Below are positions 1 to 64,000 of a stretch of 64,000 nucleotides of DNA, piece after piece (the stretch's first letter is position 1; every line of letters starts with the position of its first letter). This stretch comes from Indolivaga capnocytophagoides DSM 22835. Lineage in GTDB: Bacteria; Bacteroidota; Bacteroidia; Bacteroidales; Dysgonomonadaceae. A program made the position numbers and the translations under genes. The notes beneath the pieces are model-generated. The model was not told the origin of the DNA. It worked only from the letters and a program-made list of their open reading frames with translations, and made no database searches. The DNA lies in contig NZ_KE384529.1 in assembly GCF_000426485.1 (NCBI RefSeq), positions 186,001 through 250,000 on the forward strand, given 5' to 3'.

Positions 1-1276
1 TGTAACATTTGTATCGGTTCCGGGCATGGTTGGCAAATTCGATATGACTTATATGCAAATGGTGTTCGGATTTTTCTTCGGATATCTTGCTGTGGCATAT
101 GTTTTATTACCCTTATACTACAAACTGAATTTAATATCAATATATACTTATCTCGACCATCGTTTTGGTTTTTATTCTTACAAAACAGGTGCTGCATTTT
201 TTATACTATCACGTATAATAGGATCTGCAGCGAAACTTTATCTGATAGCTCTTATACTCCAAACCCTTGTATTTGATTATTGGAATATCCCCTTTGAGGT
301 TACAGTAACGGGTATTATTCTTTTTATATGGTTATATACACGCAAGAGTGGCATTAAAACAATTATATGGACAGATACACTTCAGACATTATGTGTGATT
401 ATTGCTGTAATACTTATTATATGGCAAGTTTCGCATTTACTTCATTTTAATGTATCGGATGCAATTAATTATATCAGTAAAAGCCCTCATTCCAATATTT
501 TTGTTTTTGATTGGAATAGCTCTCAAAATTTCTTCAAGCAATTCTTCAGCGGCATATTTATAGTTATTGTCATGACCGGACTCGATCAGGATATAATGCA
601 AAAAAACCTAAGCTGCAAAAACCTGAAAGATGCCCGTAAAAACATGCTTACATACGGATTTATGTTTATCCCGATCAATCTGTTATTTCTGGCTTTAGGA
701 GTATTATTACTTATCTTTTCTGGACATCAGGGAATTACTCTACCAGTGATTTCTGACGAGATATTACCCTTCCTCGTAAGCAATTACCTGGGAATAGGCT
801 GTCTTATATTCTTCACGGTAGGTATTATAGGAGCATCTTTCGCCAACGCCGATTCGGCACTTGCATCTTTGACAACTTCTTTCTGTGTAGATATTCTAAA
901 TATATCTTCCTTAGATAAGGATCGGGCAACCACTATGAGAAAAAGAGTTCATTTCGGTATGAGCTTAGTTTTTATATTAGTCATTCTACTTATACACTAC
1001 ATCGGGCAGGATAATATACTAAATACAATATATAAAGTTGCCTCATACACCTATGGACCCTTACTCGGTATGTTTACCTTTGGATTATTCTCCAAAACCA
1101 ATATTAAGGATAAATATATGCCCATAGTCTGCATTGCATCACCAGTAGCCTGCTATGCCATAGAAGTTATTCTTCAAAACTATCTGAACTATAAAGTTGG
1201 ATACGAAATACTCATGCTGAACGGACTGTTAACAATTATAGGTATGCTGATTATAAAACAAAAGCCGCAACAATAA
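1..1276 (+). CDS. Sodium:solute symporter (SSS family), 5' end cut by the window edge
   Basis: Inner-membrane transporter that would use a sodium gradient to import a solute; the substrate cannot be read from sequence. The frame is open from base 2, and the residues before the first Met read VTFVSVPGMVG, a motif usual inside SSS proteins, so the true start lies upstream. About 424 residues are visible, and the family is usually near 480-550, so an N-terminal part is missing. Roughly ten or more hydrophobic segments are visible, and the polar stretch around IVMTGLDQDIMQKNLSCKN fits a loop typical of the family. It converges on the Nudix-type regulator gene at 1324-2118. Because that family often controls sugar use, this may be a sugar or sialic-acid type symporter, but this is inference. 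Confidence 0.85.
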   Translation, partial: VTFVSVPGMVGKFDMTYMQMVFGFFFGYLAVAYVLLPLYYKLNLISIYTYLDHRFGFYSYKTGAAFFILSRIIGSAAKLYLIALILQTLVFDYWNIPFEVTVTGIILFIWLYTRKSGIKTIIWTDTLQTLCVIIAVILIIWQVSHLLHFNVSDAINYISKSPHSNIFVFDWNSSQNFFKQFFSGIFIVIVMTGLDQDIMQKNLSCKNLKDARKNMLTYGFMFIPINLLFLALGVLLLIFSGHQGITLPVISDEILPFLVSNYLGIGCLIFFTVGIIGASFANADSALASLTTSFCVDILNISSLDKDRATTMRKRVHFGMSLVFILVILLIHYIGQDNILNTIYKVASYTYGPLLGMFTFGLFSKTNIKDKYMPIVCIASPVACYAIEVILQNYLNYKVGYEILMLNGLLTIIGMLIIKQKPQQ

Positions 1277-1323
1277 TTCCGGCCGTTATATAAATTCCAT
1301 TATTTGTTAATTTCACATATCCA

Positions 1324-2118
1324 TCAGAAAAACGAACTGCTCCAAGACATCAGATACATACCCGAACGCTCAGCTTCTGCATATCTGTCCTTATTAAAAC
1401 TGTATAGATAAGGGGCTTTATGAGCTCCCGCCTTTCTTTTTTCCTCCAATTTAGTAATTAAACCTACCGAAAGCATTTTACGCTGAAAATTTCTTCTGTC
1501 AAGTTCCTTTCCTATAATAGCTTCATAGACCATACGTAATTCCGGCATTGTGAATTTCTCGGGAAGTAACTGAAAACCAACAGGAACATAACCTAATTGA
1601 ATTCTGATTGAAGAGATTGCTCCGTCTATAATATGACGGTGATCAGAGTATAAATTAGGGAGTTTATTTAAGGAAAACCAGTCTAGTTCTTCAACGTCAT
1701 GATAAACATTCAAATTAACTTTAGTGTATTCTACCAATGCATAATATCCCATTGTTACAAAACGGCGTAAATACCACTTTGCAACATCTGCATCCATATT
1801 CAGATCTTCTATAAACTTCTTATTATCAGAAAAATCAAGACGATTACACTCTCCAAACAAATGAAATTGTTTTAAGAATACATCGTCCAATCCAGTTCGT
1901 ATATTCAAAACCCGGCAAGCTGCATCATCAACATTCTCATCCACTCGAACAAAACCTCCGGGCAGCATCCAATTCTCGCTTTTTAACAATTTATTAAGAA
2001 GCACTTTGATTTCTCCCTCATGAAAAGAGAATATTACACAATCAACAGATATACTATCCAGATATTCTTCCTGTGTAGGGTATGTCAACGACTCCCCAGA
2101 TTTAAATAGTCGGGTCAT
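1324..2118 (-). CDS. Nudix-fold transcriptional regulator (NrtR/AraR-like)
   Basis: Probable DNA-binding regulator of 264 residues. The N-terminal half is a Nudix fold: MLPGGFVRVDENVDDAACRV at residues 51-70 is the Nudix-box position. The box (GX5EX7REUXEEXGU) is degenerate: G55, E61 and R69 remain, but the REUXEE core reads RVLNIR, so hydrolysis is unlikely. The C-terminal part (about 175-255) has the winged-helix sequence seen in NrtR/AraR proteins (RRNFQRKMLSVGLI). In Bacteroides, AraR of this type senses a sugar and represses its utilisation operon, so this is more likely a ligand sensor than a hydrolase. Start ATG at 2118. It is convergent with the symporter and has its own upstream region with a TAACTTTG box. 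Confidence 0.85.
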   Translation of the reverse strand: MTRLFKSGESLTYPTQEEYLDSISVDCVIFSFHEGEIKVLLNKLLKSENWMLPGGFVRVDENVDDAACRVLNIRTGLDDVFLKQFHLFGECNRLDFSDNKKFIEDLNMDADVAKWYLRRFVTMGYYALVEYTKVNLNVYHDVEELDWFSLNKLPNLYSDHRHIIDGAISSIRIQLGYVPVGFQLLPEKFTMPELRMVYEAIIGKELDRRNFQRKMLSVGLITKLEEKRKAGAHKAPYLYSFNKDRYAEAERSGMYLMSWSSSFF

Positions 2119-2204
2119 AGATGTATGTGTTTGATTTTCTTATAAAATTGTGCTATTATCGCCTAATAACTAACGTTGTCGTTTTATTTTAACATTTCTA
2201 TTTA

Positions 2205-2212
2205 CAAAGTTA
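2205..2212 (-). promoter_or_regulatory. Candidate -7 box upstream of the Nudix regulator
   Basis: On the minus strand this reads TAACTTTG, matching the Bacteroidota -7 consensus TAnnTTTG. It would give a leader of about 80 nt for the regulator starting at 2118. No clear -33 element was seen. Confidence 0.4.
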
Positions 2213-2236
2213 ATAGAAAATCTCACACAGCCTAAT

Positions 2237-2662
2237 TTATTCCTCAATAAAACCTTTGTCTACCATTCTTTCTGGATTAGAAAATAAAGCCATCCCTGTC
2301 CTCATTTTCTTAAAATTGAGTTTTCTATAAAAATCCTCTTTCCCAGGTGATGCATATAATATAAAATTACAATCGGGAGTCTTAAGCATTAGACGTTCAA
2401 CAATTTCGCGTCCGATACCCAAGCCCTGATAATCAGAATCTATAGCAACATCATATAACGCAGACTGTCTTATACCATCAGAGATCAACCGTCCGAATCC
2501 TATCATTTTTATATCATCAAAAACGAAGATCGAGGCATAGCTGTTTTCAAAAGAAATCCGATGTTTTTCTTCGTCAGTAAAAGACATGCCAACTCTCTCC
2601 AATAAACGGGGAACACATTTCCAATCTATCTCATTAAGATCTTCTTTATATCGTAAATTCAT
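2237..2662 (-). CDS. GNAT-family N-acetyltransferase
   Basis: A 141-residue acetyl-CoA-dependent acetyltransferase; the acceptor is unknown. The acetyl-CoA binding motif A is visible as VAIDSDYQGLGIGREIVERL (about 72-91; Q-x-x-G-x-G core), followed by a typical FYRKLNFKK strand-helix near the C-terminus. Full length for a minimal GNAT domain. Start ATG at 2662. It lies 16 nt after the helicase gene (stop at 2679), so the two are probably co-transcribed, though their functions need not be linked. Confidence 0.85.
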   Translation of the reverse strand: MNLRYKEDLNEIDWKCVPRLLERVGMSFTDEEKHRISFENSYASIFVFDDIKMIGFGRLISDGIRQSALYDVAIDSDYQGLGIGREIVERLMLKTPDCNFILYASPGKEDFYRKLNFKKMRTGMALFSNPERMVDKGFIEE

Positions 2663-2678
2663 GTCACTTTTATATCAA

Positions 2679-4694
2679 TTATTCCTCATCATCTTTAACA
2701 CCTCTTATTTCTCTCGCAATCATCAAATGTCTTTGCGCCATTTCTTCACTGCCTATATTGGCATAAGCCTGAGCCAGATATTCATGACAGGCCGCATGGT
2801 CGGCTTTAATACCCGAAGCCCGAGACAAGTCTGTTATAGCGAGTTCGTATTCTTCCATAGCTATCCTATTCTTCCCTCTATTGTAAAGAGCCTTAAATAG
2901 CATCGGACTTAGAGAAACCGCTTTATTAAAACAAACATCTGCTTCATAATAGTCTTTCAAATCATAGTGGGTAACACCCATTCTTACCCATGCATCTACA
3001 TAAGTAGGATCGAGTTCCAATGCCTTTTTAAAGTTAGCCAAACCTGCTCTTGTATCTTTGTACGAAACAATACATTCATTACCCAACAGATAATACTCTT
3101 CGGCATACTTATGCAATGCTTTTCGTTGTTCCAGCATTTTACTGATAAGCAGCTGATTTTGATCTTTCAGTTCCTTTATTACGTTCAATTTTTTACGAAT
3201 AAAACGCTTCGACAAAGGTTTTTCTATATCATAACGTGCTCTGATTGCTTTAAAGAACGTCTCAATACTTGCTTCAAAGTCATCTTTATCAAACAAGTCT
3301 ACGGTTTGCTTATAAAGATAATCGGCATCAGATTCCTTCAACGCTTTTTCTATCAATTGCTGATTGTTAAATTGACGGCTGAATTCTAGGATTTCAGATC
3401 TGACAAATACATCCGATCTGCCAATTGCCTTCTTTAAAGTCATACCTTCCAATGAAGTACAACGGCTCAAAGCGACATATGCCTGCCCTCCTGCAAATAC
3501 ACCACCATTAAAATCGACGATCACCCGATTAAAGGTCAATCCCTGACTCTTATGTACAGTAATAGCCCAAGCAGCCTTCAATGGCAGCTGGGTAAATGTG
3601 CCGATGATTTCTTCTTCGATTTTTTTCTCCGCTTCATTATACTTATACCTGTAATTACGCCAAGTTTCCAAGTCAACTTGTACTTCACGTCCATCTTCAA
3701 GCAGTACATATACATTGTCATACTCATCAATGTTAGACACAACCCCCAGCGAACCATTTACCCATCGGCGAGGCCATTGCATATCATTTCTGATAAACAT
3801 AACCTGTGCATGCTCTTTTAACAATAAATCTTTGGCTGTAGGCAAACTCGATTCGGGAAAATCACCATCGATCAATCCCGGACTTAAAAATTCGGGAGTA
3901 GACAATTCTGCCATTTTCCGTTCATTTATATAATCAACATTATCCCGCTTGGTTGCTAATGTGATATACATTTCATCTGCTGACGGATTAAATGACGGAT
4001 TGTATCGGCTATTTAATGTCTGGAGATCTAACGCTCCCACACTTCCATTCCGAATTTTATCCAGAATAGAAATAAAAGCCTTGTCTGACTGACGGTATAT
4101 TTTCGTAAACTCTATAGGCACAAGTCTTGTTTCTGAGAATACTTTTGCCGAAAAGAAATAAGGATTCGGATAGAAGCGGTTAAGAATATCTTTTGAATCA
4201 CTTGTTACAACCGGTTCAAGCTGGAAGACATCCCCAACAAAAACCAACTGCTTACCCCCAAACGGAGTCCGCATATTATTAGAATATACCCGAAGGATAC
4301 GATCTATACAATCAACCATATCAGCTCGTACCATCGATATTTCATCAATAATAATGAGTTCTACCTCCTGAATCAGCTTTTTATGTTCCTTCTTATATTT
4401 AAAAAATTCGAATATCCGACCATTAACCAAACTCAAATCCGGATCATCGGGCAACATAGGGCGAAAAGGTAATTTAAAGAATGAATGTATCGTTGATCCA
4501 TTGGCATTAATGGCGGCAATACCGGTCGGAGCCAGTACTATAAATTTCTTTTTAACAATTTCGCAAAGATGCTTCAGAAATGTAGACTTACCTGTACCAG
4601 CTTTTCCTGTAAGAAAAACCGATTGCCGAGTACGGGTTATCAAATCCAAAGCACTCTTAAATTCAGGGTTAGATGTATCTATTATCGGGGTCAA
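2679..4694 (-). CDS. PIF1/RecD-like DNA helicase with C-terminal TPR domain
   Basis: Superfamily 1 ATP-dependent helicase, 671 residues. Walker A GKAGTGKS at residues 30-37, Walker B IIIDEIS ending near 120, and the late motif YVALSRCTSLEGM at about 410-420 are all visible. The core matches short PIF1-like proteins widespread in Bacteroidota. Residues from about 530 onward (HKYAEEYYLLGNECIVSY, then YVDAWVRMGVTHYDLKDYYE and ALYNRGKNRIAMEEYELAIT) form at least three tetratricopeptide repeats, a fusion suggesting a protein-interaction role. Start ATG at 4694, just after a strong terminator for the preceding M16 gene, so it needs its own promoter. The GNAT gene follows at 16 nt. Confidence 0.9.
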   Translation of the reverse strand: MTPIIDTSNPEFKSALDLITRTRQSVFLTGKAGTGKSTFLKHLCEIVKKKFIVLAPTGIAAINANGSTIHSFFKLPFRPMLPDDPDLSLVNGRIFEFFKYKKEHKKLIQEVELIIIDEISMVRADMVDCIDRILRVYSNNMRTPFGGKQLVFVGDVFQLEPVVTSDSKDILNRFYPNPYFFSAKVFSETRLVPIEFTKIYRQSDKAFISILDKIRNGSVGALDLQTLNSRYNPSFNPSADEMYITLATKRDNVDYINERKMAELSTPEFLSPGLIDGDFPESSLPTAKDLLLKEHAQVMFIRNDMQWPRRWVNGSLGVVSNIDEYDNVYVLLEDGREVQVDLETWRNYRYKYNEAEKKIEEEIIGTFTQLPLKAAWAITVHKSQGLTFNRVIVDFNGGVFAGGQAYVALSRCTSLEGMTLKKAIGRSDVFVRSEILEFSRQFNNQQLIEKALKESDADYLYKQTVDLFDKDDFEASIETFFKAIRARYDIEKPLSKRFIRKKLNVIKELKDQNQLLISKMLEQRKALHKYAEEYYLLGNECIVSYKDTRAGLANFKKALELDPTYVDAWVRMGVTHYDLKDYYEADVCFNKAVSLSPMLFKALYNRGKNRIAMEEYELAITDLSRASGIKADHAACHEYLAQAYANIGSEEMAQRHLMIAREIRGVKDDEE

Positions 4695-4730
4695 AATATA
4701 TCAATTTGAATATCATGACAAAGGTATAAA

Positions 4731-4763
4731 AAAGCCTCGAATCAGAATCTGATTCGAGGCTTC
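4731..4763 (-). terminator. Rho-independent terminator after the M16 gene
   Basis: Perfect 15-bp inverted repeat: arms 4732-4746 and 4748-4762 (AAGCCTCGAATCAGA and its complement). On the minus strand it is followed by a short U-run (TTTTTATA). The plus-strand side also has T-rich sequence. It separates the M16 gene ending at 4800 from the helicase starting at 4694. Confidence 0.85.
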
Positions 4764-4799
4764 TTTTAAGTATCTAAATGCAACTATTATCGCAAATAT

Positions 4800-6845
4800 T
4801 TATTGAAAATCTGCATCAGAAACACCCTCATTAATTTTTACATCAATCACGTTGAGTTCAATTTCCATACCTACATTTAACGTAGATTTGTAAGGAATCT
4901 TTACTCCAGATATTTCTTTATAATCACCATAATATCCAATCTGATCTACGGTCTGACCTTCAGCGACTTCTTTTTTGACACCTTCGGCTACTTTTAATCC
5001 AGTTTTCACATCATAAAAGAATGACACATCGCCATCAACTAGCTTATAAGTATCCGTACCGTTGATATTTTCAATACCTGCAAGTTGAATACTCGAAGAA
5101 TTAACCATCAGCAATTCGGGAAATACGGCAGCATATTTTAATTCAGCCAGATCATCGTCTGTCATATCTTTACGTTGTCCCTGAATTTCCGCATAACCTG
5201 ACTTTCCATTATAAACGGTTTTCAGCATAGTCATCCCCATGACTGATACATTCTGAAATGATTTTCCATCAGCAGTTTCTTTCTTTATTAAAGTCAGTTC
5301 CTGTCCCTGAATCTTAGCTTTAGAAGTTACCATTAAGGTTTTGATCTGCTCAAGTGCAGATTTACCTCCCACCACACTGATATATTTATCAAGAATACTT
5401 TTGACCGTAACATCCGACGAAACAGCTTTAGCCTCGGGTTTGGCGACAGGATTACCGTATTTATCGAAGTAGTTGATAGGCAGCCCTATCTTTTCCAATC
5501 CGGGTAATACATCAGAGGCCTTTCCGGCAATAACAATACGAGCTGCATCATCTGTCAGATATTTACGGGCAGCAGCCTGTACTTGTTCCAAAGTCACAGC
5601 TTCGATATTTTTAATATAATTCTCATAAAAATCGGCAGGTAAATACTGAGTTCTTTCTCTTAAAGCAAAACTAGCTATTGTCTGAGGTTTCTCTGCATTC
5701 ATAACAAATGAACCGATAAATTTAGCCTTTGCCAACTTTAAAGCATCTGCTGTAGGAACTTCCGACCTGATGCGTTTCACTTCTTTCAACATTTCTACTA
5801 CAGCACTATCTGTTACTGCATTACGAACAGCAGCATATGCTCTGAAATCTGAAGTATATTTATCTCCCGAAAGATTAGAATAAGAGCCATATGTCCATCC
5901 ATGTCCTTCGCGAAGGTTCATAAACAAGTAGCTATCACTGCTTCCTCCAAGAATATAATTTGCAAGCATTGCCGCAAGATAATCAGAATCAGTCATTTTC
6001 AAATTAACTACATTATTCACCGAAATCTCAGATTGAACGGCATTTGGAACATCGACGAAATCAATTTCAGTATTAGTCAGATTTGCAGGCTCTGTATATT
6101 TAGAAACCGGAGCCGGAGTTTTTTTCCATGAAGAGAAATTTTCGGCTACCAATTTTTTAGCATCTGCAAATGTTACATCTCCAACTATAACCAGATAAGC
6201 ATTAGTTGGTACAAAGTTTGTCTTATAATAGTTCTTCACATCAACTAGCGAAACCTTACTGATAGACTGCTCGGATAGATATTCTCCGTAAGGATGACTC
6301 TTTCCATATATAAGCACACTCCGTACACGGTTTGCGATTGATTTTGTACTTTTTTCGTCAGCCTTCAAGCCATCCAGAGATTTAGCCTTTTCGCTATCCA
6401 GCTCTTCCTGTGTAAACAAAGGATCTAAAGCCCCCTTAGCAACTAAAGATAAAGTCTGTTGGAAGTATTTTGAAAGACTGTTTCCACTTATATTTTCAAT
6501 ACCAAAACGAACTGATGACCCCAAGAAATCAAGCTGTTCATTAAAATCATCTTTTGATATTGTTGAAGTTCCATTTCCCAGCATCGAACTGGCTAAATTA
6601 CTTACCCCTTTGATATCACCTTCCACACTCGGCTGGTTATCTAAAGCCAAAGTAAATGTAACTCTTGGCAGCTTATGGTTTTCAACCACAAGAACAGTCA
6701 ATCCATTGGGTAATTTAAAACTTTGTGCTTTGCCTAAGTTTACTGTTGGAGCAGGACCCGGTTTTGGCTGAACCGACCTGTCGACCTGAGCTTGCAGCGA
6801 TACGCTTAATACAAATGCCAGGGCTACATATAATATTTTTTTCAT
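4800..6845 (-). CDS. M16-family zinc protease subunit lacking the zinc motif, with extra C-terminal domain
   Basis: Exported M16 (pitrilysin-like) protein of 681 residues. ATG at 6845 is chosen because the upstream in-frame start is TTG and MKKILYVALAFVLSVSLQAQ is a clean signal peptide; cleavage before Q is likely. Both M16 halves are present, but the HxxEH zinc site is absent at the equivalent place (ASSMLGNG), while the second half keeps the RxxxGxxY-like segment (REGHGWTYGSYS). It therefore resembles the non-catalytic partner of a heterodimeric M16 protease, with the catalytic partner encoded just upstream (6966-8276). About 200 residues after the M16 halves (from SSDVTVKSILDKYI) form an additional beta-rich domain resembling LolA-type lipoprotein-carrier folds; that assignment is tentative. 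Confidence 0.88.
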   Translation of the reverse strand: MKKILYVALAFVLSVSLQAQVDRSVQPKPGPAPTVNLGKAQSFKLPNGLTVLVVENHKLPRVTFTLALDNQPSVEGDIKGVSNLASSMLGNGTSTISKDDFNEQLDFLGSSVRFGIENISGNSLSKYFQQTLSLVAKGALDPLFTQEELDSEKAKSLDGLKADEKSTKSIANRVRSVLIYGKSHPYGEYLSEQSISKVSLVDVKNYYKTNFVPTNAYLVIVGDVTFADAKKLVAENFSSWKKTPAPVSKYTEPANLTNTEIDFVDVPNAVQSEISVNNVVNLKMTDSDYLAAMLANYILGGSSDSYLFMNLREGHGWTYGSYSNLSGDKYTSDFRAYAAVRNAVTDSAVVEMLKEVKRIRSEVPTADALKLAKAKFIGSFVMNAEKPQTIASFALRERTQYLPADFYENYIKNIEAVTLEQVQAAARKYLTDDAARIVIAGKASDVLPGLEKIGLPINYFDKYGNPVAKPEAKAVSSDVTVKSILDKYISVVGGKSALEQIKTLMVTSKAKIQGQELTLIKKETADGKSFQNVSVMGMTMLKTVYNGKSGYAEIQGQRKDMTDDDLAELKYAAVFPELLMVNSSSIQLAGIENINGTDTYKLVDGDVSFFYDVKTGLKVAEGVKKEVAEGQTVDQIGYYGDYKEISGVKIPYKSTLNVGMEIELNVIDVKINEGVSDADFQ

Positions 6846-6861
6846 ATTCGTTTTCAATTTT

Positions 6862-6967
6862 AGATCTCTGAACTATTTAGTAACAGAAAGTATTTAATGA
6901 CGTATTTTAAGCGATAACAGACTGTTGCTATTATGCTTGCAAAGTCAACAAAAAGGTCTGAGACCTT
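6862..6967. repeat. Dispersed palindromic element, copy 1
   Basis: Palindrome AAGGTCTGAGACCTT at 6953-6967. The stop codon of the upstream M16 gene is built from its last bases (6966-6968). A tail runs to a degenerate second end, TAGATCTCTGAACTATTTAG, near 6861-6880, 17 bp before the ATG of the next M16 gene. The tail, read on the minus strand, is clearly homologous to the copy at 12618-12752: shared AAGCATAA.AGCAA and CATTAAATACTT segments. Confidence 0.75.
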
Positions 6968-8276
6968 ATTTTTGAGGAATATAATCTATAACTACCCGTT
7001 GATTAGGCTGTAGATACTTTTTTGCAATATCTCTTATTTCTTCTCTTGTTATAGATCTGTATATATCGATACTTGTATTTACCAACTTAGTATCTCCATA
7101 CAGCAGATAAGCCTCTGCCAGATTATGAGCTATACCTTCTGATGTTGCATTTGCATTAACCGCAGCATTTTCGAATTGATTCTGAATCTTTTGAAATTCT
7201 CTTTCAGAAATCAGATCAGTTGATATTTTTGCAACCTCTTCATCTATTACTTTCTGAACCTCTTCTGCCGTTTTTCCTGTCATTGGGATTGCATAGATAA
7301 TATATGCACTATAATCTTCTTCAGTCATATTAAACGAAGATGCTTCAAGAGCAAGCTTATCTTTATCAACCAATCGTTTATAAAGCCTTGAACTTTTTCC
7401 ATCACTCAAAACAGAAGATATCATATCCAGAACTCTTGCATCACGTTGCTTCATCGAAGGTGTACGATAAGCATTCAATAACATTGGCAACTGAATATTA
7501 GGATCTTCGGTGACTGCATTTATCTGAGTAGTTATAAGATCTTCTACATATTGATTCTTAGCAGGACGAGGTCCGCTGGGTATAGTAGCAAAGTACTCGT
7601 TAATCCATTTTTTTGTTTGTTCTTTATCAAAATCTCCGGCAATAACCAATACCGCATTACTTGGTAAATAGAATTTTTTAAAGAATGCTTTAAACTCATC
7701 TAATGTAGCAGCATTAAGATGCTCCATAGAACCGATGGGAGCCCAACGATATGGATGCTTTTTGAATAGATTACTCTTAATAGATTCCCACAGACGTCCA
7801 TAAGGAGCATTATCCATACGCATGCGTTTTTCTTCCTTTACCACTTCTCGTTGTGTATCTACTCCTATTTGATTAATAACCGGATGAAACATACGCTCCG
7901 ACTCCATCCATAATGCTAATTGCAGATTGTTAGACGGGAATGTCTCATAATAATAAGTACGGTCGTCGGTCGTATTAGCATTGCCGCTACCGCCGTTGGC
8001 ACCCATTATTTTATCCCATTGCCCACGGGCAATATTTTCCGTTCCTTCAAACAGCAGGTGCTCAAAGAAGTGAGCAAATCCCGTTCTATCGGGATTCTCA
8101 TCCTTAGCTCCCACATGATACATGACAGCTGTTGTTACTACCGGAGCTGAATTATCCTGTTGCAAGATAACATGCAATCCGTTATCCAAGGTATATTCAT
8201 CATACTCGATATGCTGAGCAAAAACTGCTGCTCCCGACATGAATATTAAACCTAAAACACTAAAAATTTTCTTCAT
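6966..8276 (-). CDS. M16-family zinc metalloprotease, catalytic subunit
   Basis: Exported peptidase of 436 residues. Signal peptide MKKIFSVLGLIFMSGAAVFA followed by Gln. The zinc-binding inverted motif HxxEH is present as HFFEHLLFEGTEN (about residues 67-79), with the downstream glutamate region EVVKEEKRMRMDN. Length fits one M16 alpha/beta pair. It sits immediately upstream of the zinc-less M16 gene, as expected for a two-subunit periplasmic enzyme (known for other bacterial M16 pairs). Its stop codon lies inside a dispersed palindrome, and another palindrome copy sits 22 bp upstream of its ATG. The substrate is unknown, probably oligopeptides. Confidence 0.93.
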   Translation of the reverse strand: MKKIFSVLGLIFMSGAAVFAQHIEYDEYTLDNGLHVILQQDNSAPVVTTAVMYHVGAKDENPDRTGFAHFFEHLLFEGTENIARGQWDKIMGANGGSGNANTTDDRTYYYETFPSNNLQLALWMESERMFHPVINQIGVDTQREVVKEEKRMRMDNAPYGRLWESIKSNLFKKHPYRWAPIGSMEHLNAATLDEFKAFFKKFYLPSNAVLVIAGDFDKEQTKKWINEYFATIPSGPRPAKNQYVEDLITTQINAVTEDPNIQLPMLLNAYRTPSMKQRDARVLDMISSVLSDGKSSRLYKRLVDKDKLALEASSFNMTEEDYSAYIIYAIPMTGKTAEEVQKVIDEEVAKISTDLISEREFQKIQNQFENAAVNANATSEGIAHNLAEAYLLYGDTKLVNTSIDIYRSITREEIRDIAKKYLQPNQRVVIDYIPQK

Positions 8277-8297
8277 ATGTAAAGTTTTATAATCTAA

Positions 8298-8345
8298 AGG
8301 TCTCAGACCTATTAATTAATAAAATTCAGTAATCTTGTCTATTTG
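8298..8345. repeat. Dispersed palindromic element, copy 2
   Basis: Core AGGTCTCAGACCT at 8298-8310, a near-perfect palindrome beginning exactly 22 bp upstream of the M16 ATG at 8276. It is followed by ATTAATTAATAAAATTC on the plus strand. The rest of the intergenic stretch (to 8457) is AT-rich and may contain a degenerate second end next to the S9 peptidase stop (ACCTTCGGTCCTA near 8449-8461). Confidence 0.7.
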
Positions 8346-8457
8346 TTTACTATATAAGATAAGAAAAACACTTTATCTCACTAATAGTCGCTAAATATTA
8401 ACAAAAATCACAAAAGATCTATTTTTTTTACCATAAGTAAACAAAAAACCTTCGGTC

Positions 8458-10995
8458 CTAATCTTTTTGGGGGTACAAGCTATTCCACCACGAAGGATCA
8501 TCTTGCAGCCATTTGGCAAACCATGCATAAATAGAATAGTTCCATTCTATACGTTTTTTATATTCACGTATCCCATGATTTTCACCCTTAACCTGAATAA
8601 ATGCAACAGGTTTACCTAATATCTTTAAAGCTGTAAACATTTGGATGCTTTCGCCAATCGGCACATTTGTATCTTCTGTTCCATGCAACAGCAATAAGGG
8701 AGTATTTACTTTATCTGCACTGAACAATGGACTTTGATTTACATATAAATCTTTGTTATTCCATGGATAGCTGCCTGCACTGGCCCCCGAACTATAGGTA
8801 TATCCCCAATAACCCTCGCCCCAGTAACTTGATAAAGCACTGATGCCGGCATGAGATACGGCCGCTGCAAAAATATCGGTACGCGTCTGCAGGTACATAG
8901 TCATAAATCCTCCGTAAGAAGCACCAATACACCCTATTTTTTTATCATTCACGAAAGAATGTTCAGATGCAAATTTCTTAGTACCTTCTATTATATCATC
9001 TGCTGTACGTATCCCCCAGGCATTGACATGGCGGGCGGCAAATTCCTGACCGTATCCGGTAGTACCGCTAGGCTGTAAAACATACACAACATATCCCATA
9101 GCTGCGTACACATGTCCGGGATATGGCGCATCAAAAGTACGGGGAGTAGGCATAGTGCCTCCATAATAATAAACAATCAAAGGATACTTTTTTGAAGAAT
9201 CGAAATTTGGCGGAAGATAAAAACGTCCGTCTATTGTAGTTCCGTCCGATGCAGTAAAACTCCAATCCTGTACTTTGCTCAGATTCAATTTTTCTAATCG
9301 CTCATTATAAGGATCCGATATCAGCGTTGCTTTATCACTTTTCAAATCAATAGTATATGCTTTGGTCGAGTTTGAAGCACTTAAACCTATATATGCAGCC
9401 CAATTACTTCCTTCCGAAAAGTCCATTGAACGAACAACATCTTCGACTAATTGCAGCTGAACGAATTGCCTGGATTTTGGATTATACCTGTAAACCCGTT
9501 GATAATCCTTATCGGTGACACCTAAATAAATCTGCCCGTCAGTATGATTCCAAACTGCATAATCGACACTTGGATCAAATGATTTGGTTATGGGATCAAC
9601 CTTTCTCGATACTAAATCCATTATAAAAGCCAATCCATTATAACTGTTAGGAATCTGTCCATCCTTCACTTTTTTGCCGATGCCGCCGAATGCTTCTCCC
9701 GAACCTTCAATGAGCAGGCTTTTTCCATCAGGAGAGAACGATGCCGAACTTACAAAATACTGATCAGACCAGATTGTATCTATCGCCAGAGTCTGCAAAT
9801 CCATCATATATAACGAACTGGAAAAGAAGGGTCTTACAGTAGGAGTATACTCAGAAGTCGAAAATAACAAATAGCGGGAATCTCGGCTCAAATCATTGAT
9901 TCTTGCTGAATTCTTACCATAGGTCAAACGTTCCTTTATTCCGGTTTGCAAATTATAACGTGAAATAAAATAGCGGGTATTCGCATCAGGCTGTCTGTTC
10001 TCGGGCGTAGATATCAGTACCAGATCACCTTTTTGAGGATCAGGAGCTTCACTTTCTGTATACAATAAAGATTTCTCATCGTATGTAAAACGAAAATTTC
10101 CGGCGGGAATATCTCTTACTAAAACCTGTTCTGCTAATGTTTCAGGATCTACTGTATACAAAATATTTTTACTGTCTGATCCATTTACATAGTAGAGTTT
10201 ATCAGAAATCGGCATCCATGCATATTTTTTGCTATTATCCAAAGCTACCCTTCTGTTCGTTCTTAAGGTAAGCAACTCTTTTTCAGAAAACGACTTCCCA
10301 TCGTTTTTTACAGTTAGATACTCCAATATAACATATTGTCCATTAGGGGATATCGAAGTATTAGTTAATCTTGTACCCTCCAATATATCCTTTATCGTTA
10401 CATTCCTTTTTTCATTTACCCCGAATGTATAATTAACCTGAGCATTTTTATCTTCCGGTTCAACCGTAACTTTTACTCCTTCAGGACTCTTATTTGTTGA
10501 TAAACTCAGGTACTTAATCATTATATTATAAGTACCGGGTTGTCCGGGAAATGTAAGTTTTACAGTTTTAGAAGATGTCAAAGTATCTTCGACTGTTACT
10601 TTTGATGTTTCTTTAACTCCATTGATATATGCCTCAAACATGCTGGGCGCAGAAATCTTCACTACGGTCTTAGCATATTTATCCACATTTAATTGAAATG
10701 AAAGCAGATGAAATCTTGCCCCTTCCTGAGCCTTACTTAAAAGAAAATAACCTGACAAATCAGACTTTAACAACTCCGTATAGGCTTGTTGATCAGGGAA
10801 AGATATAAATGTTTCGAGAAGATTTTTATTCTCAAATTTATCACCTTTAATATTTATCGAATCCATCATTACAGGATTCTTTACATCATATCCCCTTCCT
10901 GTGGAGTATAACTGCTTTAATGTTACAGTTTGCCCATTTAAGATTTGTAAAAGAAACAGGCAGCAAAATAAAAATGGGAACCTTAATTTCATCAT
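8458..10995 (-). CDS. S9-family prolyl oligopeptidase (dipeptidyl-peptidase type)
   Basis: Exported serine peptidase of 845 residues. Signal peptide ends near LQILNG with Gln next. Residues about 200-560 form the WD-like beta-propeller; the alpha/beta hydrolase domain follows. The catalytic triad is visible: Ser693 in GASYGG, Asp775 in HGTEDTNVP, and His807 in KGENHG. It probably cleaves short peptides in the periplasm. It lies in the same direction as the M16 pair but is separated from it by 181 nt holding a repeat, so co-transcription is uncertain. ATG at 10995 (a second Met follows directly). Confidence 0.92.
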   Translation of the reverse strand: MMKLRFPFLFCCLFLLQILNGQTVTLKQLYSTGRGYDVKNPVMMDSINIKGDKFENKNLLETFISFPDQQAYTELLKSDLSGYFLLSKAQEGARFHLLSFQLNVDKYAKTVVKISAPSMFEAYINGVKETSKVTVEDTLTSSKTVKLTFPGQPGTYNIMIKYLSLSTNKSPEGVKVTVEPEDKNAQVNYTFGVNEKRNVTIKDILEGTRLTNTSISPNGQYVILEYLTVKNDGKSFSEKELLTLRTNRRVALDNSKKYAWMPISDKLYYVNGSDSKNILYTVDPETLAEQVLVRDIPAGNFRFTYDEKSLLYTESEAPDPQKGDLVLISTPENRQPDANTRYFISRYNLQTGIKERLTYGKNSARINDLSRDSRYLLFSTSEYTPTVRPFFSSSLYMMDLQTLAIDTIWSDQYFVSSASFSPDGKSLLIEGSGEAFGGIGKKVKDGQIPNSYNGLAFIMDLVSRKVDPITKSFDPSVDYAVWNHTDGQIYLGVTDKDYQRVYRYNPKSRQFVQLQLVEDVVRSMDFSEGSNWAAYIGLSASNSTKAYTIDLKSDKATLISDPYNERLEKLNLSKVQDWSFTASDGTTIDGRFYLPPNFDSSKKYPLIVYYYGGTMPTPRTFDAPYPGHVYAAMGYVVYVLQPSGTTGYGQEFAARHVNAWGIRTADDIIEGTKKFASEHSFVNDKKIGCIGASYGGFMTMYLQTRTDIFAAAVSHAGISALSSYWGEGYWGYTYSSGASAGSYPWNNKDLYVNQSPLFSADKVNTPLLLLHGTEDTNVPIGESIQMFTALKILGKPVAFIQVKGENHGIREYKKRIEWNYSIYAWFAKWLQDDPSWWNSLYPQKD

Positions 10996-11117
10996 ATTAT
11001 CTGATTTTTTAATAAGTCTTTTAACAAAATTAGCAGAAAATTCATATCGAATATCCCTGCTAATTACTCTAAACTATCTTTTACAAAATCTCTTTCTGTA
11101 AAACTATTTATATATCA

Positions 11118-11561
11118 TCAAGCATTTTTTGCCTTATAAGCCATTGCATAAAAACGTATCTGTTTTATCATAGACACCAATCCGTTCGAACGAGTCGGCG
11201 ACAAATGTTCATCTAAACCTATACGGTTTACGAAATAAAGGTCTGCATTTATAATCTCATCAGGAGTACGGTTCGACAATACTTTAATAAGTAAAGCTAT
11301 AATACCCTTCACGATCACAGCATCACTTTCTGCTTTGAAATAAATACGACCGTCAATGTATTCCGCCTGAATCCACACCCGACTCTGACACCCTTGTATA
11401 AGATTAGACTCTACCCTGAATTTTTCGTCTAAGGGTTCTAACGAATTACCTAACTCTATAAGTAAAGCATATTTATCCATCCAATCATCAAAAACCGAAA
11501 AGTCTTCGATAATCTCATCCTGTACATCATTGATGCTTGGAAAGCTCAATTCTTTTTCCAT
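11118..11561 (-). CDS. sufE: SufE-family Fe-S cluster assembly protein
   Basis: Cytoplasmic sulfur-transfer partner of cysteine desulfurase SufS: it accepts persulfide sulfur and passes it to the SufBCD scaffold. 147 residues, the usual length. The persulfide cysteine is Cys58 in the conserved context NLIQGCQSRVW, followed by the typical ADSDAxIVKG-like segment (ESDAVIVKGIIALLI). No other suf gene is in the window. It begins 39 nt after the glutaminyl cyclase gene and may share its transcript. Confidence 0.93.
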   Translation of the reverse strand: MEKELSFPSINDVQDEIIEDFSVFDDWMDKYALLIELGNSLEPLDEKFRVESNLIQGCQSRVWIQAEYIDGRIYFKAESDAVIVKGIIALLIKVLSNRTPDEIINADLYFVNRIGLDEHLSPTRSNGLVSMIKQIRFYAMAYKAKNA

Positions 11562-11600
11562 TATTTATTATCTGAGGTTCCCCTCTATATCTAGTTATTG

Positions 11601-12596
11601 TTATTTTTCTTTATACACCACTTCCAACACTGTTTGCCCTACTGCTTTCAATGTTTCCTTACTGATACTGTTCATGTCATCTTTTGATGTATGCCAATAC
11701 CATCCAAATCCAGACTGTGTATTTTCGTCATTATGAATAATATCTATACTCGGGATTCTTCTGTTTTCATTCACAGGTACATGATCGTCTGTTATACCTC
11801 CACCATTTTTATCGATAAAATATTTACCATAGCCAAGATCACGGGCTGTACGCCAAACTTTTTCTACAATATCATTGGCATACTGACGAGAGATAGCTTC
11901 TTTGTAAAAAGTTGCATCGGGAGCCCCAACCATATCCAGCAGAATGCCGAAACGGGCTTTATAATCTTGTATATGTGGATTTTTAGACCAATATTGCGAA
12001 CCTAGACACCACCATTCACCTTCCGGCGCATTAGTTACAAATGAAGGAGTACCATAATCCTCTGCATCAAAAAATATAATATCAACGCCTATATTCGGAG
12101 ACTGGGTTTGTATAGAACGTGCAACTTCCAAGAGGGCTCCTACCCCACTCGCACCGTCATTAGCTCCTTGTACAGGAGATTTATGATTTTTTTCATCGGG
12201 ATCCTGATCCGAAAACGGACGTGTATCCCAATGCGCAAAGAGTAACACTCGGCTGGCATTTTCAGGATTAAAAGACCCGATAATATTTCGGGCATGTAAA
12301 ACAGTGCCATCAAATGCTTTAACATCCATACGCTGTTCAGTAACATTTGCACCAAATCTCTTCAGCTCAGCAACGAGATAGTCTCCACATGCAATGTGCT
12401 CTTTTGAGTTAGGTACACGTGGGCCAAACGCCACTTGCTTATCTACAAACGAATATGCACTATCCGAATTAAAAACAGGCGATACCTGTTGATATTTCTG
12501 TTCAGCAGATGTGTTGTTCGTTGTTGTCTTTTGTCCACACGAACAAGCCAGCAACCCTATAGTGCATCCTATTAATGATATGTTTCGTAAGCTCAT
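11601..12596 (-). CDS. Glutaminyl-peptide cyclotransferase (M28-fold glutaminyl cyclase), lipoprotein
   Basis: Membrane-anchored enzyme converting N-terminal Gln of exported proteins to pyroglutamate. 331 residues; lipobox LLAC with Cys18 as probable lipid site. M28-fold residues matching animal-type glutaminyl cyclases are visible: HWDTRP (122-127), Asp147 in GANDGASG, Glu179-Asp180 in FFDAED, Asp221 in LLDMVG, and the His of TDDHVPVN. This set (general base Glu next to a zinc ligand, and the late His) favours cyclase over aminopeptidase. In Bacteroidota such enzymes act on the Gln exposed by signal peptidase I. A palindromic repeat sits 22 bp before its ATG. Confidence 0.87.
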   Translation of the reverse strand: MSLRNISLIGCTIGLLACSCGQKTTTNNTSAEQKYQQVSPVFNSDSAYSFVDKQVAFGPRVPNSKEHIACGDYLVAELKRFGANVTEQRMDVKAFDGTVLHARNIIGSFNPENASRVLLFAHWDTRPFSDQDPDEKNHKSPVQGANDGASGVGALLEVARSIQTQSPNIGVDIIFFDAEDYGTPSFVTNAPEGEWWCLGSQYWSKNPHIQDYKARFGILLDMVGAPDATFYKEAISRQYANDIVEKVWRTARDLGYGKYFIDKNGGGITDDHVPVNENRRIPSIDIIHNDENTQSGFGWYWHTSKDDMNSISKETLKAVGQTVLEVVYKEK

Positions 12597-12617
12597 TTTA
12601 ATTTCTATATAATTATT

Positions 12618-12752
12618 AAGTCCTAGACCTATTTATTGACTATCCAAGCATAACAGCAATAGTTAGTTATCATAAAAAAATGCAACATTAAATACTTACT
12701 GTTACTTATTAATTAAGAACTGTATTTACAAAATTAACAAAAAGGGCTGAAA
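12618..12752. repeat. Dispersed palindromic element, copy 3
   Basis: Core AAGTCCTAGACCT at 12618-12630, starting 22 bp before the glutaminyl cyclase ATG. The tail TATTTATTGACTATCCAAGC and the following AACAGCAATAGTTAGTTATC match copies 1 and 8. A degenerate opposite end, AACAAAAAGGGCTGAAATTC (about 12736-12755), mirrors the right end of copy 1. The element fills most of the gap between the antiporter stop and the cyclase start. Confidence 0.75.
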
Positions 12753-12762
12753 TTCATTTATA

Positions 12763-14268
12763 TTATCTCTTTTTATTAGCGTTTACACCTGCCAACCCCA
12801 TACTTTCGTATGTTTCGGACAAAGTTTCTTCATTATTCATCATTACAAGTAATTTATCTCCGACATTTAACTCAGTCTTACCTTTCGGAATAAAGTATTT
12901 TTCGCCTCGTTTCACCAAAACAACCAAAGCATCATCCGGTAAAGGCATATTCATCAAGGCATGCCCGTTTTTCAGAGCATAATCAGTTACAACGATCTCT
13001 GTCGAAATAGAGCCTATATCTTCGGCCAAGTCTACATCAAAATCATCCAGCCTTCGCCGCTTCTTTGATGGAGCAAGCAGTCCGAGCCATTTAGCAATCT
13101 GCGTAAGAAATGTACCCTGTAAAAGAATCGATAATAAAGTAATGAAGAAAACCACATTAAAAATAAAACGGGCATGAGGTACGTGTGCTGTCAATGGATA
13201 AATAGCAAATATAATAGGCACAGCTCCACGCAAGCCTACCCACGACAAAAATACCTTATCCTTAAAACAGACCTTACGAAAAGGAGCCAGACTGATAAAT
13301 ACACTAAGCGGACGAGCTACAAATATTATAAATAGGCCTATAACAAGGGCAGGAACTGCTACCGGATACAATTCGTGTGGTTCAACCAACAATCCCAGCA
13401 TCAGGAACATAACTATTTGACTCAGCCATGATATTGCATCAAACAGTTTGAATGTAGTACGCTTAGTTATAAATTTAGAATTACCAATCACTAAACCACC
13501 TATATATATCGCAAGAAAACCATTACCTTTTATAAAGTGTGTAAACGAAAATATAAATATACAGAATGTTAATACAATTATCGGATAATAAACATCATTA
13601 TCCAATCTCATCTTATTCAACAACTTAACTGCAAATTTAGCAATAAAATATCCTGCTGCTCCACCGATAATTATCTCGGTAACAATAGATAAAGCAATCT
13701 TTAGAATATCGGGTTCACCTCCTGCCTTTATCAGGCTGATCAAAGTAATGGTAAGCATATACGCCATCGGGTCGTTGCTCCCACTTTCGCATTCGAGCGT
13801 TGGACGGAGGTTATTTTTTAACTTTACATTTTTTGATCCCAGAATAGCAAATACCGCAGCCGAATCAGTAGATGACATCACCGAAGCCAACAAGAAAGCT
13901 GTTATCAGTGAAAAACCAAGAGAAGGTAACAATTCGCCACACAACCACCATGCGAAAAATCCGGTAAATGCGGCTGTAAGAAGAACTCCGGCTGTAGCCA
14001 GTGCTACACTTTGACCTATAACCGGCTTTATTTCACTGAATTTAGTATTCAATCCGCCTGAAAACAAAATAATACACAATGCAACAGTACCGATAGCTTC
14101 TGCCACATGTAAATTATTAAACGTGATACCTATACCATCGGATCCGAAAGCCATACCAACCGCTATAAAGAGAACCAAAGCGGGAATACCTAAACGCCCC
14201 CCTATCCTACCTACCAGAATACTGATAAAAACAAGTATGGATAATACTAATAAAAAGGTTTCTAACAT
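12763..14268 (-). CDS. Cation/proton antiporter of the CPA1 NhaP2/CvrA type
   Basis: Inner-membrane K+ or Na+/H+ antiporter, 501 residues. About twelve hydrophobic segments fill residues 1-400, with the CPA1 core segments ESGSNDPMAYML (Asn-Asp pair) and LRGAVPIIFAIYP. A cytosolic TrkA_C/RCK_C-like domain follows (about 415-490: FDVDLAEDIGSISTEIVV, then ALVVLVKRGEKYFIPKG). That architecture fits NhaP2/CvrA, which adjusts potassium and cell volume. Its ATG overlaps the stop of the LD-carboxypeptidase by one base (TAATG), so translation is probably coupled. Confidence 0.9.
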   Translation of the reverse strand: MLETFLLVLSILVFISILVGRIGGRLGIPALVLFIAVGMAFGSDGIGITFNNLHVAEAIGTVALCIILFSGGLNTKFSEIKPVIGQSVALATAGVLLTAAFTGFFAWWLCGELLPSLGFSLITAFLLASVMSSTDSAAVFAILGSKNVKLKNNLRPTLECESGSNDPMAYMLTITLISLIKAGGEPDILKIALSIVTEIIIGGAAGYFIAKFAVKLLNKMRLDNDVYYPIIVLTFCIFIFSFTHFIKGNGFLAIYIGGLVIGNSKFITKRTTFKLFDAISWLSQIVMFLMLGLLVEPHELYPVAVPALVIGLFIIFVARPLSVFISLAPFRKVCFKDKVFLSWVGLRGAVPIIFAIYPLTAHVPHARFIFNVVFFITLLSILLQGTFLTQIAKWLGLLAPSKKRRRLDDFDVDLAEDIGSISTEIVVTDYALKNGHALMNMPLPDDALVVLVKRGEKYFIPKGKTELNVGDKLLVMMNNEETLSETYESMGLAGVNANKKR

Positions 14269-15176
14269 TAGTTTTGTGTTTTGAGTAAAACTTTATGTGT
14301 GTTGACTTCCAATCTGATTTTTCCGGAATACACTAAAGGAAAATTCTCTTTTACATGTCCTACCGGAAAATCAAACACTACCGGATAATTGTACCCGGAA
14401 ACTAAATTCATTATAGACTCATAGATAGGAGCATACATAAGAAAATCTTCTTCACAATCAGCAAATTGGCCGACAACTAGTCCTGAAAGTCGATCTAAAA
14501 CACCGGCTAGTTTCAATTGCCACATCATACGATCTATTTTATAGGCTCCCTCTCCGATATCTTCGACAAATAAAATGGAATTATCCGGCACATCAGCAAA
14601 AGGAGTACCAATAAGTCCTCCCAATACAGCCAGATTTCCACCCCATAAACGACCATCAGCTATACCAATTCGATTTAACGGATGTGAAGAAATTGAATAT
14701 TCATGTATACCTTCGAAAAGCAGCCTTCTTAAATACAGAGAAGCTGTATCTTCTGCATCCTCATCCAAATGACGAGCCATAGGTGCATGCGCCGAAAGTA
14801 TCCCATTTTTCATAAATGCTAAATGCAAGGCTGTTATATCGCTATAGCCAACCAACCATTTAGGATATTTCTTTATTTCGGTAAAATCCAATCTATCCAA
14901 TAAATGAACAATACCATACCCTCCCCTCGAACAAAAAATCAATTTGACATCGGGATCATCCATTGCACCTTGCAAATCTTCGACACGCTGTTCTACAGTT
15001 CCACAAAAACGCCCATTCTTTTCCCTTGCATATTGAGAGACAATAACATTCAGTCCCCATGATTCAAGAACTAGTTTGGCCCCATCTATAAATGATGATT
15101 CTATACTTCCCGAAGGAGAAATAATTACAGCCTTATCATTCTTATTTAATAAAGGCGGGGAAATATATTTTTTCAT
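14268..15176 (-). CDS. LD-carboxypeptidase (peptidase S66)
   Basis: Cytoplasmic serine peptidase of murein recycling: it removes the terminal D-Ala from tetrapeptides released from peptidoglycan. The start at 15176 (MKKYISPPLL) gives 302 residues, usual for the family. A longer frame to 15209 exists, but a TATCTTTG box at 15199-15206 would put the transcription start inside it. The nucleophile region is visible as CSRGGYGIVHLLDRLD (Ser in RGGYG context); the Glu and His partners are in GGNLAVLGGLIGTP, LFVEDIGE and PVGHVKENFPL. It is translationally coupled to the antiporter by a TAATG overlap; why murein recycling and ion exchange are paired is not evident. Confidence 0.88.
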   Translation of the reverse strand: MKKYISPPLLNKNDKAVIISPSGSIESSFIDGAKLVLESWGLNVIVSQYAREKNGRFCGTVEQRVEDLQGAMDDPDVKLIFCSRGGYGIVHLLDRLDFTEIKKYPKWLVGYSDITALHLAFMKNGILSAHAPMARHLDEDAEDTASLYLRRLLFEGIHEYSISSHPLNRIGIADGRLWGGNLAVLGGLIGTPFADVPDNSILFVEDIGEGAYKIDRMMWQLKLAGVLDRLSGLVVGQFADCEEDFLMYAPIYESIMNLVSGYNYPVVFDFPVGHVKENFPLVYSGKIRLEVNTHKVLLKTQN

Positions 15177-15198
15177 ATCAACCGGATATTCGTTCAAA

Positions 15199-15206
15199 CA
15201 AAGATA
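15199..15206 (-). promoter_or_regulatory. Candidate -7 box for the LD-carboxypeptidase/antiporter operon
   Basis: Minus strand reads TATCTTTG (consensus TAnnTTTG). It supports translation from the ATG at 15176 instead of 15209. No convincing -33 box at the expected distance. Confidence 0.4.
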
Positions 15207-15260
15207 CAAATTTGAAAAAAACGGCTTATGAAAAATAGTATTAAAGTTTGTGCAGCTTAT

Positions 15261-15295
15261 AAAAAATAAGAGACACCTTAGTGATGTCTCTTATT
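15261..15295 (-). terminator. Rho-independent terminator of gyrB
   Basis: Perfect 11-bp stem, AATAAGAGACA at 15265-15275 paired with TGTCTCTTATT at 15285-15295, with a 9-nt loop. On the minus strand it is followed by a U-run (TTATTTTTTATA). It lies 22 bases downstream of the gyrB stop. Confidence 0.9.
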
Positions 15296-15317
15296 CAATT
15301 ATATTATATGTCTACAA

Positions 15318-17282
<1,965 letters not shown>

Positions 17283-17345
17283 TCATTTAACATAATCTTT
17301 TCAAAAAGCCAGCCGAAACACCGTGGCTAAACTTCAAAAAGCCAA

Positions 17346-17376
17346 CAAATATACACAAAAATACGCAGACCTGCAA
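17346..17376 (-). promoter_or_regulatory. Promoter of gyrB (Bacteroidota type)
   Basis: On the minus strand TTG (17374-17376), then 20 nt, then TATATTTG (17346-17353), matching the -33/-7 arrangement (TTTG, N19-21, TAnnTTTG). Predicted leader about 60 nt. Confidence 0.6.
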
Positions 17377-17455
17377 GAAGAATACCAGATACTCTATGCT
17401 ACATAATTATTCACATCTCAATATTTCATAACTAACTATATATAAACATTATAAG

Positions 17456-17491
17456 ACAAAAAAAACACTAATTACCCGAAGGTAATTAGTG
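17456..17491 (-). terminator. Terminator of the small exported protein gene at 17524
   Basis: Perfect 11-bp stem CACTAATTACC (17466-17476) with its complement at 17481-17491, CGAA tetraloop. On the minus strand it is followed by a run of nine U residues. Confidence 0.92.
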
Positions 17492-17523
17492 CTAACTCCT
17501 AAATTAAAGGACTGTTTATAGAA

Positions 17524-17736
17524 TCATTTTGTTTTAGATGACTCGCTTGCAGCTTTCTTAGGTTCTTCAACTTTTTTAGTAGTACTTGATTTTTTTTCTG
17601 CCTTAGCAGGTTTTGCTTCAGCTTTGGCTTCAGTTTTGGCTTTTGGAGCCGGAGCAGTTTTTGTACTTTGAGCCATAACTGCTGAAGATGCTAATAGTGC
17701 TGCGCACATTACCATAGAAAGAACTACTTTTTTCAT
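17524..17736 (-). CDS. Tiny exported Lys/Ala-rich protein (paralogue A)
   Basis: 70 residues, no recognised family. A clear signal peptide (MKKVVLSMVMCAALLASSA, cleavage near VMA with Gln next) is followed by about 47 residues of low-complexity Lys/Ala/Glu/Pro sequence (KAKTEAKAEAKPAKAEKK), strongly basic and probably disordered. The gene has its own promoter and a strong terminator, so it is a real, separately controlled unit. The signal peptide is nearly identical to that of the 71-residue neighbour at 18117-18332, indicating tandem duplication with a diverged tail. Function unknown; periplasmic or outer-membrane-associated polycation would be a guess. Confidence 0.8.
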   Translation of the reverse strand: MKKVVLSMVMCAALLASSAVMAQSTKTAPAPKAKTEAKAEAKPAKAEKKSSTTKKVEEPKKAASESSKTK

Positions 17737-17799
17737 AATTTGATGATCAAATTAAATTGTTTATTTAGTTAGCTTTTTGTCATCCCTATGATGACGATG

Positions 17800-17828
17800 C
17801 AAATGTAAAGTAGTTTTTCCCAATTCAA
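17800..17828 (-). promoter_or_regulatory. Promoter of small exported protein A
   Basis: Minus strand: TTG at 17826-17828, 18-nt spacer, TACATTTG at 17800-17807. Predicted leader about 55-60 nt. Confidence 0.6.
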
Positions 17829-18051
17829 TTTTTTTTCTCATTTATTTAATCATGTTTAAACGTCCTTAAACTCCTTTAAACAAAGGAATTCCGAAAGATA
17901 AAAAATAATGAAAAGCCTTGAAATTTCAGAGAAAAAAATAAGAAAATCAAGAAAAAACATTATATAATATCTTAAAGAGAAATCCAAGAATCAAACATAA
18001 TGACAGTTAAACGACATTTCATTAGCATAATGATATTTTTTATTACGAAAC
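17829..18051. other. AT-rich spacer between the two small exported genes
   Basis: About 220 nt with no supportable gene or RNA. Contains only AT-rich sequence and a short run GTTTAAACGTCCTTAAAC without a convincing structure. It may hold upstream promoter sequence of the gene at 17524. Confidence 0.4.
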
Positions 18052-18086
18052 AAAAAGCCGCTTACTATATGAAGTAAACGGCTTGT
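18052..18086 (-). terminator. Terminator of the small exported protein gene at 18117
   Basis: Stem AAGCCG-C-TTACT (18055-18066) with AGTAA-A-CGGCTT (18073-18084), one mismatch, 6-nt loop. On the minus strand a U-run follows (GCTTTTTG). Confidence 0.8.
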
Positions 18087-18116
18087 ATCTATGCTGAAAA
18101 AAACAGAATGACTGTC

Positions 18117-18332
18117 TTATTTTTTCTTTTCGGCTTTATCAGCAGAGCAGCAAGATTTTTTCTCTGAGGTTTTCTTGCTTGCATCTTTCTTATCTGCAGA
18201 AGTACAATTTTTCTTTTCTGATGAAGTACATTCCTTTTTTGCAGGTTCAGCTGTCTTTTTATCTTGAGCCATAACTGCCGATGAAGCTAATAATGCTGTA
18301 CACATTACAACTGAAAGAACTAATTTTTTCAT
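18117..18332 (-). CDS. Tiny exported Lys/Cys-rich protein (paralogue B)
   Basis: 71 residues. Signal peptide MKKLVLSVVMCTALLASSA with VMA then Gln, differing from paralogue A at only a few positions. The mature part is Lys/Ser-rich with two similar units (ECTSSEKKNCTSADKKD and KSCCSADKAEKK), giving four Cys after the signal peptide; these could form disulfides or bind metal, which is speculation. Own promoter (18393-18422) and terminator (18052-18086). It does not match a family I recognise. Confidence 0.8.
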   Translation of the reverse strand: MKKLVLSVVMCTALLASSAVMAQDKKTAEPAKKECTSSEKKNCTSADKKDASKKTSEKKSCCSADKAEKKK

Positions 18333-18392
18333 AATGGATTTGATTTAAATATTTATTCTCTGTATAATAAACTTCTAAAAAATGAAGCTTCA

Positions 18393-18422
18393 CAAATATA
18401 AAAACTAGATAAGATAAATCAA
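18393..18422 (-). promoter_or_regulatory. Promoter of small exported protein B
   Basis: Minus strand: TTG (18420-18422), exactly 19 nt, then TATATTTG (18393-18400). This is the best match to the Bacteroidota promoter consensus in the window. Leader about 54 nt. Confidence 0.7.
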
Positions 18423-18488
18423 TACGCTGAATCTCTTTTTAATGTATATTATCTTTTCTTCTCAATTTATATTTGCCTACTTAACAAC

Positions 18489-19688
18489 TTAATTGAGAGG
18501 TATTCCAAACCATGAAACTTTTTGGAACATGAGCTTTCTGGCAAGTTTATTCTTTTTGAAGTATGACTTCAGCCACTCTTGCTGCTCCATCAAAGCTGTC
18601 AAAGCCTGCTCATTGGAGTTAATTACATCATCAACCGACACCCCGGCACGGTTTCCCATTATTTTCACTTCTAACAATTGCTTTTTTGACATATTAAGCT
18701 TTTCCATCGCAGAGTCTAACATTCGCTGAATTTCGGAATCTTCTTTTTGAGGAGAAAATTTATTATTTCGGTAATTTATAAATTCATTGAAAAGCTTAAT
18801 GCCTCCATTGTAATTATCAATAGCCGCATTATATTGATCTGCAACCATATTTATACGATTGTTTTCTATCTCGGTTTTAATTCTTTTAAGAAATTCAATG
18901 GTCATCATATTTTTAATGCCATTCTTTTCAACTCGGTAAACCACAGATTTCAATTGATCATTTTTTGTTTGACTATTATAAACGGCTATCGAATCAGTAA
19001 ATGTGAACATCCCTCTCTTTTTATCACCCTTGGTTACTCCTGCATAAAATTCAGCTGTATTAACAGGATATTCCAAAAATTGCCAGAGGTAATCAAACGG
19101 CATATGCGTCTTGATCATTTCGGAAGACTCCACCTTGTAATACCTATCATTTAATTGTTTGGTAAATTTTCCATCCTTAACACCTCCGGCACCCCAAGTA
19201 GGATCAAACAAATACCATTTATTATTTATATTTGCCGCATTCCATGAGTGAGGCAGATTATCTACAATATCATTTTGTTTGGTATATCCCTGTATAATCT
19301 CAGCCTGAATCCCCACATTACAGCAAAGGGTATCGAACAGTAACGAATAGTTTTCGCAAATTCCTCTTTTATTTTTAAGAGCTTTGAAGATTTTATCCTG
19401 ATCCGTCTCATTAATGTCAACATTAAACATATTATCAGTATCGTATGCTATGTTGAAAGCAATCCATGAAAATATTGCTCGAATCCGATCTTCTTCATTA
19501 TCAAAAGTCGATTTAATAAAGTCTGATAAACTCTTTACAGACTCTCCCTGATCAGACGAAATTTGGGCAACCAGATTATCTACTTTTGTATATCGGTTTG
19601 TTTCTTTTTTTTGTGCAGTTAACGAACCTGTAACCACAATAAACAGGAGTAGTAAAAATGTGTTTTTCTTTCCGTTCATATATATCAT
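18489..19688 (-). CDS. Exported transglutaminase-like fold protein
   Basis: 399 residues with a signal peptide (start 19688, or 19679 giving MNGKKNTFLLLLFIVVTG; cleavage near LTA with Gln next). A transglutaminase-core (papain-like) domain is visible with its triad in order: Cys111 in KRGICENYS, His147 in LPHSWNA, Asp162 in LFDPTWGAGG. Such bacterial domains are more often peptidases or amidases than crosslinkers. The C-terminal half (about 230-399) is charged and helical, with no clear domain. Transcribed alone; the start region carries a weak match to the dispersed palindrome near 19728. Confidence 0.82.
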   Translation of the reverse strand: MIYMNGKKNTFLLLLFIVVTGSLTAQKKETNRYTKVDNLVAQISSDQGESVKSLSDFIKSTFDNEEDRIRAIFSWIAFNIAYDTDNMFNVDINETDQDKIFKALKNKRGICENYSLLFDTLCCNVGIQAEIIQGYTKQNDIVDNLPHSWNAANINNKWYLFDPTWGAGGVKDGKFTKQLNDRYYKVESSEMIKTHMPFDYLWQFLEYPVNTAEFYAGVTKGDKKRGMFTFTDSIAVYNSQTKNDQLKSVVYRVEKNGIKNMMTIEFLKRIKTEIENNRINMVADQYNAAIDNYNGGIKLFNEFINYRNNKFSPQKEDSEIQRMLDSAMEKLNMSKKQLLEVKIMGNRAGVSVDDVINSNEQALTALMEQQEWLKSYFKKNKLARKLMFQKVSWFGIPLN

Positions 19689-19925
19689 AATTTGTCTAAA
19701 ATTGTGAATAATAAGTTTGTTTTAATATAAAGTCCTGAAAACCTAAGGAGTAAACTAAAATCTGAAAATATACTCAGAATTTATTCTACAAAATTAAAAA
19801 TTGAATGATCAAATAAAAGAATAAATACAAACTTATCAACAAACATTTTTTATCGGATAAAAAATGTTTGATTCAAAAAATCGACTTGAATTTCTTACTA
19901 CTTTTACATTCTCATTTTTTTCACT

Positions 19926-20822
19926 ATGTTTGCATTAAATAGTTATAAATTTCACTTAATAGCAATACTAACGGTTATTGTTTGGGGTACTACATTTGTA
20001 TCGACCAAGATACTTATCAATCACGGACTTTCACCTGTCGAAATTTTCTTGTACCGCTTTCTACTGGCATATATCGGAATCTGGTTTATCTGTCCCCGAA
20101 AATTATTTGCGAATACGACAAAAGATGAACTTTTATTTGCTGTATCCGGATTATGCGGCGGCGCATTGTATTTTATATTCGAAAATACGGCTTTGGGAAT
20201 CACATTGGCATCGAATGTATCACTTATTATCTGTACCTCTCCTATCTTTACAGCGCTATTGTCGTGGATCCTATACAAAAAGGAAAAACTTAAATCATCT
20301 TTGATATTCGGTTCATTAACAGCCTTTCTGGGTGTAGCTCTGGTTGTGTTTAATGGAAGCTTTATACTCAGCATCAATCCTCTTGGAGATATGTTAACGA
20401 TACTGGCAGCCTTGTCATGGGCTTTTTACGGAATTATTTTAAGACAGTTGAATGGTCGCTACTCTACCTTATTTATCACTCGCAAAGTTTTCTTTTATGG
20501 AATCATAACTATGCTTCCTTTCTTCGCATTGAAGTCTTCAACACTCAATCCTCAATTGTTAGACACTCCTGTAATTTTATTCAATATTATTTTTCTAGGG
20601 CTGGTCGCATCCCTCCTTTGCTTTATAGCATGGAATATGGCTGTAAAAGAACTGGGCGTTGTGCAGACTTCTAATTACATCTATTTTGTACCTTTAATTA
20701 CATTGCTGACTTCAGCGATTGTAATTGACGAACATATCACCATTATTGCTCTCATAGGCACAATATTAATATTATCGGGCGTATACATTGCAGAAAAAGG
20801 ATTCAGACGATCTAAGTCGTAA
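19926..20822 (+). CDS. EamA/DMT-superfamily transporter
   Basis: Inner-membrane drug/metabolite transporter of 298 residues with about ten hydrophobic segments in two homologous EamA halves (TVIVWGTTFVSTKILI at the start of the first; ILAALSWAFYGIILRQ at the start of the second). Substrate unknown; many relatives export amino acids or metabolites. Start ATG at 19926. It is convergent with a truncated AraC-type regulator gene that ends only 31 nt away. Confidence 0.9.
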   Translation: MFALNSYKFHLIAILTVIVWGTTFVSTKILINHGLSPVEIFLYRFLLAYIGIWFICPRKLFANTTKDELLFAVSGLCGGALYFIFENTALGITLASNVSLIICTSPIFTALLSWILYKKEKLKSSLIFGSLTAFLGVALVVFNGSFILSINPLGDMLTILAALSWAFYGIILRQLNGRYSTLFITRKVFFYGIITMLPFFALKSSTLNPQLLDTPVILFNIIFLGLVASLLCFIAWNMAVKELGVVQTSNYIYFVPLITLLTSAIVIDEHITIIALIGTILILSGVYIAEKGFRRSKS

Positions 20823-20853
20823 ATTCTAATTATCCTCTGCAATTAATAGTTAA

Positions 20854-21444
20854 TCAACCCAAACAGCTTTGTCCCGAAAAGCCCGATTCGTTTGAGATAA
20901 AAGGGAACAAATAACAAATTTCCTCTTTTGTATAATTAGCTTTTAGAATAAAGAATAACTCTTTTGTTTTCAATTCGAAATAATGAATACATCTCAATCC
21001 ATTATTCATACATTCTCTCAGATTATCCAGAAACATACGCATAAATGCATTCATTCTCAAGGAATGAATTCTTGCCAGTCCGGAATCATTCAAATCTATA
21101 CAACAAGAAGTTTTCGCATAAGATATATTCGGAGACAAAAATATATCTGAGTATTTTCCCAAGTCATCTATTCTGAATACAATAAAAGAACACTCACTCA
21201 TAGCTGTATATGAAAAGTATTTTCCTGTAGGAATAAGAAATATTTCATTTTTATCAGCTATATATTCGGGCAAATCTTTTATTTTAAGGTTAATAATTCC
21301 ATCTAAAAAAAACACTATTTCATTATCGCATAACGTAACGAAACCTTTAGCATTTTTATTTAATTTGATTACTTCTATTATTGGTTTATCCGAGCTATTA
21401 TAATCAGAACACTTCAAGGGTTCTCTTTTATATAATAAATCCAT
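20854..21444 (-). pseudogene. AraC-type regulator missing its C-terminal DNA-binding domain
   Basis: 196 residues resembling the N-terminal sensor half of a Bacteroidales AraC-family regulator (cupin-like part, then LRECMNNGLRCIHYFELKTK and ELFFILKANYTKEEICYLFP). In intact relatives, as I recall them, the following text continues into the two helix-turn-helix units. Here the frame ends at SNESGFSGQSCLG, and only 31 nt remain before the convergent DMT gene, so the DNA-binding domain is not merely frameshifted but absent. Either a decayed gene or a truncated sensor that might act by dimerising with intact paralogues; decay is more likely. Confidence 0.65.
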
Positions 21445-21856
21445 AAATGTTGCCTAGTTTGTTAATAATTAAGTTTGTCCTTTGTCAAAAACTTATCAAA
21501 AGTAATAGGTTAGGAACAAAATAAAGAAAATTAACAAGAGAAATATCCAGCCATCTTTTTCTTTTTCAGTTAAAATGACTAATTAAACAACCAATAAAAG
21601 ACAAAAAAAGTCTAAAAAACGAGACAAACACTCAGTTTAAGAGCAAAAACACAAAAACAGACATAGATAAAGTGTTATCATCCTTTTAACAAATCAAACC
21701 TATATACAAGCTTGTTTTCATAGATAATTATGAGGTATATCTTTAGGATAAACGACTATTTATATCCTTTTGTAATATTGAGCATTAAAAAACAGATGAT
21801 CCATCTCTTATTTTGTTAATTTTGTAAGAGAGCTTTTCTTTAATAAGAACTACAAT
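21445..21856. other. Intergenic region upstream of sbcD
   Basis: 412 nt, AT-rich, between the divergent AraC remnant and sbcD. The only supportable signal is TAATTTTG at 21817-21824 (plus strand), a -7-like box giving a leader of roughly 25 nt for sbcD. No gene seen. Confidence 0.4.
21817..21824 (+). promoter_or_regulatory. Candidate -7 box of sbcDC
   Basis: TAATTTTG matches TAnnTTTG, 32 nt before the sbcD ATG. A -33 element is not evident. Confidence 0.4.
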
Positions 21857-23068
21857 ATGCGTTTACTTCATACAGCCGATTGGCATATCGGGCAATACTT
21901 CTTCGGTTACGACCGCAAGGAAGAACATAAATTTTTCTTCGAATGGTTGAAAAAGACTATAAGAGAATATAATGCTGATGCATTACTGGTAGCGGGCGAT
22001 GTATTTGACAGCCCGAATCCATCAGCCGAATCTCAGAAAATATACTTTAGATTTCTAAGAGAAGTATCCTTGGGAAATCCGAACTTGCAAATAATTATTA
22101 CCGCCGGCAATCACGATTCCGCTGCCCGATTGGAAGCTCCGGGCCCTCTACTCGAAGATATGAATATAAGGATAAAGGGAATTATACGTAAGAATGAAGA
22201 CGGATTGATTGATTATCAGAATCTTTTTGTTCCTCTTTCAAAAGACAACCAAATAAATGGTTGGTGTATAGCTGTACCCTATCTTAGGCAAGGAGATTAT
22301 CCAAATGCTGAAAGCTATTCAAAGGGAGTAAAAGAAATGTATGACAACCTGTATAATGAATTGCTGAAAGTAAAAGAACCTCATGTTCCCATTATAATTA
22401 TGGGGCATTTACAAGCTACCGGATCGGAGGTTTCTGAAAACGACCGATCGGAACGTACCATCATAGGTGGCCTGGAATGTATATCGCCGGAAGTTTTCGA
22501 CCGCAAGGATATTGTATACACAGCTTTGGGACATCTCCATAAAGCTCAACGTGTATCGGGACGTGAAAATGTCAGATATTCGGGTAGCCCTCTGCCTATG
22601 TCTTTTGCCGAAAAGAACTATAAACAGGGAATTAATCTGATTGAGATCGAAAAGGATGAACTAAAACAAATATCAAGAATTGATTTCGAACCTCCGGTTA
22701 AACTAATCAGCCTACCCAAAACACCAAAACCTTTAGATGAAGTGCTAAGCGAAATATCCCAATTACCAAATGGAGAAGTTCATTCCGATTCTCCTTATCT
22801 GGAGCTTAAAGTACTTATAACAGAACCTGAGCCCTCGATGAGAAATCAGATCGAAGAAGCACTTAAAGGTAAATCTGTCCGACTGACAAGTGCTGTGCCT
22901 TATAAACTAAAGCACAACAAAGAAAGTAAAGCCATCACTTATGAAGAATTAAGGACAATCAATCCGATGGAAATGGCCGAAGATGTTTTTCTATCCCGAT
23001 TCGGAAATGAAATGCCCGATTCGATGAAATCATTGTTACAAAATGTAATAGAGGAGGTCAACCGATGA
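21857..23068 (+). CDS. sbcD: Exonuclease subunit SbcD
   Basis: Mre11-type nuclease subunit of SbcCD, a manganese-dependent endo/exonuclease that cuts hairpins and protein-blocked DNA ends. 403 residues. Metallophosphoesterase motifs in order: LLHTADWHIGQ, AGDVFDSPNPS, ITAGNHDS, MGHLQATG and ALGHLHKAQ. The C-terminal capping domain follows. The stop overlaps the sbcC start (ATGA, 4 nt), so the two subunits are translationally coupled. Confidence 0.96.
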   Translation: MRLLHTADWHIGQYFFGYDRKEEHKFFFEWLKKTIREYNADALLVAGDVFDSPNPSAESQKIYFRFLREVSLGNPNLQIIITAGNHDSAARLEAPGPLLEDMNIRIKGIIRKNEDGLIDYQNLFVPLSKDNQINGWCIAVPYLRQGDYPNAESYSKGVKEMYDNLYNELLKVKEPHVPIIIMGHLQATGSEVSENDRSERTIIGGLECISPEVFDRKDIVYTALGHLHKAQRVSGRENVRYSGSPLPMSFAEKNYKQGINLIEIEKDELKQISRIDFEPPVKLISLPKTPKPLDEVLSEISQLPNGEVHSDSPYLELKVLITEPEPSMRNQIEEALKGKSVRLTSAVPYKLKHNKESKAITYEELRTINPMEMAEDVFLSRFGNEMPDSMKSLLQNVIEEVNR

Positions 23069-26000
23069 AAATATTAGCTATCAGAGGTAAAAATCTGGCA
23101 TCTCTCGAAAATGAATTTGCTGTAGATTTTACATCAGAACCTCTTCAATCCGCAGGAATATTTGCAATAACAGGTCCTACCGGAGCAGGAAAATCAACTC
23201 TGCTTGATGCTTTGTGTCTTGCATTGTTTGATGATGCTCCCCGATTAAGCAAAGCCGAGCAATTAAAAATAGAAGACGAGAATCTGGATAATATCACACT
23301 GAAAGACAGCCGCAATATTTTACGGAAAGGAACTGCCGAAGGTTATGCCGAGGTAGACTTCGTTGCTCTCAACGGAGATAAATACCGCTCTCGCTGGATG
23401 GTAAGAAGAGCTAGAGGAAAAGCTGACGGTGCCCTGCAAAACACAAGTATAAAGCTGGAAAATCTTTCGACTCAAACTGAAGAACAAGGTACTAAGAAAG
23501 ATATACTAAACAGAATAACCGAAGTTATAGGGCTGACATTCGACCAGTTTACACGTGCTGTGCTGTTAGCACAAGGCGATTTTGCGACATTCCTGAAAGC
23601 CAGACAAAACGAAAAAGCCGAACTTCTCGAAAAGTTAACAGGAACAGAAATATACTCTAAAATATCTGCCCTTATATTTCAAAAGACCAATGAAGCCAAG
23701 ACATCATTAGATATTATCAATCAAAGGAAAGCCGATATTAAACTTTTAACAGATGAAGAATTTGAATCGGCTGTTAAGGAAAAAGAATCCCTGCAAAAGG
23801 AAACTGAACCGATCAAAGAGCAATTATCCGTTATAGAAAAAAAACTGAACTGGATAAAAGATAATGATCAGCTAAAGAAAGAAAGCATTCTCGCCAAAAC
23901 TAATTTAACTACAGTTCAATCTAAAATAGAAGATGCAGCGAAACGCTACGAATATATCTCTATGCTAGATTCATCGCAAGAAATACGGGATAGCTATATC
24001 GAATTAATCAATAAACAGAAACAGCAAATTAGCCTTTCTGCCAATCTACAACTAAAAGAGACCGAATTAAAAACTGCTCAGGAAAAAGCCAAAATAGCGG
24101 ATCAAAACCTAAAGGTCCTGAAAGTTCAGGTAGAAGAACTTGATCAGAAATACCTAGCAATCAGACCTGATATAGACCGTGCTAAAGAATTGGATATCCA
24201 AATAAAATCGACAAGCATACAAGTATCTGAAAACCAGAAGAACCTCGAACTCCATCTGGAAGTATCTAAAAAGACAAGCCGGAATATAGCTGAACTGCAA
24301 GTTCAATTGCAAAAAGCAAAAGAGACTAAGGTATCTATTGAAAAATGGTTTGACGACCATAAACAATATGATAGAATAATTCCCCGTATCGACCTCATTA
24401 TAAACCTCCTGAAAGCATCTGAAGCAAACAGAATACAGAAAGACAATACGCTAAAAGATCTGAAATCAAGCAAAACGATACTGCAATCCAATACAAACCG
24501 ATTAAAACAGCAGGAAGAAGAAGCTGAACGCTTAAACAATCTTCTTCCGTCTGAAATTCTAAGCCTAAGGGAAAAGCTGAAAGAAGGATATCCCTGTCCT
24601 GTGTGCGGAAATACGCATCATCACACGGAAATCTTCAAGAGTCAACAAGGCTCGATAAACGAATCCGAGCTAAACACTGCTAAGAAAAAAATAGCAGAAG
24701 ATATAAACCGAACCAAAGAAAGTATTGATCTTACACAAAAGAACATCACCATATTTCAAACTCACATATCCGGGTTCGAACAACGCTATGCAGAATCTAT
24801 CGAAGAATTAAAAAAAGACCTGAATACCTTGCCCAACTGGGAAATAAGAAATCAACAAGGCATATTGGCTAAAGAGCTTTCCGACATTACTACTATCTGG
24901 AATGAGAATAAGGTGAAACTCGAGACTTGTTCTATATCAATGGACACAAATACCGTTAAGTTGGAAGCCGAACAAAAGTCTTTAGAAATAAGTTTAGGCG
25001 AGATCAAACAACGTTCGGAAAATCTAGATAATCAATCAACGGTACTCAAAAAAGATACTGAAGAACGACTTCAGATACTAAAAGGAAAGAGCATAGATGA
25101 AATAGAGAAAAGATATACCTATCTCAAAGAAGATTACTCTAACAAATACGAACAACAAAGGCAGCTCCGAGAAAAAGCCGAAGCCGAAAAATCAACGGTA
25201 TCGGGTATCATCTCTCAACTCAAAAATGACATCGAGAATAATTTAAAGGAGATAAGCAGATTGGAAGATATTATCCAAACATGGCTAAATCATAACAGTA
25301 CGATCACACCTGAAAGACTGCAGGATCTCATGTCTAAATCTAAAACATGGATTGATCAGGAGAAAGCTTATCTCAACGACTTAAAAAATCAGGAACTTAT
25401 TCAATCAACTACTTTAGAAGAACGAAATATCCGCTTACAAAAGCATCAGGAAAAAGGAGAAAAACCCGAAGAAAGCCTGACTCTGGAAAATCTACAGACA
25501 CAATCTGATGAATTATCAGCGAAGCAACAAATACAGAATAACCGCTTAATGGAAATTCATGTAACTCTTTCGTCTCATCAACAAAACAAAGAACGCCTAA
25601 AAGGGTTCGAAGCAGAAATCAGAACGAAAGAAGAACTATACAATAACTGGGCTAAGTTGAATGACCTGTTGGGGTCTGCTAATGGAAATAAGTTCAAAGC
25701 AATAGCTCAAGGTTATACACTGGATGTTTTACTAGGATATGCCAATAAGCATCTGGAAGAATTATCGAAACGTTATAAACTCGAAAAAATCCCGAATACG
25801 TTGGCTTTGCAGGTTATCGACAATGATATGCTGGGTGAAGTACGCACTGTACACTCGTTATCGGGCGGAGAATCATTTCTGATCTCACTCTCACTGGCTT
25901 TGGGGTTATCCTCCCTTTCTTCCAATAGGATGAAGATCGAATCACTGTTTATAGATGAAGGATTCGGTTCTCTTGACATTGAGACTCTCGGTATTGCTAT

Positions 26001-26142
26001 GGATGCATTGGAAAGTCTCCAGACGCAAGGTCGAAAGATAGGAGTGATATCTCATGTCGAAGAAATGAAAGAGCGTATATCCACACAGATACAGGTAACG
26101 AAATCAGCAAACGGAAAAAGTGTCATAAAAGTTATAGGATAA
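23065..26142 (+). CDS. sbcC: Exonuclease subunit SbcC (SMC/Rad50-like ATPase)
   Basis: 1025-residue ATPase partner of SbcD. Walker A in TGPTGAGKSTLLDAL near residue 38; two long coiled-coil arms; zinc-hook CPVC at Cys511-Cys514 in the middle, the dimerisation apex; C-terminal signature SLSGGESFLISLSLALGLSS and Walker B in SLFIDEGFGSLD. All functional elements are present. Overlaps sbcD by 4 nt. Confidence 0.96.
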   Translation: MKILAIRGKNLASLENEFAVDFTSEPLQSAGIFAITGPTGAGKSTLLDALCLALFDDAPRLSKAEQLKIEDENLDNITLKDSRNILRKGTAEGYAEVDFVALNGDKYRSRWMVRRARGKADGALQNTSIKLENLSTQTEEQGTKKDILNRITEVIGLTFDQFTRAVLLAQGDFATFLKARQNEKAELLEKLTGTEIYSKISALIFQKTNEAKTSLDIINQRKADIKLLTDEEFESAVKEKESLQKETEPIKEQLSVIEKKLNWIKDNDQLKKESILAKTNLTTVQSKIEDAAKRYEYISMLDSSQEIRDSYIELINKQKQQISLSANLQLKETELKTAQEKAKIADQNLKVLKVQVEELDQKYLAIRPDIDRAKELDIQIKSTSIQVSENQKNLELHLEVSKKTSRNIAELQVQLQKAKETKVSIEKWFDDHKQYDRIIPRIDLIINLLKASEANRIQKDNTLKDLKSSKTILQSNTNRLKQQEEEAERLNNLLPSEILSLREKLKEGYPCPVCGNTHHHTEIFKSQQGSINESELNTAKKKIAEDINRTKESIDLTQKNITIFQTHISGFEQRYAESIEELKKDLNTLPNWEIRNQQGILAKELSDITTIWNENKVKLETCSISMDTNTVKLEAEQKSLEISLGEIKQRSENLDNQSTVLKKDTEERLQILKGKSIDEIEKRYTYLKEDYSNKYEQQRQLREKAEAEKSTVSGIISQLKNDIENNLKEISRLEDIIQTWLNHNSTITPERLQDLMSKSKTWIDQEKAYLNDLKNQELIQSTTLEERNIRLQKHQEKGEKPEESLTLENLQTQSDELSAKQQIQNNRLMEIHVTLSSHQQNKERLKGFEAEIRTKEELYNNWAKLNDLLGSANGNKFKAIAQGYTLDVLLGYANKHLEELSKRYKLEKIPNTLALQVIDNDMLGEVRTVHSLSGGESFLISLSLALGLSSLSSNRMKIESLFIDEGFGSLDIETLGIAMDALESLQTQGRKIGVISHVEEMKERISTQIQVTKSANGKSVIKVIG

Positions 26143-26193
26143 AATTAGATTCTATCCGATTTTGACTATCCCATTACGTCAGTACCGAATACT

Positions 26194-26385
26194 TCAATTT
26201 TCGTTTTTCTGCTTTTGTGTAATAATCTTAGGAAAGTCTATCAACTGAAAAACTTCTCTAAATACACTCAGTACACCTATATACGTTGACGAATACTCAG
26301 TATTAATATCCTGTCCGTTAGTCTCAAAAGTACAGCATTCTTCCAAAGAAGAATCTTTCTGATTGATGTTATAAACTTGTGCCAT
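26194..26385 (-). CDS. Small hypothetical protein
   Basis: 63 residues, ATG at 26385, no signal peptide or membrane segment. The sequence (MAQVYNINQKDSSLEECCTF, then ETNGQDINTEYSSTYIGV) is not recognised. It is kept because it is not a shadow of another gene, its composition is ordinary for coding DNA here, and the flanks are plainly non-coding. It lacks an obvious promoter. It is convergent with sbcC, 51 nt away. Confidence 0.4.
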   Translation of the reverse strand: MAQVYNINQKDSSLEECCTFETNGQDINTEYSSTYIGVLSVFREVFQLIDFPKIITQKQKNEN

Positions 26386-26727
26386 AGTTCTAATTTTTTT
26401 TATATAATAAAACCTAACTATAATGCTAATTGAAATACTGTTTTAGCTATTTGTTTCGTTACATAACTAAATATACATAAAATAATAAAGTTTCACAAAT
26501 CTAAATTGATTAAATATTAAATTTTGTTATATTTTTTACATCCAGCAATAGAATAACACATTAAACAACTAATAATAAATGCTTTAAAAAGAAGATTTAC
26601 CCATATAATATTCTATCAATGCAAAAAACGTCTCTTTAAATGAACAAGCTAAAATAAAACTGAGGAAAGGATAATCTTTCTTTTAAAAACATCAGTAAGC
26701 CATAGACGAAACTTAATTCGAAACTTT
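26386..26727. other. AT-rich intergenic stretch between the small gene and glpC
   Basis: 342 nt with no coding potential or clear hairpin. A TTCGAAAC sequence occurs near 26717-26725, just past the glpC stop; it resembles the putative GlpR half-site but lies in the wrong place to act as an operator. Confidence 0.35.
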
Positions 26728-27945
26728 TCAGACCTCCAAAGCCATTGCTAATATAGATATAGGATGTTCGCATCGCTTAGATGTAGACATTTCGATCTGC
26801 CATTTACATGTTTCGCAGTCTGTCACCACATAATCTATATCACTTGACTCTATCTGGTCGAACAAACCTTGGCCAATATCCTGAGATGTTTTATAATTTT
26901 CCTTTTTGAAACCATAGGTTCCTGCAATGCCGCAACATTGAGAATCCAATACCTTCAATTCAATATTCGGGATCAGCTTCAATAATTCGAGTGAGTAATA
27001 TGCCCATCCGAGTTTCTCCATATGACAAGGAGTATGATATGCAACTTTTATCTTCTCTTTCTTGAACTTCAAATCCAATTCTCCTTTACTTAACAACCGA
27101 TAAATATAACGGGTTGCCAATTCTATATCATCTTTTATATCCTTTGTGTCTATATCCAATAAATGAGGGTATTCGTCCCGAATTGTAAACGTACATGTAG
27201 ATGATGTCGCTACAACAGGTATCTTTTTATCAACGATAGATTCTCTCAGCGATTCCACATTAACTCTGGCTTGTTTTTTCGCCTGATTTATAAACCCATT
27301 GGAAATAAGAGCCACCCCGCAGCATTTTTCTTTTCGCAGCAACTGCACCCCGATACCCAAAGTATTAAATACAGTCACTAGATCTTTTCCCAGTTGCGGA
27401 TTATTGTAATTTGCATAGCAACCATGAAAATAACTCACCTGTTTAGAATATTGCTTCTGCTTGTCAGCCTGTTTTTTATACCAGCCCTCGAATGTTCCGA
27501 ATGAATATTTAGGAAAAGTGCGCCTGTGATCTATCTGTAATGCAACATCCAGAACTGACTTTGTAACATTCAATCCCAGCATTGTATTTACAATAGGAGC
27601 AAACGGAGTTGCCAGCGTCCCAACCAAATCGGTATTAGCTAGTATGAAATCCCTGACCTTCGGTTTCTTTTTACTATACTTGATTCGAGCCGATTGAATA
27701 ATATCTCCGATCCTTACATTCGAAGGACAAGAAACTTCACAACGTTTACAATTAAGACAAAGCTTCAGTGCTTCATCATAAAAATACCCTTTTTTCAATC
27801 TGAGCCGTTCACCATCGGGTCCGGCCTGTTTAGGTCCCGGATAATCAGGATTTACAGCCGACACCGGACAATACACTGTACATATTGTACATTTTATACA
27901 TTGTTCGAAGTTGTTGGCACTTATATTATGTTGTTGTAAGTTCAT
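26728..27945 (-). CDS. glpC: Anaerobic glycerol-3-phosphate dehydrogenase subunit C
   Basis: Iron-sulfur electron-transfer subunit linking GlpAB to membrane quinones. 405 residues. Two 4Fe-4S sets: CIKCTICTVYCP (17-28) and CLNCKRCEVSCP (62-73). Two cysteine-rich CCG domains: YFHGCYANYNNP with KEKCCG, and YHTPCHMEKLG with DSQCCGIAGTYG. Standard length. It is separated from glpB by 336 nt that contain two dispersed repeats, unlike the tight glpA-glpB junction, so transcription may be partly uncoupled. Confidence 0.93.
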   Translation of the reverse strand: MNLQQHNISANNFEQCIKCTICTVYCPVSAVNPDYPGPKQAGPDGERLRLKKGYFYDEALKLCLNCKRCEVSCPSNVRIGDIIQSARIKYSKKKPKVRDFILANTDLVGTLATPFAPIVNTMLGLNVTKSVLDVALQIDHRRTFPKYSFGTFEGWYKKQADKQKQYSKQVSYFHGCYANYNNPQLGKDLVTVFNTLGIGVQLLRKEKCCGVALISNGFINQAKKQARVNVESLRESIVDKKIPVVATSSTCTFTIRDEYPHLLDIDTKDIKDDIELATRYIYRLLSKGELDLKFKKEKIKVAYHTPCHMEKLGWAYYSLELLKLIPNIELKVLDSQCCGIAGTYGFKKENYKTSQDIGQGLFDQIESSDIDYVVTDCETCKWQIEMSTSKRCEHPISILAMALEV

Positions 27946-28047
27946 ATCTATTTAGTTTTAAGCAAAAAATTCTAAAATGGTAACAAAATCAGAGATCAAT
28001 AATCAGATAATAGTTATCAATAATACATTCACTAATAACATTTTACT

Positions 28048-28214
28048 AAAAAGGTAACAAAAGTGACACCGTTTATGCACACTTTGGGATGTTTCCTTTT
28101 TCACCACTCTGTCCCCTAAAGGGGATTTAACTGCCGTACGAAAAAGGTTGGGTTATTTCGAAAAAAGGTGACAAAAGTAACACGTTTTATATACATTTTA
28201 TCAGTCACCTTTTT
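28048..28214. repeat. Two GTNAC-AAAA-GTNAC repeats in the glpB-glpC gap
   Basis: Copy A at 28048-28075 (AAAAAGGTAACAAAAGTGAC start) and copy B at 28161-28189 (AAAAAGGTGACAAAAGTAAC start) are direct repeats. Copy B is closed by a perfect inverted repeat: AAAAAGGTGAC at 28162-28172 and GTCACCTTTTT at 28204-28214. Between them TCCCCTAAAGGGGA (28112-28125) forms a small hairpin. A third copy of the motif is at 42548-42604. The 336-nt gap has no gene. Confidence 0.7.
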
Positions 28215-28281
28215 CCTTTTCAGTTGATAACTGTTGACAGTAAACTGTTAACCGATCCCATCCCTTTCTCTATAGATAAAT

Positions 28282-29538
28282 TCAACTTTGCTTCAATATA
28301 TTATTTGCTATATGTAATGCAGTCAGTATAGAAACACCTGCACCAGTACCCTCTTTTACAGGATTAAAACCTTCAAGAATAGCACCCGAAACGAAAAGGT
28401 TTCGAATAGGTTCTCCCCCTTTCAATCCATTGAAAGCATTATCAGTCTTCACGCCAAATTGCTGATATCCCTGAGCTTTGAACATATTAGAATCATACCA
28501 TTGCTGGCGGTCAGATAAATAACTTACATCCAGATTAAAGATAGGCTCATACACCTGATCGGATGTCGCGATCAGTCCCTGACTAAAATAGCTTCCGGTT
28601 GCCAACACTACATTTTTTGCGACAAATGGAATATCTCCATGATTATAAGAATAAACTCTCGTAATAGAGTTATCCTCCGTATCTGCTTTCTTTATACTAT
28701 CACCCAGCATATATGTCCCACCCAATCGAAGGAAGTAATCATGCAGATATTGTTGAATCCGTATCCCCATAGCCGAAGGCGGCAATGTCGGCAGCAAAAA
28801 TATAGGTTTAGATACCATTCTTTTCAGATGGCTAATCGAATCGGATTTAAGCCCGATACACGCCGGAATTATAATAGCGTCGCTATTTCCGCTACGGTCA
28901 TTTAATATTTTTGAAAACAGATCAAGATTACTCTCTTTATCCAAGATGCGTGCAATATTAGTTGCTCTCAACTCACTGGGATTCCGTCTCAGATAATCAA
29001 GGTCGGGAAGATCAAAAATCTCAATATTACTTTCGGTTCCCAGTTTCAGAAATTCATCAGCTATAAACTGTGGATAAAAATCCAGAAACCCGGCAGGATT
29101 AAATATAGAAACCTTTTTCCATGGCAACTCAGAATCAGATTCGCTTATACCAAAGTCTGATACGGTAAGCCAGGTTGATTTCAATGTCCCCATCGGTGTA
29201 ATCCTGTAATGATTATTACGTGCACTGCCTTGCAGGGAAAGCCCTATGCCGGAGAGAAACGATTCTGCATATAGAGATAACTCTTTAAAGCTTTCTTTTC
29301 CTAATTTAGAATAAGGATGAGTCGGATTCGTTCTTATCAGATCCTCAACAGCAAGCAAAGGATCGGACACAGCCGAACCATCAGGTAGCGCATTCAGCAA
29401 ATCGAAAGACCCCGATGAAAAATGTAAGGCACTTTGTCCCGACGAAACGATCACACATCGCTGTCCTTCCTGCGACAAGCGAATACCGCATATAAGTCCG
29501 GATAATCCTCCTCCTATTATAATAGTATCAAATTTCAT
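28282..29538 (-). CDS. glpB: Anaerobic glycerol-3-phosphate dehydrogenase subunit B
   Basis: 418-residue FMN/FAD-binding subunit of the GlpABC complex. N-terminal dinucleotide-binding motif FDTIIIGGGLSGLICGIRLS, then GQSALHFSSGSFDLL, which is typical of GlpB. The C-terminal FAD-binding segment LFVSGAILEGFNPVKEGTGA is also visible. The ATG at 29538 lies one base after the glpA stop, so it is translated with glpA. Confidence 0.92.
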   Translation of the reverse strand: MKFDTIIIGGGLSGLICGIRLSQEGQRCVIVSSGQSALHFSSGSFDLLNALPDGSAVSDPLLAVEDLIRTNPTHPYSKLGKESFKELSLYAESFLSGIGLSLQGSARNNHYRITPMGTLKSTWLTVSDFGISESDSELPWKKVSIFNPAGFLDFYPQFIADEFLKLGTESNIEIFDLPDLDYLRRNPSELRATNIARILDKESNLDLFSKILNDRSGNSDAIIIPACIGLKSDSISHLKRMVSKPIFLLPTLPPSAMGIRIQQYLHDYFLRLGGTYMLGDSIKKADTEDNSITRVYSYNHGDIPFVAKNVVLATGSYFSQGLIATSDQVYEPIFNLDVSYLSDRQQWYDSNMFKAQGYQQFGVKTDNAFNGLKGGEPIRNLFVSGAILEGFNPVKEGTGAGVSILTALHIANNILKQS

Positions 29539-29539
29539 A

Positions 29540-31171
29540 TCAATCCTCCTTATTTTGAGATAAATTCAAACCGCATACACTCTCGTAAACCCAGGTAGTA
29601 TATTCACTCTCACGCAAAGTGTCACCCCATGCAATAGGATAAACGCCTTTCCATCGCTCATTAAGAAACGATGCAAGCTCCTCTCTTGCTCTTTTCACAC
29701 AGAATTTATTTTCTTTCGCCATAATACCTGCTGCCCTGCATGCACAAAGTTCTCCCTGACAAGTCCCCATTCCCACACGGGTACGCCTCCGTAAATCAAC
29801 CAAACTCTTTACATTCAATTCATCAAGCGCATATTTAACCTCTCCTACGGAAACTTCTTCACATTCACAAATCAGGCTATTATCAGCGGCTGTATTATCA
29901 GCCAAAACTCCGGCCATATCTCCATGTCGGTAAAGAGCCGATTTGCGTTGCGTAGTAGGTACGGAAATTATCTTACGGTTTATTTCTTCGATATCTTCTC
30001 TTGATCCGGGCAAATTTTCATCAGCAGTAGAACAAACAGCCGAGACATTCAATTTTTTACAAATTAGATCTGTAGCCCATTCAGCCATCAACCTATAAGT
30101 CATTAATTTACCTCCTGTAATAGTAATATACCCTTCCACTCCGTCTCTTTCGGCATGATCAAGCAAAACAATTCCCCGGCTTACATTACGCCCGGTCGGA
30201 TCATTATCCGAAGCAACCAGAGGTCTTACTCCTGCATATGCGCGTAAAATGCGGGTTTGAGCCAATCGTGGAGCAAGTTTTTCGCCCTCTCTAATCAATA
30301 TATCCACTTCTTCAGGAGTAACAATCATATTATCTATCTGATCATAAGGTATATTGGTAGACGTTGTACCTATAAGCGAAATCGTATCACCCGGAACCAG
30401 AATATCCGCATCGGCAGGCTTTCGGCATCTGTTCAGTACCATACTGTTTACCCTGTGTCCGAAAATAAGTAAAGCTCCTTTAGCAGGAAGCATCTTTACA
30501 TTTATCCCTGCGAATGACGAAATATGCTGCCCCCAGATACCTCCGGCATTGACAACAATAGCTCCATATATATTTTTAGTCTCTTTCTTTTTATGATCAA
30601 AAACCGAAACACCTACCACCCGATCCTGTTCTTTCAGAAGTCCGATGACTTCATGATAAGTAAGCACTTCTGCACCATGAGCTTTTGCATCAATCATATT
30701 TGATGCCGTCAATCTGAATGGATCAACAGACCCATCCGGCACACGCACCGCACCTATTATCGACGGATTGGCAGAAGGTTCCAGCCGTAAGGCCTCCTTC
30801 GGATCGATTATATGCGCATTAATACCTGCAACAATACAAGACTCCACAAACTTCGATTGGTAATTGATATCATCTTCAGGCAAACTCAGAAAAAGACCAT
30901 CTGTTTCCTCTATACAATGGCTTGCTATACGTTTCAGAATCCTGTTTTCTTTGATACACTCCTCAGCAGACTCTCTATCTGTTACCGCATAACGAGCCCC
31001 GCTATGCAACAAGCCATGATTTCGTCCGGTTGCTCCGGTTGCAATATCAGACCTTTCTATCAATAACGCAGATAAACCTCTGCGTGAACAGTCCCGGGCA
31101 ATACCTGCACCGGTCGCCCCTGCCCCTATAATGATAACATCAAATGGATTTATGGAATTAGTCTGTATCAT
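29540..31171 (-). CDS. glpA: Anaerobic glycerol-3-phosphate dehydrogenase subunit A
   Basis: FAD-dependent catalytic subunit oxidising sn-glycerol-3-phosphate to dihydroxyacetone phosphate. ATG at 31171 is chosen because the longer frame starts with TTG at 31213 and lacks conserved sequence. FAD motif DVIIIGAGATGAGIARD near the N-terminus. The C-terminal domain is BFD-like with CECEEVSVGEV and GMGTCQGELCACR, four cysteines for a 2Fe-2S cluster, which separates GlpA from GlpD. First gene of a glpAB(C) unit behind a terminator and putative GlpR sites. Confidence 0.94.
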   Translation of the reverse strand: MIQTNSINPFDVIIIGAGATGAGIARDCSRRGLSALLIERSDIATGATGRNHGLLHSGARYAVTDRESAEECIKENRILKRIASHCIEETDGLFLSLPEDDINYQSKFVESCIVAGINAHIIDPKEALRLEPSANPSIIGAVRVPDGSVDPFRLTASNMIDAKAHGAEVLTYHEVIGLLKEQDRVVGVSVFDHKKKETKNIYGAIVVNAGGIWGQHISSFAGINVKMLPAKGALLIFGHRVNSMVLNRCRKPADADILVPGDTISLIGTTSTNIPYDQIDNMIVTPEEVDILIREGEKLAPRLAQTRILRAYAGVRPLVASDNDPTGRNVSRGIVLLDHAERDGVEGYITITGGKLMTYRLMAEWATDLICKKLNVSAVCSTADENLPGSREDIEEINRKIISVPTTQRKSALYRHGDMAGVLADNTAADNSLICECEEVSVGEVKYALDELNVKSLVDLRRRTRVGMGTCQGELCACRAAGIMAKENKFCVKRAREELASFLNERWKGVYPIAWGDTLRESEYTTWVYESVCGLNLSQNKED

Positions 31172-31238
31172 GATAGTTTTCTTAGTTAATGATTCACCAC
31201 ACAAATAAAGCAATAATTTGAAACATTAAAAAATAAAA

Positions 31239-31267
31239 TCGAAAGTTTTTACAAAACAAATCGAAAG
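31239..31267. promoter_or_regulatory. Putative GlpR operator upstream of glpA
   Basis: Two direct copies of TCGAAAG (31239-31245 and 31261-31267), 22 bp apart (two helical turns), each followed by a T-run. The context AAATAAAATCGAAA recurs upstream of glpD. DeoR-family proteins commonly bind direct repeats containing TTTCG, the complement of CGAAA. Assignment to the glpR product is inference. Confidence 0.5.
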
Positions 31268-31297
31268 TTTTTTTTTATTAAATATTCAATTATAGAT

Positions 31298-31329
31298 AAA
31301 AAGCGGAAGCTGCTCTAAGCAACCTCCGC
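31298..31329 (-). terminator. Terminator separating the glpDKF-omp unit from glpAB
   Basis: Arms 31303-31314 and 31318-31329, 12 bp with two G-U pairs as RNA on the minus strand (GCGGAGGTTGCT with AGCAGCTTCCGC), 3-nt loop, followed by a U-run (TTTTTATC). Located 55 nt after the stop of the outer-membrane protein gene. Confidence 0.82.
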
Positions 31330-31383
31330 CTGGAATTACGAATTATACTGAAAATAAAAACAAATTAACTCTATAAACAAATC

Positions 31384-32145
31384 CTAGAAAGTAATCAAAT
31401 CCAATGCCACCTGAATATTAGCATTATTATTTGCAGGATTCCACATGCCCATAACAGACACCGGTAAGGTATAACTTCCCAGTTGAAGCTTCTTCGATGC
31501 TACAATATTCACATTCACGATTCCTGCGTCTTTTGCATAAAAATTAGCGTCCGTTCCTTTTTCGGGGCTCAATGCAAAAGCTCCAGCAATCCCCAAATCC
31601 AAGTTAATATAATCGCTGCGTAATACAGGATAATCCATTGACACATAAGTCGAATAAAGATTTTTTTCATTCAAAGCACCTCTATCCCGACCAAAAACAA
31701 CTGTAGCCCAACTGATATTCAGCGGAAAAGAACCCGAAAAACGGTATGCCAATGAAAGATCGATAAAATGTCCTGTTTCACGTGCACTGTAATTAAACAC
31801 CTGCCTATTGTTATAAGTAGCATCTTTCGAAAAATTATAAATATCCCAAGCAGCAAATGTAAAACCGGACTTCGAGAAAGTAAAATAATAATCAAACTCT
31901 TTAAATTCCCCATCAGTTCCAGCTCCACCCCACAAACCGCCGGTAAAGGTTCCGCTTTTATCTTTGACCCTCAGATCGACATCAGTAACAGCCGAACTTG
32001 TTATCTGCAAACCTCTCCACAAGTGCATATTTTTCAATTGCAAAGAAAAATCGACAGGTTTGTACACTTCGCTTTCCTGAGCCAGTAAAATGCCCGAAAA
32101 GCAAAAGCAAAAAAATCCTAACAGTATTGACTTTATATTTTTCAT
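31384..32145 (-). CDS. Predicted outer-membrane beta-barrel protein in the glycerol locus
   Basis: 253 residues, family not recognised with certainty. Signal peptide MKNIKSILLGFFCFCFSGILLA with Gln next. The mature part has alternating beta-strand sequence rich in aromatic residues (FKEFDYYFTFSKSGFTFAAW, FIDLSLAYRFSGSFPLNISW) and ends in ITF, the terminal aromatic typical of outer-membrane barrels. About ten strands can be guessed. Position directly after glpF suggests a channel for glycerol or glycerophosphodiesters across the outer membrane. This is inference from context; it could equally be a structural barrel. Confidence 0.7.
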   Translation of the reverse strand: MKNIKSILLGFFCFCFSGILLAQESEVYKPVDFSLQLKNMHLWRGLQITSSAVTDVDLRVKDKSGTFTGGLWGGAGTDGEFKEFDYYFTFSKSGFTFAAWDIYNFSKDATYNNRQVFNYSARETGHFIDLSLAYRFSGSFPLNISWATVVFGRDRGALNEKNLYSTYVSMDYPVLRSDYINLDLGIAGAFALSPEKGTDANFYAKDAGIVNVNIVASKKLQLGSYTLPVSVMGMWNPANNNANIQVALDLITF

Positions 32146-32234
32146 GATAATAAAAATGTTAGTGTAAATATTTTAAGGTTATAACGATCTATAATAAGAG
32201 TATTAACAATCATATCTTACTCAGATCAAGCACA

Positions 32235-32936
32235 CTAAAGAGAGTTAAGTCCGATATATGCCAAAGCAGCCAAAACAGCACCACAAACAGGAGCCACAAC
32301 AGGAAGCCAGGCATACCCCCAATTACTATCACGTTTGCCCTTTATAGGAAGAATAGCATGAGCAATACGAGGACCTAAGTCACGAGCAGGATTTATAGCA
32401 TATCCGGTTGTCCCACCCAAAGACATACCTATTGCAACAATCAGTATTGCCACAGGCAATGGACCTGCAATCTGAGCTCCGGCAGCATACAGAATACCCA
32501 ATACCAAAACAAAAGTCCCGATCAATTCACTAAAGAAATTACTGAATAAATTTTTAATAGCAGGCCCTGTACAAAATACCCCCAGTTTTGCGTCAGGATT
32601 TTCTTCCGCATCAAAATGAGGCATATACATCAGGTAGACTAATACAGCCCCAACTATAGCACCTAACATTTGAGCAATTATATATCCGATTACATTCCCT
32701 TTAAACGTTCCGGCCAATGCCAAACCAATGGTTACAGCCGGATTAAGATGTCCTCCTGAATATGGACCTGATATATAAGCTCCTACAAAAACAGCAAATC
32801 CCCAACCAAAAGCAATAACAACCCAACCCGAGTTATGACCCAAAGTTTTTTTCAGGCTCACATTGGCACATACCCCTGCTCCAAACAAGATCAAAACAGC
32901 TGTACCTATAAATTCGAATAGAATATCCAGTCCCAT
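32235..32936 (-). CDS. glpF: Glycerol uptake facilitator (aquaglyceroporin)
   Basis: Inner-membrane channel for passive glycerol entry. 233 residues from ATG 32936; the longer reading to 32984 begins with TTG. Six membrane segments and two half-helices with NPA motifs: GGHLNPAVTIG and GYAINPARDLGPR. The Asp after the second NPAR is the glyceroporin signature distinguishing it from pure aquaporins. Lies between glpK and the outer-membrane barrel gene. Confidence 0.95.
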   Translation of the reverse strand: MGLDILFEFIGTAVLILFGAGVCANVSLKKTLGHNSGWVVIAFGWGFAVFVGAYISGPYSGGHLNPAVTIGLALAGTFKGNVIGYIIAQMLGAIVGAVLVYLMYMPHFDAEENPDAKLGVFCTGPAIKNLFSNFFSELIGTFVLVLGILYAAGAQIAGPLPVAILIVAIGMSLGGTTGYAINPARDLGPRIAHAILPIKGKRDSNWGYAWLPVVAPVCGAVLAALAYIGLNSL

Positions 32937-32952
32937 AGTTTTTAATTTTAAA

Positions 32953-33052
32953 AGGTATATTATTAAGTAACAATTTGTACGCAATACCTTATTTCAGGGT
33001 CACAACTATCTGCAGCCATTATACTTTCGAGACGACAAAAGCCCTGAGACCT
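32953..33052. repeat. Dispersed palindromic element, copy 4 (diverged)
   Basis: Core AGCCCTGAGACCT at 33040-33052. On the minus strand the tail resembles copy 1, including GTATAATGGCTGCAG against GCATAATAGCAACAG. A degenerate opposite end starts at 32953, 17 bp before the glpF ATG, the same distance as in copy 1 before its M16 gene. Confidence 0.55.
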
Positions 33053-33073
33053 TAAAAAAGGTTCTTATTCCGA

Positions 33074-33133
33074 CTGTATCTTTCCTGCTTTATAGATTTT
33101 GAGTATGGCTAAAAACGAGCAGGAAAGAGACAG
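33074..33133. other. Long hairpin between glpK and glpF
   Basis: Arms CTGTATCTTTCCTGC (33074-33088) and GCAGGAAAGAGACAG (33119-33133) pair over 14 of 15 bp, with a 30-nt loop. There is no U-run on the minus strand, so it is not a classic terminator for glpK; it may be an RNA-stability or processing element within the glp transcript. Confidence 0.65.
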
Positions 33134-33221
33134 CTTTTAATAAAATGATGGTGTTTGTAGTAAAGTAAAAAGTTTTTAACAGTTCTATAAGTTAACATTT
33201 AAGATTCAACCATTCAGTATT

Positions 33222-34721
<1,500 letters not shown>

Positions 34722-34730
34722 TTAGGTTAT

Positions 34731-34800
34731 AGGTCTGGGACCTTTTTATTTTACGATAAAACTGCTTTCAATTCTAAATACGAAGCAACGCACACAGATT
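34731..34800. repeat. Dispersed palindromic element, copy 5
   Basis: Core AGGTCTGGGACCT (34731-34743), palindromic apart from its centre, starting exactly 22 bp upstream of the glpK ATG. The tail (TTTTATTTTACGATAAAACT) is only weakly similar to the other copies. Confidence 0.6.
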
Positions 34801-34814
34801 ACCAGATAAGATAG

Positions 34815-36401
34815 TTATGTACCCTTATAAGGAACCAACAAATAATGTTGAGCAAGTTCTATAAACTCCGCTACCTGTTTTTTTTGCCAGTCAATATCTT
34901 CATTCAATTCTTCAGCCATAATTTCAGCAACGCTCGGAGCAATATCTATCGCAGCACGGGCATCAATAAACAGAGCTCTCAAACGGCGAGCCAATACATC
35001 TTCGACTGTCAATGCCATCTCTTCTCTTACCGCCCAAACAACCTCTGCTCCGGTATAATCAAACCGCGAATGAAGCTTTTCGGCCAAATCAGGACGATCT
35101 TTTTGTATTTTTTGTATTTTCTCGTAATCACTGCCATATACATAACTAAAGTCAGATCGATCAACGTTTTCCTTATAACCGTGTATATGCAGACTCTTTG
35201 TAACGCATGCCTTATGTGTTAAACCGCACTCAACAATAGTCTTATCCAGAACATCTTCAGCCATATCTCGATAGGTAGTCCATTTTCCTCCGGTAATAGT
35301 TACCAGGCCGTTTTTCGATATTACTATTTTATGACTGCGTGATATCTCTTTGGTTTTCTGCCCGTCTGTATTTTTCTTCGGTGCAGCCAATGGCCGCAAC
35401 CCTGCAAAAACAGATAAAACATCAGCACGGGTAGGTTTCTTAACCAAATACTCTCCTGCAGTTTTTAAGATAAAATTTATCTCTTCCTCTAAAGCCTTAG
35501 GCTCAAGAACAGACTCTTTCAAAGGAGTATCAGTTGTTCCCAATACTACTTTACCATGCCATGGAACACCAAACATTACCCGACCATCGCTTGTTTTAGG
35601 AATCATTATAGCAGTATCTCCTCCCAGAAAAGACTTATCCACAACCAAATGCACACCTTGGCTTGGACGAACTATATCATCATCTTCGGGTAAATCCATT
35701 TTGATCACCTGATCAACAAATATACCAGTAGCATTAATCACTGCTTTCGAACGGAGAGTATATTCTCCACCTTTCAAATCATCGACAAATTTCACTCCGG
35801 ATATCCGTTCTGAACCATCTTTCAATAAACCGACCACCTTCATATAATTAGCAACAACCGCACCTTGCTCAAGAGCTGTCTGCATCAGATTAATCCCCAT
35901 ACGGGAATCATCAAACTGACCATCATGATAAACGACCCCACCCCGAAGGTTACGGGTCACTATTTGAGGAATTTCTTTCAACACCGAAGCCTTACTCATG
36001 GCAAGCGATCGGCCTAATGCTCTTTTTCCTGCTAGAATATCATAAACAGTAAGTCCTATTGTATAAAACGCCTTTTCCCACCATTTATAGTTTCCTATTA
36101 TAAACCTCTGGTCATGAAACAAATGAGGTGCATTCTTCCTCATAAGTCCACGTTCCCGAAGAGCCTCAACAACTAAGCCTACATCGCCCTGAGCCAGATA
36201 ACGAACCCCTCCGTGCACAAGCTTTGTGCTTCTGCTGGAGGTTGCCTTTGTAAAATCGGACTGTTCCAACAGTACAACTTTATAGCCGCGCGAAGCAGCA
36301 TCAACGGCAATCCCTAAACCTGTAGCTCCTCCCCCGACAACCACAATATCCCATAAGATTGTTGTGTCTGATATTTTCTTTATATTATTATCTCTATTCA
36401 T
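34815..36401 (-). CDS. glpD: Glycerol-3-phosphate dehydrogenase, GlpD type
   Basis: FAD-dependent membrane-associated dehydrogenase, 528 residues, passing electrons from glycerol-3-phosphate to quinone. FAD-binding WDIVVVGGGATGLGIAVDAA; family segment SRSTKLVHGGVRYLAQGD; the C-terminal DAO_C domain (VRREMALTVEDVLARRLRAL-like, here VREEMALTVEDVLARRLR). It lacks the cysteine-rich domain seen in the glpA product, so it is the single-subunit type. First gene of the glpD-glpK-glpF-omp unit, divergent from glpR, with putative operators between them. Confidence 0.94.
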   Translation of the reverse strand: MNRDNNIKKISDTTILWDIVVVGGGATGLGIAVDAASRGYKVVLLEQSDFTKATSSRSTKLVHGGVRYLAQGDVGLVVEALRERGLMRKNAPHLFHDQRFIIGNYKWWEKAFYTIGLTVYDILAGKRALGRSLAMSKASVLKEIPQIVTRNLRGGVVYHDGQFDDSRMGINLMQTALEQGAVVANYMKVVGLLKDGSERISGVKFVDDLKGGEYTLRSKAVINATGIFVDQVIKMDLPEDDDIVRPSQGVHLVVDKSFLGGDTAIMIPKTSDGRVMFGVPWHGKVVLGTTDTPLKESVLEPKALEEEINFILKTAGEYLVKKPTRADVLSVFAGLRPLAAPKKNTDGQKTKEISRSHKIVISKNGLVTITGGKWTTYRDMAEDVLDKTIVECGLTHKACVTKSLHIHGYKENVDRSDFSYVYGSDYEKIQKIQKDRPDLAEKLHSRFDYTGAEVVWAVREEMALTVEDVLARRLRALFIDARAAIDIAPSVAEIMAEELNEDIDWQKKQVAEFIELAQHYLLVPYKGT

Positions 36402-36425
36402 ACACCCTATTTATTAGCTTACCGA

Positions 36426-36433
36426 CAAAGTTA
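36426..36433 (-). promoter_or_regulatory. Candidate -7 box of glpD
   Basis: Minus strand reads TAACTTTG (TAnnTTTG). The expected -33 position carries only a T-run and lies just downstream of the TCGAAA repeats. Confidence 0.45.
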
Positions 36434-36461
36434 ATTATGTATTTGAATAAAAAAAATAAAA

Positions 36462-36542
36462 TCGAAACTTTTTATATCCAATTCGAAATTAATTAATATC
36501 TATTAACGGTGAATAAAATCCAAATATGAAACATTTCGAAAC
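36462..36542. promoter_or_regulatory. Putative GlpR operators between glpD and glpR
   Basis: TCGAAAC at 36462-36468 and TCGAAAT at 36483-36489 (21 bp apart), with a third TCGAAAC at 36536-36542. The first lies in the context AAATAAAATCGAAA, shared with the glpA upstream region. Position between the divergent glpD and glpR genes fits a repressor or activator site for both. Confidence 0.5.
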
Positions 36543-36611
36543 TAATAAGATGCAAATATGTTTTATTAAGTACAGATTTCAGATAATAAAGAATAGATAA
36601 AGTTTTATTAT

Positions 36612-36619
36612 TATATTTG
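36612..36619 (+). promoter_or_regulatory. Candidate -7 box of glpR
   Basis: TATATTTG on the plus strand, 100 nt before the glpR ATG; the -33 position has no clear match. It would give a leader of about 95 nt. Confidence 0.4.
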
Positions 36620-36630
36620 TAATGTTTTGA

Positions 36631-36695
36631 TCTGCGTTCATTTTCTTACAAACATGAATGCAGACATGACAACTAAAAAATGAGTCTGACTTTTT
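36631..36695 (+). promoter_or_regulatory. Two mutually exclusive hairpins in the glpR leader
   Basis: Hairpin 1: TCTGCGTTCAT (36631-36641) with ATGAATGCAGA (36654-36664), 10 of 11 bp plus a G-U. Hairpin 2: CAGAC (36661-36665) with GTCTG (36684-36688), then ACTTTTT. They share bases 36661-36664, an attenuator-like arrangement. Hairpin 2 is short, so this is tentative. Confidence 0.3.
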
Positions 36696-36719
36696 AAGTA
36701 ATAGAAAATAATTAATGAC

Positions 36720-37484
36720 ATGGGAAACATTGCACAGCGACATAAATCGATTATAGAAGAACTTAAGAAAGACGGATATGTAAAAGTTCAAGACCTCAGC
36801 GAAAAGCTCGGAGTTTCGGAAGTTACGATCCGTAAAGACTTAAAATATCTCGAAAGCAAAAAGATGCTGTATCGAAATCATGGTAGTGCCAGCAGCCTGA
36901 GCTCTATTATTACCGATAAACATATTGACATAAAAGAAAAAATGTATATCGAAGAAAAAGTCTCAATAGCAAAAGCAGCATGCAAACTTCTTGAGCCGAA
37001 TGACAAAATTATTATAGCCTCGGGAACCACGCTGCTGGCCTTTGCCAACGAAATAGACGTGAACTCCGATATTACGGTTATAACGTCTTCAGTAAAGGTT
37101 TCCCTTGCAATGTGTTACAACCCAAATATGGAAATAGTACAACTTGGAGGAAGCCTACGAAAGAACTCAGTTTCGGTTATAGGTCACTATGCCGAAAATA
37201 TACTAAAGAGTTTATCCTGTAACAAACTATTTCTGGGTGTAGATGGAATTGACATCGATTACGGACTCACAACCAGTAATATGAGCGAAGCACTTATTAA
37301 TCAGCAAATGATCGATGCTTCGCAAAAGATAATTGTCCTCACCGATTCGTCAAAGTTCGGAAAAAGAGGATTCTGCAAAATCTGTGATATAAACAAGATA
37401 CATCATATTATAACAGACAGTAATGCTCCCGGACACGTTTTGGAGATGCTTAGAGACCGGGATATAGAAGTAACTCTAGTCTAA
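36720..37484 (+). CDS. DeoR-family transcriptional regulator, probable glycerol regulator
   Basis: 254 residues. N-terminal DeoR helix-turn-helix (GYVKVQDLSEKLGVSEVTIR, about 19-38, then KDLKYLESKKMLYRNHGSAS), followed by the DeoR effector domain with the phosphosugar-binding pattern IIASGTTLLAFANEI and KLFLGVDGIDIDYGLTTSNM. Divergent from glpD, which with the shared TCGAAA repeats suggests it is the GlpR-like regulator of the locus, responding to glycerol-3-phosphate. Whether it represses or activates cannot be told from sequence. Confidence 0.88.
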   Translation: MGNIAQRHKSIIEELKKDGYVKVQDLSEKLGVSEVTIRKDLKYLESKKMLYRNHGSASSLSSIITDKHIDIKEKMYIEEKVSIAKAACKLLEPNDKIIIASGTTLLAFANEIDVNSDITVITSSVKVSLAMCYNPNMEIVQLGGSLRKNSVSVIGHYAENILKSLSCNKLFLGVDGIDIDYGLTTSNMSEALINQQMIDASQKIIVLTDSSKFGKRGFCKICDINKIHHIITDSNAPGHVLEMLRDRDIEVTLV

Positions 37485-37544
37485 AAAAGATATCCTCTAG
37501 CAAGCCTGCTCTCTAAAATCACACATAGAATACATTAAAGGAGA

Positions 37545-38561
37545 TCAGGCTTTAGTCATATTCAATGAATCTTTGGCAATCTCGTCCAATGTAAATCCGG
37601 CAAGAGCAGTATCACTAAAAATCACATCTTCTTCAAAAATTGCATTTTTGAAATCAATCTTTTCCATCTTGGCTTTTTCGAAAGTTGTCTTATAAAGAAT
37701 TACATCCCAAAAATCACATTCGGATAATTTCGATTCTGCAAGAGAAGAATTCTTTATGTGAGAGTTATCAAATACAACCTTATCAAAACTGCTTCCCGAA
37801 AAATTAACTTCATCAATAAATGTATTCTCGAGATAACAGGCAATAAAACTACAATTATTAGCTGTTGACCTAATGAATTTCGTTTTTGAAAAATCGACAT
37901 TCGCAATATATGCATTATCAAAATCAGTGTCTTCAAATATACAATTCGATAAATCAGTCATCAAATCGCTATAAATAAATTCGTTGTTTTTGAATAAAAC
38001 CTTTATTATAGTTTGTATGACTATAGTAGGTTTACTATTTACACGCCATTCGCGACCGTCATCTTCTTTCACTATAGTTTCGGTATTTTCCCTTACATAA
38101 GCACACAGAATATCATGTATAATCCGAACATATCCTTTTTGGATCTCATCTCCAACTGAGGATTCCGATGCAATCTGATGAAGGGCATATACTCCGGAAA
38201 GAATAGAACTTACATTCTCACTGCCCAACAATGTAGCTGCATCTTTGAAACGGGTATTTATTTGTCCTTTTTCTGCAATATTGTTTTGCCGTATTTGCTC
38301 TGCAACTCTCCTGTTATTTATCCATAAACCAAGAAGAACCAAGGCTCCCCCCAAAACCGTAGCTACCGTCTTTACATATTCGCCTAATGCCGAAGGCGTA
38401 TCCCCAAACAATGCTATATGAGCATCCAACTTATAGAACAAGACACCAACAAGAATGGTTAGCGATATGATAATAAGAAAGATGTATCTATAATAAATAG
38501 TCGAGAGCCTCTTTTTATTGTTTTGAAACAGCACCGTTAATGTTTTGTTCTTCTTCGACAT
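37545..38561 (-). CDS. Membrane protein with pentapeptide repeats
   Basis: 338 residues. Two hydrophobic segments near the N-terminus (YIFLIIISLTILVGVLFY, about 26-43, and VATVLGGALVLLGLWI, about 66-81), a cytoplasmic alpha-helical region, then a right-handed pentapeptide beta-helix from about 200 to 320 (A/N-D/N-L/F-x-x pattern: LSNCIFEDTDFDNAYIANVD, FIDEVNFSGSSFDKVVFDNS). Such proteins are common and mostly uncharacterised. Convergent with glpR; single gene. Confidence 0.8.
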   Translation of the reverse strand: MSKKNKTLTVLFQNNKKRLSTIYYRYIFLIIISLTILVGVLFYKLDAHIALFGDTPSALGEYVKTVATVLGGALVLLGLWINNRRVAEQIRQNNIAEKGQINTRFKDAATLLGSENVSSILSGVYALHQIASESSVGDEIQKGYVRIIHDILCAYVRENTETIVKEDDGREWRVNSKPTIVIQTIIKVLFKNNEFIYSDLMTDLSNCIFEDTDFDNAYIANVDFSKTKFIRSTANNCSFIACYLENTFIDEVNFSGSSFDKVVFDNSHIKNSSLAESKLSECDFWDVILYKTTFEKAKMEKIDFKNAIFEEDVIFSDTALAGFTLDEIAKDSLNMTKA

Positions 38562-38674
38562 AAATGTATGTATTACAAATGTTTCGAATGAAACATTTTA
38601 ACTATTGAATGACAGTATTATAATTATATATCCCTAATGATGGAACTTCATTGATAAGAGAAGTTAAAGCAATA

Positions 38675-39112
38675 TCACTTTTTATCCTTCCCCAGAAATT
38701 CTAAAGCTTTCAGATAACGCTTCAACCTGTTTATATCCTCTTCTACTATAACAGATAATCTCGAAACATCTAAATTATCTTTAATGTCCGCAATTTTTAC
38801 AGCCACAGCTATCTGATTCCACGAAACACGCCTGATAAACTCTTCGTAAGTTTCCTTTTCATCCTTTGATAACGAAACAATAGCATCTACCAAATAAGCA
38901 GGAATGCCTTCTTTCAATAAATCCTGAGAAGTCAAATCCGTATCCTCCAAAACATCATGCAATATAGCCACTATTTTTTCATCGGTTGTAGCCACCTGAT
39001 TCATAACTCTCAACGGATGAAATATATAAGGCTTTCCAGCCTTATCTTTTTGTCCAAGATGTGCATTAACCGCTATTTGGAGAGCTTTTTCTAGTGTAGT
39101 CAGGTTTGTCAT
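38675..39112 (-). CDS. Stand-alone HD-domain protein, SpoT/MESH1-like
   Basis: 145 residues from the ATG at 39112 (a TTG two codons upstream is less likely). The HD phosphohydrolase residues are visible: His in KPYIFHPLRVM, the HD pair in AILHDVLEDTD, and a later Asp in VKIADIKDN. Pattern and size match small (p)ppGpp-hydrolase-like proteins without a synthetase domain. The hydrolysed substrate may be (p)ppGpp or another nucleotide. Single gene. Confidence 0.78.
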   Translation of the reverse strand: MTNLTTLEKALQIAVNAHLGQKDKAGKPYIFHPLRVMNQVATTDEKIVAILHDVLEDTDLTSQDLLKEGIPAYLVDAIVSLSKDEKETYEEFIRRVSWNQIAVAVKIADIKDNLDVSRLSVIVEEDINRLKRYLKALEFLGKDKK

Positions 39113-39321
39113 TTCCAATTTTGAATAAAAGATACAATAAATTTATTTAGCCGGAGAGTCAAAGTTAAAACAATTAAAGCTCAAATCAAAAAAGGATATT
39201 CTATTTTTCTAGAAAATGCAACCAAAACAGAATGCTTCCTGAGATTTAAACTTAATATGAAATAAGACATACGTTAAAAAGAAATTACATTACATTTGTC
39301 ACTCAGCAACGGATATCCAGT

Positions 39322-40368
39322 ATGATAAAGCCTCTGACTTCACTTCGATTTATATTTGCCTTTATGGTCTTTATGAGCCATTCTATTCTTTTCGAAAAAA
39401 GCCAGAACCCTTTTCTATACCATTGTTTCTATGAAGGATATGCAGGTGTCAGTTTCTTTTTCGTATTAAGTGGTTTCATTCTGGCATATACTTATCAGGA
39501 AAGATTTGTCAAGAATGATATATCAAAGAGAACGTTCTATACCTATCGGCTGGCTCGTATTTATCCATTGCATATACTCACATTGCTTATCTGGGTATAT
39601 ATGAGGAAAGACCATCCCCTAAATGCTCCCTACATAACCAATCTTCTATCAAATATATCTTTAACCCAAAGTTTCTACCCGACAGACGAAATCCGCTTTA
39701 ATGCCGCAGCATGGAGCCTCTCGGATGAGATGTTTTTCTATTTGCTGTTTCCTTTTATACTTAAATGGCTGACCGGATCGCCACGTAAACTATATATAGC
39801 ATTTATAAGTGCTTCCATTCTGCTGATTGCTCTGTGCCCTATATTCGGAGGAATGAAAGACGAAGAATGGTTTTTCTACGCCTTTCCCCCCGTAAGACTA
39901 CTTGATTTTATTCTTGGTATCTTCTTGTATAATCTCTGTAGAGCCATTAAACCCGATTACCTGAAAAGACGATACATTGCAACCTTCGCCGAAGTATCTG
40001 CGATCATGGTATTTCTGCTATTTTACACCGCTGCATATTTTATACCTCAAGTATATCGCCACTCATTGTGGTACTGGATACCTATTGGATTGATTATCTC
40101 CGTTTTTTACTTTCAGTCGGGATATATATCCAAAATTCTTGCGAATAAACAATTCGTTTGGCTTGGAGAAATCAGTTTTGCGTTTTACATGTTCCACGGA
40201 ATTGTATTATGGTATGTAAAAAGAGCCTACTTTCTGTTGGGTATATCCGCCCCTAAACTTTCGGTATTCATACTTGGCATCATTATTACCATTATCATTT
40301 CGGCTGTTTCCTTCAAATATTTCGAAATACCCGCAAATAGATGGATTAAGCAGAAATTGAACAAATAA
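39322..40368 (+). CDS. Membrane acyltransferase (acyltransferase-3 / OafA type)
   Basis: 348 residues with about ten hydrophobic segments. N-terminal motif LTSLRFIFAFMVFMSHSILF contains the R and H typical of the family, then FEGYAGVSFFFVLSGFILAY-like sequence (YEGYAGVSFFFVLSGFILAY) and RLARIYPLHI. These enzymes O-acylate surface polysaccharides or other extracytoplasmic targets; no glycan synthesis gene is adjacent, so its target is unknown. Its stop codon is the first three bases of a dispersed palindrome. Confidence 0.9.
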   Translation: MIKPLTSLRFIFAFMVFMSHSILFEKSQNPFLYHCFYEGYAGVSFFFVLSGFILAYTYQERFVKNDISKRTFYTYRLARIYPLHILTLLIWVYMRKDHPLNAPYITNLLSNISLTQSFYPTDEIRFNAAAWSLSDEMFFYLLFPFILKWLTGSPRKLYIAFISASILLIALCPIFGGMKDEEWFFYAFPPVRLLDFILGIFLYNLCRAIKPDYLKRRYIATFAEVSAIMVFLLFYTAAYFIPQVYRHSLWYWIPIGLIISVFYFQSGYISKILANKQFVWLGEISFAFYMFHGIVLWYVKRAYFLLGISAPKLSVFILGIIITIIISAVSFKYFEIPANRWIKQKLNK

Positions 40369-40395
40369 GATCATAGACCTATTTATTACTTTGGT
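40366..40395. repeat. Dispersed palindromic element, copy 6 (diverged)
   Basis: TAAGATCATAGACCT (40366-40380) matches the consensus TAAGGTCTCAGACCT at 12 of 15 positions and is followed by ATTTATTAC, as in copy 3. The acyltransferase stop codon is its TAA. The rest of the 98-nt gap to the esterase stop is AT-rich. Confidence 0.55.
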
Positions 40396-40466
40396 AAATA
40401 TAACAACCTGAGCTTATTATAATTTGAAATTATATCATTATTTAGATCTGCATACTATAAAGGATT

Positions 40467-42401
40467 CTATTTATCTGTTCGGAACGGTGCAACAGGCAAT
40501 CCCGATTTACTTTTCAATGTACACTCAGGATTATCTGCCCAACCATAACGAGCAGCCAAAGGAGTTTTAACCGATGCTGATTTAAGAATTATCTTATTTC
40601 CATCGATAGTAGCCACAGCGGGATAATATACATTATCAGCTCCTGCCACAATAAAACCTTTTACTGCCGACGATACAGGCAGAGTTTCGTTAAACAACAG
40701 AACCAAAGCTCCGCCCGACACATAATAATCAGTCATATAAGCAGCTCTTGACTCTACATTCTTCTTATATGTATCCGACAAAGACAATAAAGCAAGGCGT
40801 CTTCCAACCTCCTGCTTATTCTTAGGATGAATATCTCCTGCCTCGCCTATATCAATAGCTACAGCCATACCTGTATTTTTCAGATGAAGAGCTTCAGACT
40901 GAGCTTCTCGCAACGCAGCCCATTTAGAATCAGGCTGAACCTCCTGATGAGCCATAAAATTAGCTAACTGAACAAAGTAAAAAGGGAACTCATAACCCCA
41001 CTTTTCGCGCCAGTCGGTAATCATAGACTGGAACAACCGTGCATATCTGTCTGCCCTTTCGGCATTCGATTCACCCTGATACCAAATAGCTCCTTTTATA
41101 GAGAACTTAATCAATGGATTTACCATACCGTTATACAATACGGTTGGATAACCCGAACTTTCGGGCGAAAGCGGCATAGGAGTCAAGTCTTTCAGAGACA
41201 TTCCCACCTGATAATTCCACGATCCGGATAAAGCAATTATTTCATTTCCCGACTTGGCAGATAAGTTTCCGGTTATACCTCCTTCTCCTGCGTAGTCAGC
41301 TACACGGACTGTTATCACCCCTTTACCTTTTTTCACCAAAGCTGCAGGAATAGTATAATTTCGGGGAGTCTGATAGCCTGCACCCTTTGCAATTTCAACC
41401 CCGTTGTAGTATGTGATATCCTCATCATCGATCATACCAAGGCTTAACGCTATTGGCTTTCTCTCCCATGAAGCCGGTATATCTATTTCTTTCTGAAACC
41501 AAACAATACCATCGAAGTCTTTCAAACCTTTTGCTTCCCAGTTTCCCGGCAATGTCATTTCTTTCCAGTCACTGCCTTGTTGTAATTGAGATACCCAGAT
41601 AGGACGACCATCTACATAACCTTTATCCTTACCAATCAGATCATGGTTGTGTTTATCTATTTTCTGCTGATAATTACTCAGAAGTGTTTGCCTGTCAAAA
41701 CCAGACTCCTTAAGCATAGAAACAGACTCCTGATATCCCGAAACATGCTGTAAGGTATTGAAACTTGTCCATGCTTCGGCGGGGGTTCCACCCCATGTGC
41801 AATCAATCACACCAACTGGGACTTTAAGTTCATCCCATAATTTACGGGCATAGAAATAGGCTACCGAAGAAAATTCCTTTACTGATTGAGGTGTACACTC
41901 CTGCCATCCCTCCATATTTACCTGAACTTCATCAAGAGGAACTACTGAAGTCGTTTTCTTTACTTGTAAAAGACGAATCGACGGATAATCGGCATTAGCA
42001 ATTTCCTGTTCGTAATTTAAAACCTTGCCCCACCCTGCCAGAGGCATTTCCATATTAGACTGTCCAGAGCAGAGCCATACTTCGCCAACCAATACATTAG
42101 TCAGTTTAAATACTTCCCCATCCGATATGGAAATGGTGTAAGGTCCTCCCGCTTCGGGTGTACTCACCGCAACAGACCATATTCCATTCGGATCTGATTT
42201 GGTTGTATACTTCTTTCCATCCCAGCCGGTTTCCACCACTACATTCTTATTAGCCTCAGCTTTTCCCGGAAAAACCAGGCTGCTCTTTTGCTGGATAATC
42301 ATATTATCGGAAAAATAAGCTGGAAGAGAAATTTTCGCAGAAACCGATAATGCTATACAAGACATTATCACTATCAAAAAACATCGATTAATCTGTGTCA
42401 T
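40467..42401 (-). CDS. Sialate O-acetylesterase-like SGNH esterase
   Basis: Exported carbohydrate esterase, 644 residues from ATG 42401 (the longer frame begins with TTG). Signal peptide ends near LSVSA. SGNH catalytic Ser115 in CSGQSNM, the WYQGESNAE block, and the Asp-His pair in AGDIHPKNKQEVG. A jelly-roll carbohydrate-binding insert (about 265-370, WFQKEIDIPASWERKPIALS) interrupts the hydrolase, usual in long members. The family removes O-acetyl groups from sialic acid but also from other glycans such as xyloglucan, so the name is not proof of substrate. Last gene of the PUL, separated from GH95 by 277 nt with two repeats. Confidence 0.88.
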   Translation of the reverse strand: MTQINRCFLIVIMSCIALSVSAKISLPAYFSDNMIIQQKSSLVFPGKAEANKNVVVETGWDGKKYTTKSDPNGIWSVAVSTPEAGGPYTISISDGEVFKLTNVLVGEVWLCSGQSNMEMPLAGWGKVLNYEQEIANADYPSIRLLQVKKTTSVVPLDEVQVNMEGWQECTPQSVKEFSSVAYFYARKLWDELKVPVGVIDCTWGGTPAEAWTSFNTLQHVSGYQESVSMLKESGFDRQTLLSNYQQKIDKHNHDLIGKDKGYVDGRPIWVSQLQQGSDWKEMTLPGNWEAKGLKDFDGIVWFQKEIDIPASWERKPIALSLGMIDDEDITYYNGVEIAKGAGYQTPRNYTIPAALVKKGKGVITVRVADYAGEGGITGNLSAKSGNEIIALSGSWNYQVGMSLKDLTPMPLSPESSGYPTVLYNGMVNPLIKFSIKGAIWYQGESNAERADRYARLFQSMITDWREKWGYEFPFYFVQLANFMAHQEVQPDSKWAALREAQSEALHLKNTGMAVAIDIGEAGDIHPKNKQEVGRRLALLSLSDTYKKNVESRAAYMTDYYVSGGALVLLFNETLPVSSAVKGFIVAGADNVYYPAVATIDGNKIILKSASVKTPLAARYGWADNPECTLKSKSGLPVAPFRTDK

Positions 42402-42426
42402 GATTCTAAATTTAAGGAATCTCAAT

Positions 42427-42480
42427 TAAGGTTTCAGACCTGTTTGAATATTTATTTTTACAATAGCAAACTTACATAAA
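42427..42480. repeat. Dispersed palindromic element, copy 7
   Basis: TAAGGTTTCAGACCT at 42427-42441 (14 of 15 to consensus), followed by GTTTGAATATTTATTTTTAC. It lies just upstream of the esterase ATG at 42401. Confidence 0.6.
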
Positions 42481-42547
42481 AAGTGACTAAATCTATTAAT
42501 TATAATCAATAATAAGACAGCAGACATATTTATCAAGATTATACATC

Positions 42548-42604
42548 AAAAAAGGTTACAAAAGTCACATCAAAATCACATATTTTCACCTGTTACCTTT
42601 ATTT
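42548..42604. repeat. GTNAC-AAAA-GTNAC repeat, copy C
   Basis: AAAAAAGGTTACAAAAGTCA starts at 42548, matching the two copies at 28048 and 28161 except at the variable centre bases of GTNAC. An inverted arm TGTTACCTTT (42591-42600) mirrors AAAGGTTACA (42551-42560) at 9 of 10 positions. Located in the GH95-esterase gap, otherwise AT-rich. Confidence 0.65.
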
Positions 42605-42678
42605 CTTGCCTACGACTTCACTTATAGATAAAAATGCCGATTACAGAGCAATCCTGGGCACTAAAAAAGTCCGAAACA

Positions 42679-45108
42679 TTATTTTCTATAAATAAGTTCC
42701 ATCACATCACCTTTCTTTAAAGAAAAACGGAAAAACCCATCACCTTTTTGTTTGAGCATGATCTGCTCGCCATTAATTACAAATAAGGGGACAAGTGCAT
42801 CATGAGCAGATTTCACAACAAAACTATTATCGGCTACAGCGGTAATCTTGGCTTTTTCAACATTACCTTCTTTCCATTGCAGATCAACATTTGCGCCACC
42901 TCTTACCGATAGACCTTTAAAAGATCCGTCTTTCCATGCTTTTGGCAATGCAGGTAAAAACTCAATATACCCTTCGTGACTTTGAACGAGCATTTCGGCA
43001 ATACCTGCACCACCAGCCTCATTTCCGTCAAAAATAAAAATATCATAAGGAGCTCCGGCTATACCTTCCGGTGAAATTGTCAGCAGGTTTTCACGTGTAA
43101 AATTCCGTTGAAGTAATACAACACTATTATAAGCATTCTCAGCATCAAACAAACGGGCATAGTTACAAATCATATTCGCCCGGCTCCATTCCACATCTTC
43201 CCATCCTTTAGCAGCTAACCTCAATTCCATAGTACGACGGGCAGCTTCGGCTAACTCAGGTGTCTGTACTGGGGTAATCTGATGAAAAGGGTACAAGCCC
43301 AGTAAATGAGTTGTATGTCTGTGATTAGGCTGAGCTTCGTCAAAATCCTCAAACCATTCCTGTAATCCGCCGTTTTTACCGATTTTATATGGAGGAAGTA
43401 ATTTTATCGCCTTCTCCATATCTTTTCTGAATGAAGCATCTATATTCAGAATTTTGGATGCCTCTAGACAAGACGTAAGAGTCTCCCAAACCAATAAACG
43501 GTCACTGGTAGGCATCATCGACAATGAAAGTTCGTCTCCCTTATATCTGAATGAATTTTCGGGTGATGTACTCGGTCCTGTCATCAGAAAACCGCTATTC
43601 GGGTCTTTCACCATATAGTCTATTAGAAACTCAGCATTACTTTTCAGCAAAGGATAAGTTGTATTACGCAGAAAATCACGGTCGAGAGTATATAAATACT
43701 CCGTCCATAAGTGAGAAGCAATCCACGAACCGGCAGTAGGAAACAATCCCCAGTTAACACCGGATCCCGAGGCTGTATATCCCCATACATTAGCGACAGT
43801 ATGAGCAGTCCACCCCCGAGTACTATATACTTCGGAAGCCGTTTTACTTCCATATTGAGCCAAATGTCCTATATAATTGAACAAAGGCTTATTCAATTCA
43901 TGCAGATTACCGACATTCGCCAGCCAATAATTCTGCTGAGTATTGATATCCAGATGATAATCATTAGTCCATCCCATATTGCAAGCCAGATTATCGTTCC
44001 ATATACCTTGAAGATTTGCAGGCAATGGCGAATCTTCGCGCGAAGAAGCAATCAACAAATAACGGGCATAATTGAAAAACAAAGCATCCAGCCCAACATC
44101 ACAGCCTCCGTCTTTTACCAATTTCCATTTTTTATCGGTAGGTAAATTTTCATTAGAGCTTGTTCCTAAAAATAAATCGACACGATCATATAAATGGGAA
44201 TGGTCGGCAACATGCGCCTGCTTTAATACATTATAATCTTTAGCCAAAGCTTTTTGTACAGTTTGCAAACAGTCGGGTTGATAATTCGGATTACTATAAT
44301 CCGTTCTCACATCAAAAACAATAGTAACCTCAGATGCTTCTTTTATAGATACCACACCGCCTTTGGCAGTAACTGTCCCTTCTTTTGCCTTTACAGCTAT
44401 TTTGCCTTTGAAGTTCACACCTCCGGTACCTTGTTTCGGAAAAGAAACCTGCCCCTCTATTTCAATACCGTTATCCCGAGCCGTAATATCTGCTTCACGC
44501 AATAAAGCAAACGATAAATTAACATTGACACTTTTCGATTTATCTGCCGAAAGATGGATAATCAAAGCATCATCGGGATTACTGCAAAGATACTCACGTA
44601 TATAACGGACATTACCGGCTTGGAACGAAACCTGATTAATAGCTGTACGTAGATCTAAAACCCGTTTATAATCAGAGATATGATTATCGGCATATATAAA
44701 CTTCATTTTCAGATCTCCCAATGGAACATGCGACCCGAACGAATGGGGTGTTCCGGCCAGATATTCCGTACCTAACCGATTTCCTTCCGCCAGATTCCCA
44801 TCAAAAAAGGCTTTTCTTATTTCTGCAAGTTTTCCTTTTTCGAGTGTACGTTGCTGTCTGGCATCATAATCGCCTGACCACATTGTAATCTCATTCAGAG
44901 CAACAGTTTCATTATATACATCACCAAAAACATTTGCTCCGATCCGACCGTTACCCAATGGCATGGATTCCATCCATTCTTTAGCAGGCTGCTCGTACCA
45001 AAGTTTATGTAAGTGGCTGTTTTCTTGCGAATCAGCCACCTGTATGCTCAAAAAAGCACTGATCAACAAAACCAGCAAAGCTTTTCTTTTCATCTTAAAA
45101 CTTCTCAT
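42679..45108 (-). CDS. GH95 alpha-L-fucosidase (possibly alpha-L-galactosidase)
   Basis: Exported glycosidase, 809 residues from ATG 45108 (45093 is an alternative giving MKRKALLVLLISAF as signal peptide). GH95 hallmarks: LWYEQPAKEWMESMPLGNGR at the start of the beta-sandwich, general acid Glu517 in GPSTSPENSF, and Asp694 in FDGNEAGGAGIAEML. The Asn pair region reads DYHLDINTQQNYW: His and Asn389 remain, but the first residue of the usual N-x-N is Asp387. It would act by inversion on alpha-1,2-linked Fuc. Fourteen nt after the preceding glycosidase gene. Confidence 0.9.
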   Translation of the reverse strand: MRSFKMKRKALLVLLISAFLSIQVADSQENSHLHKLWYEQPAKEWMESMPLGNGRIGANVFGDVYNETVALNEITMWSGDYDARQQRTLEKGKLAEIRKAFFDGNLAEGNRLGTEYLAGTPHSFGSHVPLGDLKMKFIYADNHISDYKRVLDLRTAINQVSFQAGNVRYIREYLCSNPDDALIIHLSADKSKSVNVNLSFALLREADITARDNGIEIEGQVSFPKQGTGGVNFKGKIAVKAKEGTVTAKGGVVSIKEASEVTIVFDVRTDYSNPNYQPDCLQTVQKALAKDYNVLKQAHVADHSHLYDRVDLFLGTSSNENLPTDKKWKLVKDGGCDVGLDALFFNYARYLLIASSREDSPLPANLQGIWNDNLACNMGWTNDYHLDINTQQNYWLANVGNLHELNKPLFNYIGHLAQYGSKTASEVYSTRGWTAHTVANVWGYTASGSGVNWGLFPTAGSWIASHLWTEYLYTLDRDFLRNTTYPLLKSNAEFLIDYMVKDPNSGFLMTGPSTSPENSFRYKGDELSLSMMPTSDRLLVWETLTSCLEASKILNIDASFRKDMEKAIKLLPPYKIGKNGGLQEWFEDFDEAQPNHRHTTHLLGLYPFHQITPVQTPELAEAARRTMELRLAAKGWEDVEWSRANMICNYARLFDAENAYNSVVLLQRNFTRENLLTISPEGIAGAPYDIFIFDGNEAGGAGIAEMLVQSHEGYIEFLPALPKAWKDGSFKGLSVRGGANVDLQWKEGNVEKAKITAVADNSFVVKSAHDALVPLFVINGEQIMLKQKGDGFFRFSLKKGDVMELIYRK

Positions 45109-45122
45109 ATTCAATCCCTTCC

Positions 45123-47117
45123 TTATTTCTCTATTTTCAATAGTTTCACATCTTTGGAGGGAATAGCCAATCGAGCCTTTTTGTCCAGTTGTAAACCACT
45201 CCAGAGCTCTGTCACTTTCAACACCTGATTTACATCAAGCCCTATCCTTTCATAAGGAATTGCAGAATTATTGTCATTATCAGTATAATTGAAAACAGCC
45301 AGATAAGTTATTCCTTTTTTATCTGTATATACAAACTGATTTTCAGATTTCTCGCCAACACCTTCCACCGGACGGAACGACTTACCTACAGCCACAGCAT
45401 TGACAGCTGCATTAGTTAGGTATTTTTCGGCTCTCGCTTTAACTCCTTTATCTCCGGTTTTACTGAAATCGTCTCCAGCAATAAACAATCCGGTAATAAC
45501 AGCGGATGTAATACGGGCTCTGTTTTCTCCTTCGGTTGCATCACGCAATACCACGTGATCTGCATCATTGAACTGATACACATTATCGATCCACCAACCG
45601 TATGATACGGCATTCATGGTATATTCAGTATCTTTTATTTTATTCCACGCATCGCAGGCAATACGACGAGATTGGGCATATTGAGCCGGAAAAACAGGTG
45701 AAATAGATAGATTAAGAAACATATCTCCAAAATATTTATTCAATAGCACCATACCATAATTGTATGCCTGAATTCCTGTTCTGATTTCGGGTCTGTACCA
45801 TTTGTCTCCTTCCATTGCACCGTGCCCCATGAAGTCCATCTTCACATATTCAAAGCCACAACGGCGGAATAGATCCGATGTCACTTTCATCCGTTGTGCT
45901 ATTGCCGGATGAGTAGGATCAATGGCGTATGCTCCGTCAAACTCCTGAGGTTTTCCTTGTGCATATATATAAATATCCTTGAATTTATATCCGGGAGCAT
46001 CTTCCACATCCTTTTCGGGATTTTTACCCCAATCCGTAAATGGAGTCCAGTAAATACCCGCAATCTGTCCGTTAGCCTTACATTTTTGCACAAAGGCTTT
46101 TAACTCGTCTTCCGAAAAAATATTCCAGCCCGAATCCAACCCTATATAAACCAGATTATCAGGGCTGACAAAATGATTGTTCTGCAATTTATCCTTGAAG
46201 TAATCCGATACTTCCATTACATGATTCGGACGCATGTTGAACTGCAATGCACCCCAACTGTTCCAACCGAAAGGAACCGCCTTGTTCCATTCTTTACAAG
46301 GAGCAATTATTGCATTTGCTTTTCCGTATTCATCCATTCCCGTACGCCAGTCGTCGAAAAAGCCGATCATTACTTTGGGCGATTTTATTTTTTTTCCGGT
46401 TAAAGATCCATGTACATTGGTATCACGGGTCAAGGAATCGGCAACCCCTCCGTAACAAACTAGCGAACCTATATTATTCAAATCGCCTTTAGTCATATCC
46501 ACTGCTGTTTTCCAATTATCGTGTTCTACCGATCCTATAACCAATCCGTTACGGGTCTGATTATTATAAATAGTTGTTACTTCGTAACTTCTCAGTTTAT
46601 CGAATGTAAAAGAATGAGCCTGAAATCTCACCCAAGCGTCATTATCGAAAGGTACGAATAATGCTCTGTTATCTCCTTCAGGCAGCAAATGTCCTACACG
46701 GTCGATATTCACCGGAGCCATATAATTAGACGAAACATCTTTAACTGCATCCTCTAATTGAATATCAGTAAGGATATAATCTTTATCATTATATACATAA
46801 AAAGTTTGCACCAGTCTCGGCAAGCTATCCGATGTATAAGTTATCTCGAATACCGATCCTTGCCCGAAACCATCACTGACTGCATTTGTTTTATATGCAC
46901 TTTTTGCATAATCTTTTGAGGTAATGAGTTTATCTCCTAATTTGAACGAAGCATATAAACCTTCAACAAGATGTTTCGAATTTTTCTCTATTCTTATAGA
47001 TTTGTCTTCCTCGTTATATTTCACTAACCATTTATCTGTTTTTACTGAGGATGACTGCCCGCAGGAAGACAAAAACAGAATAGCTAACAGAGTAAATAAT
47101 AAATAAGTTTTTTTCAT
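45123..47117 (-). CDS. Clan GH-D glycosidase, alpha-galactosidase-like, lipoprotein
   Basis: 664 residues; lipobox LSSC with Cys19, so probably membrane-anchored. N-terminal beta-sandwich (about 25-270), then a (beta/alpha)8 barrel beginning VPFGWNSWGALQ (284-288 GWNSW). Candidate nucleophile Asp428 in GFEYVKMDFMGHG and acid/base Asp489 in QSRRIACDAW, the arrangement of GH27/GH36 retaining enzymes. The barrel strand text LVYIGLDSGWNIFSEDELKA departs from typical GH27, so the exact family is open. Paralogous to the enzyme at 51830-54205. Likely hydrolyses terminal alpha-Gal or alpha-GalNAc. Confidence 0.75.
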   Translation of the reverse strand: MKKTYLLFTLLAILFLSSCGQSSSVKTDKWLVKYNEEDKSIRIEKNSKHLVEGLYASFKLGDKLITSKDYAKSAYKTNAVSDGFGQGSVFEITYTSDSLPRLVQTFYVYNDKDYILTDIQLEDAVKDVSSNYMAPVNIDRVGHLLPEGDNRALFVPFDNDAWVRFQAHSFTFDKLRSYEVTTIYNNQTRNGLVIGSVEHDNWKTAVDMTKGDLNNIGSLVCYGGVADSLTRDTNVHGSLTGKKIKSPKVMIGFFDDWRTGMDEYGKANAIIAPCKEWNKAVPFGWNSWGALQFNMRPNHVMEVSDYFKDKLQNNHFVSPDNLVYIGLDSGWNIFSEDELKAFVQKCKANGQIAGIYWTPFTDWGKNPEKDVEDAPGYKFKDIYIYAQGKPQEFDGAYAIDPTHPAIAQRMKVTSDLFRRCGFEYVKMDFMGHGAMEGDKWYRPEIRTGIQAYNYGMVLLNKYFGDMFLNLSISPVFPAQYAQSRRIACDAWNKIKDTEYTMNAVSYGWWIDNVYQFNDADHVVLRDATEGENRARITSAVITGLFIAGDDFSKTGDKGVKARAEKYLTNAAVNAVAVGKSFRPVEGVGEKSENQFVYTDKKGITYLAVFNYTDNDNNSAIPYERIGLDVNQVLKVTELWSGLQLDKKARLAIPSKDVKLLKIEK

Positions 47118-47170
47118 ATGTATTTTATTTATAAATGAGAACTTTACATTTATCTGTTTTTATTTTATTA

Positions 47171-49477
47171 TCAAAAATCAACCGGTCTATTTTTCGACTC
47201 TGCTCCCCATTTCGAAGGCTTATTACCCATAACAAAGTCGAGAGTACCACCGTTTACAATGTCCGAATGACGGATAAACGTATTCTGATAAGGTTTTCCA
47301 TTTAACTTTACAGACTGAATATATATCTGATCTTCCGATTTACGTGGAGCATATATAATAAAGGTCTTATCTCTCCCTACATCAATAACAGCTTTCGTAA
47401 CCAAAGGCGATCCGATAACATAAACACCATTCGCCGGATTAACGGGATAAAAGCCTAATGCACTGAATATATACCAAGCAGACATCTCGCCACAATCGTC
47501 ATTACCTGCATATCCGGCCGATGTAGTATCATACAATTCGGTGAGTATCTTATTTACATAAAATTGGGTTTTAGCAGGTTCTCCCGCATAGTTATATAAA
47601 TAGGATACATGATGGCTGGGTTCGTTGCCGTGTGCATACTGCCCGATAAATCCGGATGCATTATCATTCAATTCGCCGCTATTTTCATCATGTCCAAGAG
47701 TAAAGAAATCGTCCAGTTTTTTCACAAAGGCTTTATCTCCGCCAACCATTTCAACCAATGTACTCATATCATGCGGAACATACCAGAAATATTGCCAAGC
47801 GTTGCCTTCGGTAAACGGATAACCACCATTAGAACCGTATTTGAAGGGATCGAACGGAGTCAGCCAATTACCTTTATCGTCTTTCGATTGGAAGAACGAA
47901 GTCTCTTGATTATACAAATTCTTGTAAAATAGAGCACGTTTCATAAAATGCTTATAATCATCATTCTTTCCTAGCCTTTTAGCCAGCTGAGCCACACACC
48001 AGTCATCATAGGCAATTTCAAGAGATATAGATACCGACTGAGTTTGTATATTTTCGGGCATATATCCGTATTTTTCCCATACATCGAATAGCGAATTGGG
48101 ATGTGAGATCAAAGACGATTCTTTGACAGCCTTATATGCAGCTTCGGCATTTATACCCGGTACTCCTTTTAAGACTGCATCAACAATCACCGGAATGGCA
48201 TGATTACCGATCATGCAATAGTTTTCCTGCCCCCATAGCTGCCATATAGGCAAATAGCCGTATACTTTGTACTGACCGAGCATACTGTTCACAAAATCAG
48301 CTGTACCCTCGGGCTGTAAAATAGTATACAAAGGATGAGCCGCCCGATAAGTATCCCACAATGAAAAGGTTGAATACTGAGCTCTCTGACCGTCAGAAAC
48401 ATGAGCCTTGGTATAGTCTATCGCCGTATAATCACCATTTACGTCTGACACGATATTGGGTTGAATGTGTGTATGATATAAGGCTGTGTAAAAAATCTCT
48501 TTTTGAAGCTCTGTCGCTTCAACCTGTATTTTTTGCAGTTCTTTCTCCCATTTTTCTCCTGCCTGTTGTACAACGTAATCAAAATCCCAGTCTTTAATTT
48601 CAGCATCCAGATTCTGACGGGCATTTTCGATACTCACACCCGATAAACCGACCTTCGCCAAAAGCGGAACCGAATCCTGCTGACCGAAGTTAAATACCGA
48701 ACGCAGTCCGCTGCCATTCACAATTTTGTTATCAGTATATAATCTGTTGCCATCAAATGTGTCATTTCCTTTTATAGGCTTGGAAAAACGAATATAAAAA
48801 TATACCTTCCGCAATTTCGCCCATCCTGTAATCAGACGATAACCCGACAGTGTATACTCATCGATCTGCCTGATCTGGGAATTGATTATACGAGTAGACC
48901 AACTGCCTTTATTTAATGAATGATCCAGATCTATGATCACATTAGCTTGAGCTCCCAGAGGAAAAGCATAACGATGAAATCCTGCTCTTTCGGTAGCTGT
49001 CAGTTCCGCTTTGATATTATCTTTCAACAAATCGACCTGATAATATCCGGGGGAAGCCGATTCTTGCTTATGAGAAAATTCCGATTCATACAGGTGATCT
49101 GTCGACAGATAATTTTTATCGCCTGTACCCAAATTCTGGGTTGTAGGCATCAGCAGCACATCAAAAAATTCGGCAACACCCGTTCCACTCAGATGAGTAT
49201 GGCTGAATCCGACTATTACTTTATCGTTATAATCATAGCCCGAAGCCTGTGCCCAATCAGGTGCATGGCGGGTATCGGGACTCAGCTGAATCATCCCGAA
49301 AGGTACTACAGCCCCTGGGAAATTATTCCCCGAAAGACTCTTGTCAACAGCGCCTGTACCTATAAACGGATTGACATACGAGGTCAACTTCCCGACAGAA
49401 CTTTGACTATTCATTGCAATTGTCTGAAATAAGACAACAGCCAAACACAAGATATTTCTCACTCTTTTCAGTATCAT
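47171..49477 (-). CDS. GH92 exo-alpha-mannosidase
   Basis: 768 residues; signal peptide through about IAMNS. Typical GH92 features: YVNPFIGTGAVDKSLSGNNF and PGAVVPFGMIQLSPDT at the N-terminal domain, GFSHTHLSGTG (90-100), and the catalytic-domain block AGNDDCGEMSAWYIFSALGF with the acidic pair. GH92 enzymes are calcium-dependent inverting exo-mannosidases, mostly alpha-1,2 or alpha-1,3, removing Man from N-glycans or fungal mannan. Part of the same minus-strand operon. Confidence 0.94.
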   Translation of the reverse strand: MILKRVRNILCLAVVLFQTIAMNSQSSVGKLTSYVNPFIGTGAVDKSLSGNNFPGAVVPFGMIQLSPDTRHAPDWAQASGYDYNDKVIVGFSHTHLSGTGVAEFFDVLLMPTTQNLGTGDKNYLSTDHLYESEFSHKQESASPGYYQVDLLKDNIKAELTATERAGFHRYAFPLGAQANVIIDLDHSLNKGSWSTRIINSQIRQIDEYTLSGYRLITGWAKLRKVYFYIRFSKPIKGNDTFDGNRLYTDNKIVNGSGLRSVFNFGQQDSVPLLAKVGLSGVSIENARQNLDAEIKDWDFDYVVQQAGEKWEKELQKIQVEATELQKEIFYTALYHTHIQPNIVSDVNGDYTAIDYTKAHVSDGQRAQYSTFSLWDTYRAAHPLYTILQPEGTADFVNSMLGQYKVYGYLPIWQLWGQENYCMIGNHAIPVIVDAVLKGVPGINAEAAYKAVKESSLISHPNSLFDVWEKYGYMPENIQTQSVSISLEIAYDDWCVAQLAKRLGKNDDYKHFMKRALFYKNLYNQETSFFQSKDDKGNWLTPFDPFKYGSNGGYPFTEGNAWQYFWYVPHDMSTLVEMVGGDKAFVKKLDDFFTLGHDENSGELNDNASGFIGQYAHGNEPSHHVSYLYNYAGEPAKTQFYVNKILTELYDTTSAGYAGNDDCGEMSAWYIFSALGFYPVNPANGVYVIGSPLVTKAVIDVGRDKTFIIYAPRKSEDQIYIQSVKLNGKPYQNTFIRHSDIVNGGTLDFVMGNKPSKWGAESKNRPVDF

Positions 49478-49504
49478 ATTTCAGTAAATCATTATTGATA
49501 AGTA

Positions 49505-49552
49505 ATTATTTACGTTACACTTAGATAGTCAGCAAATAGGTCTGAGACCTTA
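49505..49552. repeat. Dispersed palindromic element, copy 8
   Basis: AGGTCTGAGACCT at 49538-49550. On the minus strand it reads TAAGGTCTCAGACCTATTTG, and its TAA is the stop codon of the GH36 gene, exactly as in copy 1. The tail CTGACTATCTAAG aligns with the tail of copy 3 (TTGACTATCCAAG). Confidence 0.75.
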
Positions 49553-51754
49553 TTGTTCCGTAATTAATAAGACCGAACTTTTAAAAGGTTCGCCTATATT
49601 GAGAGTGATACCCGATTTTATCAGAAAATCACCACTGAACACTTGACCATCATTACCAAAAGACGAATGATTATTTTCTTTATTCAATTCTGTTATTTTA
49701 TACATCTTAGCAGCATCCAGACCACTCAGTTTAGTTTCGAAATAAGTAGTACGTCCATGGTATTTAAGGCTATAAGCAAATAACACTGATTGCTTTTTAT
49801 CCTTCGAAACATACATATGAGACGCCCATCCGCTATCGCCGTAAGGAGATGCCAAGCGATATAAATCGCCGAACTGAACTATAGGGCGTATCAATTTATA
49901 ATCATTGATAGCCGCTTTTGCAAATGCATATTCATCTCCTGTGATATCAGATGGTTGAAGCTCCATCCCCAAACGTCCCGACATGGCAACATCGAATCTG
50001 AATTTAAGCGGTGTTATCATGCCCGTCTGATGATTCGGACTTGTAGATACATGGGACCCGGTAGCTATAGCCGGAAAAAACAAATTTGTTCCGTATTGAA
50101 TAAAAATCCGGTCTAAAGCATTCGTATTATCACTCGCCCAGAATTCATCGTGATATCTCAATGCACCGAAGTCGACACGACCGCCGCCCGAAGAGCATAA
50201 CTGAATTTGGATATCTGGATACTTCGCCCTTATACGTTCATATACATTATACAGACCTTTGACATACTCGTACCAGAAATGAGTCTGATCGTCAGCCGAT
50301 AAATAAGTGGAGCCTACATTATCGGCATGCCTGTTTGCATCCCATTTTATATAGCTGATATTAGAAGACAAAGCAACCACATCATCAAATGTTTTTAATA
50401 CGAAATCCTGAACCTGAGGATTACTTAAATCCAACAGCCATTGGTTGCGCATCGGGAGTATATCCCGTTTACCGCTTTGAACTATCCATTCGGGATGTTT
50501 TTCGGCAAGTTCGCTTTTAGGATTTACCATTTCGGGTTCGATCCAGATTCCGAATTTCAATCCTTTATTAACTGCATAATCAGCCAGATATCGTATACCT
50601 TTAGGTAATTTTTTCACGTTAGTCTGCCAGTCTCCAAGTCCGGCATTGTCTCCGTTACGCGGATATTTGTTTCCGAACCAGCCATCATCAAGCACAAACA
50701 TTTCAACACCAAATTTGGCCGCATTATCAATCATGGTAGTGATTGTTTTCTCATTGAAATCAAAGTACGCCCCTTCCCAGCTGTTGAGTATAATCGGATG
50801 AAGCTGATCACCGTGTGTCATTGCATATTTACGAGTCCAATCGTGATAATTACGAGAAATCGGCCCTTTACCGGATGAACTGTAAGTAAGTATCATTTGA
50901 GGAGATTCCAATTTTCTGCCTGCTTCCAGATTATAAGTGGCAGCAAACGGATTCATGCCGCTTATGATATTCAAAGTTCCGGTTTCATCCACTTCGAACG
51001 AAAGTCTATAATTGCCAGACCAAGCCAAAGATCCGGCGAATACTTCGCCAGTATTCTCAGAGCCCGGAGCATTTGACGACAACAGGAAAGAAGGACTTTC
51101 TGACTGTGTGGCACGTACACCTTTTTTAGTTTCAATTACTTTAGTACCATGAGTCAGTTTTTCTTCTTCAACCTGCATTTCGGCTGCCCATGTTCCATGA
51201 AAATGGGTAAGATAATAAGATTCGCGATGAATAGGAATATATGACGAAGCCAGATTTTCGACCTTTATAGCTTTATTTTCATTATGAGAAATTACAACCG
51301 ATTGTGCTATAATATTTTCCTTTTTGTATGCAATGAAGCGCATATCAACAAAAACGGGATATAATTTGTCTTTCAAGTGAATAACCATTTCGGTACGGTT
51401 GCTGTCTATATTTTTGGATTCGGACGAAACATATATCAATTCAGTCGTCAATACTCCATCTTCGTGAGTTAATTTAAGTGCCGGATTCAGATAAAATCGT
51501 CCTCCATAAGAAGGATATAGCTGGGTCACCAACTCATCACTCGTATCAGGTTGACCTTTAAATCCTTTATTCATAAAAGGTTTCACATCTGCCAGTTTAT
51601 CTCCCCAATATAAAAACACGACTTTCTCGTTGGGCACTGCACTGAATATCATACTGTGATTATCGGTCTCGACCTGAATAATCTGTTTTGATTGTGCAGA
51701 TACTTCCGGACAAACAAACAGCAAACAAATAAAACTAAATAATATATATTTCAT
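49550..51754 (-). CDS. GH36 alpha-galactosidase
   Basis: Exported retaining alpha-galactosidase, 734 residues. Signal peptide to VSA, then Gln21. N-terminal beta-sandwich; barrel from about 320 (ILNSWEGAYFDFNEKTI). VLDDGWFGNK, KFGIWIEPEMVNPKS, nucleophile Asp472 in SYIKWDANRH, CSSGGGRVDFGALR, and acid/base Asp542 in FWASDNTNALDR are all intact. Releases terminal alpha-1,6 or other alpha-linked galactose. Mid-operon in the PUL. Confidence 0.95.
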   Translation of the reverse strand: MKYILFSFICLLFVCPEVSAQSKQIIQVETDNHSMIFSAVPNEKVVFLYWGDKLADVKPFMNKGFKGQPDTSDELVTQLYPSYGGRFYLNPALKLTHEDGVLTTELIYVSSESKNIDSNRTEMVIHLKDKLYPVFVDMRFIAYKKENIIAQSVVISHNENKAIKVENLASSYIPIHRESYYLTHFHGTWAAEMQVEEEKLTHGTKVIETKKGVRATQSESPSFLLSSNAPGSENTGEVFAGSLAWSGNYRLSFEVDETGTLNIISGMNPFAATYNLEAGRKLESPQMILTYSSSGKGPISRNYHDWTRKYAMTHGDQLHPIILNSWEGAYFDFNEKTITTMIDNAAKFGVEMFVLDDGWFGNKYPRNGDNAGLGDWQTNVKKLPKGIRYLADYAVNKGLKFGIWIEPEMVNPKSELAEKHPEWIVQSGKRDILPMRNQWLLDLSNPQVQDFVLKTFDDVVALSSNISYIKWDANRHADNVGSTYLSADDQTHFWYEYVKGLYNVYERIRAKYPDIQIQLCSSGGGRVDFGALRYHDEFWASDNTNALDRIFIQYGTNLFFPAIATGSHVSTSPNHQTGMITPLKFRFDVAMSGRLGMELQPSDITGDEYAFAKAAINDYKLIRPIVQFGDLYRLASPYGDSGWASHMYVSKDKKQSVLFAYSLKYHGRTTYFETKLSGLDAAKMYKITELNKENNHSSFGNDGQVFSGDFLIKSGITLNIGEPFKSSVLLITEQ

Positions 51755-51829
51755 AAAACAATAAGTTTACTAACGGAATCTTTTTACAAAATTCTGTCGG
51801 TTTATTAATAGAATCTACTCTCTTTGAGC

Positions 51830-54205
51830 CTATCTCACAAACTTCGACTGAATGTTTTTACCGCTATCAGTAAAAACATTTAGGATGTAAGCCCCTTTCG
51901 GAAAATCCTTTACACTTACAGAATAATTGTCTGTGCTGGTCAAAGTCCGGTTAAGAATCAAAGATCCATGGAGCGAATAAATATTTAAAGATTTCAACAT
52001 TTCCGTACTTTCTATAATCAGGTTGGAATCAACATCAACAAACGACAACAGATCACCCTGCTTGCAAATGACATCATCTCCGATTCCTGCAATTTCACTT
52101 TTCTCTGCACGGAATACCTGAACATCTTTCGGTGCAACAGAGTAGGTTATCGATTTATTACTTACAGACGACGTTTTACCACTCCACAACTCTTTCAGTG
52201 CGGTATATTTATCAACCTGAGCAGTCAGTCGAGATAAAGGAACAGTACCTTTCAGTTCTTTATCTGCATCAAAATTAAATGCGACAAAATACAAATAGAT
52301 ATCAGTCTCATATACGAAAAAGTTTTCCGAACGGTCAGCCGAAACCGCTTTATATCCTTCGACCGGAGCAAACGATTTTCCGATACGGGCTATATCATTT
52401 ATGTCTTTATTAGTCACAAATTGCTTAGCTTTTACACGGGCTTCATATTCTCCCTGAAAAGAACCTTTCATACTGAAATTATCCCCCAGCATGTATATTC
52501 CGGTAATGACTGCTGATGTTACACGTGCCCGGTTAGCCCCCTCTTTATAATTATTCGCCTCCGAAGGTTTATAAAGTAATATGTGATCGGCATCATTAAA
52601 TGTATACACTCTGTCGAGCCACCACCCAAACGACAAGCTATTGAGCATATATCCGGTTGATCCCCAATCATTTTCATGCATAGCACCCCATGTATCACAG
52701 CTTATACGCCTCGAATTGCCGTATTGAGACGGAAACATCGGTGCAATGGACAACGCTGTGAACATGTCTTCGCCGCAAAGACTCATCAAATATGACATTC
52801 CTTCGTTATAAGCCTGTACTCCGGTCGTTACCTTGGAATTATAAAACGAATCAGCTTCCAGAGTCGCATTATTGACAAAGTCGAGTTTAATATATTTAAA
52901 GCCCAGAGCTTTGAATCGGTTGATATAATGTTCCTGCAGCTTTTTAGTTCCGGGGTGAGTCGGATCTAAAGCCAGCGATGCTATTTTTCGGGGTTGACCG
53001 TTACGATACAGATACAGGTCTTTGTATTTCCATTCTCCCGCTGTACCCTCAACATTGCGCTCTCCATCGCCCCACCAATCAGAAAACGGACACCAATAGA
53101 TACCAGCTTGCTGTCCGTTCTTCGTACAATTTTCAACAAACTTCCTCAACTGGTCATCCGAAAAATTATCCCAGAACGAATCCAAACCTATAAATACGGT
53201 ATTGTTATTCTGAAAATTATTCGGCTGAAGATCTTTCTTTATAAAATCGGCGACATCAACCGCCCCTTCGTAATTTACCTTTTCGGCCATTGCAGCCCAA
53301 CTATTCCAACCGAACGGTGTACCAGCCTTCCATTTTCTGGGAGGAGCTATCAAAGCATTGGCTGCACCGTATTCTTCCAAACCTTCACGCCAATCGTCAA
53401 ATAATCCTAACATTATTTTAGGCGATTTCAGACTTTTACCTTTTATGCTCCCATGTATGGCAGAAGGAGTTCCGTTTGTCGGGATATCCCTAGTTAATTC
53501 GTGCACCACTCCTCCGTAACATTCAAGTTTAGAGAGATTATTATGATTTTTCACAGTATAATCAATACCGGTTTTCCATGTGTCATGTTCTACAGATCCT
53601 ATTACCAATCCTTTGCGGTTACCTCCATTGAATATAGATGTAACCTCAAACGATACATCGGAAACATTGAAAGGAGATGACAAATACCGTACGAATCCAT
53701 CATTATCGAAAGGAACTCTCAATATTCTGTTAGCGGCATCCGATGGGAGGAATTCATTATCTGCGGTAGTATAGACAGGTGCAATATAATTGCTCGATAT
53801 TTCAGTCTGCGCTAGAATAGATGCTTCGGTCAGCAAATACTGATAACCGGGATAAAAATAAAATGCCTGATCTATCGAGGGCTTGTTACCCTCTCCCGAA
53901 TAAGTAAAAGTATATTTTTCTCCATTACCGAACTGATCAGAAACAGCTTCTTTTTTCAATACGACAGCAACATAATCGGAACTCTTAATTGTATCATTTA
54001 CAATTTTTGCTCTCACAGAGACATTCGATAATATAATTTGCCCATTGTATGAATAATCCAAAGCCCTCGTTTTCTCGTTATAGGCTATTTTCCATTTCCC
54101 GGAATTGATTTCTTTGGCATCGGCAGCAACCATATTCTGAGATACCAGACATAATCCAATTGCGCACAATGACATTATCTTAGAGGTTATAAATAATCTT
54201 GACAT
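51830..54205 (-). CDS. Clan GH-D glycosidase with C-terminal T9SS sorting domain
   Basis: 791 residues. Signal peptide to about VAADA (start 54205, or 54175 within the signal). Same architecture as the enzyme at 45123-47117: beta-sandwich, barrel with TPFGWNSWAAM, nucleophile Asp442 in KYIKLDFVNNA, acid/base Asp504 in NSRRISCDTW. The last 75 or so residues (SLNIYSLHGSLILNRTLT to KGAYILNVFTDSGKNIQSKF) form a type A T9SS sorting domain. It would therefore be exported across the outer membrane, while its paralogue is a lipoprotein. First enzyme gene after susCD, behind a strong hairpin. Confidence 0.8.
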   Translation of the reverse strand: MSRLFITSKIMSLCAIGLCLVSQNMVAADAKEINSGKWKIAYNEKTRALDYSYNGQIILSNVSVRAKIVNDTIKSSDYVAVVLKKEAVSDQFGNGEKYTFTYSGEGNKPSIDQAFYFYPGYQYLLTEASILAQTEISSNYIAPVYTTADNEFLPSDAANRILRVPFDNDGFVRYLSSPFNVSDVSFEVTSIFNGGNRKGLVIGSVEHDTWKTGIDYTVKNHNNLSKLECYGGVVHELTRDIPTNGTPSAIHGSIKGKSLKSPKIMLGLFDDWREGLEEYGAANALIAPPRKWKAGTPFGWNSWAAMAEKVNYEGAVDVADFIKKDLQPNNFQNNNTVFIGLDSFWDNFSDDQLRKFVENCTKNGQQAGIYWCPFSDWWGDGERNVEGTAGEWKYKDLYLYRNGQPRKIASLALDPTHPGTKKLQEHYINRFKALGFKYIKLDFVNNATLEADSFYNSKVTTGVQAYNEGMSYLMSLCGEDMFTALSIAPMFPSQYGNSRRISCDTWGAMHENDWGSTGYMLNSLSFGWWLDRVYTFNDADHILLYKPSEANNYKEGANRARVTSAVITGIYMLGDNFSMKGSFQGEYEARVKAKQFVTNKDINDIARIGKSFAPVEGYKAVSADRSENFFVYETDIYLYFVAFNFDADKELKGTVPLSRLTAQVDKYTALKELWSGKTSSVSNKSITYSVAPKDVQVFRAEKSEIAGIGDDVICKQGDLLSFVDVDSNLIIESTEMLKSLNIYSLHGSLILNRTLTSTDNYSVSVKDFPKGAYILNVFTDSGKNIQSKFVR

Positions 54206-54226
54206 ATCTTTCTTAGAAATATTAGT

Positions 54227-54259
54227 AGCCTGATATCGAACAATATCCGATATCAGGCT
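54227..54259 (-). terminator. Hairpin after susD (partial terminator or mRNA-stability element)
   Basis: Perfect 12-bp stem AGCCTGATATCG (54227-54238) with CGATATCAGGCT (54248-54259), 9-nt loop. On the minus strand no strong U-run follows, so it is more likely to lower or stabilise transcript levels after susCD than to end transcription completely. Confidence 0.7.
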
Positions 54260-54277
54260 GAGTCACAATTTATTTAA

Positions 54278-55906
54278 TTAGCTATTATACCCAGGGTTTT
54301 GATCTTCTAATGTCAGATCCGGATTTTGTCTCAATTCATCTAACGGAATAGGCCACAATAATTTATAAGGCTGTATCTTTTTATTGGGAGCTCCGGCATC
54401 CTTCTTATCGCCGAAACTATTAACCCATGTACCTCCAATGAGCCATCTATTTCTCTTTTCAGCATATTCTATCAATAAACCGGTTCTGAGTAAGTCGTAC
54501 TTACGCCATCCTTCAAAACAAAGTTCACGGATACGTTCATCCATCAGGTTCTTAATAAAATCTTCCTTACCCATACCAGTCGACCATTTTTTGTCAGCCG
54601 GCAAAGCTCCGCCGAAAGCCCGTGTACGCACTACATTATTTATCATATTGATAGCTTCGCCTTGCTTACCTGTCATATAAAGACACTCTGCATAATTAAG
54701 CACAACATCACTGAAGCGGATAAAAGGAATACTCTTTCCCGAGTGCCATGTATTCTGCCCTTTATCCACAGTACGAGGATCTTCGTATTTTTTGATATGA
54801 GGTTCGAGTTCATCTCCCCATCCATAACCAAGTAAATTAGGTTCGTAATTTTTCCATCTGAAATCGATACGGACACTTTCGTCTCTTCGTACGTCTCCTT
54901 CTTCCCAAACACCTCCGTCTTTTTGCATTTTATAAGCATATTCGGAAGGAAGCCATGCGTCAAAACCACTCCACGGAGCCATTGCCTCTCCAATATCAGG
55001 TGTCATATTAGCTACAGCTCGTGAACCCACTTCCCACTCTGTACCACAATTGTTAGGCCATCCTACATTGTATTGAAATGCATATACCATTTCTTTGCGG
55101 TAATCAGCTGTATTCTCGGAATAGGCATCAAATATTGTTTTGAAATTAGGTGAACCGGTTCCTCCGAAATAAGGATTCTCATACACTTTTTTAAAGCATT
55201 CGGCTGCTTTTAGATAATCTCTGTAACCTGAAGTTTCGGGAGCATACAGATACACTTTACCCAGATATGCCTGAGCCAATGATTTACTAACCCGCCCCAA
55301 ATCGGTAACGTCTTTTGGGTCGGGCAGATATTGTTCCGCAAGAAGCAGATCTTCTACAATATTTGCATAAACAACATCAACCGGCTGACGAAATCCACCG
55401 TACTCGGGTTTATCGTCATCATATACCGGAACGGCACCGAAAAGCATGGTAAGTTCCCATAAGCTCTGAGCGCGCAAAAAACAATATTCGCCTAAATAAC
55501 GTATAAGATCAGGATCTCCCAGACTTACGTTCTTCTTGAGAATGGAAATCGCTTCTGCCGAACGGGAGATTATCTGATAACGATTTGTCCAGATACCTCT
55601 GATCTGCCCGTTAGTACTGTTCATACCATCGGAATATTCATCAAGTCCACGCCTTTCGGAGTTCTCACGTTGGATGCCTCCGACAATACCTTCATCGGTA
55701 CCATAGAATAAATCGGCACGTCCTTTGTGTCCGTCACGCCATATACCGTAAATACCTAACAAGTGTGCATTGGTTAATTTAGGATTCGAAAAAACAGTTG
55801 TATTAGGTAATTTCGATTCAGGATCCTGATCCAGAAAATCGGAACAAGATGATGTTAGTAATGCTGTCCCTATTAATAAGGAAAAGACTATTTTATTTAT
55901 TTTCAT
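54278..55906 (-). CDS. SusD-family surface glycan-binding lipoprotein
   Basis: 542 residues; lipobox TSSC with Cys21. SusD/RagB fold: N-terminal DFLDQDPESKLPNTTVF, TPR-like helices (IRYLGEYCFLRAQSLWELTM), and the C-terminal block IRELCFEGWRKYDLLRTGLL. Caps the SusC transporter at the outer membrane and binds the glycan. Lies 40 nt after susC. Confidence 0.95.
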   Translation of the reverse strand: MKINKIVFSLLIGTALLTSSCSDFLDQDPESKLPNTTVFSNPKLTNAHLLGIYGIWRDGHKGRADLFYGTDEGIVGGIQRENSERRGLDEYSDGMNSTNGQIRGIWTNRYQIISRSAEAISILKKNVSLGDPDLIRYLGEYCFLRAQSLWELTMLFGAVPVYDDDKPEYGGFRQPVDVVYANIVEDLLLAEQYLPDPKDVTDLGRVSKSLAQAYLGKVYLYAPETSGYRDYLKAAECFKKVYENPYFGGTGSPNFKTIFDAYSENTADYRKEMVYAFQYNVGWPNNCGTEWEVGSRAVANMTPDIGEAMAPWSGFDAWLPSEYAYKMQKDGGVWEEGDVRRDESVRIDFRWKNYEPNLLGYGWGDELEPHIKKYEDPRTVDKGQNTWHSGKSIPFIRFSDVVLNYAECLYMTGKQGEAINMINNVVRTRAFGGALPADKKWSTGMGKEDFIKNLMDERIRELCFEGWRKYDLLRTGLLIEYAEKRNRWLIGGTWVNSFGDKKDAGAPNKKIQPYKLLWPIPLDELRQNPDLTLEDQNPGYNS

Positions 55907-55946
55907 ATTGAAATCTTTTTTATTTTACTCTGGTTGTGCTTCGTCA

Positions 55947-58900
55947 TTAAAAACCAACATTCAGCCCGAAGGTAAAACTGCGGGATAATGGATAGCCCTG
56001 TCCCGATTCGGGATCATATCCTTTGTAAGGTGTGATTGTAAATAAATTATTACCGGAAGCTGTAACACTTATATTGTCAAAGTATTTACCAATCAAAGAT
56101 TTTGGGACTTTATATGTCAAAGACATAGTTGCACAACGCAAGAATGAAGCATTCATCAAACCATAACTTGTTTCACCATAAGAGAAGCGGTTTTGTCCAT
56201 CACCATGATAAGCACGAGGTATTGAAGTATTGGTATTTTCGGGTGTCCAACGTTTCAACATGTCTTCATGAGCAGGAGAGATTGTTGCATCACTCATTAG
56301 ATACTCATAGATCCAGTCAAATTTCTTAATACCATAAGAATAAGTAAATACAGCATCGAAGTAGAAGTCTCTATAATTAAGGTTCGTAGAGAACCCTCCA
56401 TAAAATTTAGGGTCTGTTTTCCCCAGAATGGTCATATCGTCTTCTGCCGTTATTTTTCCATCCTTGTTGATATCTTCCGGTAATAAATCCCCGGGACGAA
56501 TTACTTTACCATCAACAATACTTGTCCAGCCATTGACCATTGACATATCCGATTCCTGAGCTAAACGGTTGACTTTATATCCCCATAATGTATTAAGAGA
56601 CTGACCAACAAAGAGATTACCATCTCGGGATTTAACATTACCGCCATTCCATAAGACATCTACACCGCCAAACAGTTTTTTGATTTTGTTTTTGTCATGT
56701 GCAATATTACCGCTCACCGACCAATTCCAATCTTTAGATTTAACCATTTGAGCAGAAACACTAAATTCTATTCCTTTATTTTGCAATTCTGCAACGTTAG
56801 CTATCTGGTAACTATATCCGAATGACGGCCAATAGCTCATTTTCATCAGCAAGTCGCTGTTTACCATCGAGAAGTAATCAAGTCCGAGCGTAATACGGTC
56901 GTTCCACAGTGTAGCATCTAACCCGAAGTTCGATTGTTTTTGTTTCTCCCAAGTGATGCCTTTATTACCATATCGTCCGTCTTCGGGATCCAATTTGATA
57001 TCATTATTCACAAACCCCGGACTGTAAATGGTTGTGTATCCGTATTCGGGTATATTCTGGTTACCTAACACGCCGTATCCGATTCTAAGCTTTAGGATAT
57101 CCAGCCAGCCCAAATTTGCATTTTTCAGAAACTCCTCCTCTGAGATCGTCCATGCGGCAGAAACAGAAGGGAATGTTCCCCAACGTTGTCCATCGGCAAA
57201 TTTAGAACTACCGTCCCGACGTACTGTTGCAGTCAACTGATATTTGTATTCATACGAATAATTGGCACGTGCAATATAAGAAATCAGTGTATTGGTTTTA
57301 TAGTCAGAACTCATGCTGTTCTTCTCTTTATCGCCGGCCATTCCCATATTATTAGAGCCCAAATCATCCGAAGCGAATTTATATCCCGACATACTAATAT
57401 TATTGCTTCGGGTTTTAGAAATACTGGTACTCACAAAACCAAATAAACGGTGTTTTTTATTAAATATTTTTTCGTAACTCACAGAATTGTCCCATTGATA
57501 ATACTTAGTTTGTCCACGCCATTGCCATCCTTCTCCATCTTTATTATCTCTTACCGACTGCCCTACATAACTAGGTATATACTTACTGTCTTGTTTATTA
57601 TAAATATCAGCTGATAAAGAAGTACGCACATAAAGGTCTTTTATCGGATTGATTTCGATAAAGTTATTTGTAAGCACCCGATCATGTATCTCTTTACTGT
57701 CAATATCTTTCGTCAGTATAGGATTGTATCTACCCATCTGGGCAACCCCCTGAAAATACATATACAAACGATCAGTATCTATATTTTGCATTTTATTACC
57801 CAGCAACGCTGTTTCATAAGCATTATCATCGAGATGATTCTTTATCCCGCGAGAGATACTGGTATTAGTACCTATCTTCAACCAAGGTTTAACCTGTGTT
57901 TCGAAGTTGATTCTTCCGTTAAATCTTTCATAGGATGATTTATCAAGAACGCCTTGATTGTTTGAATAAGAAAACCCCACGAAGTAAGTCGATTTGTCAG
58001 ATCCCCCCGAAAAATTCACCGAATGGTTCTGCTCAATTCCGGTACGGGTTATTTCGTCTATCCAGTTAGATGTACGGTCTGCCATTCCGTTTTCCAGCTC
58101 TTCGGCCGAAAATACCTTATTTGTACCTAATACATAGTCTTTAATATAAGCATTCCTATCAGCATCGGGATGAGTATCCATATATCCGTTTGCATAAGCA
58201 TCTATACGAAGATTCATCATATCTTTAGATCCGAGAGTTTTCAAGCGGTTCTGATAACTGCTGAATGTCACAAATCCGCTATAATTTACTTTGCCTTCTC
58301 CCTTACGTCCTTTTTTTGTAGTGATGACGATTACACCATTTGATGCTTTTGATCCGTATAGAGCTGTAGAAGATGCATCTTTTAAAACCTCAATCGAGGC
58401 TATTTCATTCGGATCAATCAGACGAAGCCCCTCTTCGGCAACAATACCATCTATTACAAATACCGGATTAGTTCCATAGCTGATTGAATTAGTTCCACGT
58501 ACTTTCATCGAGATATCACTCCCCGGCGCAGCACTTGTCCGCGAAATATTTAACCCGGGAACTTTACCCTGCATTGCGGTAGTCAGATCTGTTGTCGGAA
58601 TCTCTTTTAGCTGCTCCTGCGAAATACCACCGATAGCGCCTGTCAGGTCACTTTTTTTCATTCGGGTACCCACAACCGTAACCTCACCTATATCGAAAGA
58701 CTGAGGCAGCAACTGAATTTTTATTGTCGATGAAGTATTACTCACAGCAACTTCCTGAGTTTCATATCCCAGATAAGTTATAACCAGAGTAGTTCCTTTG
58801 CCTGCAGTGATCGCAAATTTACCGTCTAAATCGGATAATGTGCCGTTGGTTGTACCTTTCACTGTAACAGATACTCCAGGCAAGGTTTCATTATTCTGCT

Positions 58901-59021
58901 TATCTATGACCACTCCTTTTATAGAGCTGTTTTGGGCAAGCAATATTCCTCCCGCCATAAAGAATAGAATCAACAAAGAAACTATCCTTTGTTTGTAGTT
59001 AATGTTTTTGCTTTGATACAT
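55947..59021 (-). CDS. SusC-family TonB-dependent transporter
   Basis: 1024-residue outer-membrane porter. Signal peptide to about GILLA with Gln next; carboxypeptidase-like regulatory domain (about 32-115: SIKGVVIDKQNNETLPGVSV); TonB-dependent plug (RMKKSDLTGAIGGISQEQL, then VPGLNISRTSAAPGSDISMK); large beta-barrel ending in FTFGLNVGF with terminal Phe. Imports the oligosaccharide bound by SusD using TonB energy. First gene of the PUL operon. Confidence 0.95.
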   Translation of the reverse strand: MYQSKNINYKQRIVSLLILFFMAGGILLAQNSSIKGVVIDKQNNETLPGVSVTVKGTTNGTLSDLDGKFAITAGKGTTLVITYLGYETQEVAVSNTSSTIKIQLLPQSFDIGEVTVVGTRMKKSDLTGAIGGISQEQLKEIPTTDLTTAMQGKVPGLNISRTSAAPGSDISMKVRGTNSISYGTNPVFVIDGIVAEEGLRLIDPNEIASIEVLKDASSTALYGSKASNGVIVITTKKGRKGEGKVNYSGFVTFSSYQNRLKTLGSKDMMNLRIDAYANGYMDTHPDADRNAYIKDYVLGTNKVFSAEELENGMADRTSNWIDEITRTGIEQNHSVNFSGGSDKSTYFVGFSYSNNQGVLDKSSYERFNGRINFETQVKPWLKIGTNTSISRGIKNHLDDNAYETALLGNKMQNIDTDRLYMYFQGVAQMGRYNPILTKDIDSKEIHDRVLTNNFIEINPIKDLYVRTSLSADIYNKQDSKYIPSYVGQSVRDNKDGEGWQWRGQTKYYQWDNSVSYEKIFNKKHRLFGFVSTSISKTRSNNISMSGYKFASDDLGSNNMGMAGDKEKNSMSSDYKTNTLISYIARANYSYEYKYQLTATVRRDGSSKFADGQRWGTFPSVSAAWTISEEEFLKNANLGWLDILKLRIGYGVLGNQNIPEYGYTTIYSPGFVNNDIKLDPEDGRYGNKGITWEKQKQSNFGLDATLWNDRITLGLDYFSMVNSDLLMKMSYWPSFGYSYQIANVAELQNKGIEFSVSAQMVKSKDWNWSVSGNIAHDKNKIKKLFGGVDVLWNGGNVKSRDGNLFVGQSLNTLWGYKVNRLAQESDMSMVNGWTSIVDGKVIRPGDLLPEDINKDGKITAEDDMTILGKTDPKFYGGFSTNLNYRDFYFDAVFTYSYGIKKFDWIYEYLMSDATISPAHEDMLKRWTPENTNTSIPRAYHGDGQNRFSYGETSYGLMNASFLRCATMSLTYKVPKSLIGKYFDNISVTASGNNLFTITPYKGYDPESGQGYPLSRSFTFGLNVGF

Positions 59022-59197
59022 AAATTTTAAAGCTTTTTTTAGATTAAAAAAACATGTTTCATAAAAATCGGAACTCTGAAGAATGTGGTATTCCGATACT
59101 TTTTCATGGTTATTAGTTTAAATAAAATTCACATGGCTTTTCCTCCTATTTTTTATTTATATTAGATTGGGTCGTTTTAATGACCATAAGGCAAAAG

Positions 59198-59266
59198 CAA
59201 ATGTATCTTGTGATTCAGGAATGTTCTATCAAGAACTTATCAAAATATAACAAAGATGTTCTATCA
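59198..59266. promoter_or_regulatory. susC promoter region with 11-bp direct repeats, candidate sensor binding site
   Basis: On the minus strand TACATTTG at 59198-59205 fits the -7 consensus for susC (leader about 170 nt). Just upstream of it for that strand, ATGTTCTATCA occurs twice, at 59221-59231 and 59256-59266 (35 bp apart). An imperfect inverted repeat GGTCGTTTTAATGACC lies downstream at 59170-59185. Confidence 0.5.
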
Positions 59267-59334
59267 GCATCCACACCAAAAGAAGATGCTACATTTTTGA
59301 TATTTTGCGGGACATTTGTACAAATTATAATATT

Positions 59335-59342
59335 TAAATTTG
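59335..59342 (+). promoter_or_regulatory. Candidate -7 box of the hybrid sensor gene
   Basis: TAAATTTG matches TAnnTTTG. TTTG at 59315-59318 is 16 nt upstream, shorter than the usual 19. It favours translation from ATG 59370 over the earlier in-frame TTG at 59340. Confidence 0.35.
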
Positions 59343-59369
59343 CCTGTATACCGATTATCAAATTCAGCC

Positions 59370-62300
59370 ATGAAACATTTTTATTGTTTTTGTCTATCCT
59401 TTTTTCTAATCATCACAACAGCCAGTCCGTTTGGCAATTACTTTGTACATATAAATGGCAAAGACGGGCTATCTCATAATAATGTCAAGTCCATTATTCA
59501 GGATAGTTATGGTTTTATGTGGTTCGGCACACGAAATAAGCTGAATAGGTACGATGGTACATCTATCAAGATTTTTGATTGTTTTGACTCATCCACTCAT
59601 AAGCGCAATAATAATATAAGTGCTCTTTTCGAGAATTCAGATCATAAATTATGGGTGGGCACCGATAATGGAGTTTTCATATTCGATCCTATCTGCGAAA
59701 GTTTTCATTCTTTTGACAGTAAAACCTCAGATAATCAAGCTATAGCACAATGGATAGCAGATATACAAAAAGACGATAATAATAATATTTGGATAGTTGT
59801 ACCTAATCAAGGAGTATTTAAGTTTAATCTTGACTCAAAGATACTGAAATTATACAGTGTAGTAAATAAACTAGCTCCCAGCAAAACCAATCCACAATGT
59901 ATATCAATCGAAAAAAACGGACGTGTTTGGATTGGTACCAACGGACAGGGTGTATTCCTATATAATGAGAATAAAGACTCTTTCACTCAATACAATGGAA
60001 GTAATCAGGGAGGAGAATCTCTGCTGAACAAAAATATTTATACAATGTGCCATATCAATGAAGATCTAATCATTGGTGTACACGAGGGATGCCTGATGAA
60101 ATTAGATACCAGAAAAAACCATGCTAGCAATATGCATATACCTCAAGTAGATTATAAAATCATCCGAGATATTATACTTTTTGATGATGTACTGTGGATA
60201 GGTACTCAAAACGGAATTACTGAAATCAACCTGAAAACAAACAAGATAAAGCAAACTCAAGAAGATCTGATCAATCAGTATTCGTTGTCTGACAATATTA
60301 TAGAAAAAATATATAAAGACAAAGAAGGAGGAATATGGGTGGGAACCAATTTTGGGGGAGTAAACTATCTACCAAACAGCCATAATAATTTCGAGAAATA
60401 TCTTCCAAACAGCAGTAGCAACCTGAACAGTATCTCTAAGCGCATACGAGAAATAGCTGAAGATGCCGACGGCCGGATATGGCTGGGAACGGAAGATGCC
60501 GGGGTAATAGCTTTTGATACAGAAAAACAAGAGTTTAAACAGATTACCCACAGCAGCCGAAAAAAGACATTAGCCATGCTGATGAAAGATAACGACTTAT
60601 GGGTTGGATATTTCAAAGATGGCCTTGATGTTATCAACAAAAAAACAGGAGCTATAAAGCATTATTCGGCCGAGATGCTCGGTATAAACGAAGAAAGCAT
60701 ATACGCTCTTTGTGAAGACCGATATGGAAAGGTTTGGCTGGGTAATGCTTGGGGTGTATTTGTTGCCGAAAAAGGCAGCATGCAATTCAAGCGCATGGAT
60801 ATATTCGGATTATGCTACACCTATAATATAATAGAAGATTCGGAAGGCTTCATATGGGTCGCCTGCTTAGGTTCGGGAGTTTTCCAGTACAATCCTCTGA
60901 CAAACGAGATCCATCATTATACAAATAACGGCGAAATAAACAGCATCAGTTCTAATGCCGTAAGTAGTATTACAGAAGACCACTCAGGACAAATCTGGTT
61001 TTCAACAGACAGAGGTGGAATTTGTAAATTTAACAAGAAACAAAAACAATTCACCTCCTATTCTATAAAAGAAGGATTACCAGATGATATTGCATACAAA
61101 ATACTGGAAGATAAGAACTACAACTTATGGTTCGGAACTAATAAAGGATTGGTAAAATTTAATTCTATAACCCATAACATCAGAGTATATACTCAAAGCG
61201 ATGGACTATTATCCGAAGAATTTAACTATAACTCGGGCATTGTAAGCCGCTCAGGAAAATTATACCTCGGCAGTATGGAAGGATTAGTAGCTTTTCGTCC
61301 TGAAGAATTCAAAGACAATAATTTTGTTCCACCAGTATATATAACCAGATTTTCGATATTTAACAAGGAAGTTAATCACATACCTTCAAGCTCCGAGTCG
61401 ACAGGTACAAGTATAATACATGCACAAAAATTAGAGCTAAAATACAACCAGTCTAATATCAGCTTCGACTTCGTATCCCTAAGTTATACATCTCCCCAAT
61501 CAAATATGTACGCTTACAAAATGGAGAATGTTGACAAAGAATGGATCTATACAAAAGACAGCCACAGTGCATCTTATGCTAACCTCAGTCCGGGAACTTA
61601 TACCTTTAAAGTAAAAGGAAGTAACAATGACGGAGTATGGAATGAAACTGGAGCATCCATTGAAATAGTAATATCTCCGCCTTGGTGGCTTAGCAATATC
61701 GCAAGAATCCTTTACATATTATCCACATTTCTAATATTCTATACATGGTGGAGATGGTACAGCAAACGTATAGAAAAAGATGCAACTGAAGCCCGAATTT
61801 TGTCCGAAGCAGAAAAAGACAAAGAACTATATAAAGCTAAAGTCAATTTTTTCACGAATATAGCTCACGAAATACGTACTCCCATTACTCTGATAAACGG
61901 ACCTCTGGAGTCTCTTATCGAATTAAATCTAAAAGATGAAGACGTCAGATACAATTTGTCTATTATAGAACGGAATACTAAACAGCTTCTGGAACTGATC
62001 AACCAAATATTAGACTTCCGAAAAATTGACGACAATAAGTTTTACACCTATTTTCAGAATATCAATATAAACCAACTGCTTGACAATATTATAATTCAAT
62101 TCGAAAAAGAAATAAATCTGAAACAGAAGAAGCTGACCATCAATAAAGATAACAACAACCCTATAATAGCAAAGATAGACAAGGATGCTATATCTAAAAT
62201 AATCAGCAACCTTTTATCAAATGCGATTAAATATTCGTCCCAAATAATCGCAATTAACTTGTATCAAAATGAAGCTAATGTACAACTCACAATCTTAAAT

Positions 62301-63347
62301 GACGGAACTCCTGTTCCCGAGGAGTTTAAGGATAAAATATTTGACCCGTTTTTTCAGGTCAATAATCCGGGTATAAATACATTCGGATCAGGCATAGGCT
62401 TATCTTTAGCAATGTCCTTAGTGAAAATGCACGATGGAACACTTACATACGAGTATGATAACGATCTGAATAAATTCACTTTAAACATTCCCTTAAACTT
62501 AATAGAAGAAATTGATACTCCTGCTGAATCTCACATTGTAAATGAAGAGAACCATACCGAAGATGAAATCCGCAAAAGCAGTTCAGCCGAAACTATACTA
62601 TTAGTCGAAGATCATAAAGAAATGCAGCTTTTTATGTATAATAAACTCCGGAATAACTACAATGTAGAAATTGCTGATAACGGAAAAGAGGCTCAGTTTA
62701 TACTTAAAAAGAAAAGTATCAATATTATAATCAGCGATATAATGATGCCCGAAATGGATGGCTTTGAACTCTGCAAATACATCAAAAAGAGCAGCGAATA
62801 CAATCATATTATCGTCATATTACTAACAGCCAAAAACGACTTGAGCAGTAAAATCAAAGGTCTCGAACTCGGTGCTGATGCATACGTCGAAAAACCATTT
62901 TCATTTTCATATCTGGAAACTTTGATTATCTCACTCGTCAACAATAAAAAACGGGACATGGAAATATTTCTCAAAAAACCATTCCTGACTATGATACATT
63001 CGGGAATGAGCAAGGGTGATGAAATATTCTTAAATAGTATAATCGATATTATAGATAAAAACATAACGGATACAGACCTCAATGTCGAAAAACTTGCCGA
63101 TCTGATGAAACTCAGTCGCTCGAGCCTTCACCGCAAGCTAAAAGCAGTCACAGATTCAAGTCCTGTTGACTTCATACGTCTTGTACGAATGCAAAAAGCA
63201 GCACAGATAATTCAGGATGGCGAACACCGTATCAATGAAGTATGCTTCCTTGTAGGAATCAATTCCCCGTCTTATTTTACCAAATTGTTCAGTTCTCAAT
63301 ACGGAATGACTCCTAAAGAATTTGAACGACAACAGAAAGGTAAATAA
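59370..63347 (+). CDS. Hybrid two-component system sensor/regulator (HTCS)
   Basis: 1325 residues from ATG 59370 (the TTG at 59340 lies in the promoter zone). Signal peptide, then about 700 residues of periplasmic two-component propeller repeats (DSYGFMWFGT, KLWVGTDNG, NNIWIVVPNQG) and a Y_Y_Y domain; one membrane segment (about 775-795, ILYILSTFLIFYTW). Cytoplasmic: HisKA with His833 in NIAHEIRTPI; HATPase with SNLLSNAIKYS and GSGIGLSLA; receiver with Asp1123 in IISDIMMPEMDG and Lys in VEKPF; AraC-type helix-turn-helix (about 1230-1325). Such proteins sense a periplasmic oligosaccharide and activate the adjacent susC operon, here transcribed divergently. Confidence 0.96.
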   Translation: MKHFYCFCLSFFLIITTASPFGNYFVHINGKDGLSHNNVKSIIQDSYGFMWFGTRNKLNRYDGTSIKIFDCFDSSTHKRNNNISALFENSDHKLWVGTDNGVFIFDPICESFHSFDSKTSDNQAIAQWIADIQKDDNNNIWIVVPNQGVFKFNLDSKILKLYSVVNKLAPSKTNPQCISIEKNGRVWIGTNGQGVFLYNENKDSFTQYNGSNQGGESLLNKNIYTMCHINEDLIIGVHEGCLMKLDTRKNHASNMHIPQVDYKIIRDIILFDDVLWIGTQNGITEINLKTNKIKQTQEDLINQYSLSDNIIEKIYKDKEGGIWVGTNFGGVNYLPNSHNNFEKYLPNSSSNLNSISKRIREIAEDADGRIWLGTEDAGVIAFDTEKQEFKQITHSSRKKTLAMLMKDNDLWVGYFKDGLDVINKKTGAIKHYSAEMLGINEESIYALCEDRYGKVWLGNAWGVFVAEKGSMQFKRMDIFGLCYTYNIIEDSEGFIWVACLGSGVFQYNPLTNEIHHYTNNGEINSISSNAVSSITEDHSGQIWFSTDRGGICKFNKKQKQFTSYSIKEGLPDDIAYKILEDKNYNLWFGTNKGLVKFNSITHNIRVYTQSDGLLSEEFNYNSGIVSRSGKLYLGSMEGLVAFRPEEFKDNNFVPPVYITRFSIFNKEVNHIPSSSESTGTSIIHAQKLELKYNQSNISFDFVSLSYTSPQSNMYAYKMENVDKEWIYTKDSHSASYANLSPGTYTFKVKGSNNDGVWNETGASIEIVISPPWWLSNIARILYILSTFLIFYTWWRWYSKRIEKDATEARILSEAEKDKELYKAKVNFFTNIAHEIRTPITLINGPLESLIELNLKDEDVRYNLSIIERNTKQLLELINQILDFRKIDDNKFYTYFQNININQLLDNIIIQFEKEINLKQKKLTINKDNNNPIIAKIDKDAISKIISNLLSNAIKYSSQIIAINLYQNEANVQLTILNDGTPVPEEFKDKIFDPFFQVNNPGINTFGSGIGLSLAMSLVKMHDGTLTYEYDNDLNKFTLNIPLNLIEEIDTPAESHIVNEENHTEDEIRKSSSAETILLVEDHKEMQLFMYNKLRNNYNVEIADNGKEAQFILKKKSINIIISDIMMPEMDGFELCKYIKKSSEYNHIIVILLTAKNDLSSKIKGLELGADAYVEKPFSFSYLETLIISLVNNKKRDMEIFLKKPFLTMIHSGMSKGDEIFLNSIIDIIDKNITDTDLNVEKLADLMKLSRSSLHRKLKAVTDSSPVDFIRLVRMQKAAQIIQDGEHRINEVCFLVGINSPSYFTKLFSSQYGMTPKEFERQQKGK

Positions 63348-63350
63348 AAA

Positions 63351-63390
63351 AAGAGGACAAGCCAAAGCCTGATTATCGGCTTTGACTTAT
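63351..63390. terminator. Bidirectional terminator between HTCS and the lipoprotein gene
   Basis: Arms 63359-63369 and 63378-63388 (CAAAGCC core with GGCTTTG, one mismatch outside), 8-nt loop. It sits in the 51-nt gap between two convergent genes; A-run on the left gives U-run for the minus strand. Confidence 0.65.
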
Positions 63391-63398
63391 TAATAGGA

Positions 63399-63899
63399 TC
63401 ACAGATTTACCGACAAAGGTGCGAATTCTGTTTCTACGCCATTAATTTTTAATCTCTTATGAACTGTAGGATCACCCTTTTTCCAAGTAAGGTATATATC
63501 AAATTCAACTTCATCGACTCGACCATTCCCCCAATCTATTGTTAGTTTTTGATTTTTGTAATTATCATCGGGTCTGAACTCTCCAAATCCCAAGATATTA
63601 TTGGGCTTATTTTTGTCCCTAGACGCATTATAACATCTTACAGCCAAAGGATAACAGTAGGTAGCTCTAAGATAATATTCACTGTCTTCTTTCGAGTATT
63701 TATATTCTTTACCGTTATAAGCAATCTTTACCTTAGATAAGAACGTTTCGTCATTTAGAAGATTGCTATTACCCACATTAAACTCGATACTATAATTGTA
63801 AAAGTCCCAGATTACATCTGGATCAGGACCATCGCTACTGCATGAGTTATTCGTAAACAGCAGGACAAGACAAATCAGAACAAGGTGTGTACGTCTCAT
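63399..63899 (-). CDS. Hypothetical lipoprotein
   Basis: 166 residues. Lipobox near TNNSC (Cys20) followed by SSDGPDPD, giving an acidic linker typical of Bacteroidota surface lipoproteins. The mature part is beta-strand rich (TIDWGNGRVDEVEFDIYLTW, HKRLKINGVETEFAP), probably a small beta-sandwich. No recognised family. Not obviously part of the PUL, from which it is convergent. Confidence 0.75.
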   Translation of the reverse strand: MRRTHLVLICLVLLFTNNSCSSDGPDPDVIWDFYNYSIEFNVGNSNLLNDETFLSKVKIAYNGKEYKYSKEDSEYYLRATYCYPLAVRCYNASRDKNKPNNILGFGEFRPDDNYKNQKLTIDWGNGRVDEVEFDIYLTWKKGDPTVHKRLKINGVETEFAPLSVNL

Positions 63900-64000
63900 T
63901 TTTCTGAAAGTTTTAGTTAGTGTTTGTTAGTTTATAAGTAGAACACCAAATATAAGAAAACAATCTAAAACACCAGACCTTATAACTACAAAATATATCT

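Follow-up and report, generated by a model that had tools for sequence, protein, structure and literature searches.

The question raised by this locus is what kind of element underlies the palindromes dispersed along a stretch of 64,000 nucleotides (the window) from a genome of the genus Dysgonomonas. A first-pass annotation had placed eight palindromic cores there, and had favoured a REP/MITE-type or conserved RNA element over a regulon operator. It is highly probable (about 0.88) that these repeats are a family of MITEs, non-coding units of about 93 bp, of IS630 (Tc1/mariner-like) descent. Direct demonstration extends to the unit, its termini, its presence or absence at orthologous positions, and the attachment of its sequence to IS630 genes in two distant Bacteroidales MAGs.

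Extent of the family

All eight cores lie where they had been placed and belong to a genome-wide family: the pattern AGGTCTSAGACCT, with at most one mismatch, has 515 sites in the 4.38-Mb genome of the window, against 3 for the reversed control pattern, and the family is abundant in relatives, with 271, 514, 89 and 233 sites in four other nearly complete Dysgonomonas genomes. Within the window, a core search on both strands with up to three mismatches returned 25 matches, as compared with a mean of 8.9 and a maximum of 18 in shuffled sequence. The homologous tail reported beside some cores is real, and a profile search of 464 kb of the same genome gave 108 element matches; a profile count over 61 genomes scored about 70 candidates per genome and so shows presence, not copy number. 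Location between genes had been claimed without exception and is found for 97 of the 101 profile matches in the 464-kb sample whose position was assigned by means of a simple ORF caller, while in codirectional gaps neither orientation is preferred (32 vs 31). In the portions of the full-text literature available, no publication was recognised as describing this Dysgonomonas palindrome or element family; the exact 13-mer palindrome appeared there in one paper, on essential genes of Bordetella.

Bodies, full or partial, accompany the window cores at 6954, 12618, 33040, 40368 and 49538, and none was detectable by search at 8298, 34731 and 42429 (Table 1).

Table 1. Element copies and solitary left-end palindromes in the window.
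Copy	Position	Strand	Feature	Evidence	Adjacent gene
1	6877..6968	-	full-length; palindrome 6954-6966	profile match, E ~1e-25	gene 6966-8276 (-) stops at the element's left TAA (6968-6966)
2	8298..8310	+	left-end palindrome, body undetectable	core search	upstream of gene 6966-8276 (-), 21 bases from its start in the script's gene model
3	12616..12708	+	full-length, mutated palindrome (AAGTCCTAGACCT)	profile match	
4	32964..33054	-	full-length, diverged; palindrome 33040-33052	profile match, E ~1e-10	
5	34731..34743	+	left-end palindrome, then TTTTTATT; body undetectable	core search	
6	40366..40440	+	partial element, profile positions 3-77	profile match, E 7e-11	gene 39322-40368 (+; ORF end 40368) stops at the element's left TAA
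7	42429..42441	+	left-end palindrome alone (AGGTTTCAGACCT)	core search	
8	49503..49552	-	partial element, left half	profile match, E 3e-7	gene 49550-51754 (-) stops at the element's left TAA (at the ORF end)

Architecture of the unit

The full unit reads TA-AGGTCTCAGACCTATTTATTG...CATTAAATACTTTCTGTTACT-TA, with the 13-bp palindrome as its left end, and at about 93 bp is shorter than the 100-133 bp first proposed. Its termini are imperfect inverted repeats of about 24 bp sharing the pattern TAAG-N11-WTTTAWTG, the right terminus having the inward consensus TAAGTAACAGAAAGTATTTAATG; left-end and right-end profiles agree in register (column-shuffle p ~0.001, 104 copies), and conservation breaks off sharply on either side, in 46 flanked copies as in 65 full ones. 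A second inverted end had indeed been suspected, and a right terminus exists, at 6877 in copy 1 and 12708 in copy 3, whereas the sequences identified as that end (AGATCTCTGAACT at 6862 and AAAAAGGGCTGAA after 12618) both fall outside the element. A short, non-coding unit in many copies, with terminal inverted repeats of this kind, is what is expected of a MITE of the IS630/Tc1-mariner type. The hairpin is conserved at the left end only, and the centre of the palindrome differs between lineages.

Presence, absence and target site

Comparison of orthologous gaps, as had been recommended, revealed both filled and empty sites. For the 31 copies of genome G002 compared with G005 (88% identical in aligned blocks), 6 sites were filled, 6 empty and 6 neither, and 13 had no anchors. 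Insertion polymorphism is documented between species only. The gap holding copy 1 is empty in G004 and G001, and G002 and G005 have a copy elsewhere in the same gap; the site of copy 3 was scored empty in G004, filled in G001 and neither in G002 and G005.

Among the 65 full copies a TA flanks the left end in 49, the right end in 56 and both ends in 45. Flank statistics for these copies gave no convincing target duplication (4 of about 156 offset pairs with z >3, the best 4.1). Among 27 alignments of empty sites, four sites, with diverged flanks, were legible by eye, and the other alignments were not readable at the base. A single TA stands at the empty sites of G002 59212, where the right end of the filled copy is degraded, and of G002 171264; at 97905 the empty site likewise has a single TA, whereas the right-hand dinucleotide of the filled copy is TG, and at 168507 the empty site has TG. 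Insertion at TA with duplication is visible at few sites, in diverged flanks and with the TA unchanged in two of the four; together these four sites indicate TA as the probable insertion target. A joined-flank search for nested insertions around 142 copies yielded one case (L018), which is not resolvable to the base. IS1380 and a TTAA target were both rejected, there being no IS1380 match in the genus and TA in non-TTAA contexts at 59212 and 171264.

The link to IS630 transposases

Element sequence adjoins an IS630-family transposase gene, on a single side in each case, in two further MAGs of the Bacteroidales, Acetofilamentum and GMC9. In the Acetofilamentum MAG, positions 27-89 of its own 89-position element model lie 4 bases past the stop codon of an IS630 fragment of which the C-terminal part alone remains (E 3.4e-9; individual copies are at most 89% identical to it over 54 bp; the reversed sequence gave no match). 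The left 26 profile positions are missing from this transposase-linked sequence, a pattern that a parent should show and a complete element inserted nearby should not. In the GMC9 MAG the right terminus of the local elements starts 156 bases upstream of the transposase start codon, with identities of 25/25 bases to L092, 26/27 to L112 and L097, 25/26 to L121 and 24/27 to a second L112 copy; the gene is split over two ORFs and the contig ends inside it. Right-hand element sequence therefore meets the transposase N-terminus in one MAG and the C-terminus in the other; both termini were found on one transposase gene in neither, no left palindrome was seen on a transposase-bearing copy, and the third IS630 gene found, in the GMC10 MAG (L287), has no such termini. 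DDE_3 scored above its cut-off at L288 (C-terminal ORF), L290 and L287, and transpos_IS630 at L288 (C-terminal ORF) and L287, the L290 fragment and the N-terminal ORF of L288 falling below it.

A DDE_3 search found nothing in six Dysgonomonas genomes, of which one is just 62% complete, or in the genomes that contain loci L106 and L110 (probably G002 and G005), despite the polymorphic copies there; the Dysgonomonas driver is either lost or was missed. A search for an autonomous element, as left and right ends paired at 300-5000 bp, gave six pairs, two of which are the same place (window 8296-12708, L051), and the ORFs of the other four include none that is transposase-like by eye. A DDE_Tnp_1 transposase, a class that presumably includes IS5 types, was rejected as driver, PF01609 being present in one of the six genus genomes, which is not that of the window.

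The left end at gene stops

The left end overlaps a stop codon in 14 of 96 Dysgonomonas copies and the right end in 3, a count in which the own-genome stretches were partly picked through left-end palindromes, and in which stop triplets are equally common at right ends. The corresponding figures for 32 Acetofilamentum copies are 7 and 1 (p 0.07), from loci fetched with the left-end pattern and thereby biased to the left; the pooled p of 0.0009 is touched by the same bias, and the conclusion is drawn from the Dysgonomonas count alone. Six phage contigs carry the left end on gene stops in sense orientation, four clearly without an element body and two with weak traces of one. The bare 15-base pattern matches at least 120 stretches in viral contigs, probably mostly by chance; L153-L155 and L219 were inspected.

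Sense orientation at stops is over-represented and may have been selected, and co-option of the left end as a putative terminator is plausible. A stronger proposal, which we consider doubtful, would make of the left end a portable 'stop codon plus terminator hairpin' (TAA-GGTC-nnn-GACC-TWTTTATT), one terminus of an IS630-derived MITE that turned palindromic, was kept in sense at gene ends and sits as the same 22-base cassette at phage gene ends; the weak body traces in two of the six phage contigs lower its odds slightly. If true, a selfish insertion would have supplied lineage-wide transcript 3'-end signals.

Alternative explanations

A conserved structured RNA or dedicated terminator that spread through selection rather than transposition could account for the stop overlap and the sense phage contigs, for the T-rich tail that follows the left hairpin, and for the pairing of its arms (94%, against 9-48% in slid controls, with 5 of 335 cells changed on both sides). 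Covariation is nonetheless confined to this 5-bp hairpin, the element as a whole having no consensus structure (-0.19 kcal/mol) and the window no Rfam match at gathering score, so that the conserved RNA element first suggested survives at most there. The hairpin is weak, at about -5 to -5.5 kcal/mol and with z-scores between -1.1 and -2.8 relative to shuffled sequence, and the terminator-like flag on the copy 1 palindrome was raised on both strands, so that the scan gives no direction. Orientation is balanced in codirectional gaps and unbiased among body-less palindromes, many copies lie just upstream of starts, and orthologous empty sites exist; we judge this explanation improbable.

The many extragenic copies with a hairpin at one end only would also suit REPs or BIMEs moved by a RAYT that would cut the palindrome as a single-strand hairpin. 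REP elements are high-copy extragenic palindromes of 20-40 bp, often tied to such a tyrosine transposase in the part of the source available (PMC3733652). Here the unit measures 93 bp, its two ends match and its target is probably TA, and no RAYT flanked by the repeats was found: Y1_Tnp has no match in the window's genome (G000), G003 or G005, G000 and G005 being element-rich, and G001, G002 and G004 each have one match, with no element in the surrounding locus of about 3.2 kb. The MITE half of the earlier classification accordingly stands, on inverted repeats, empty sites and IS630 attachment elsewhere, whereas a strict REP is very unlikely. Least credible of all is that the palindrome serves a global regulator as operator or binds a nucleoid protein. 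An intergenic 13-bp palindrome would suit this reading, as would the 26 of 47 start-facing left ends that lie within 35 bases of the start, but right ends are similarly spaced (21 of 46), body and right end are conserved too, the palindrome centre varies with lineage, and presence at orthologous gaps is species-specific. The first-pass annotation was right to set a regulon operator aside, given hundreds of copies, no preferred orientation and polymorphic sites.

Relation to known systems

MITEs have been reviewed (PMC10969869, seen in part), and the comparisons below draw on the available parts of each source. The pneumococcal RUP (107 bp, TIR like IS630-Spn1, 110 copies in one genome; PMC3049150) is likewise an AT-rich repeat of about 100 bp with IS630-like termini; the Dysgonomonas element differs in sequence, in its several-fold more copies, in having a hairpin at one end and in a host genus where no IS630 was found. 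SPRITE, also of pneumococcus, is a terminator-shaped repeat enriched near gene 3' ends; it ends in AAAA/TTTT and does not significantly resemble the ends of pneumococcal IS elements (PMC3049150), whereas in Dysgonomonas the hairpin forms one terminus of an element of IS630 type. ISY100, of the IS630/Tc1-mariner group, duplicates a TA target and has 24-bp inverted repeats (PMC2170065); unlike the present element it is autonomous, from Synechocystis and of other sequence. The MITE-like BrickBuilt, MITE239 and MITE464 occur in another member of the Bacteroidales, Porphyromonas gingivalis (PMC4596501), BrickBuilt differing in its IS5-family-like ends, variable-length target duplications and 19 copies. 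Six letters are common, unaligned, to the BrickBuilt terminus (GAGACC...) and the Dysgonomonas palindrome, probably by chance.

Implications

Under the IS630-MITE reading, an IS630-type transposase would recognise the ends TAAG-N11-WTTTAWTG in trans and move the unit by cut and paste, inserting it at TA with duplication of that TA, as the few readable sites suggest; insertion into a stop codon would leave TAA and a terminator-like hairpin with its T-rich tail. Because no transposase was found in Dysgonomonas, a driver that was lost or is sporadically re-imported probably gave rise to the copies in that genus. This reading would account for hundreds of Dysgonomonas intergenic repeats and tie them to an IS630 relative surviving elsewhere in the Bacteroidales. 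The case also cautions against taking such palindromes for operators or REPs, and the family would provide a test bed for how MITEs outlast their driver and whether a transposon end can turn into a gene-end signal.

Structure and distribution of the element

The repeated unit is best read as a miniature inverted-repeat element (MITE) derived from IS630. The eight palindromic cores recognised in the first-pass annotation were all found again and are members of a genome-wide family: AGGTCTSAGACCT, with at most one mismatch, occurs at 515 sites in the 4.38-Mb genome versus 3 for the reversed pattern. The genus is Dysgonomonas, and its five other genomes have 271, 514, 0, 89 and 233 sites, the one with none being only 62% complete. 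Across the 61 genomes searched in all, reversed-pattern controls gave 0 to 17 sites; outside the genus 53 of 55 genomes have 0-8, and the others are G019 with 24 and G052, a GMC9 Bacteroidales MAG, with 53. With the centre of the palindrome left free, these two give 27 sites against 11 in the control and 1325 (in 5.7 Mb) against 5, respectively. The left-end pattern AAGGTCNNNGACCTNTTTA was matched in 5 of 395 genomes of the class, a draw that left out the other Dysgonomonas and G052; the window's own genome has 93 sites on one strand and 79 on the other, and the remaining four have one site each, a level also reached by the reversed control. Named records carrying element loci include D. alginatilytica, D. 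hofstadii, D. macrotermitis and strains 511 and HGC4, and the same architecture, with other centres, is present in Acetofilamentum, GMC9 Bacteroidales and Prolixibacteraceae MAGs, plus Sunxiuqinia. At the GMC9 loci several short forms of about 35 bp, ending GTTGCTTACGCA, lie alongside full forms of about 105 bp. A second profile finds 14-15 copies in a contiguous 144 kb around the window, a region not picked by palindrome density, which extrapolates to about 425-455 copies per genome.

A 464-kb sample, consisting of the window and twenty 20-kb stretches mostly picked where palindromes were listed, contains 123 palindromes with up to two mismatches (49 with none, 44 with one, 30 with two) and 108 profile hits. 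The unit extends from TAAGGTCTCAGACC to GTTACTTA, and conservation falls abruptly outside it (46 aligned copies with flanks; 65 full copies). Its consensus ends, TAAGGTCTCAGACCTATTTATTG on the left and TAAGTAACAGAAAGTATTTAATG on the inverted right, have profiles that are alike in register above column shuffles (p about 0.001), and its middle is variable. The second palindromic ends that the first-pass annotation had attributed to some copies are located outside this unit.

Coordinates of individual features in the window and in fetched loci (L-numbers)
Locus	Position	Feature
Window	6877-6968	Element copy, missing in G004 and G001; the gap in G002 and G005 holds a copy at a different position
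Window	17641-17739; 18237-18335	Pair of direct repeats of 99 bp, 80% identical to each other and 596 bases apart
L033	2564	Element with middle like GTAAACGAGTAGACAG
L040	9776	Element with middle like GTAAACGAGTAGACAG
L042	16292	Element with middle like GTAAACGAGTAGACAG
L144	4432	Element with middle like GTAAACGAGTAGACAG
L288	1-1885	GMC9 locus with the IS630 transposase and its upstream flank
L120	5847-5935	Recurrence, at another place in GMC9, of 89 bases of the L288 flank, 92%
L156 (viral)	9068-9080	Additional palindrome right after the stop of ORF 9081-9524

Insertion sites and genomic setting

TA stands at both ends of 45 of the 65 full copies, and the next-outer bases lean to T_TA_A without being fixed (46/65 and 37/65; 19/32 and 18/32 in Acetofilamentum). 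From 15 copies in the 144 kb, 4, 5, 6 and 6 could be anchored in the congeneric genomes G001, G004, G005 and G002, respectively; the orthologous gaps were empty in 2, 4, 3 and 1 cases, filled in 2, 0, 2 and 4, and neither in 0, 1, 1 and 1, where a filled gap is one holding any copy, even at a different position or orientation. Empty sites readable at base level number only four. Between G002 and G005, whose aligned blocks are 88% identical, the 31 copies compared comprise 6 filled, 6 empty, 6 neither and 13 unanchored, and some of the filled pairs have flanks in common and represent a single old insertion.

The proposal that copies always lie between genes holds for 97 of 101 classified hits (464-kb sample, simple ORF caller). 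Orientations in codirectional gaps are equal (32 vs 31), as they are for palindromes without detectable element sequence beyond the left end (13 vs 12). Ends of both kinds are often found a short way ahead of a start: left ends lie within 35 bases upstream of one in 26 of 47 cases, right ends in 21 of 46.

Probable relationship to IS630 transposases

The six genomes of the genus yielded no gene with the IS630-type domain DDE_3, and a search over 11 genome handles gave matches in 4, two of which (G052 and G454, both GMC9) are apparently one genome, since their matches coincide in place and length. The transposase proteins match IS630 families, the Acetofilamentum fragment (L290) and the N-terminal ORF of L288 falling under the NCBIfam cut-off. 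Element positions 27-89 of 89 start 4 bases past the transposase stop codon in Acetofilamentum, on the C-terminal side; in GMC9 it is the local right terminus that flanks the gene, beginning 156 bases upstream of its start codon. The two loci differ in which end of the transposase faces right-hand sequence, the N-terminus in GMC9 and the C-terminus in Acetofilamentum, which suggests either that they are deletion derivatives formed independently or that the two sides have similar ends. The recurrence in L120 is perhaps a second IS copy, a solo end or a longer deletion derivative. The transposase gene of a GMC10 MAG (L287) has no such element ends.

Single Y1_Tnp-like genes occur in L083 (G004) and L085 (G001), each after a gene of about 320 aa; in L085 a pair of genes that are vWA-like by eye comes next. 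No repeats were found beside them, and both are possibly domesticated.

The left-end hairpin

The arms AGGTC/GACCT are paired in 94% of 335 cells versus 9-48% in slid controls, with 5 cells altered on both sides; the centre varies by lineage (TCA, TTC, AAT, ACG), and the folding energy is about -5 to -5.5 kcal/mol. Of 96 full Dysgonomonas copies, 14 have a left TAA that ends an open frame of at least 80 codons and 3 have a right TAA that does so (binomial p 0.013), a split of 10 vs 2 in the window's genome (n=65) and 4 vs 1 in G001, G002 and G005 together (n=31); stop triplets are no rarer at right ends (81) than at left ends (75).

The left end with its T-rich tail matched 8 IMG/VR stretches, and the viral examination covered 10 motif instances in 9 loci. 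In 7 of the 10 (six contigs) the motif reads in sense and its TAA ends a frame 164-398 codons long, the next ORF beginning 28-75 bases past the palindrome, and an eighth instance directly follows TAG. The instance in L153 is an element with body, that is, with sequence beyond the left palindrome, and that in L158 is a probable chance match. The profile match ends at positions 23-28 in L155, L156, L157 and L160; in L154 and L159 a weak match extends to positions 51-68, weak traces that may represent a degraded body. In all six of these contigs the TAAGGTCnnnGACCT hairpin and T-rich tail fall exactly on in-frame stops, and the phage form is possibly a terminator. Since viral left ends sit on gene stops, in four contigs without body, the left end might be a portable stop codon and terminator hairpin kept at gene ends, a reading that we regard as unlikely.

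An IS630-derived MITE remains the best reading, and the family is one more member of this known group, unusual for combining a very high copy number with no visible driver and for a hairpin on one side.
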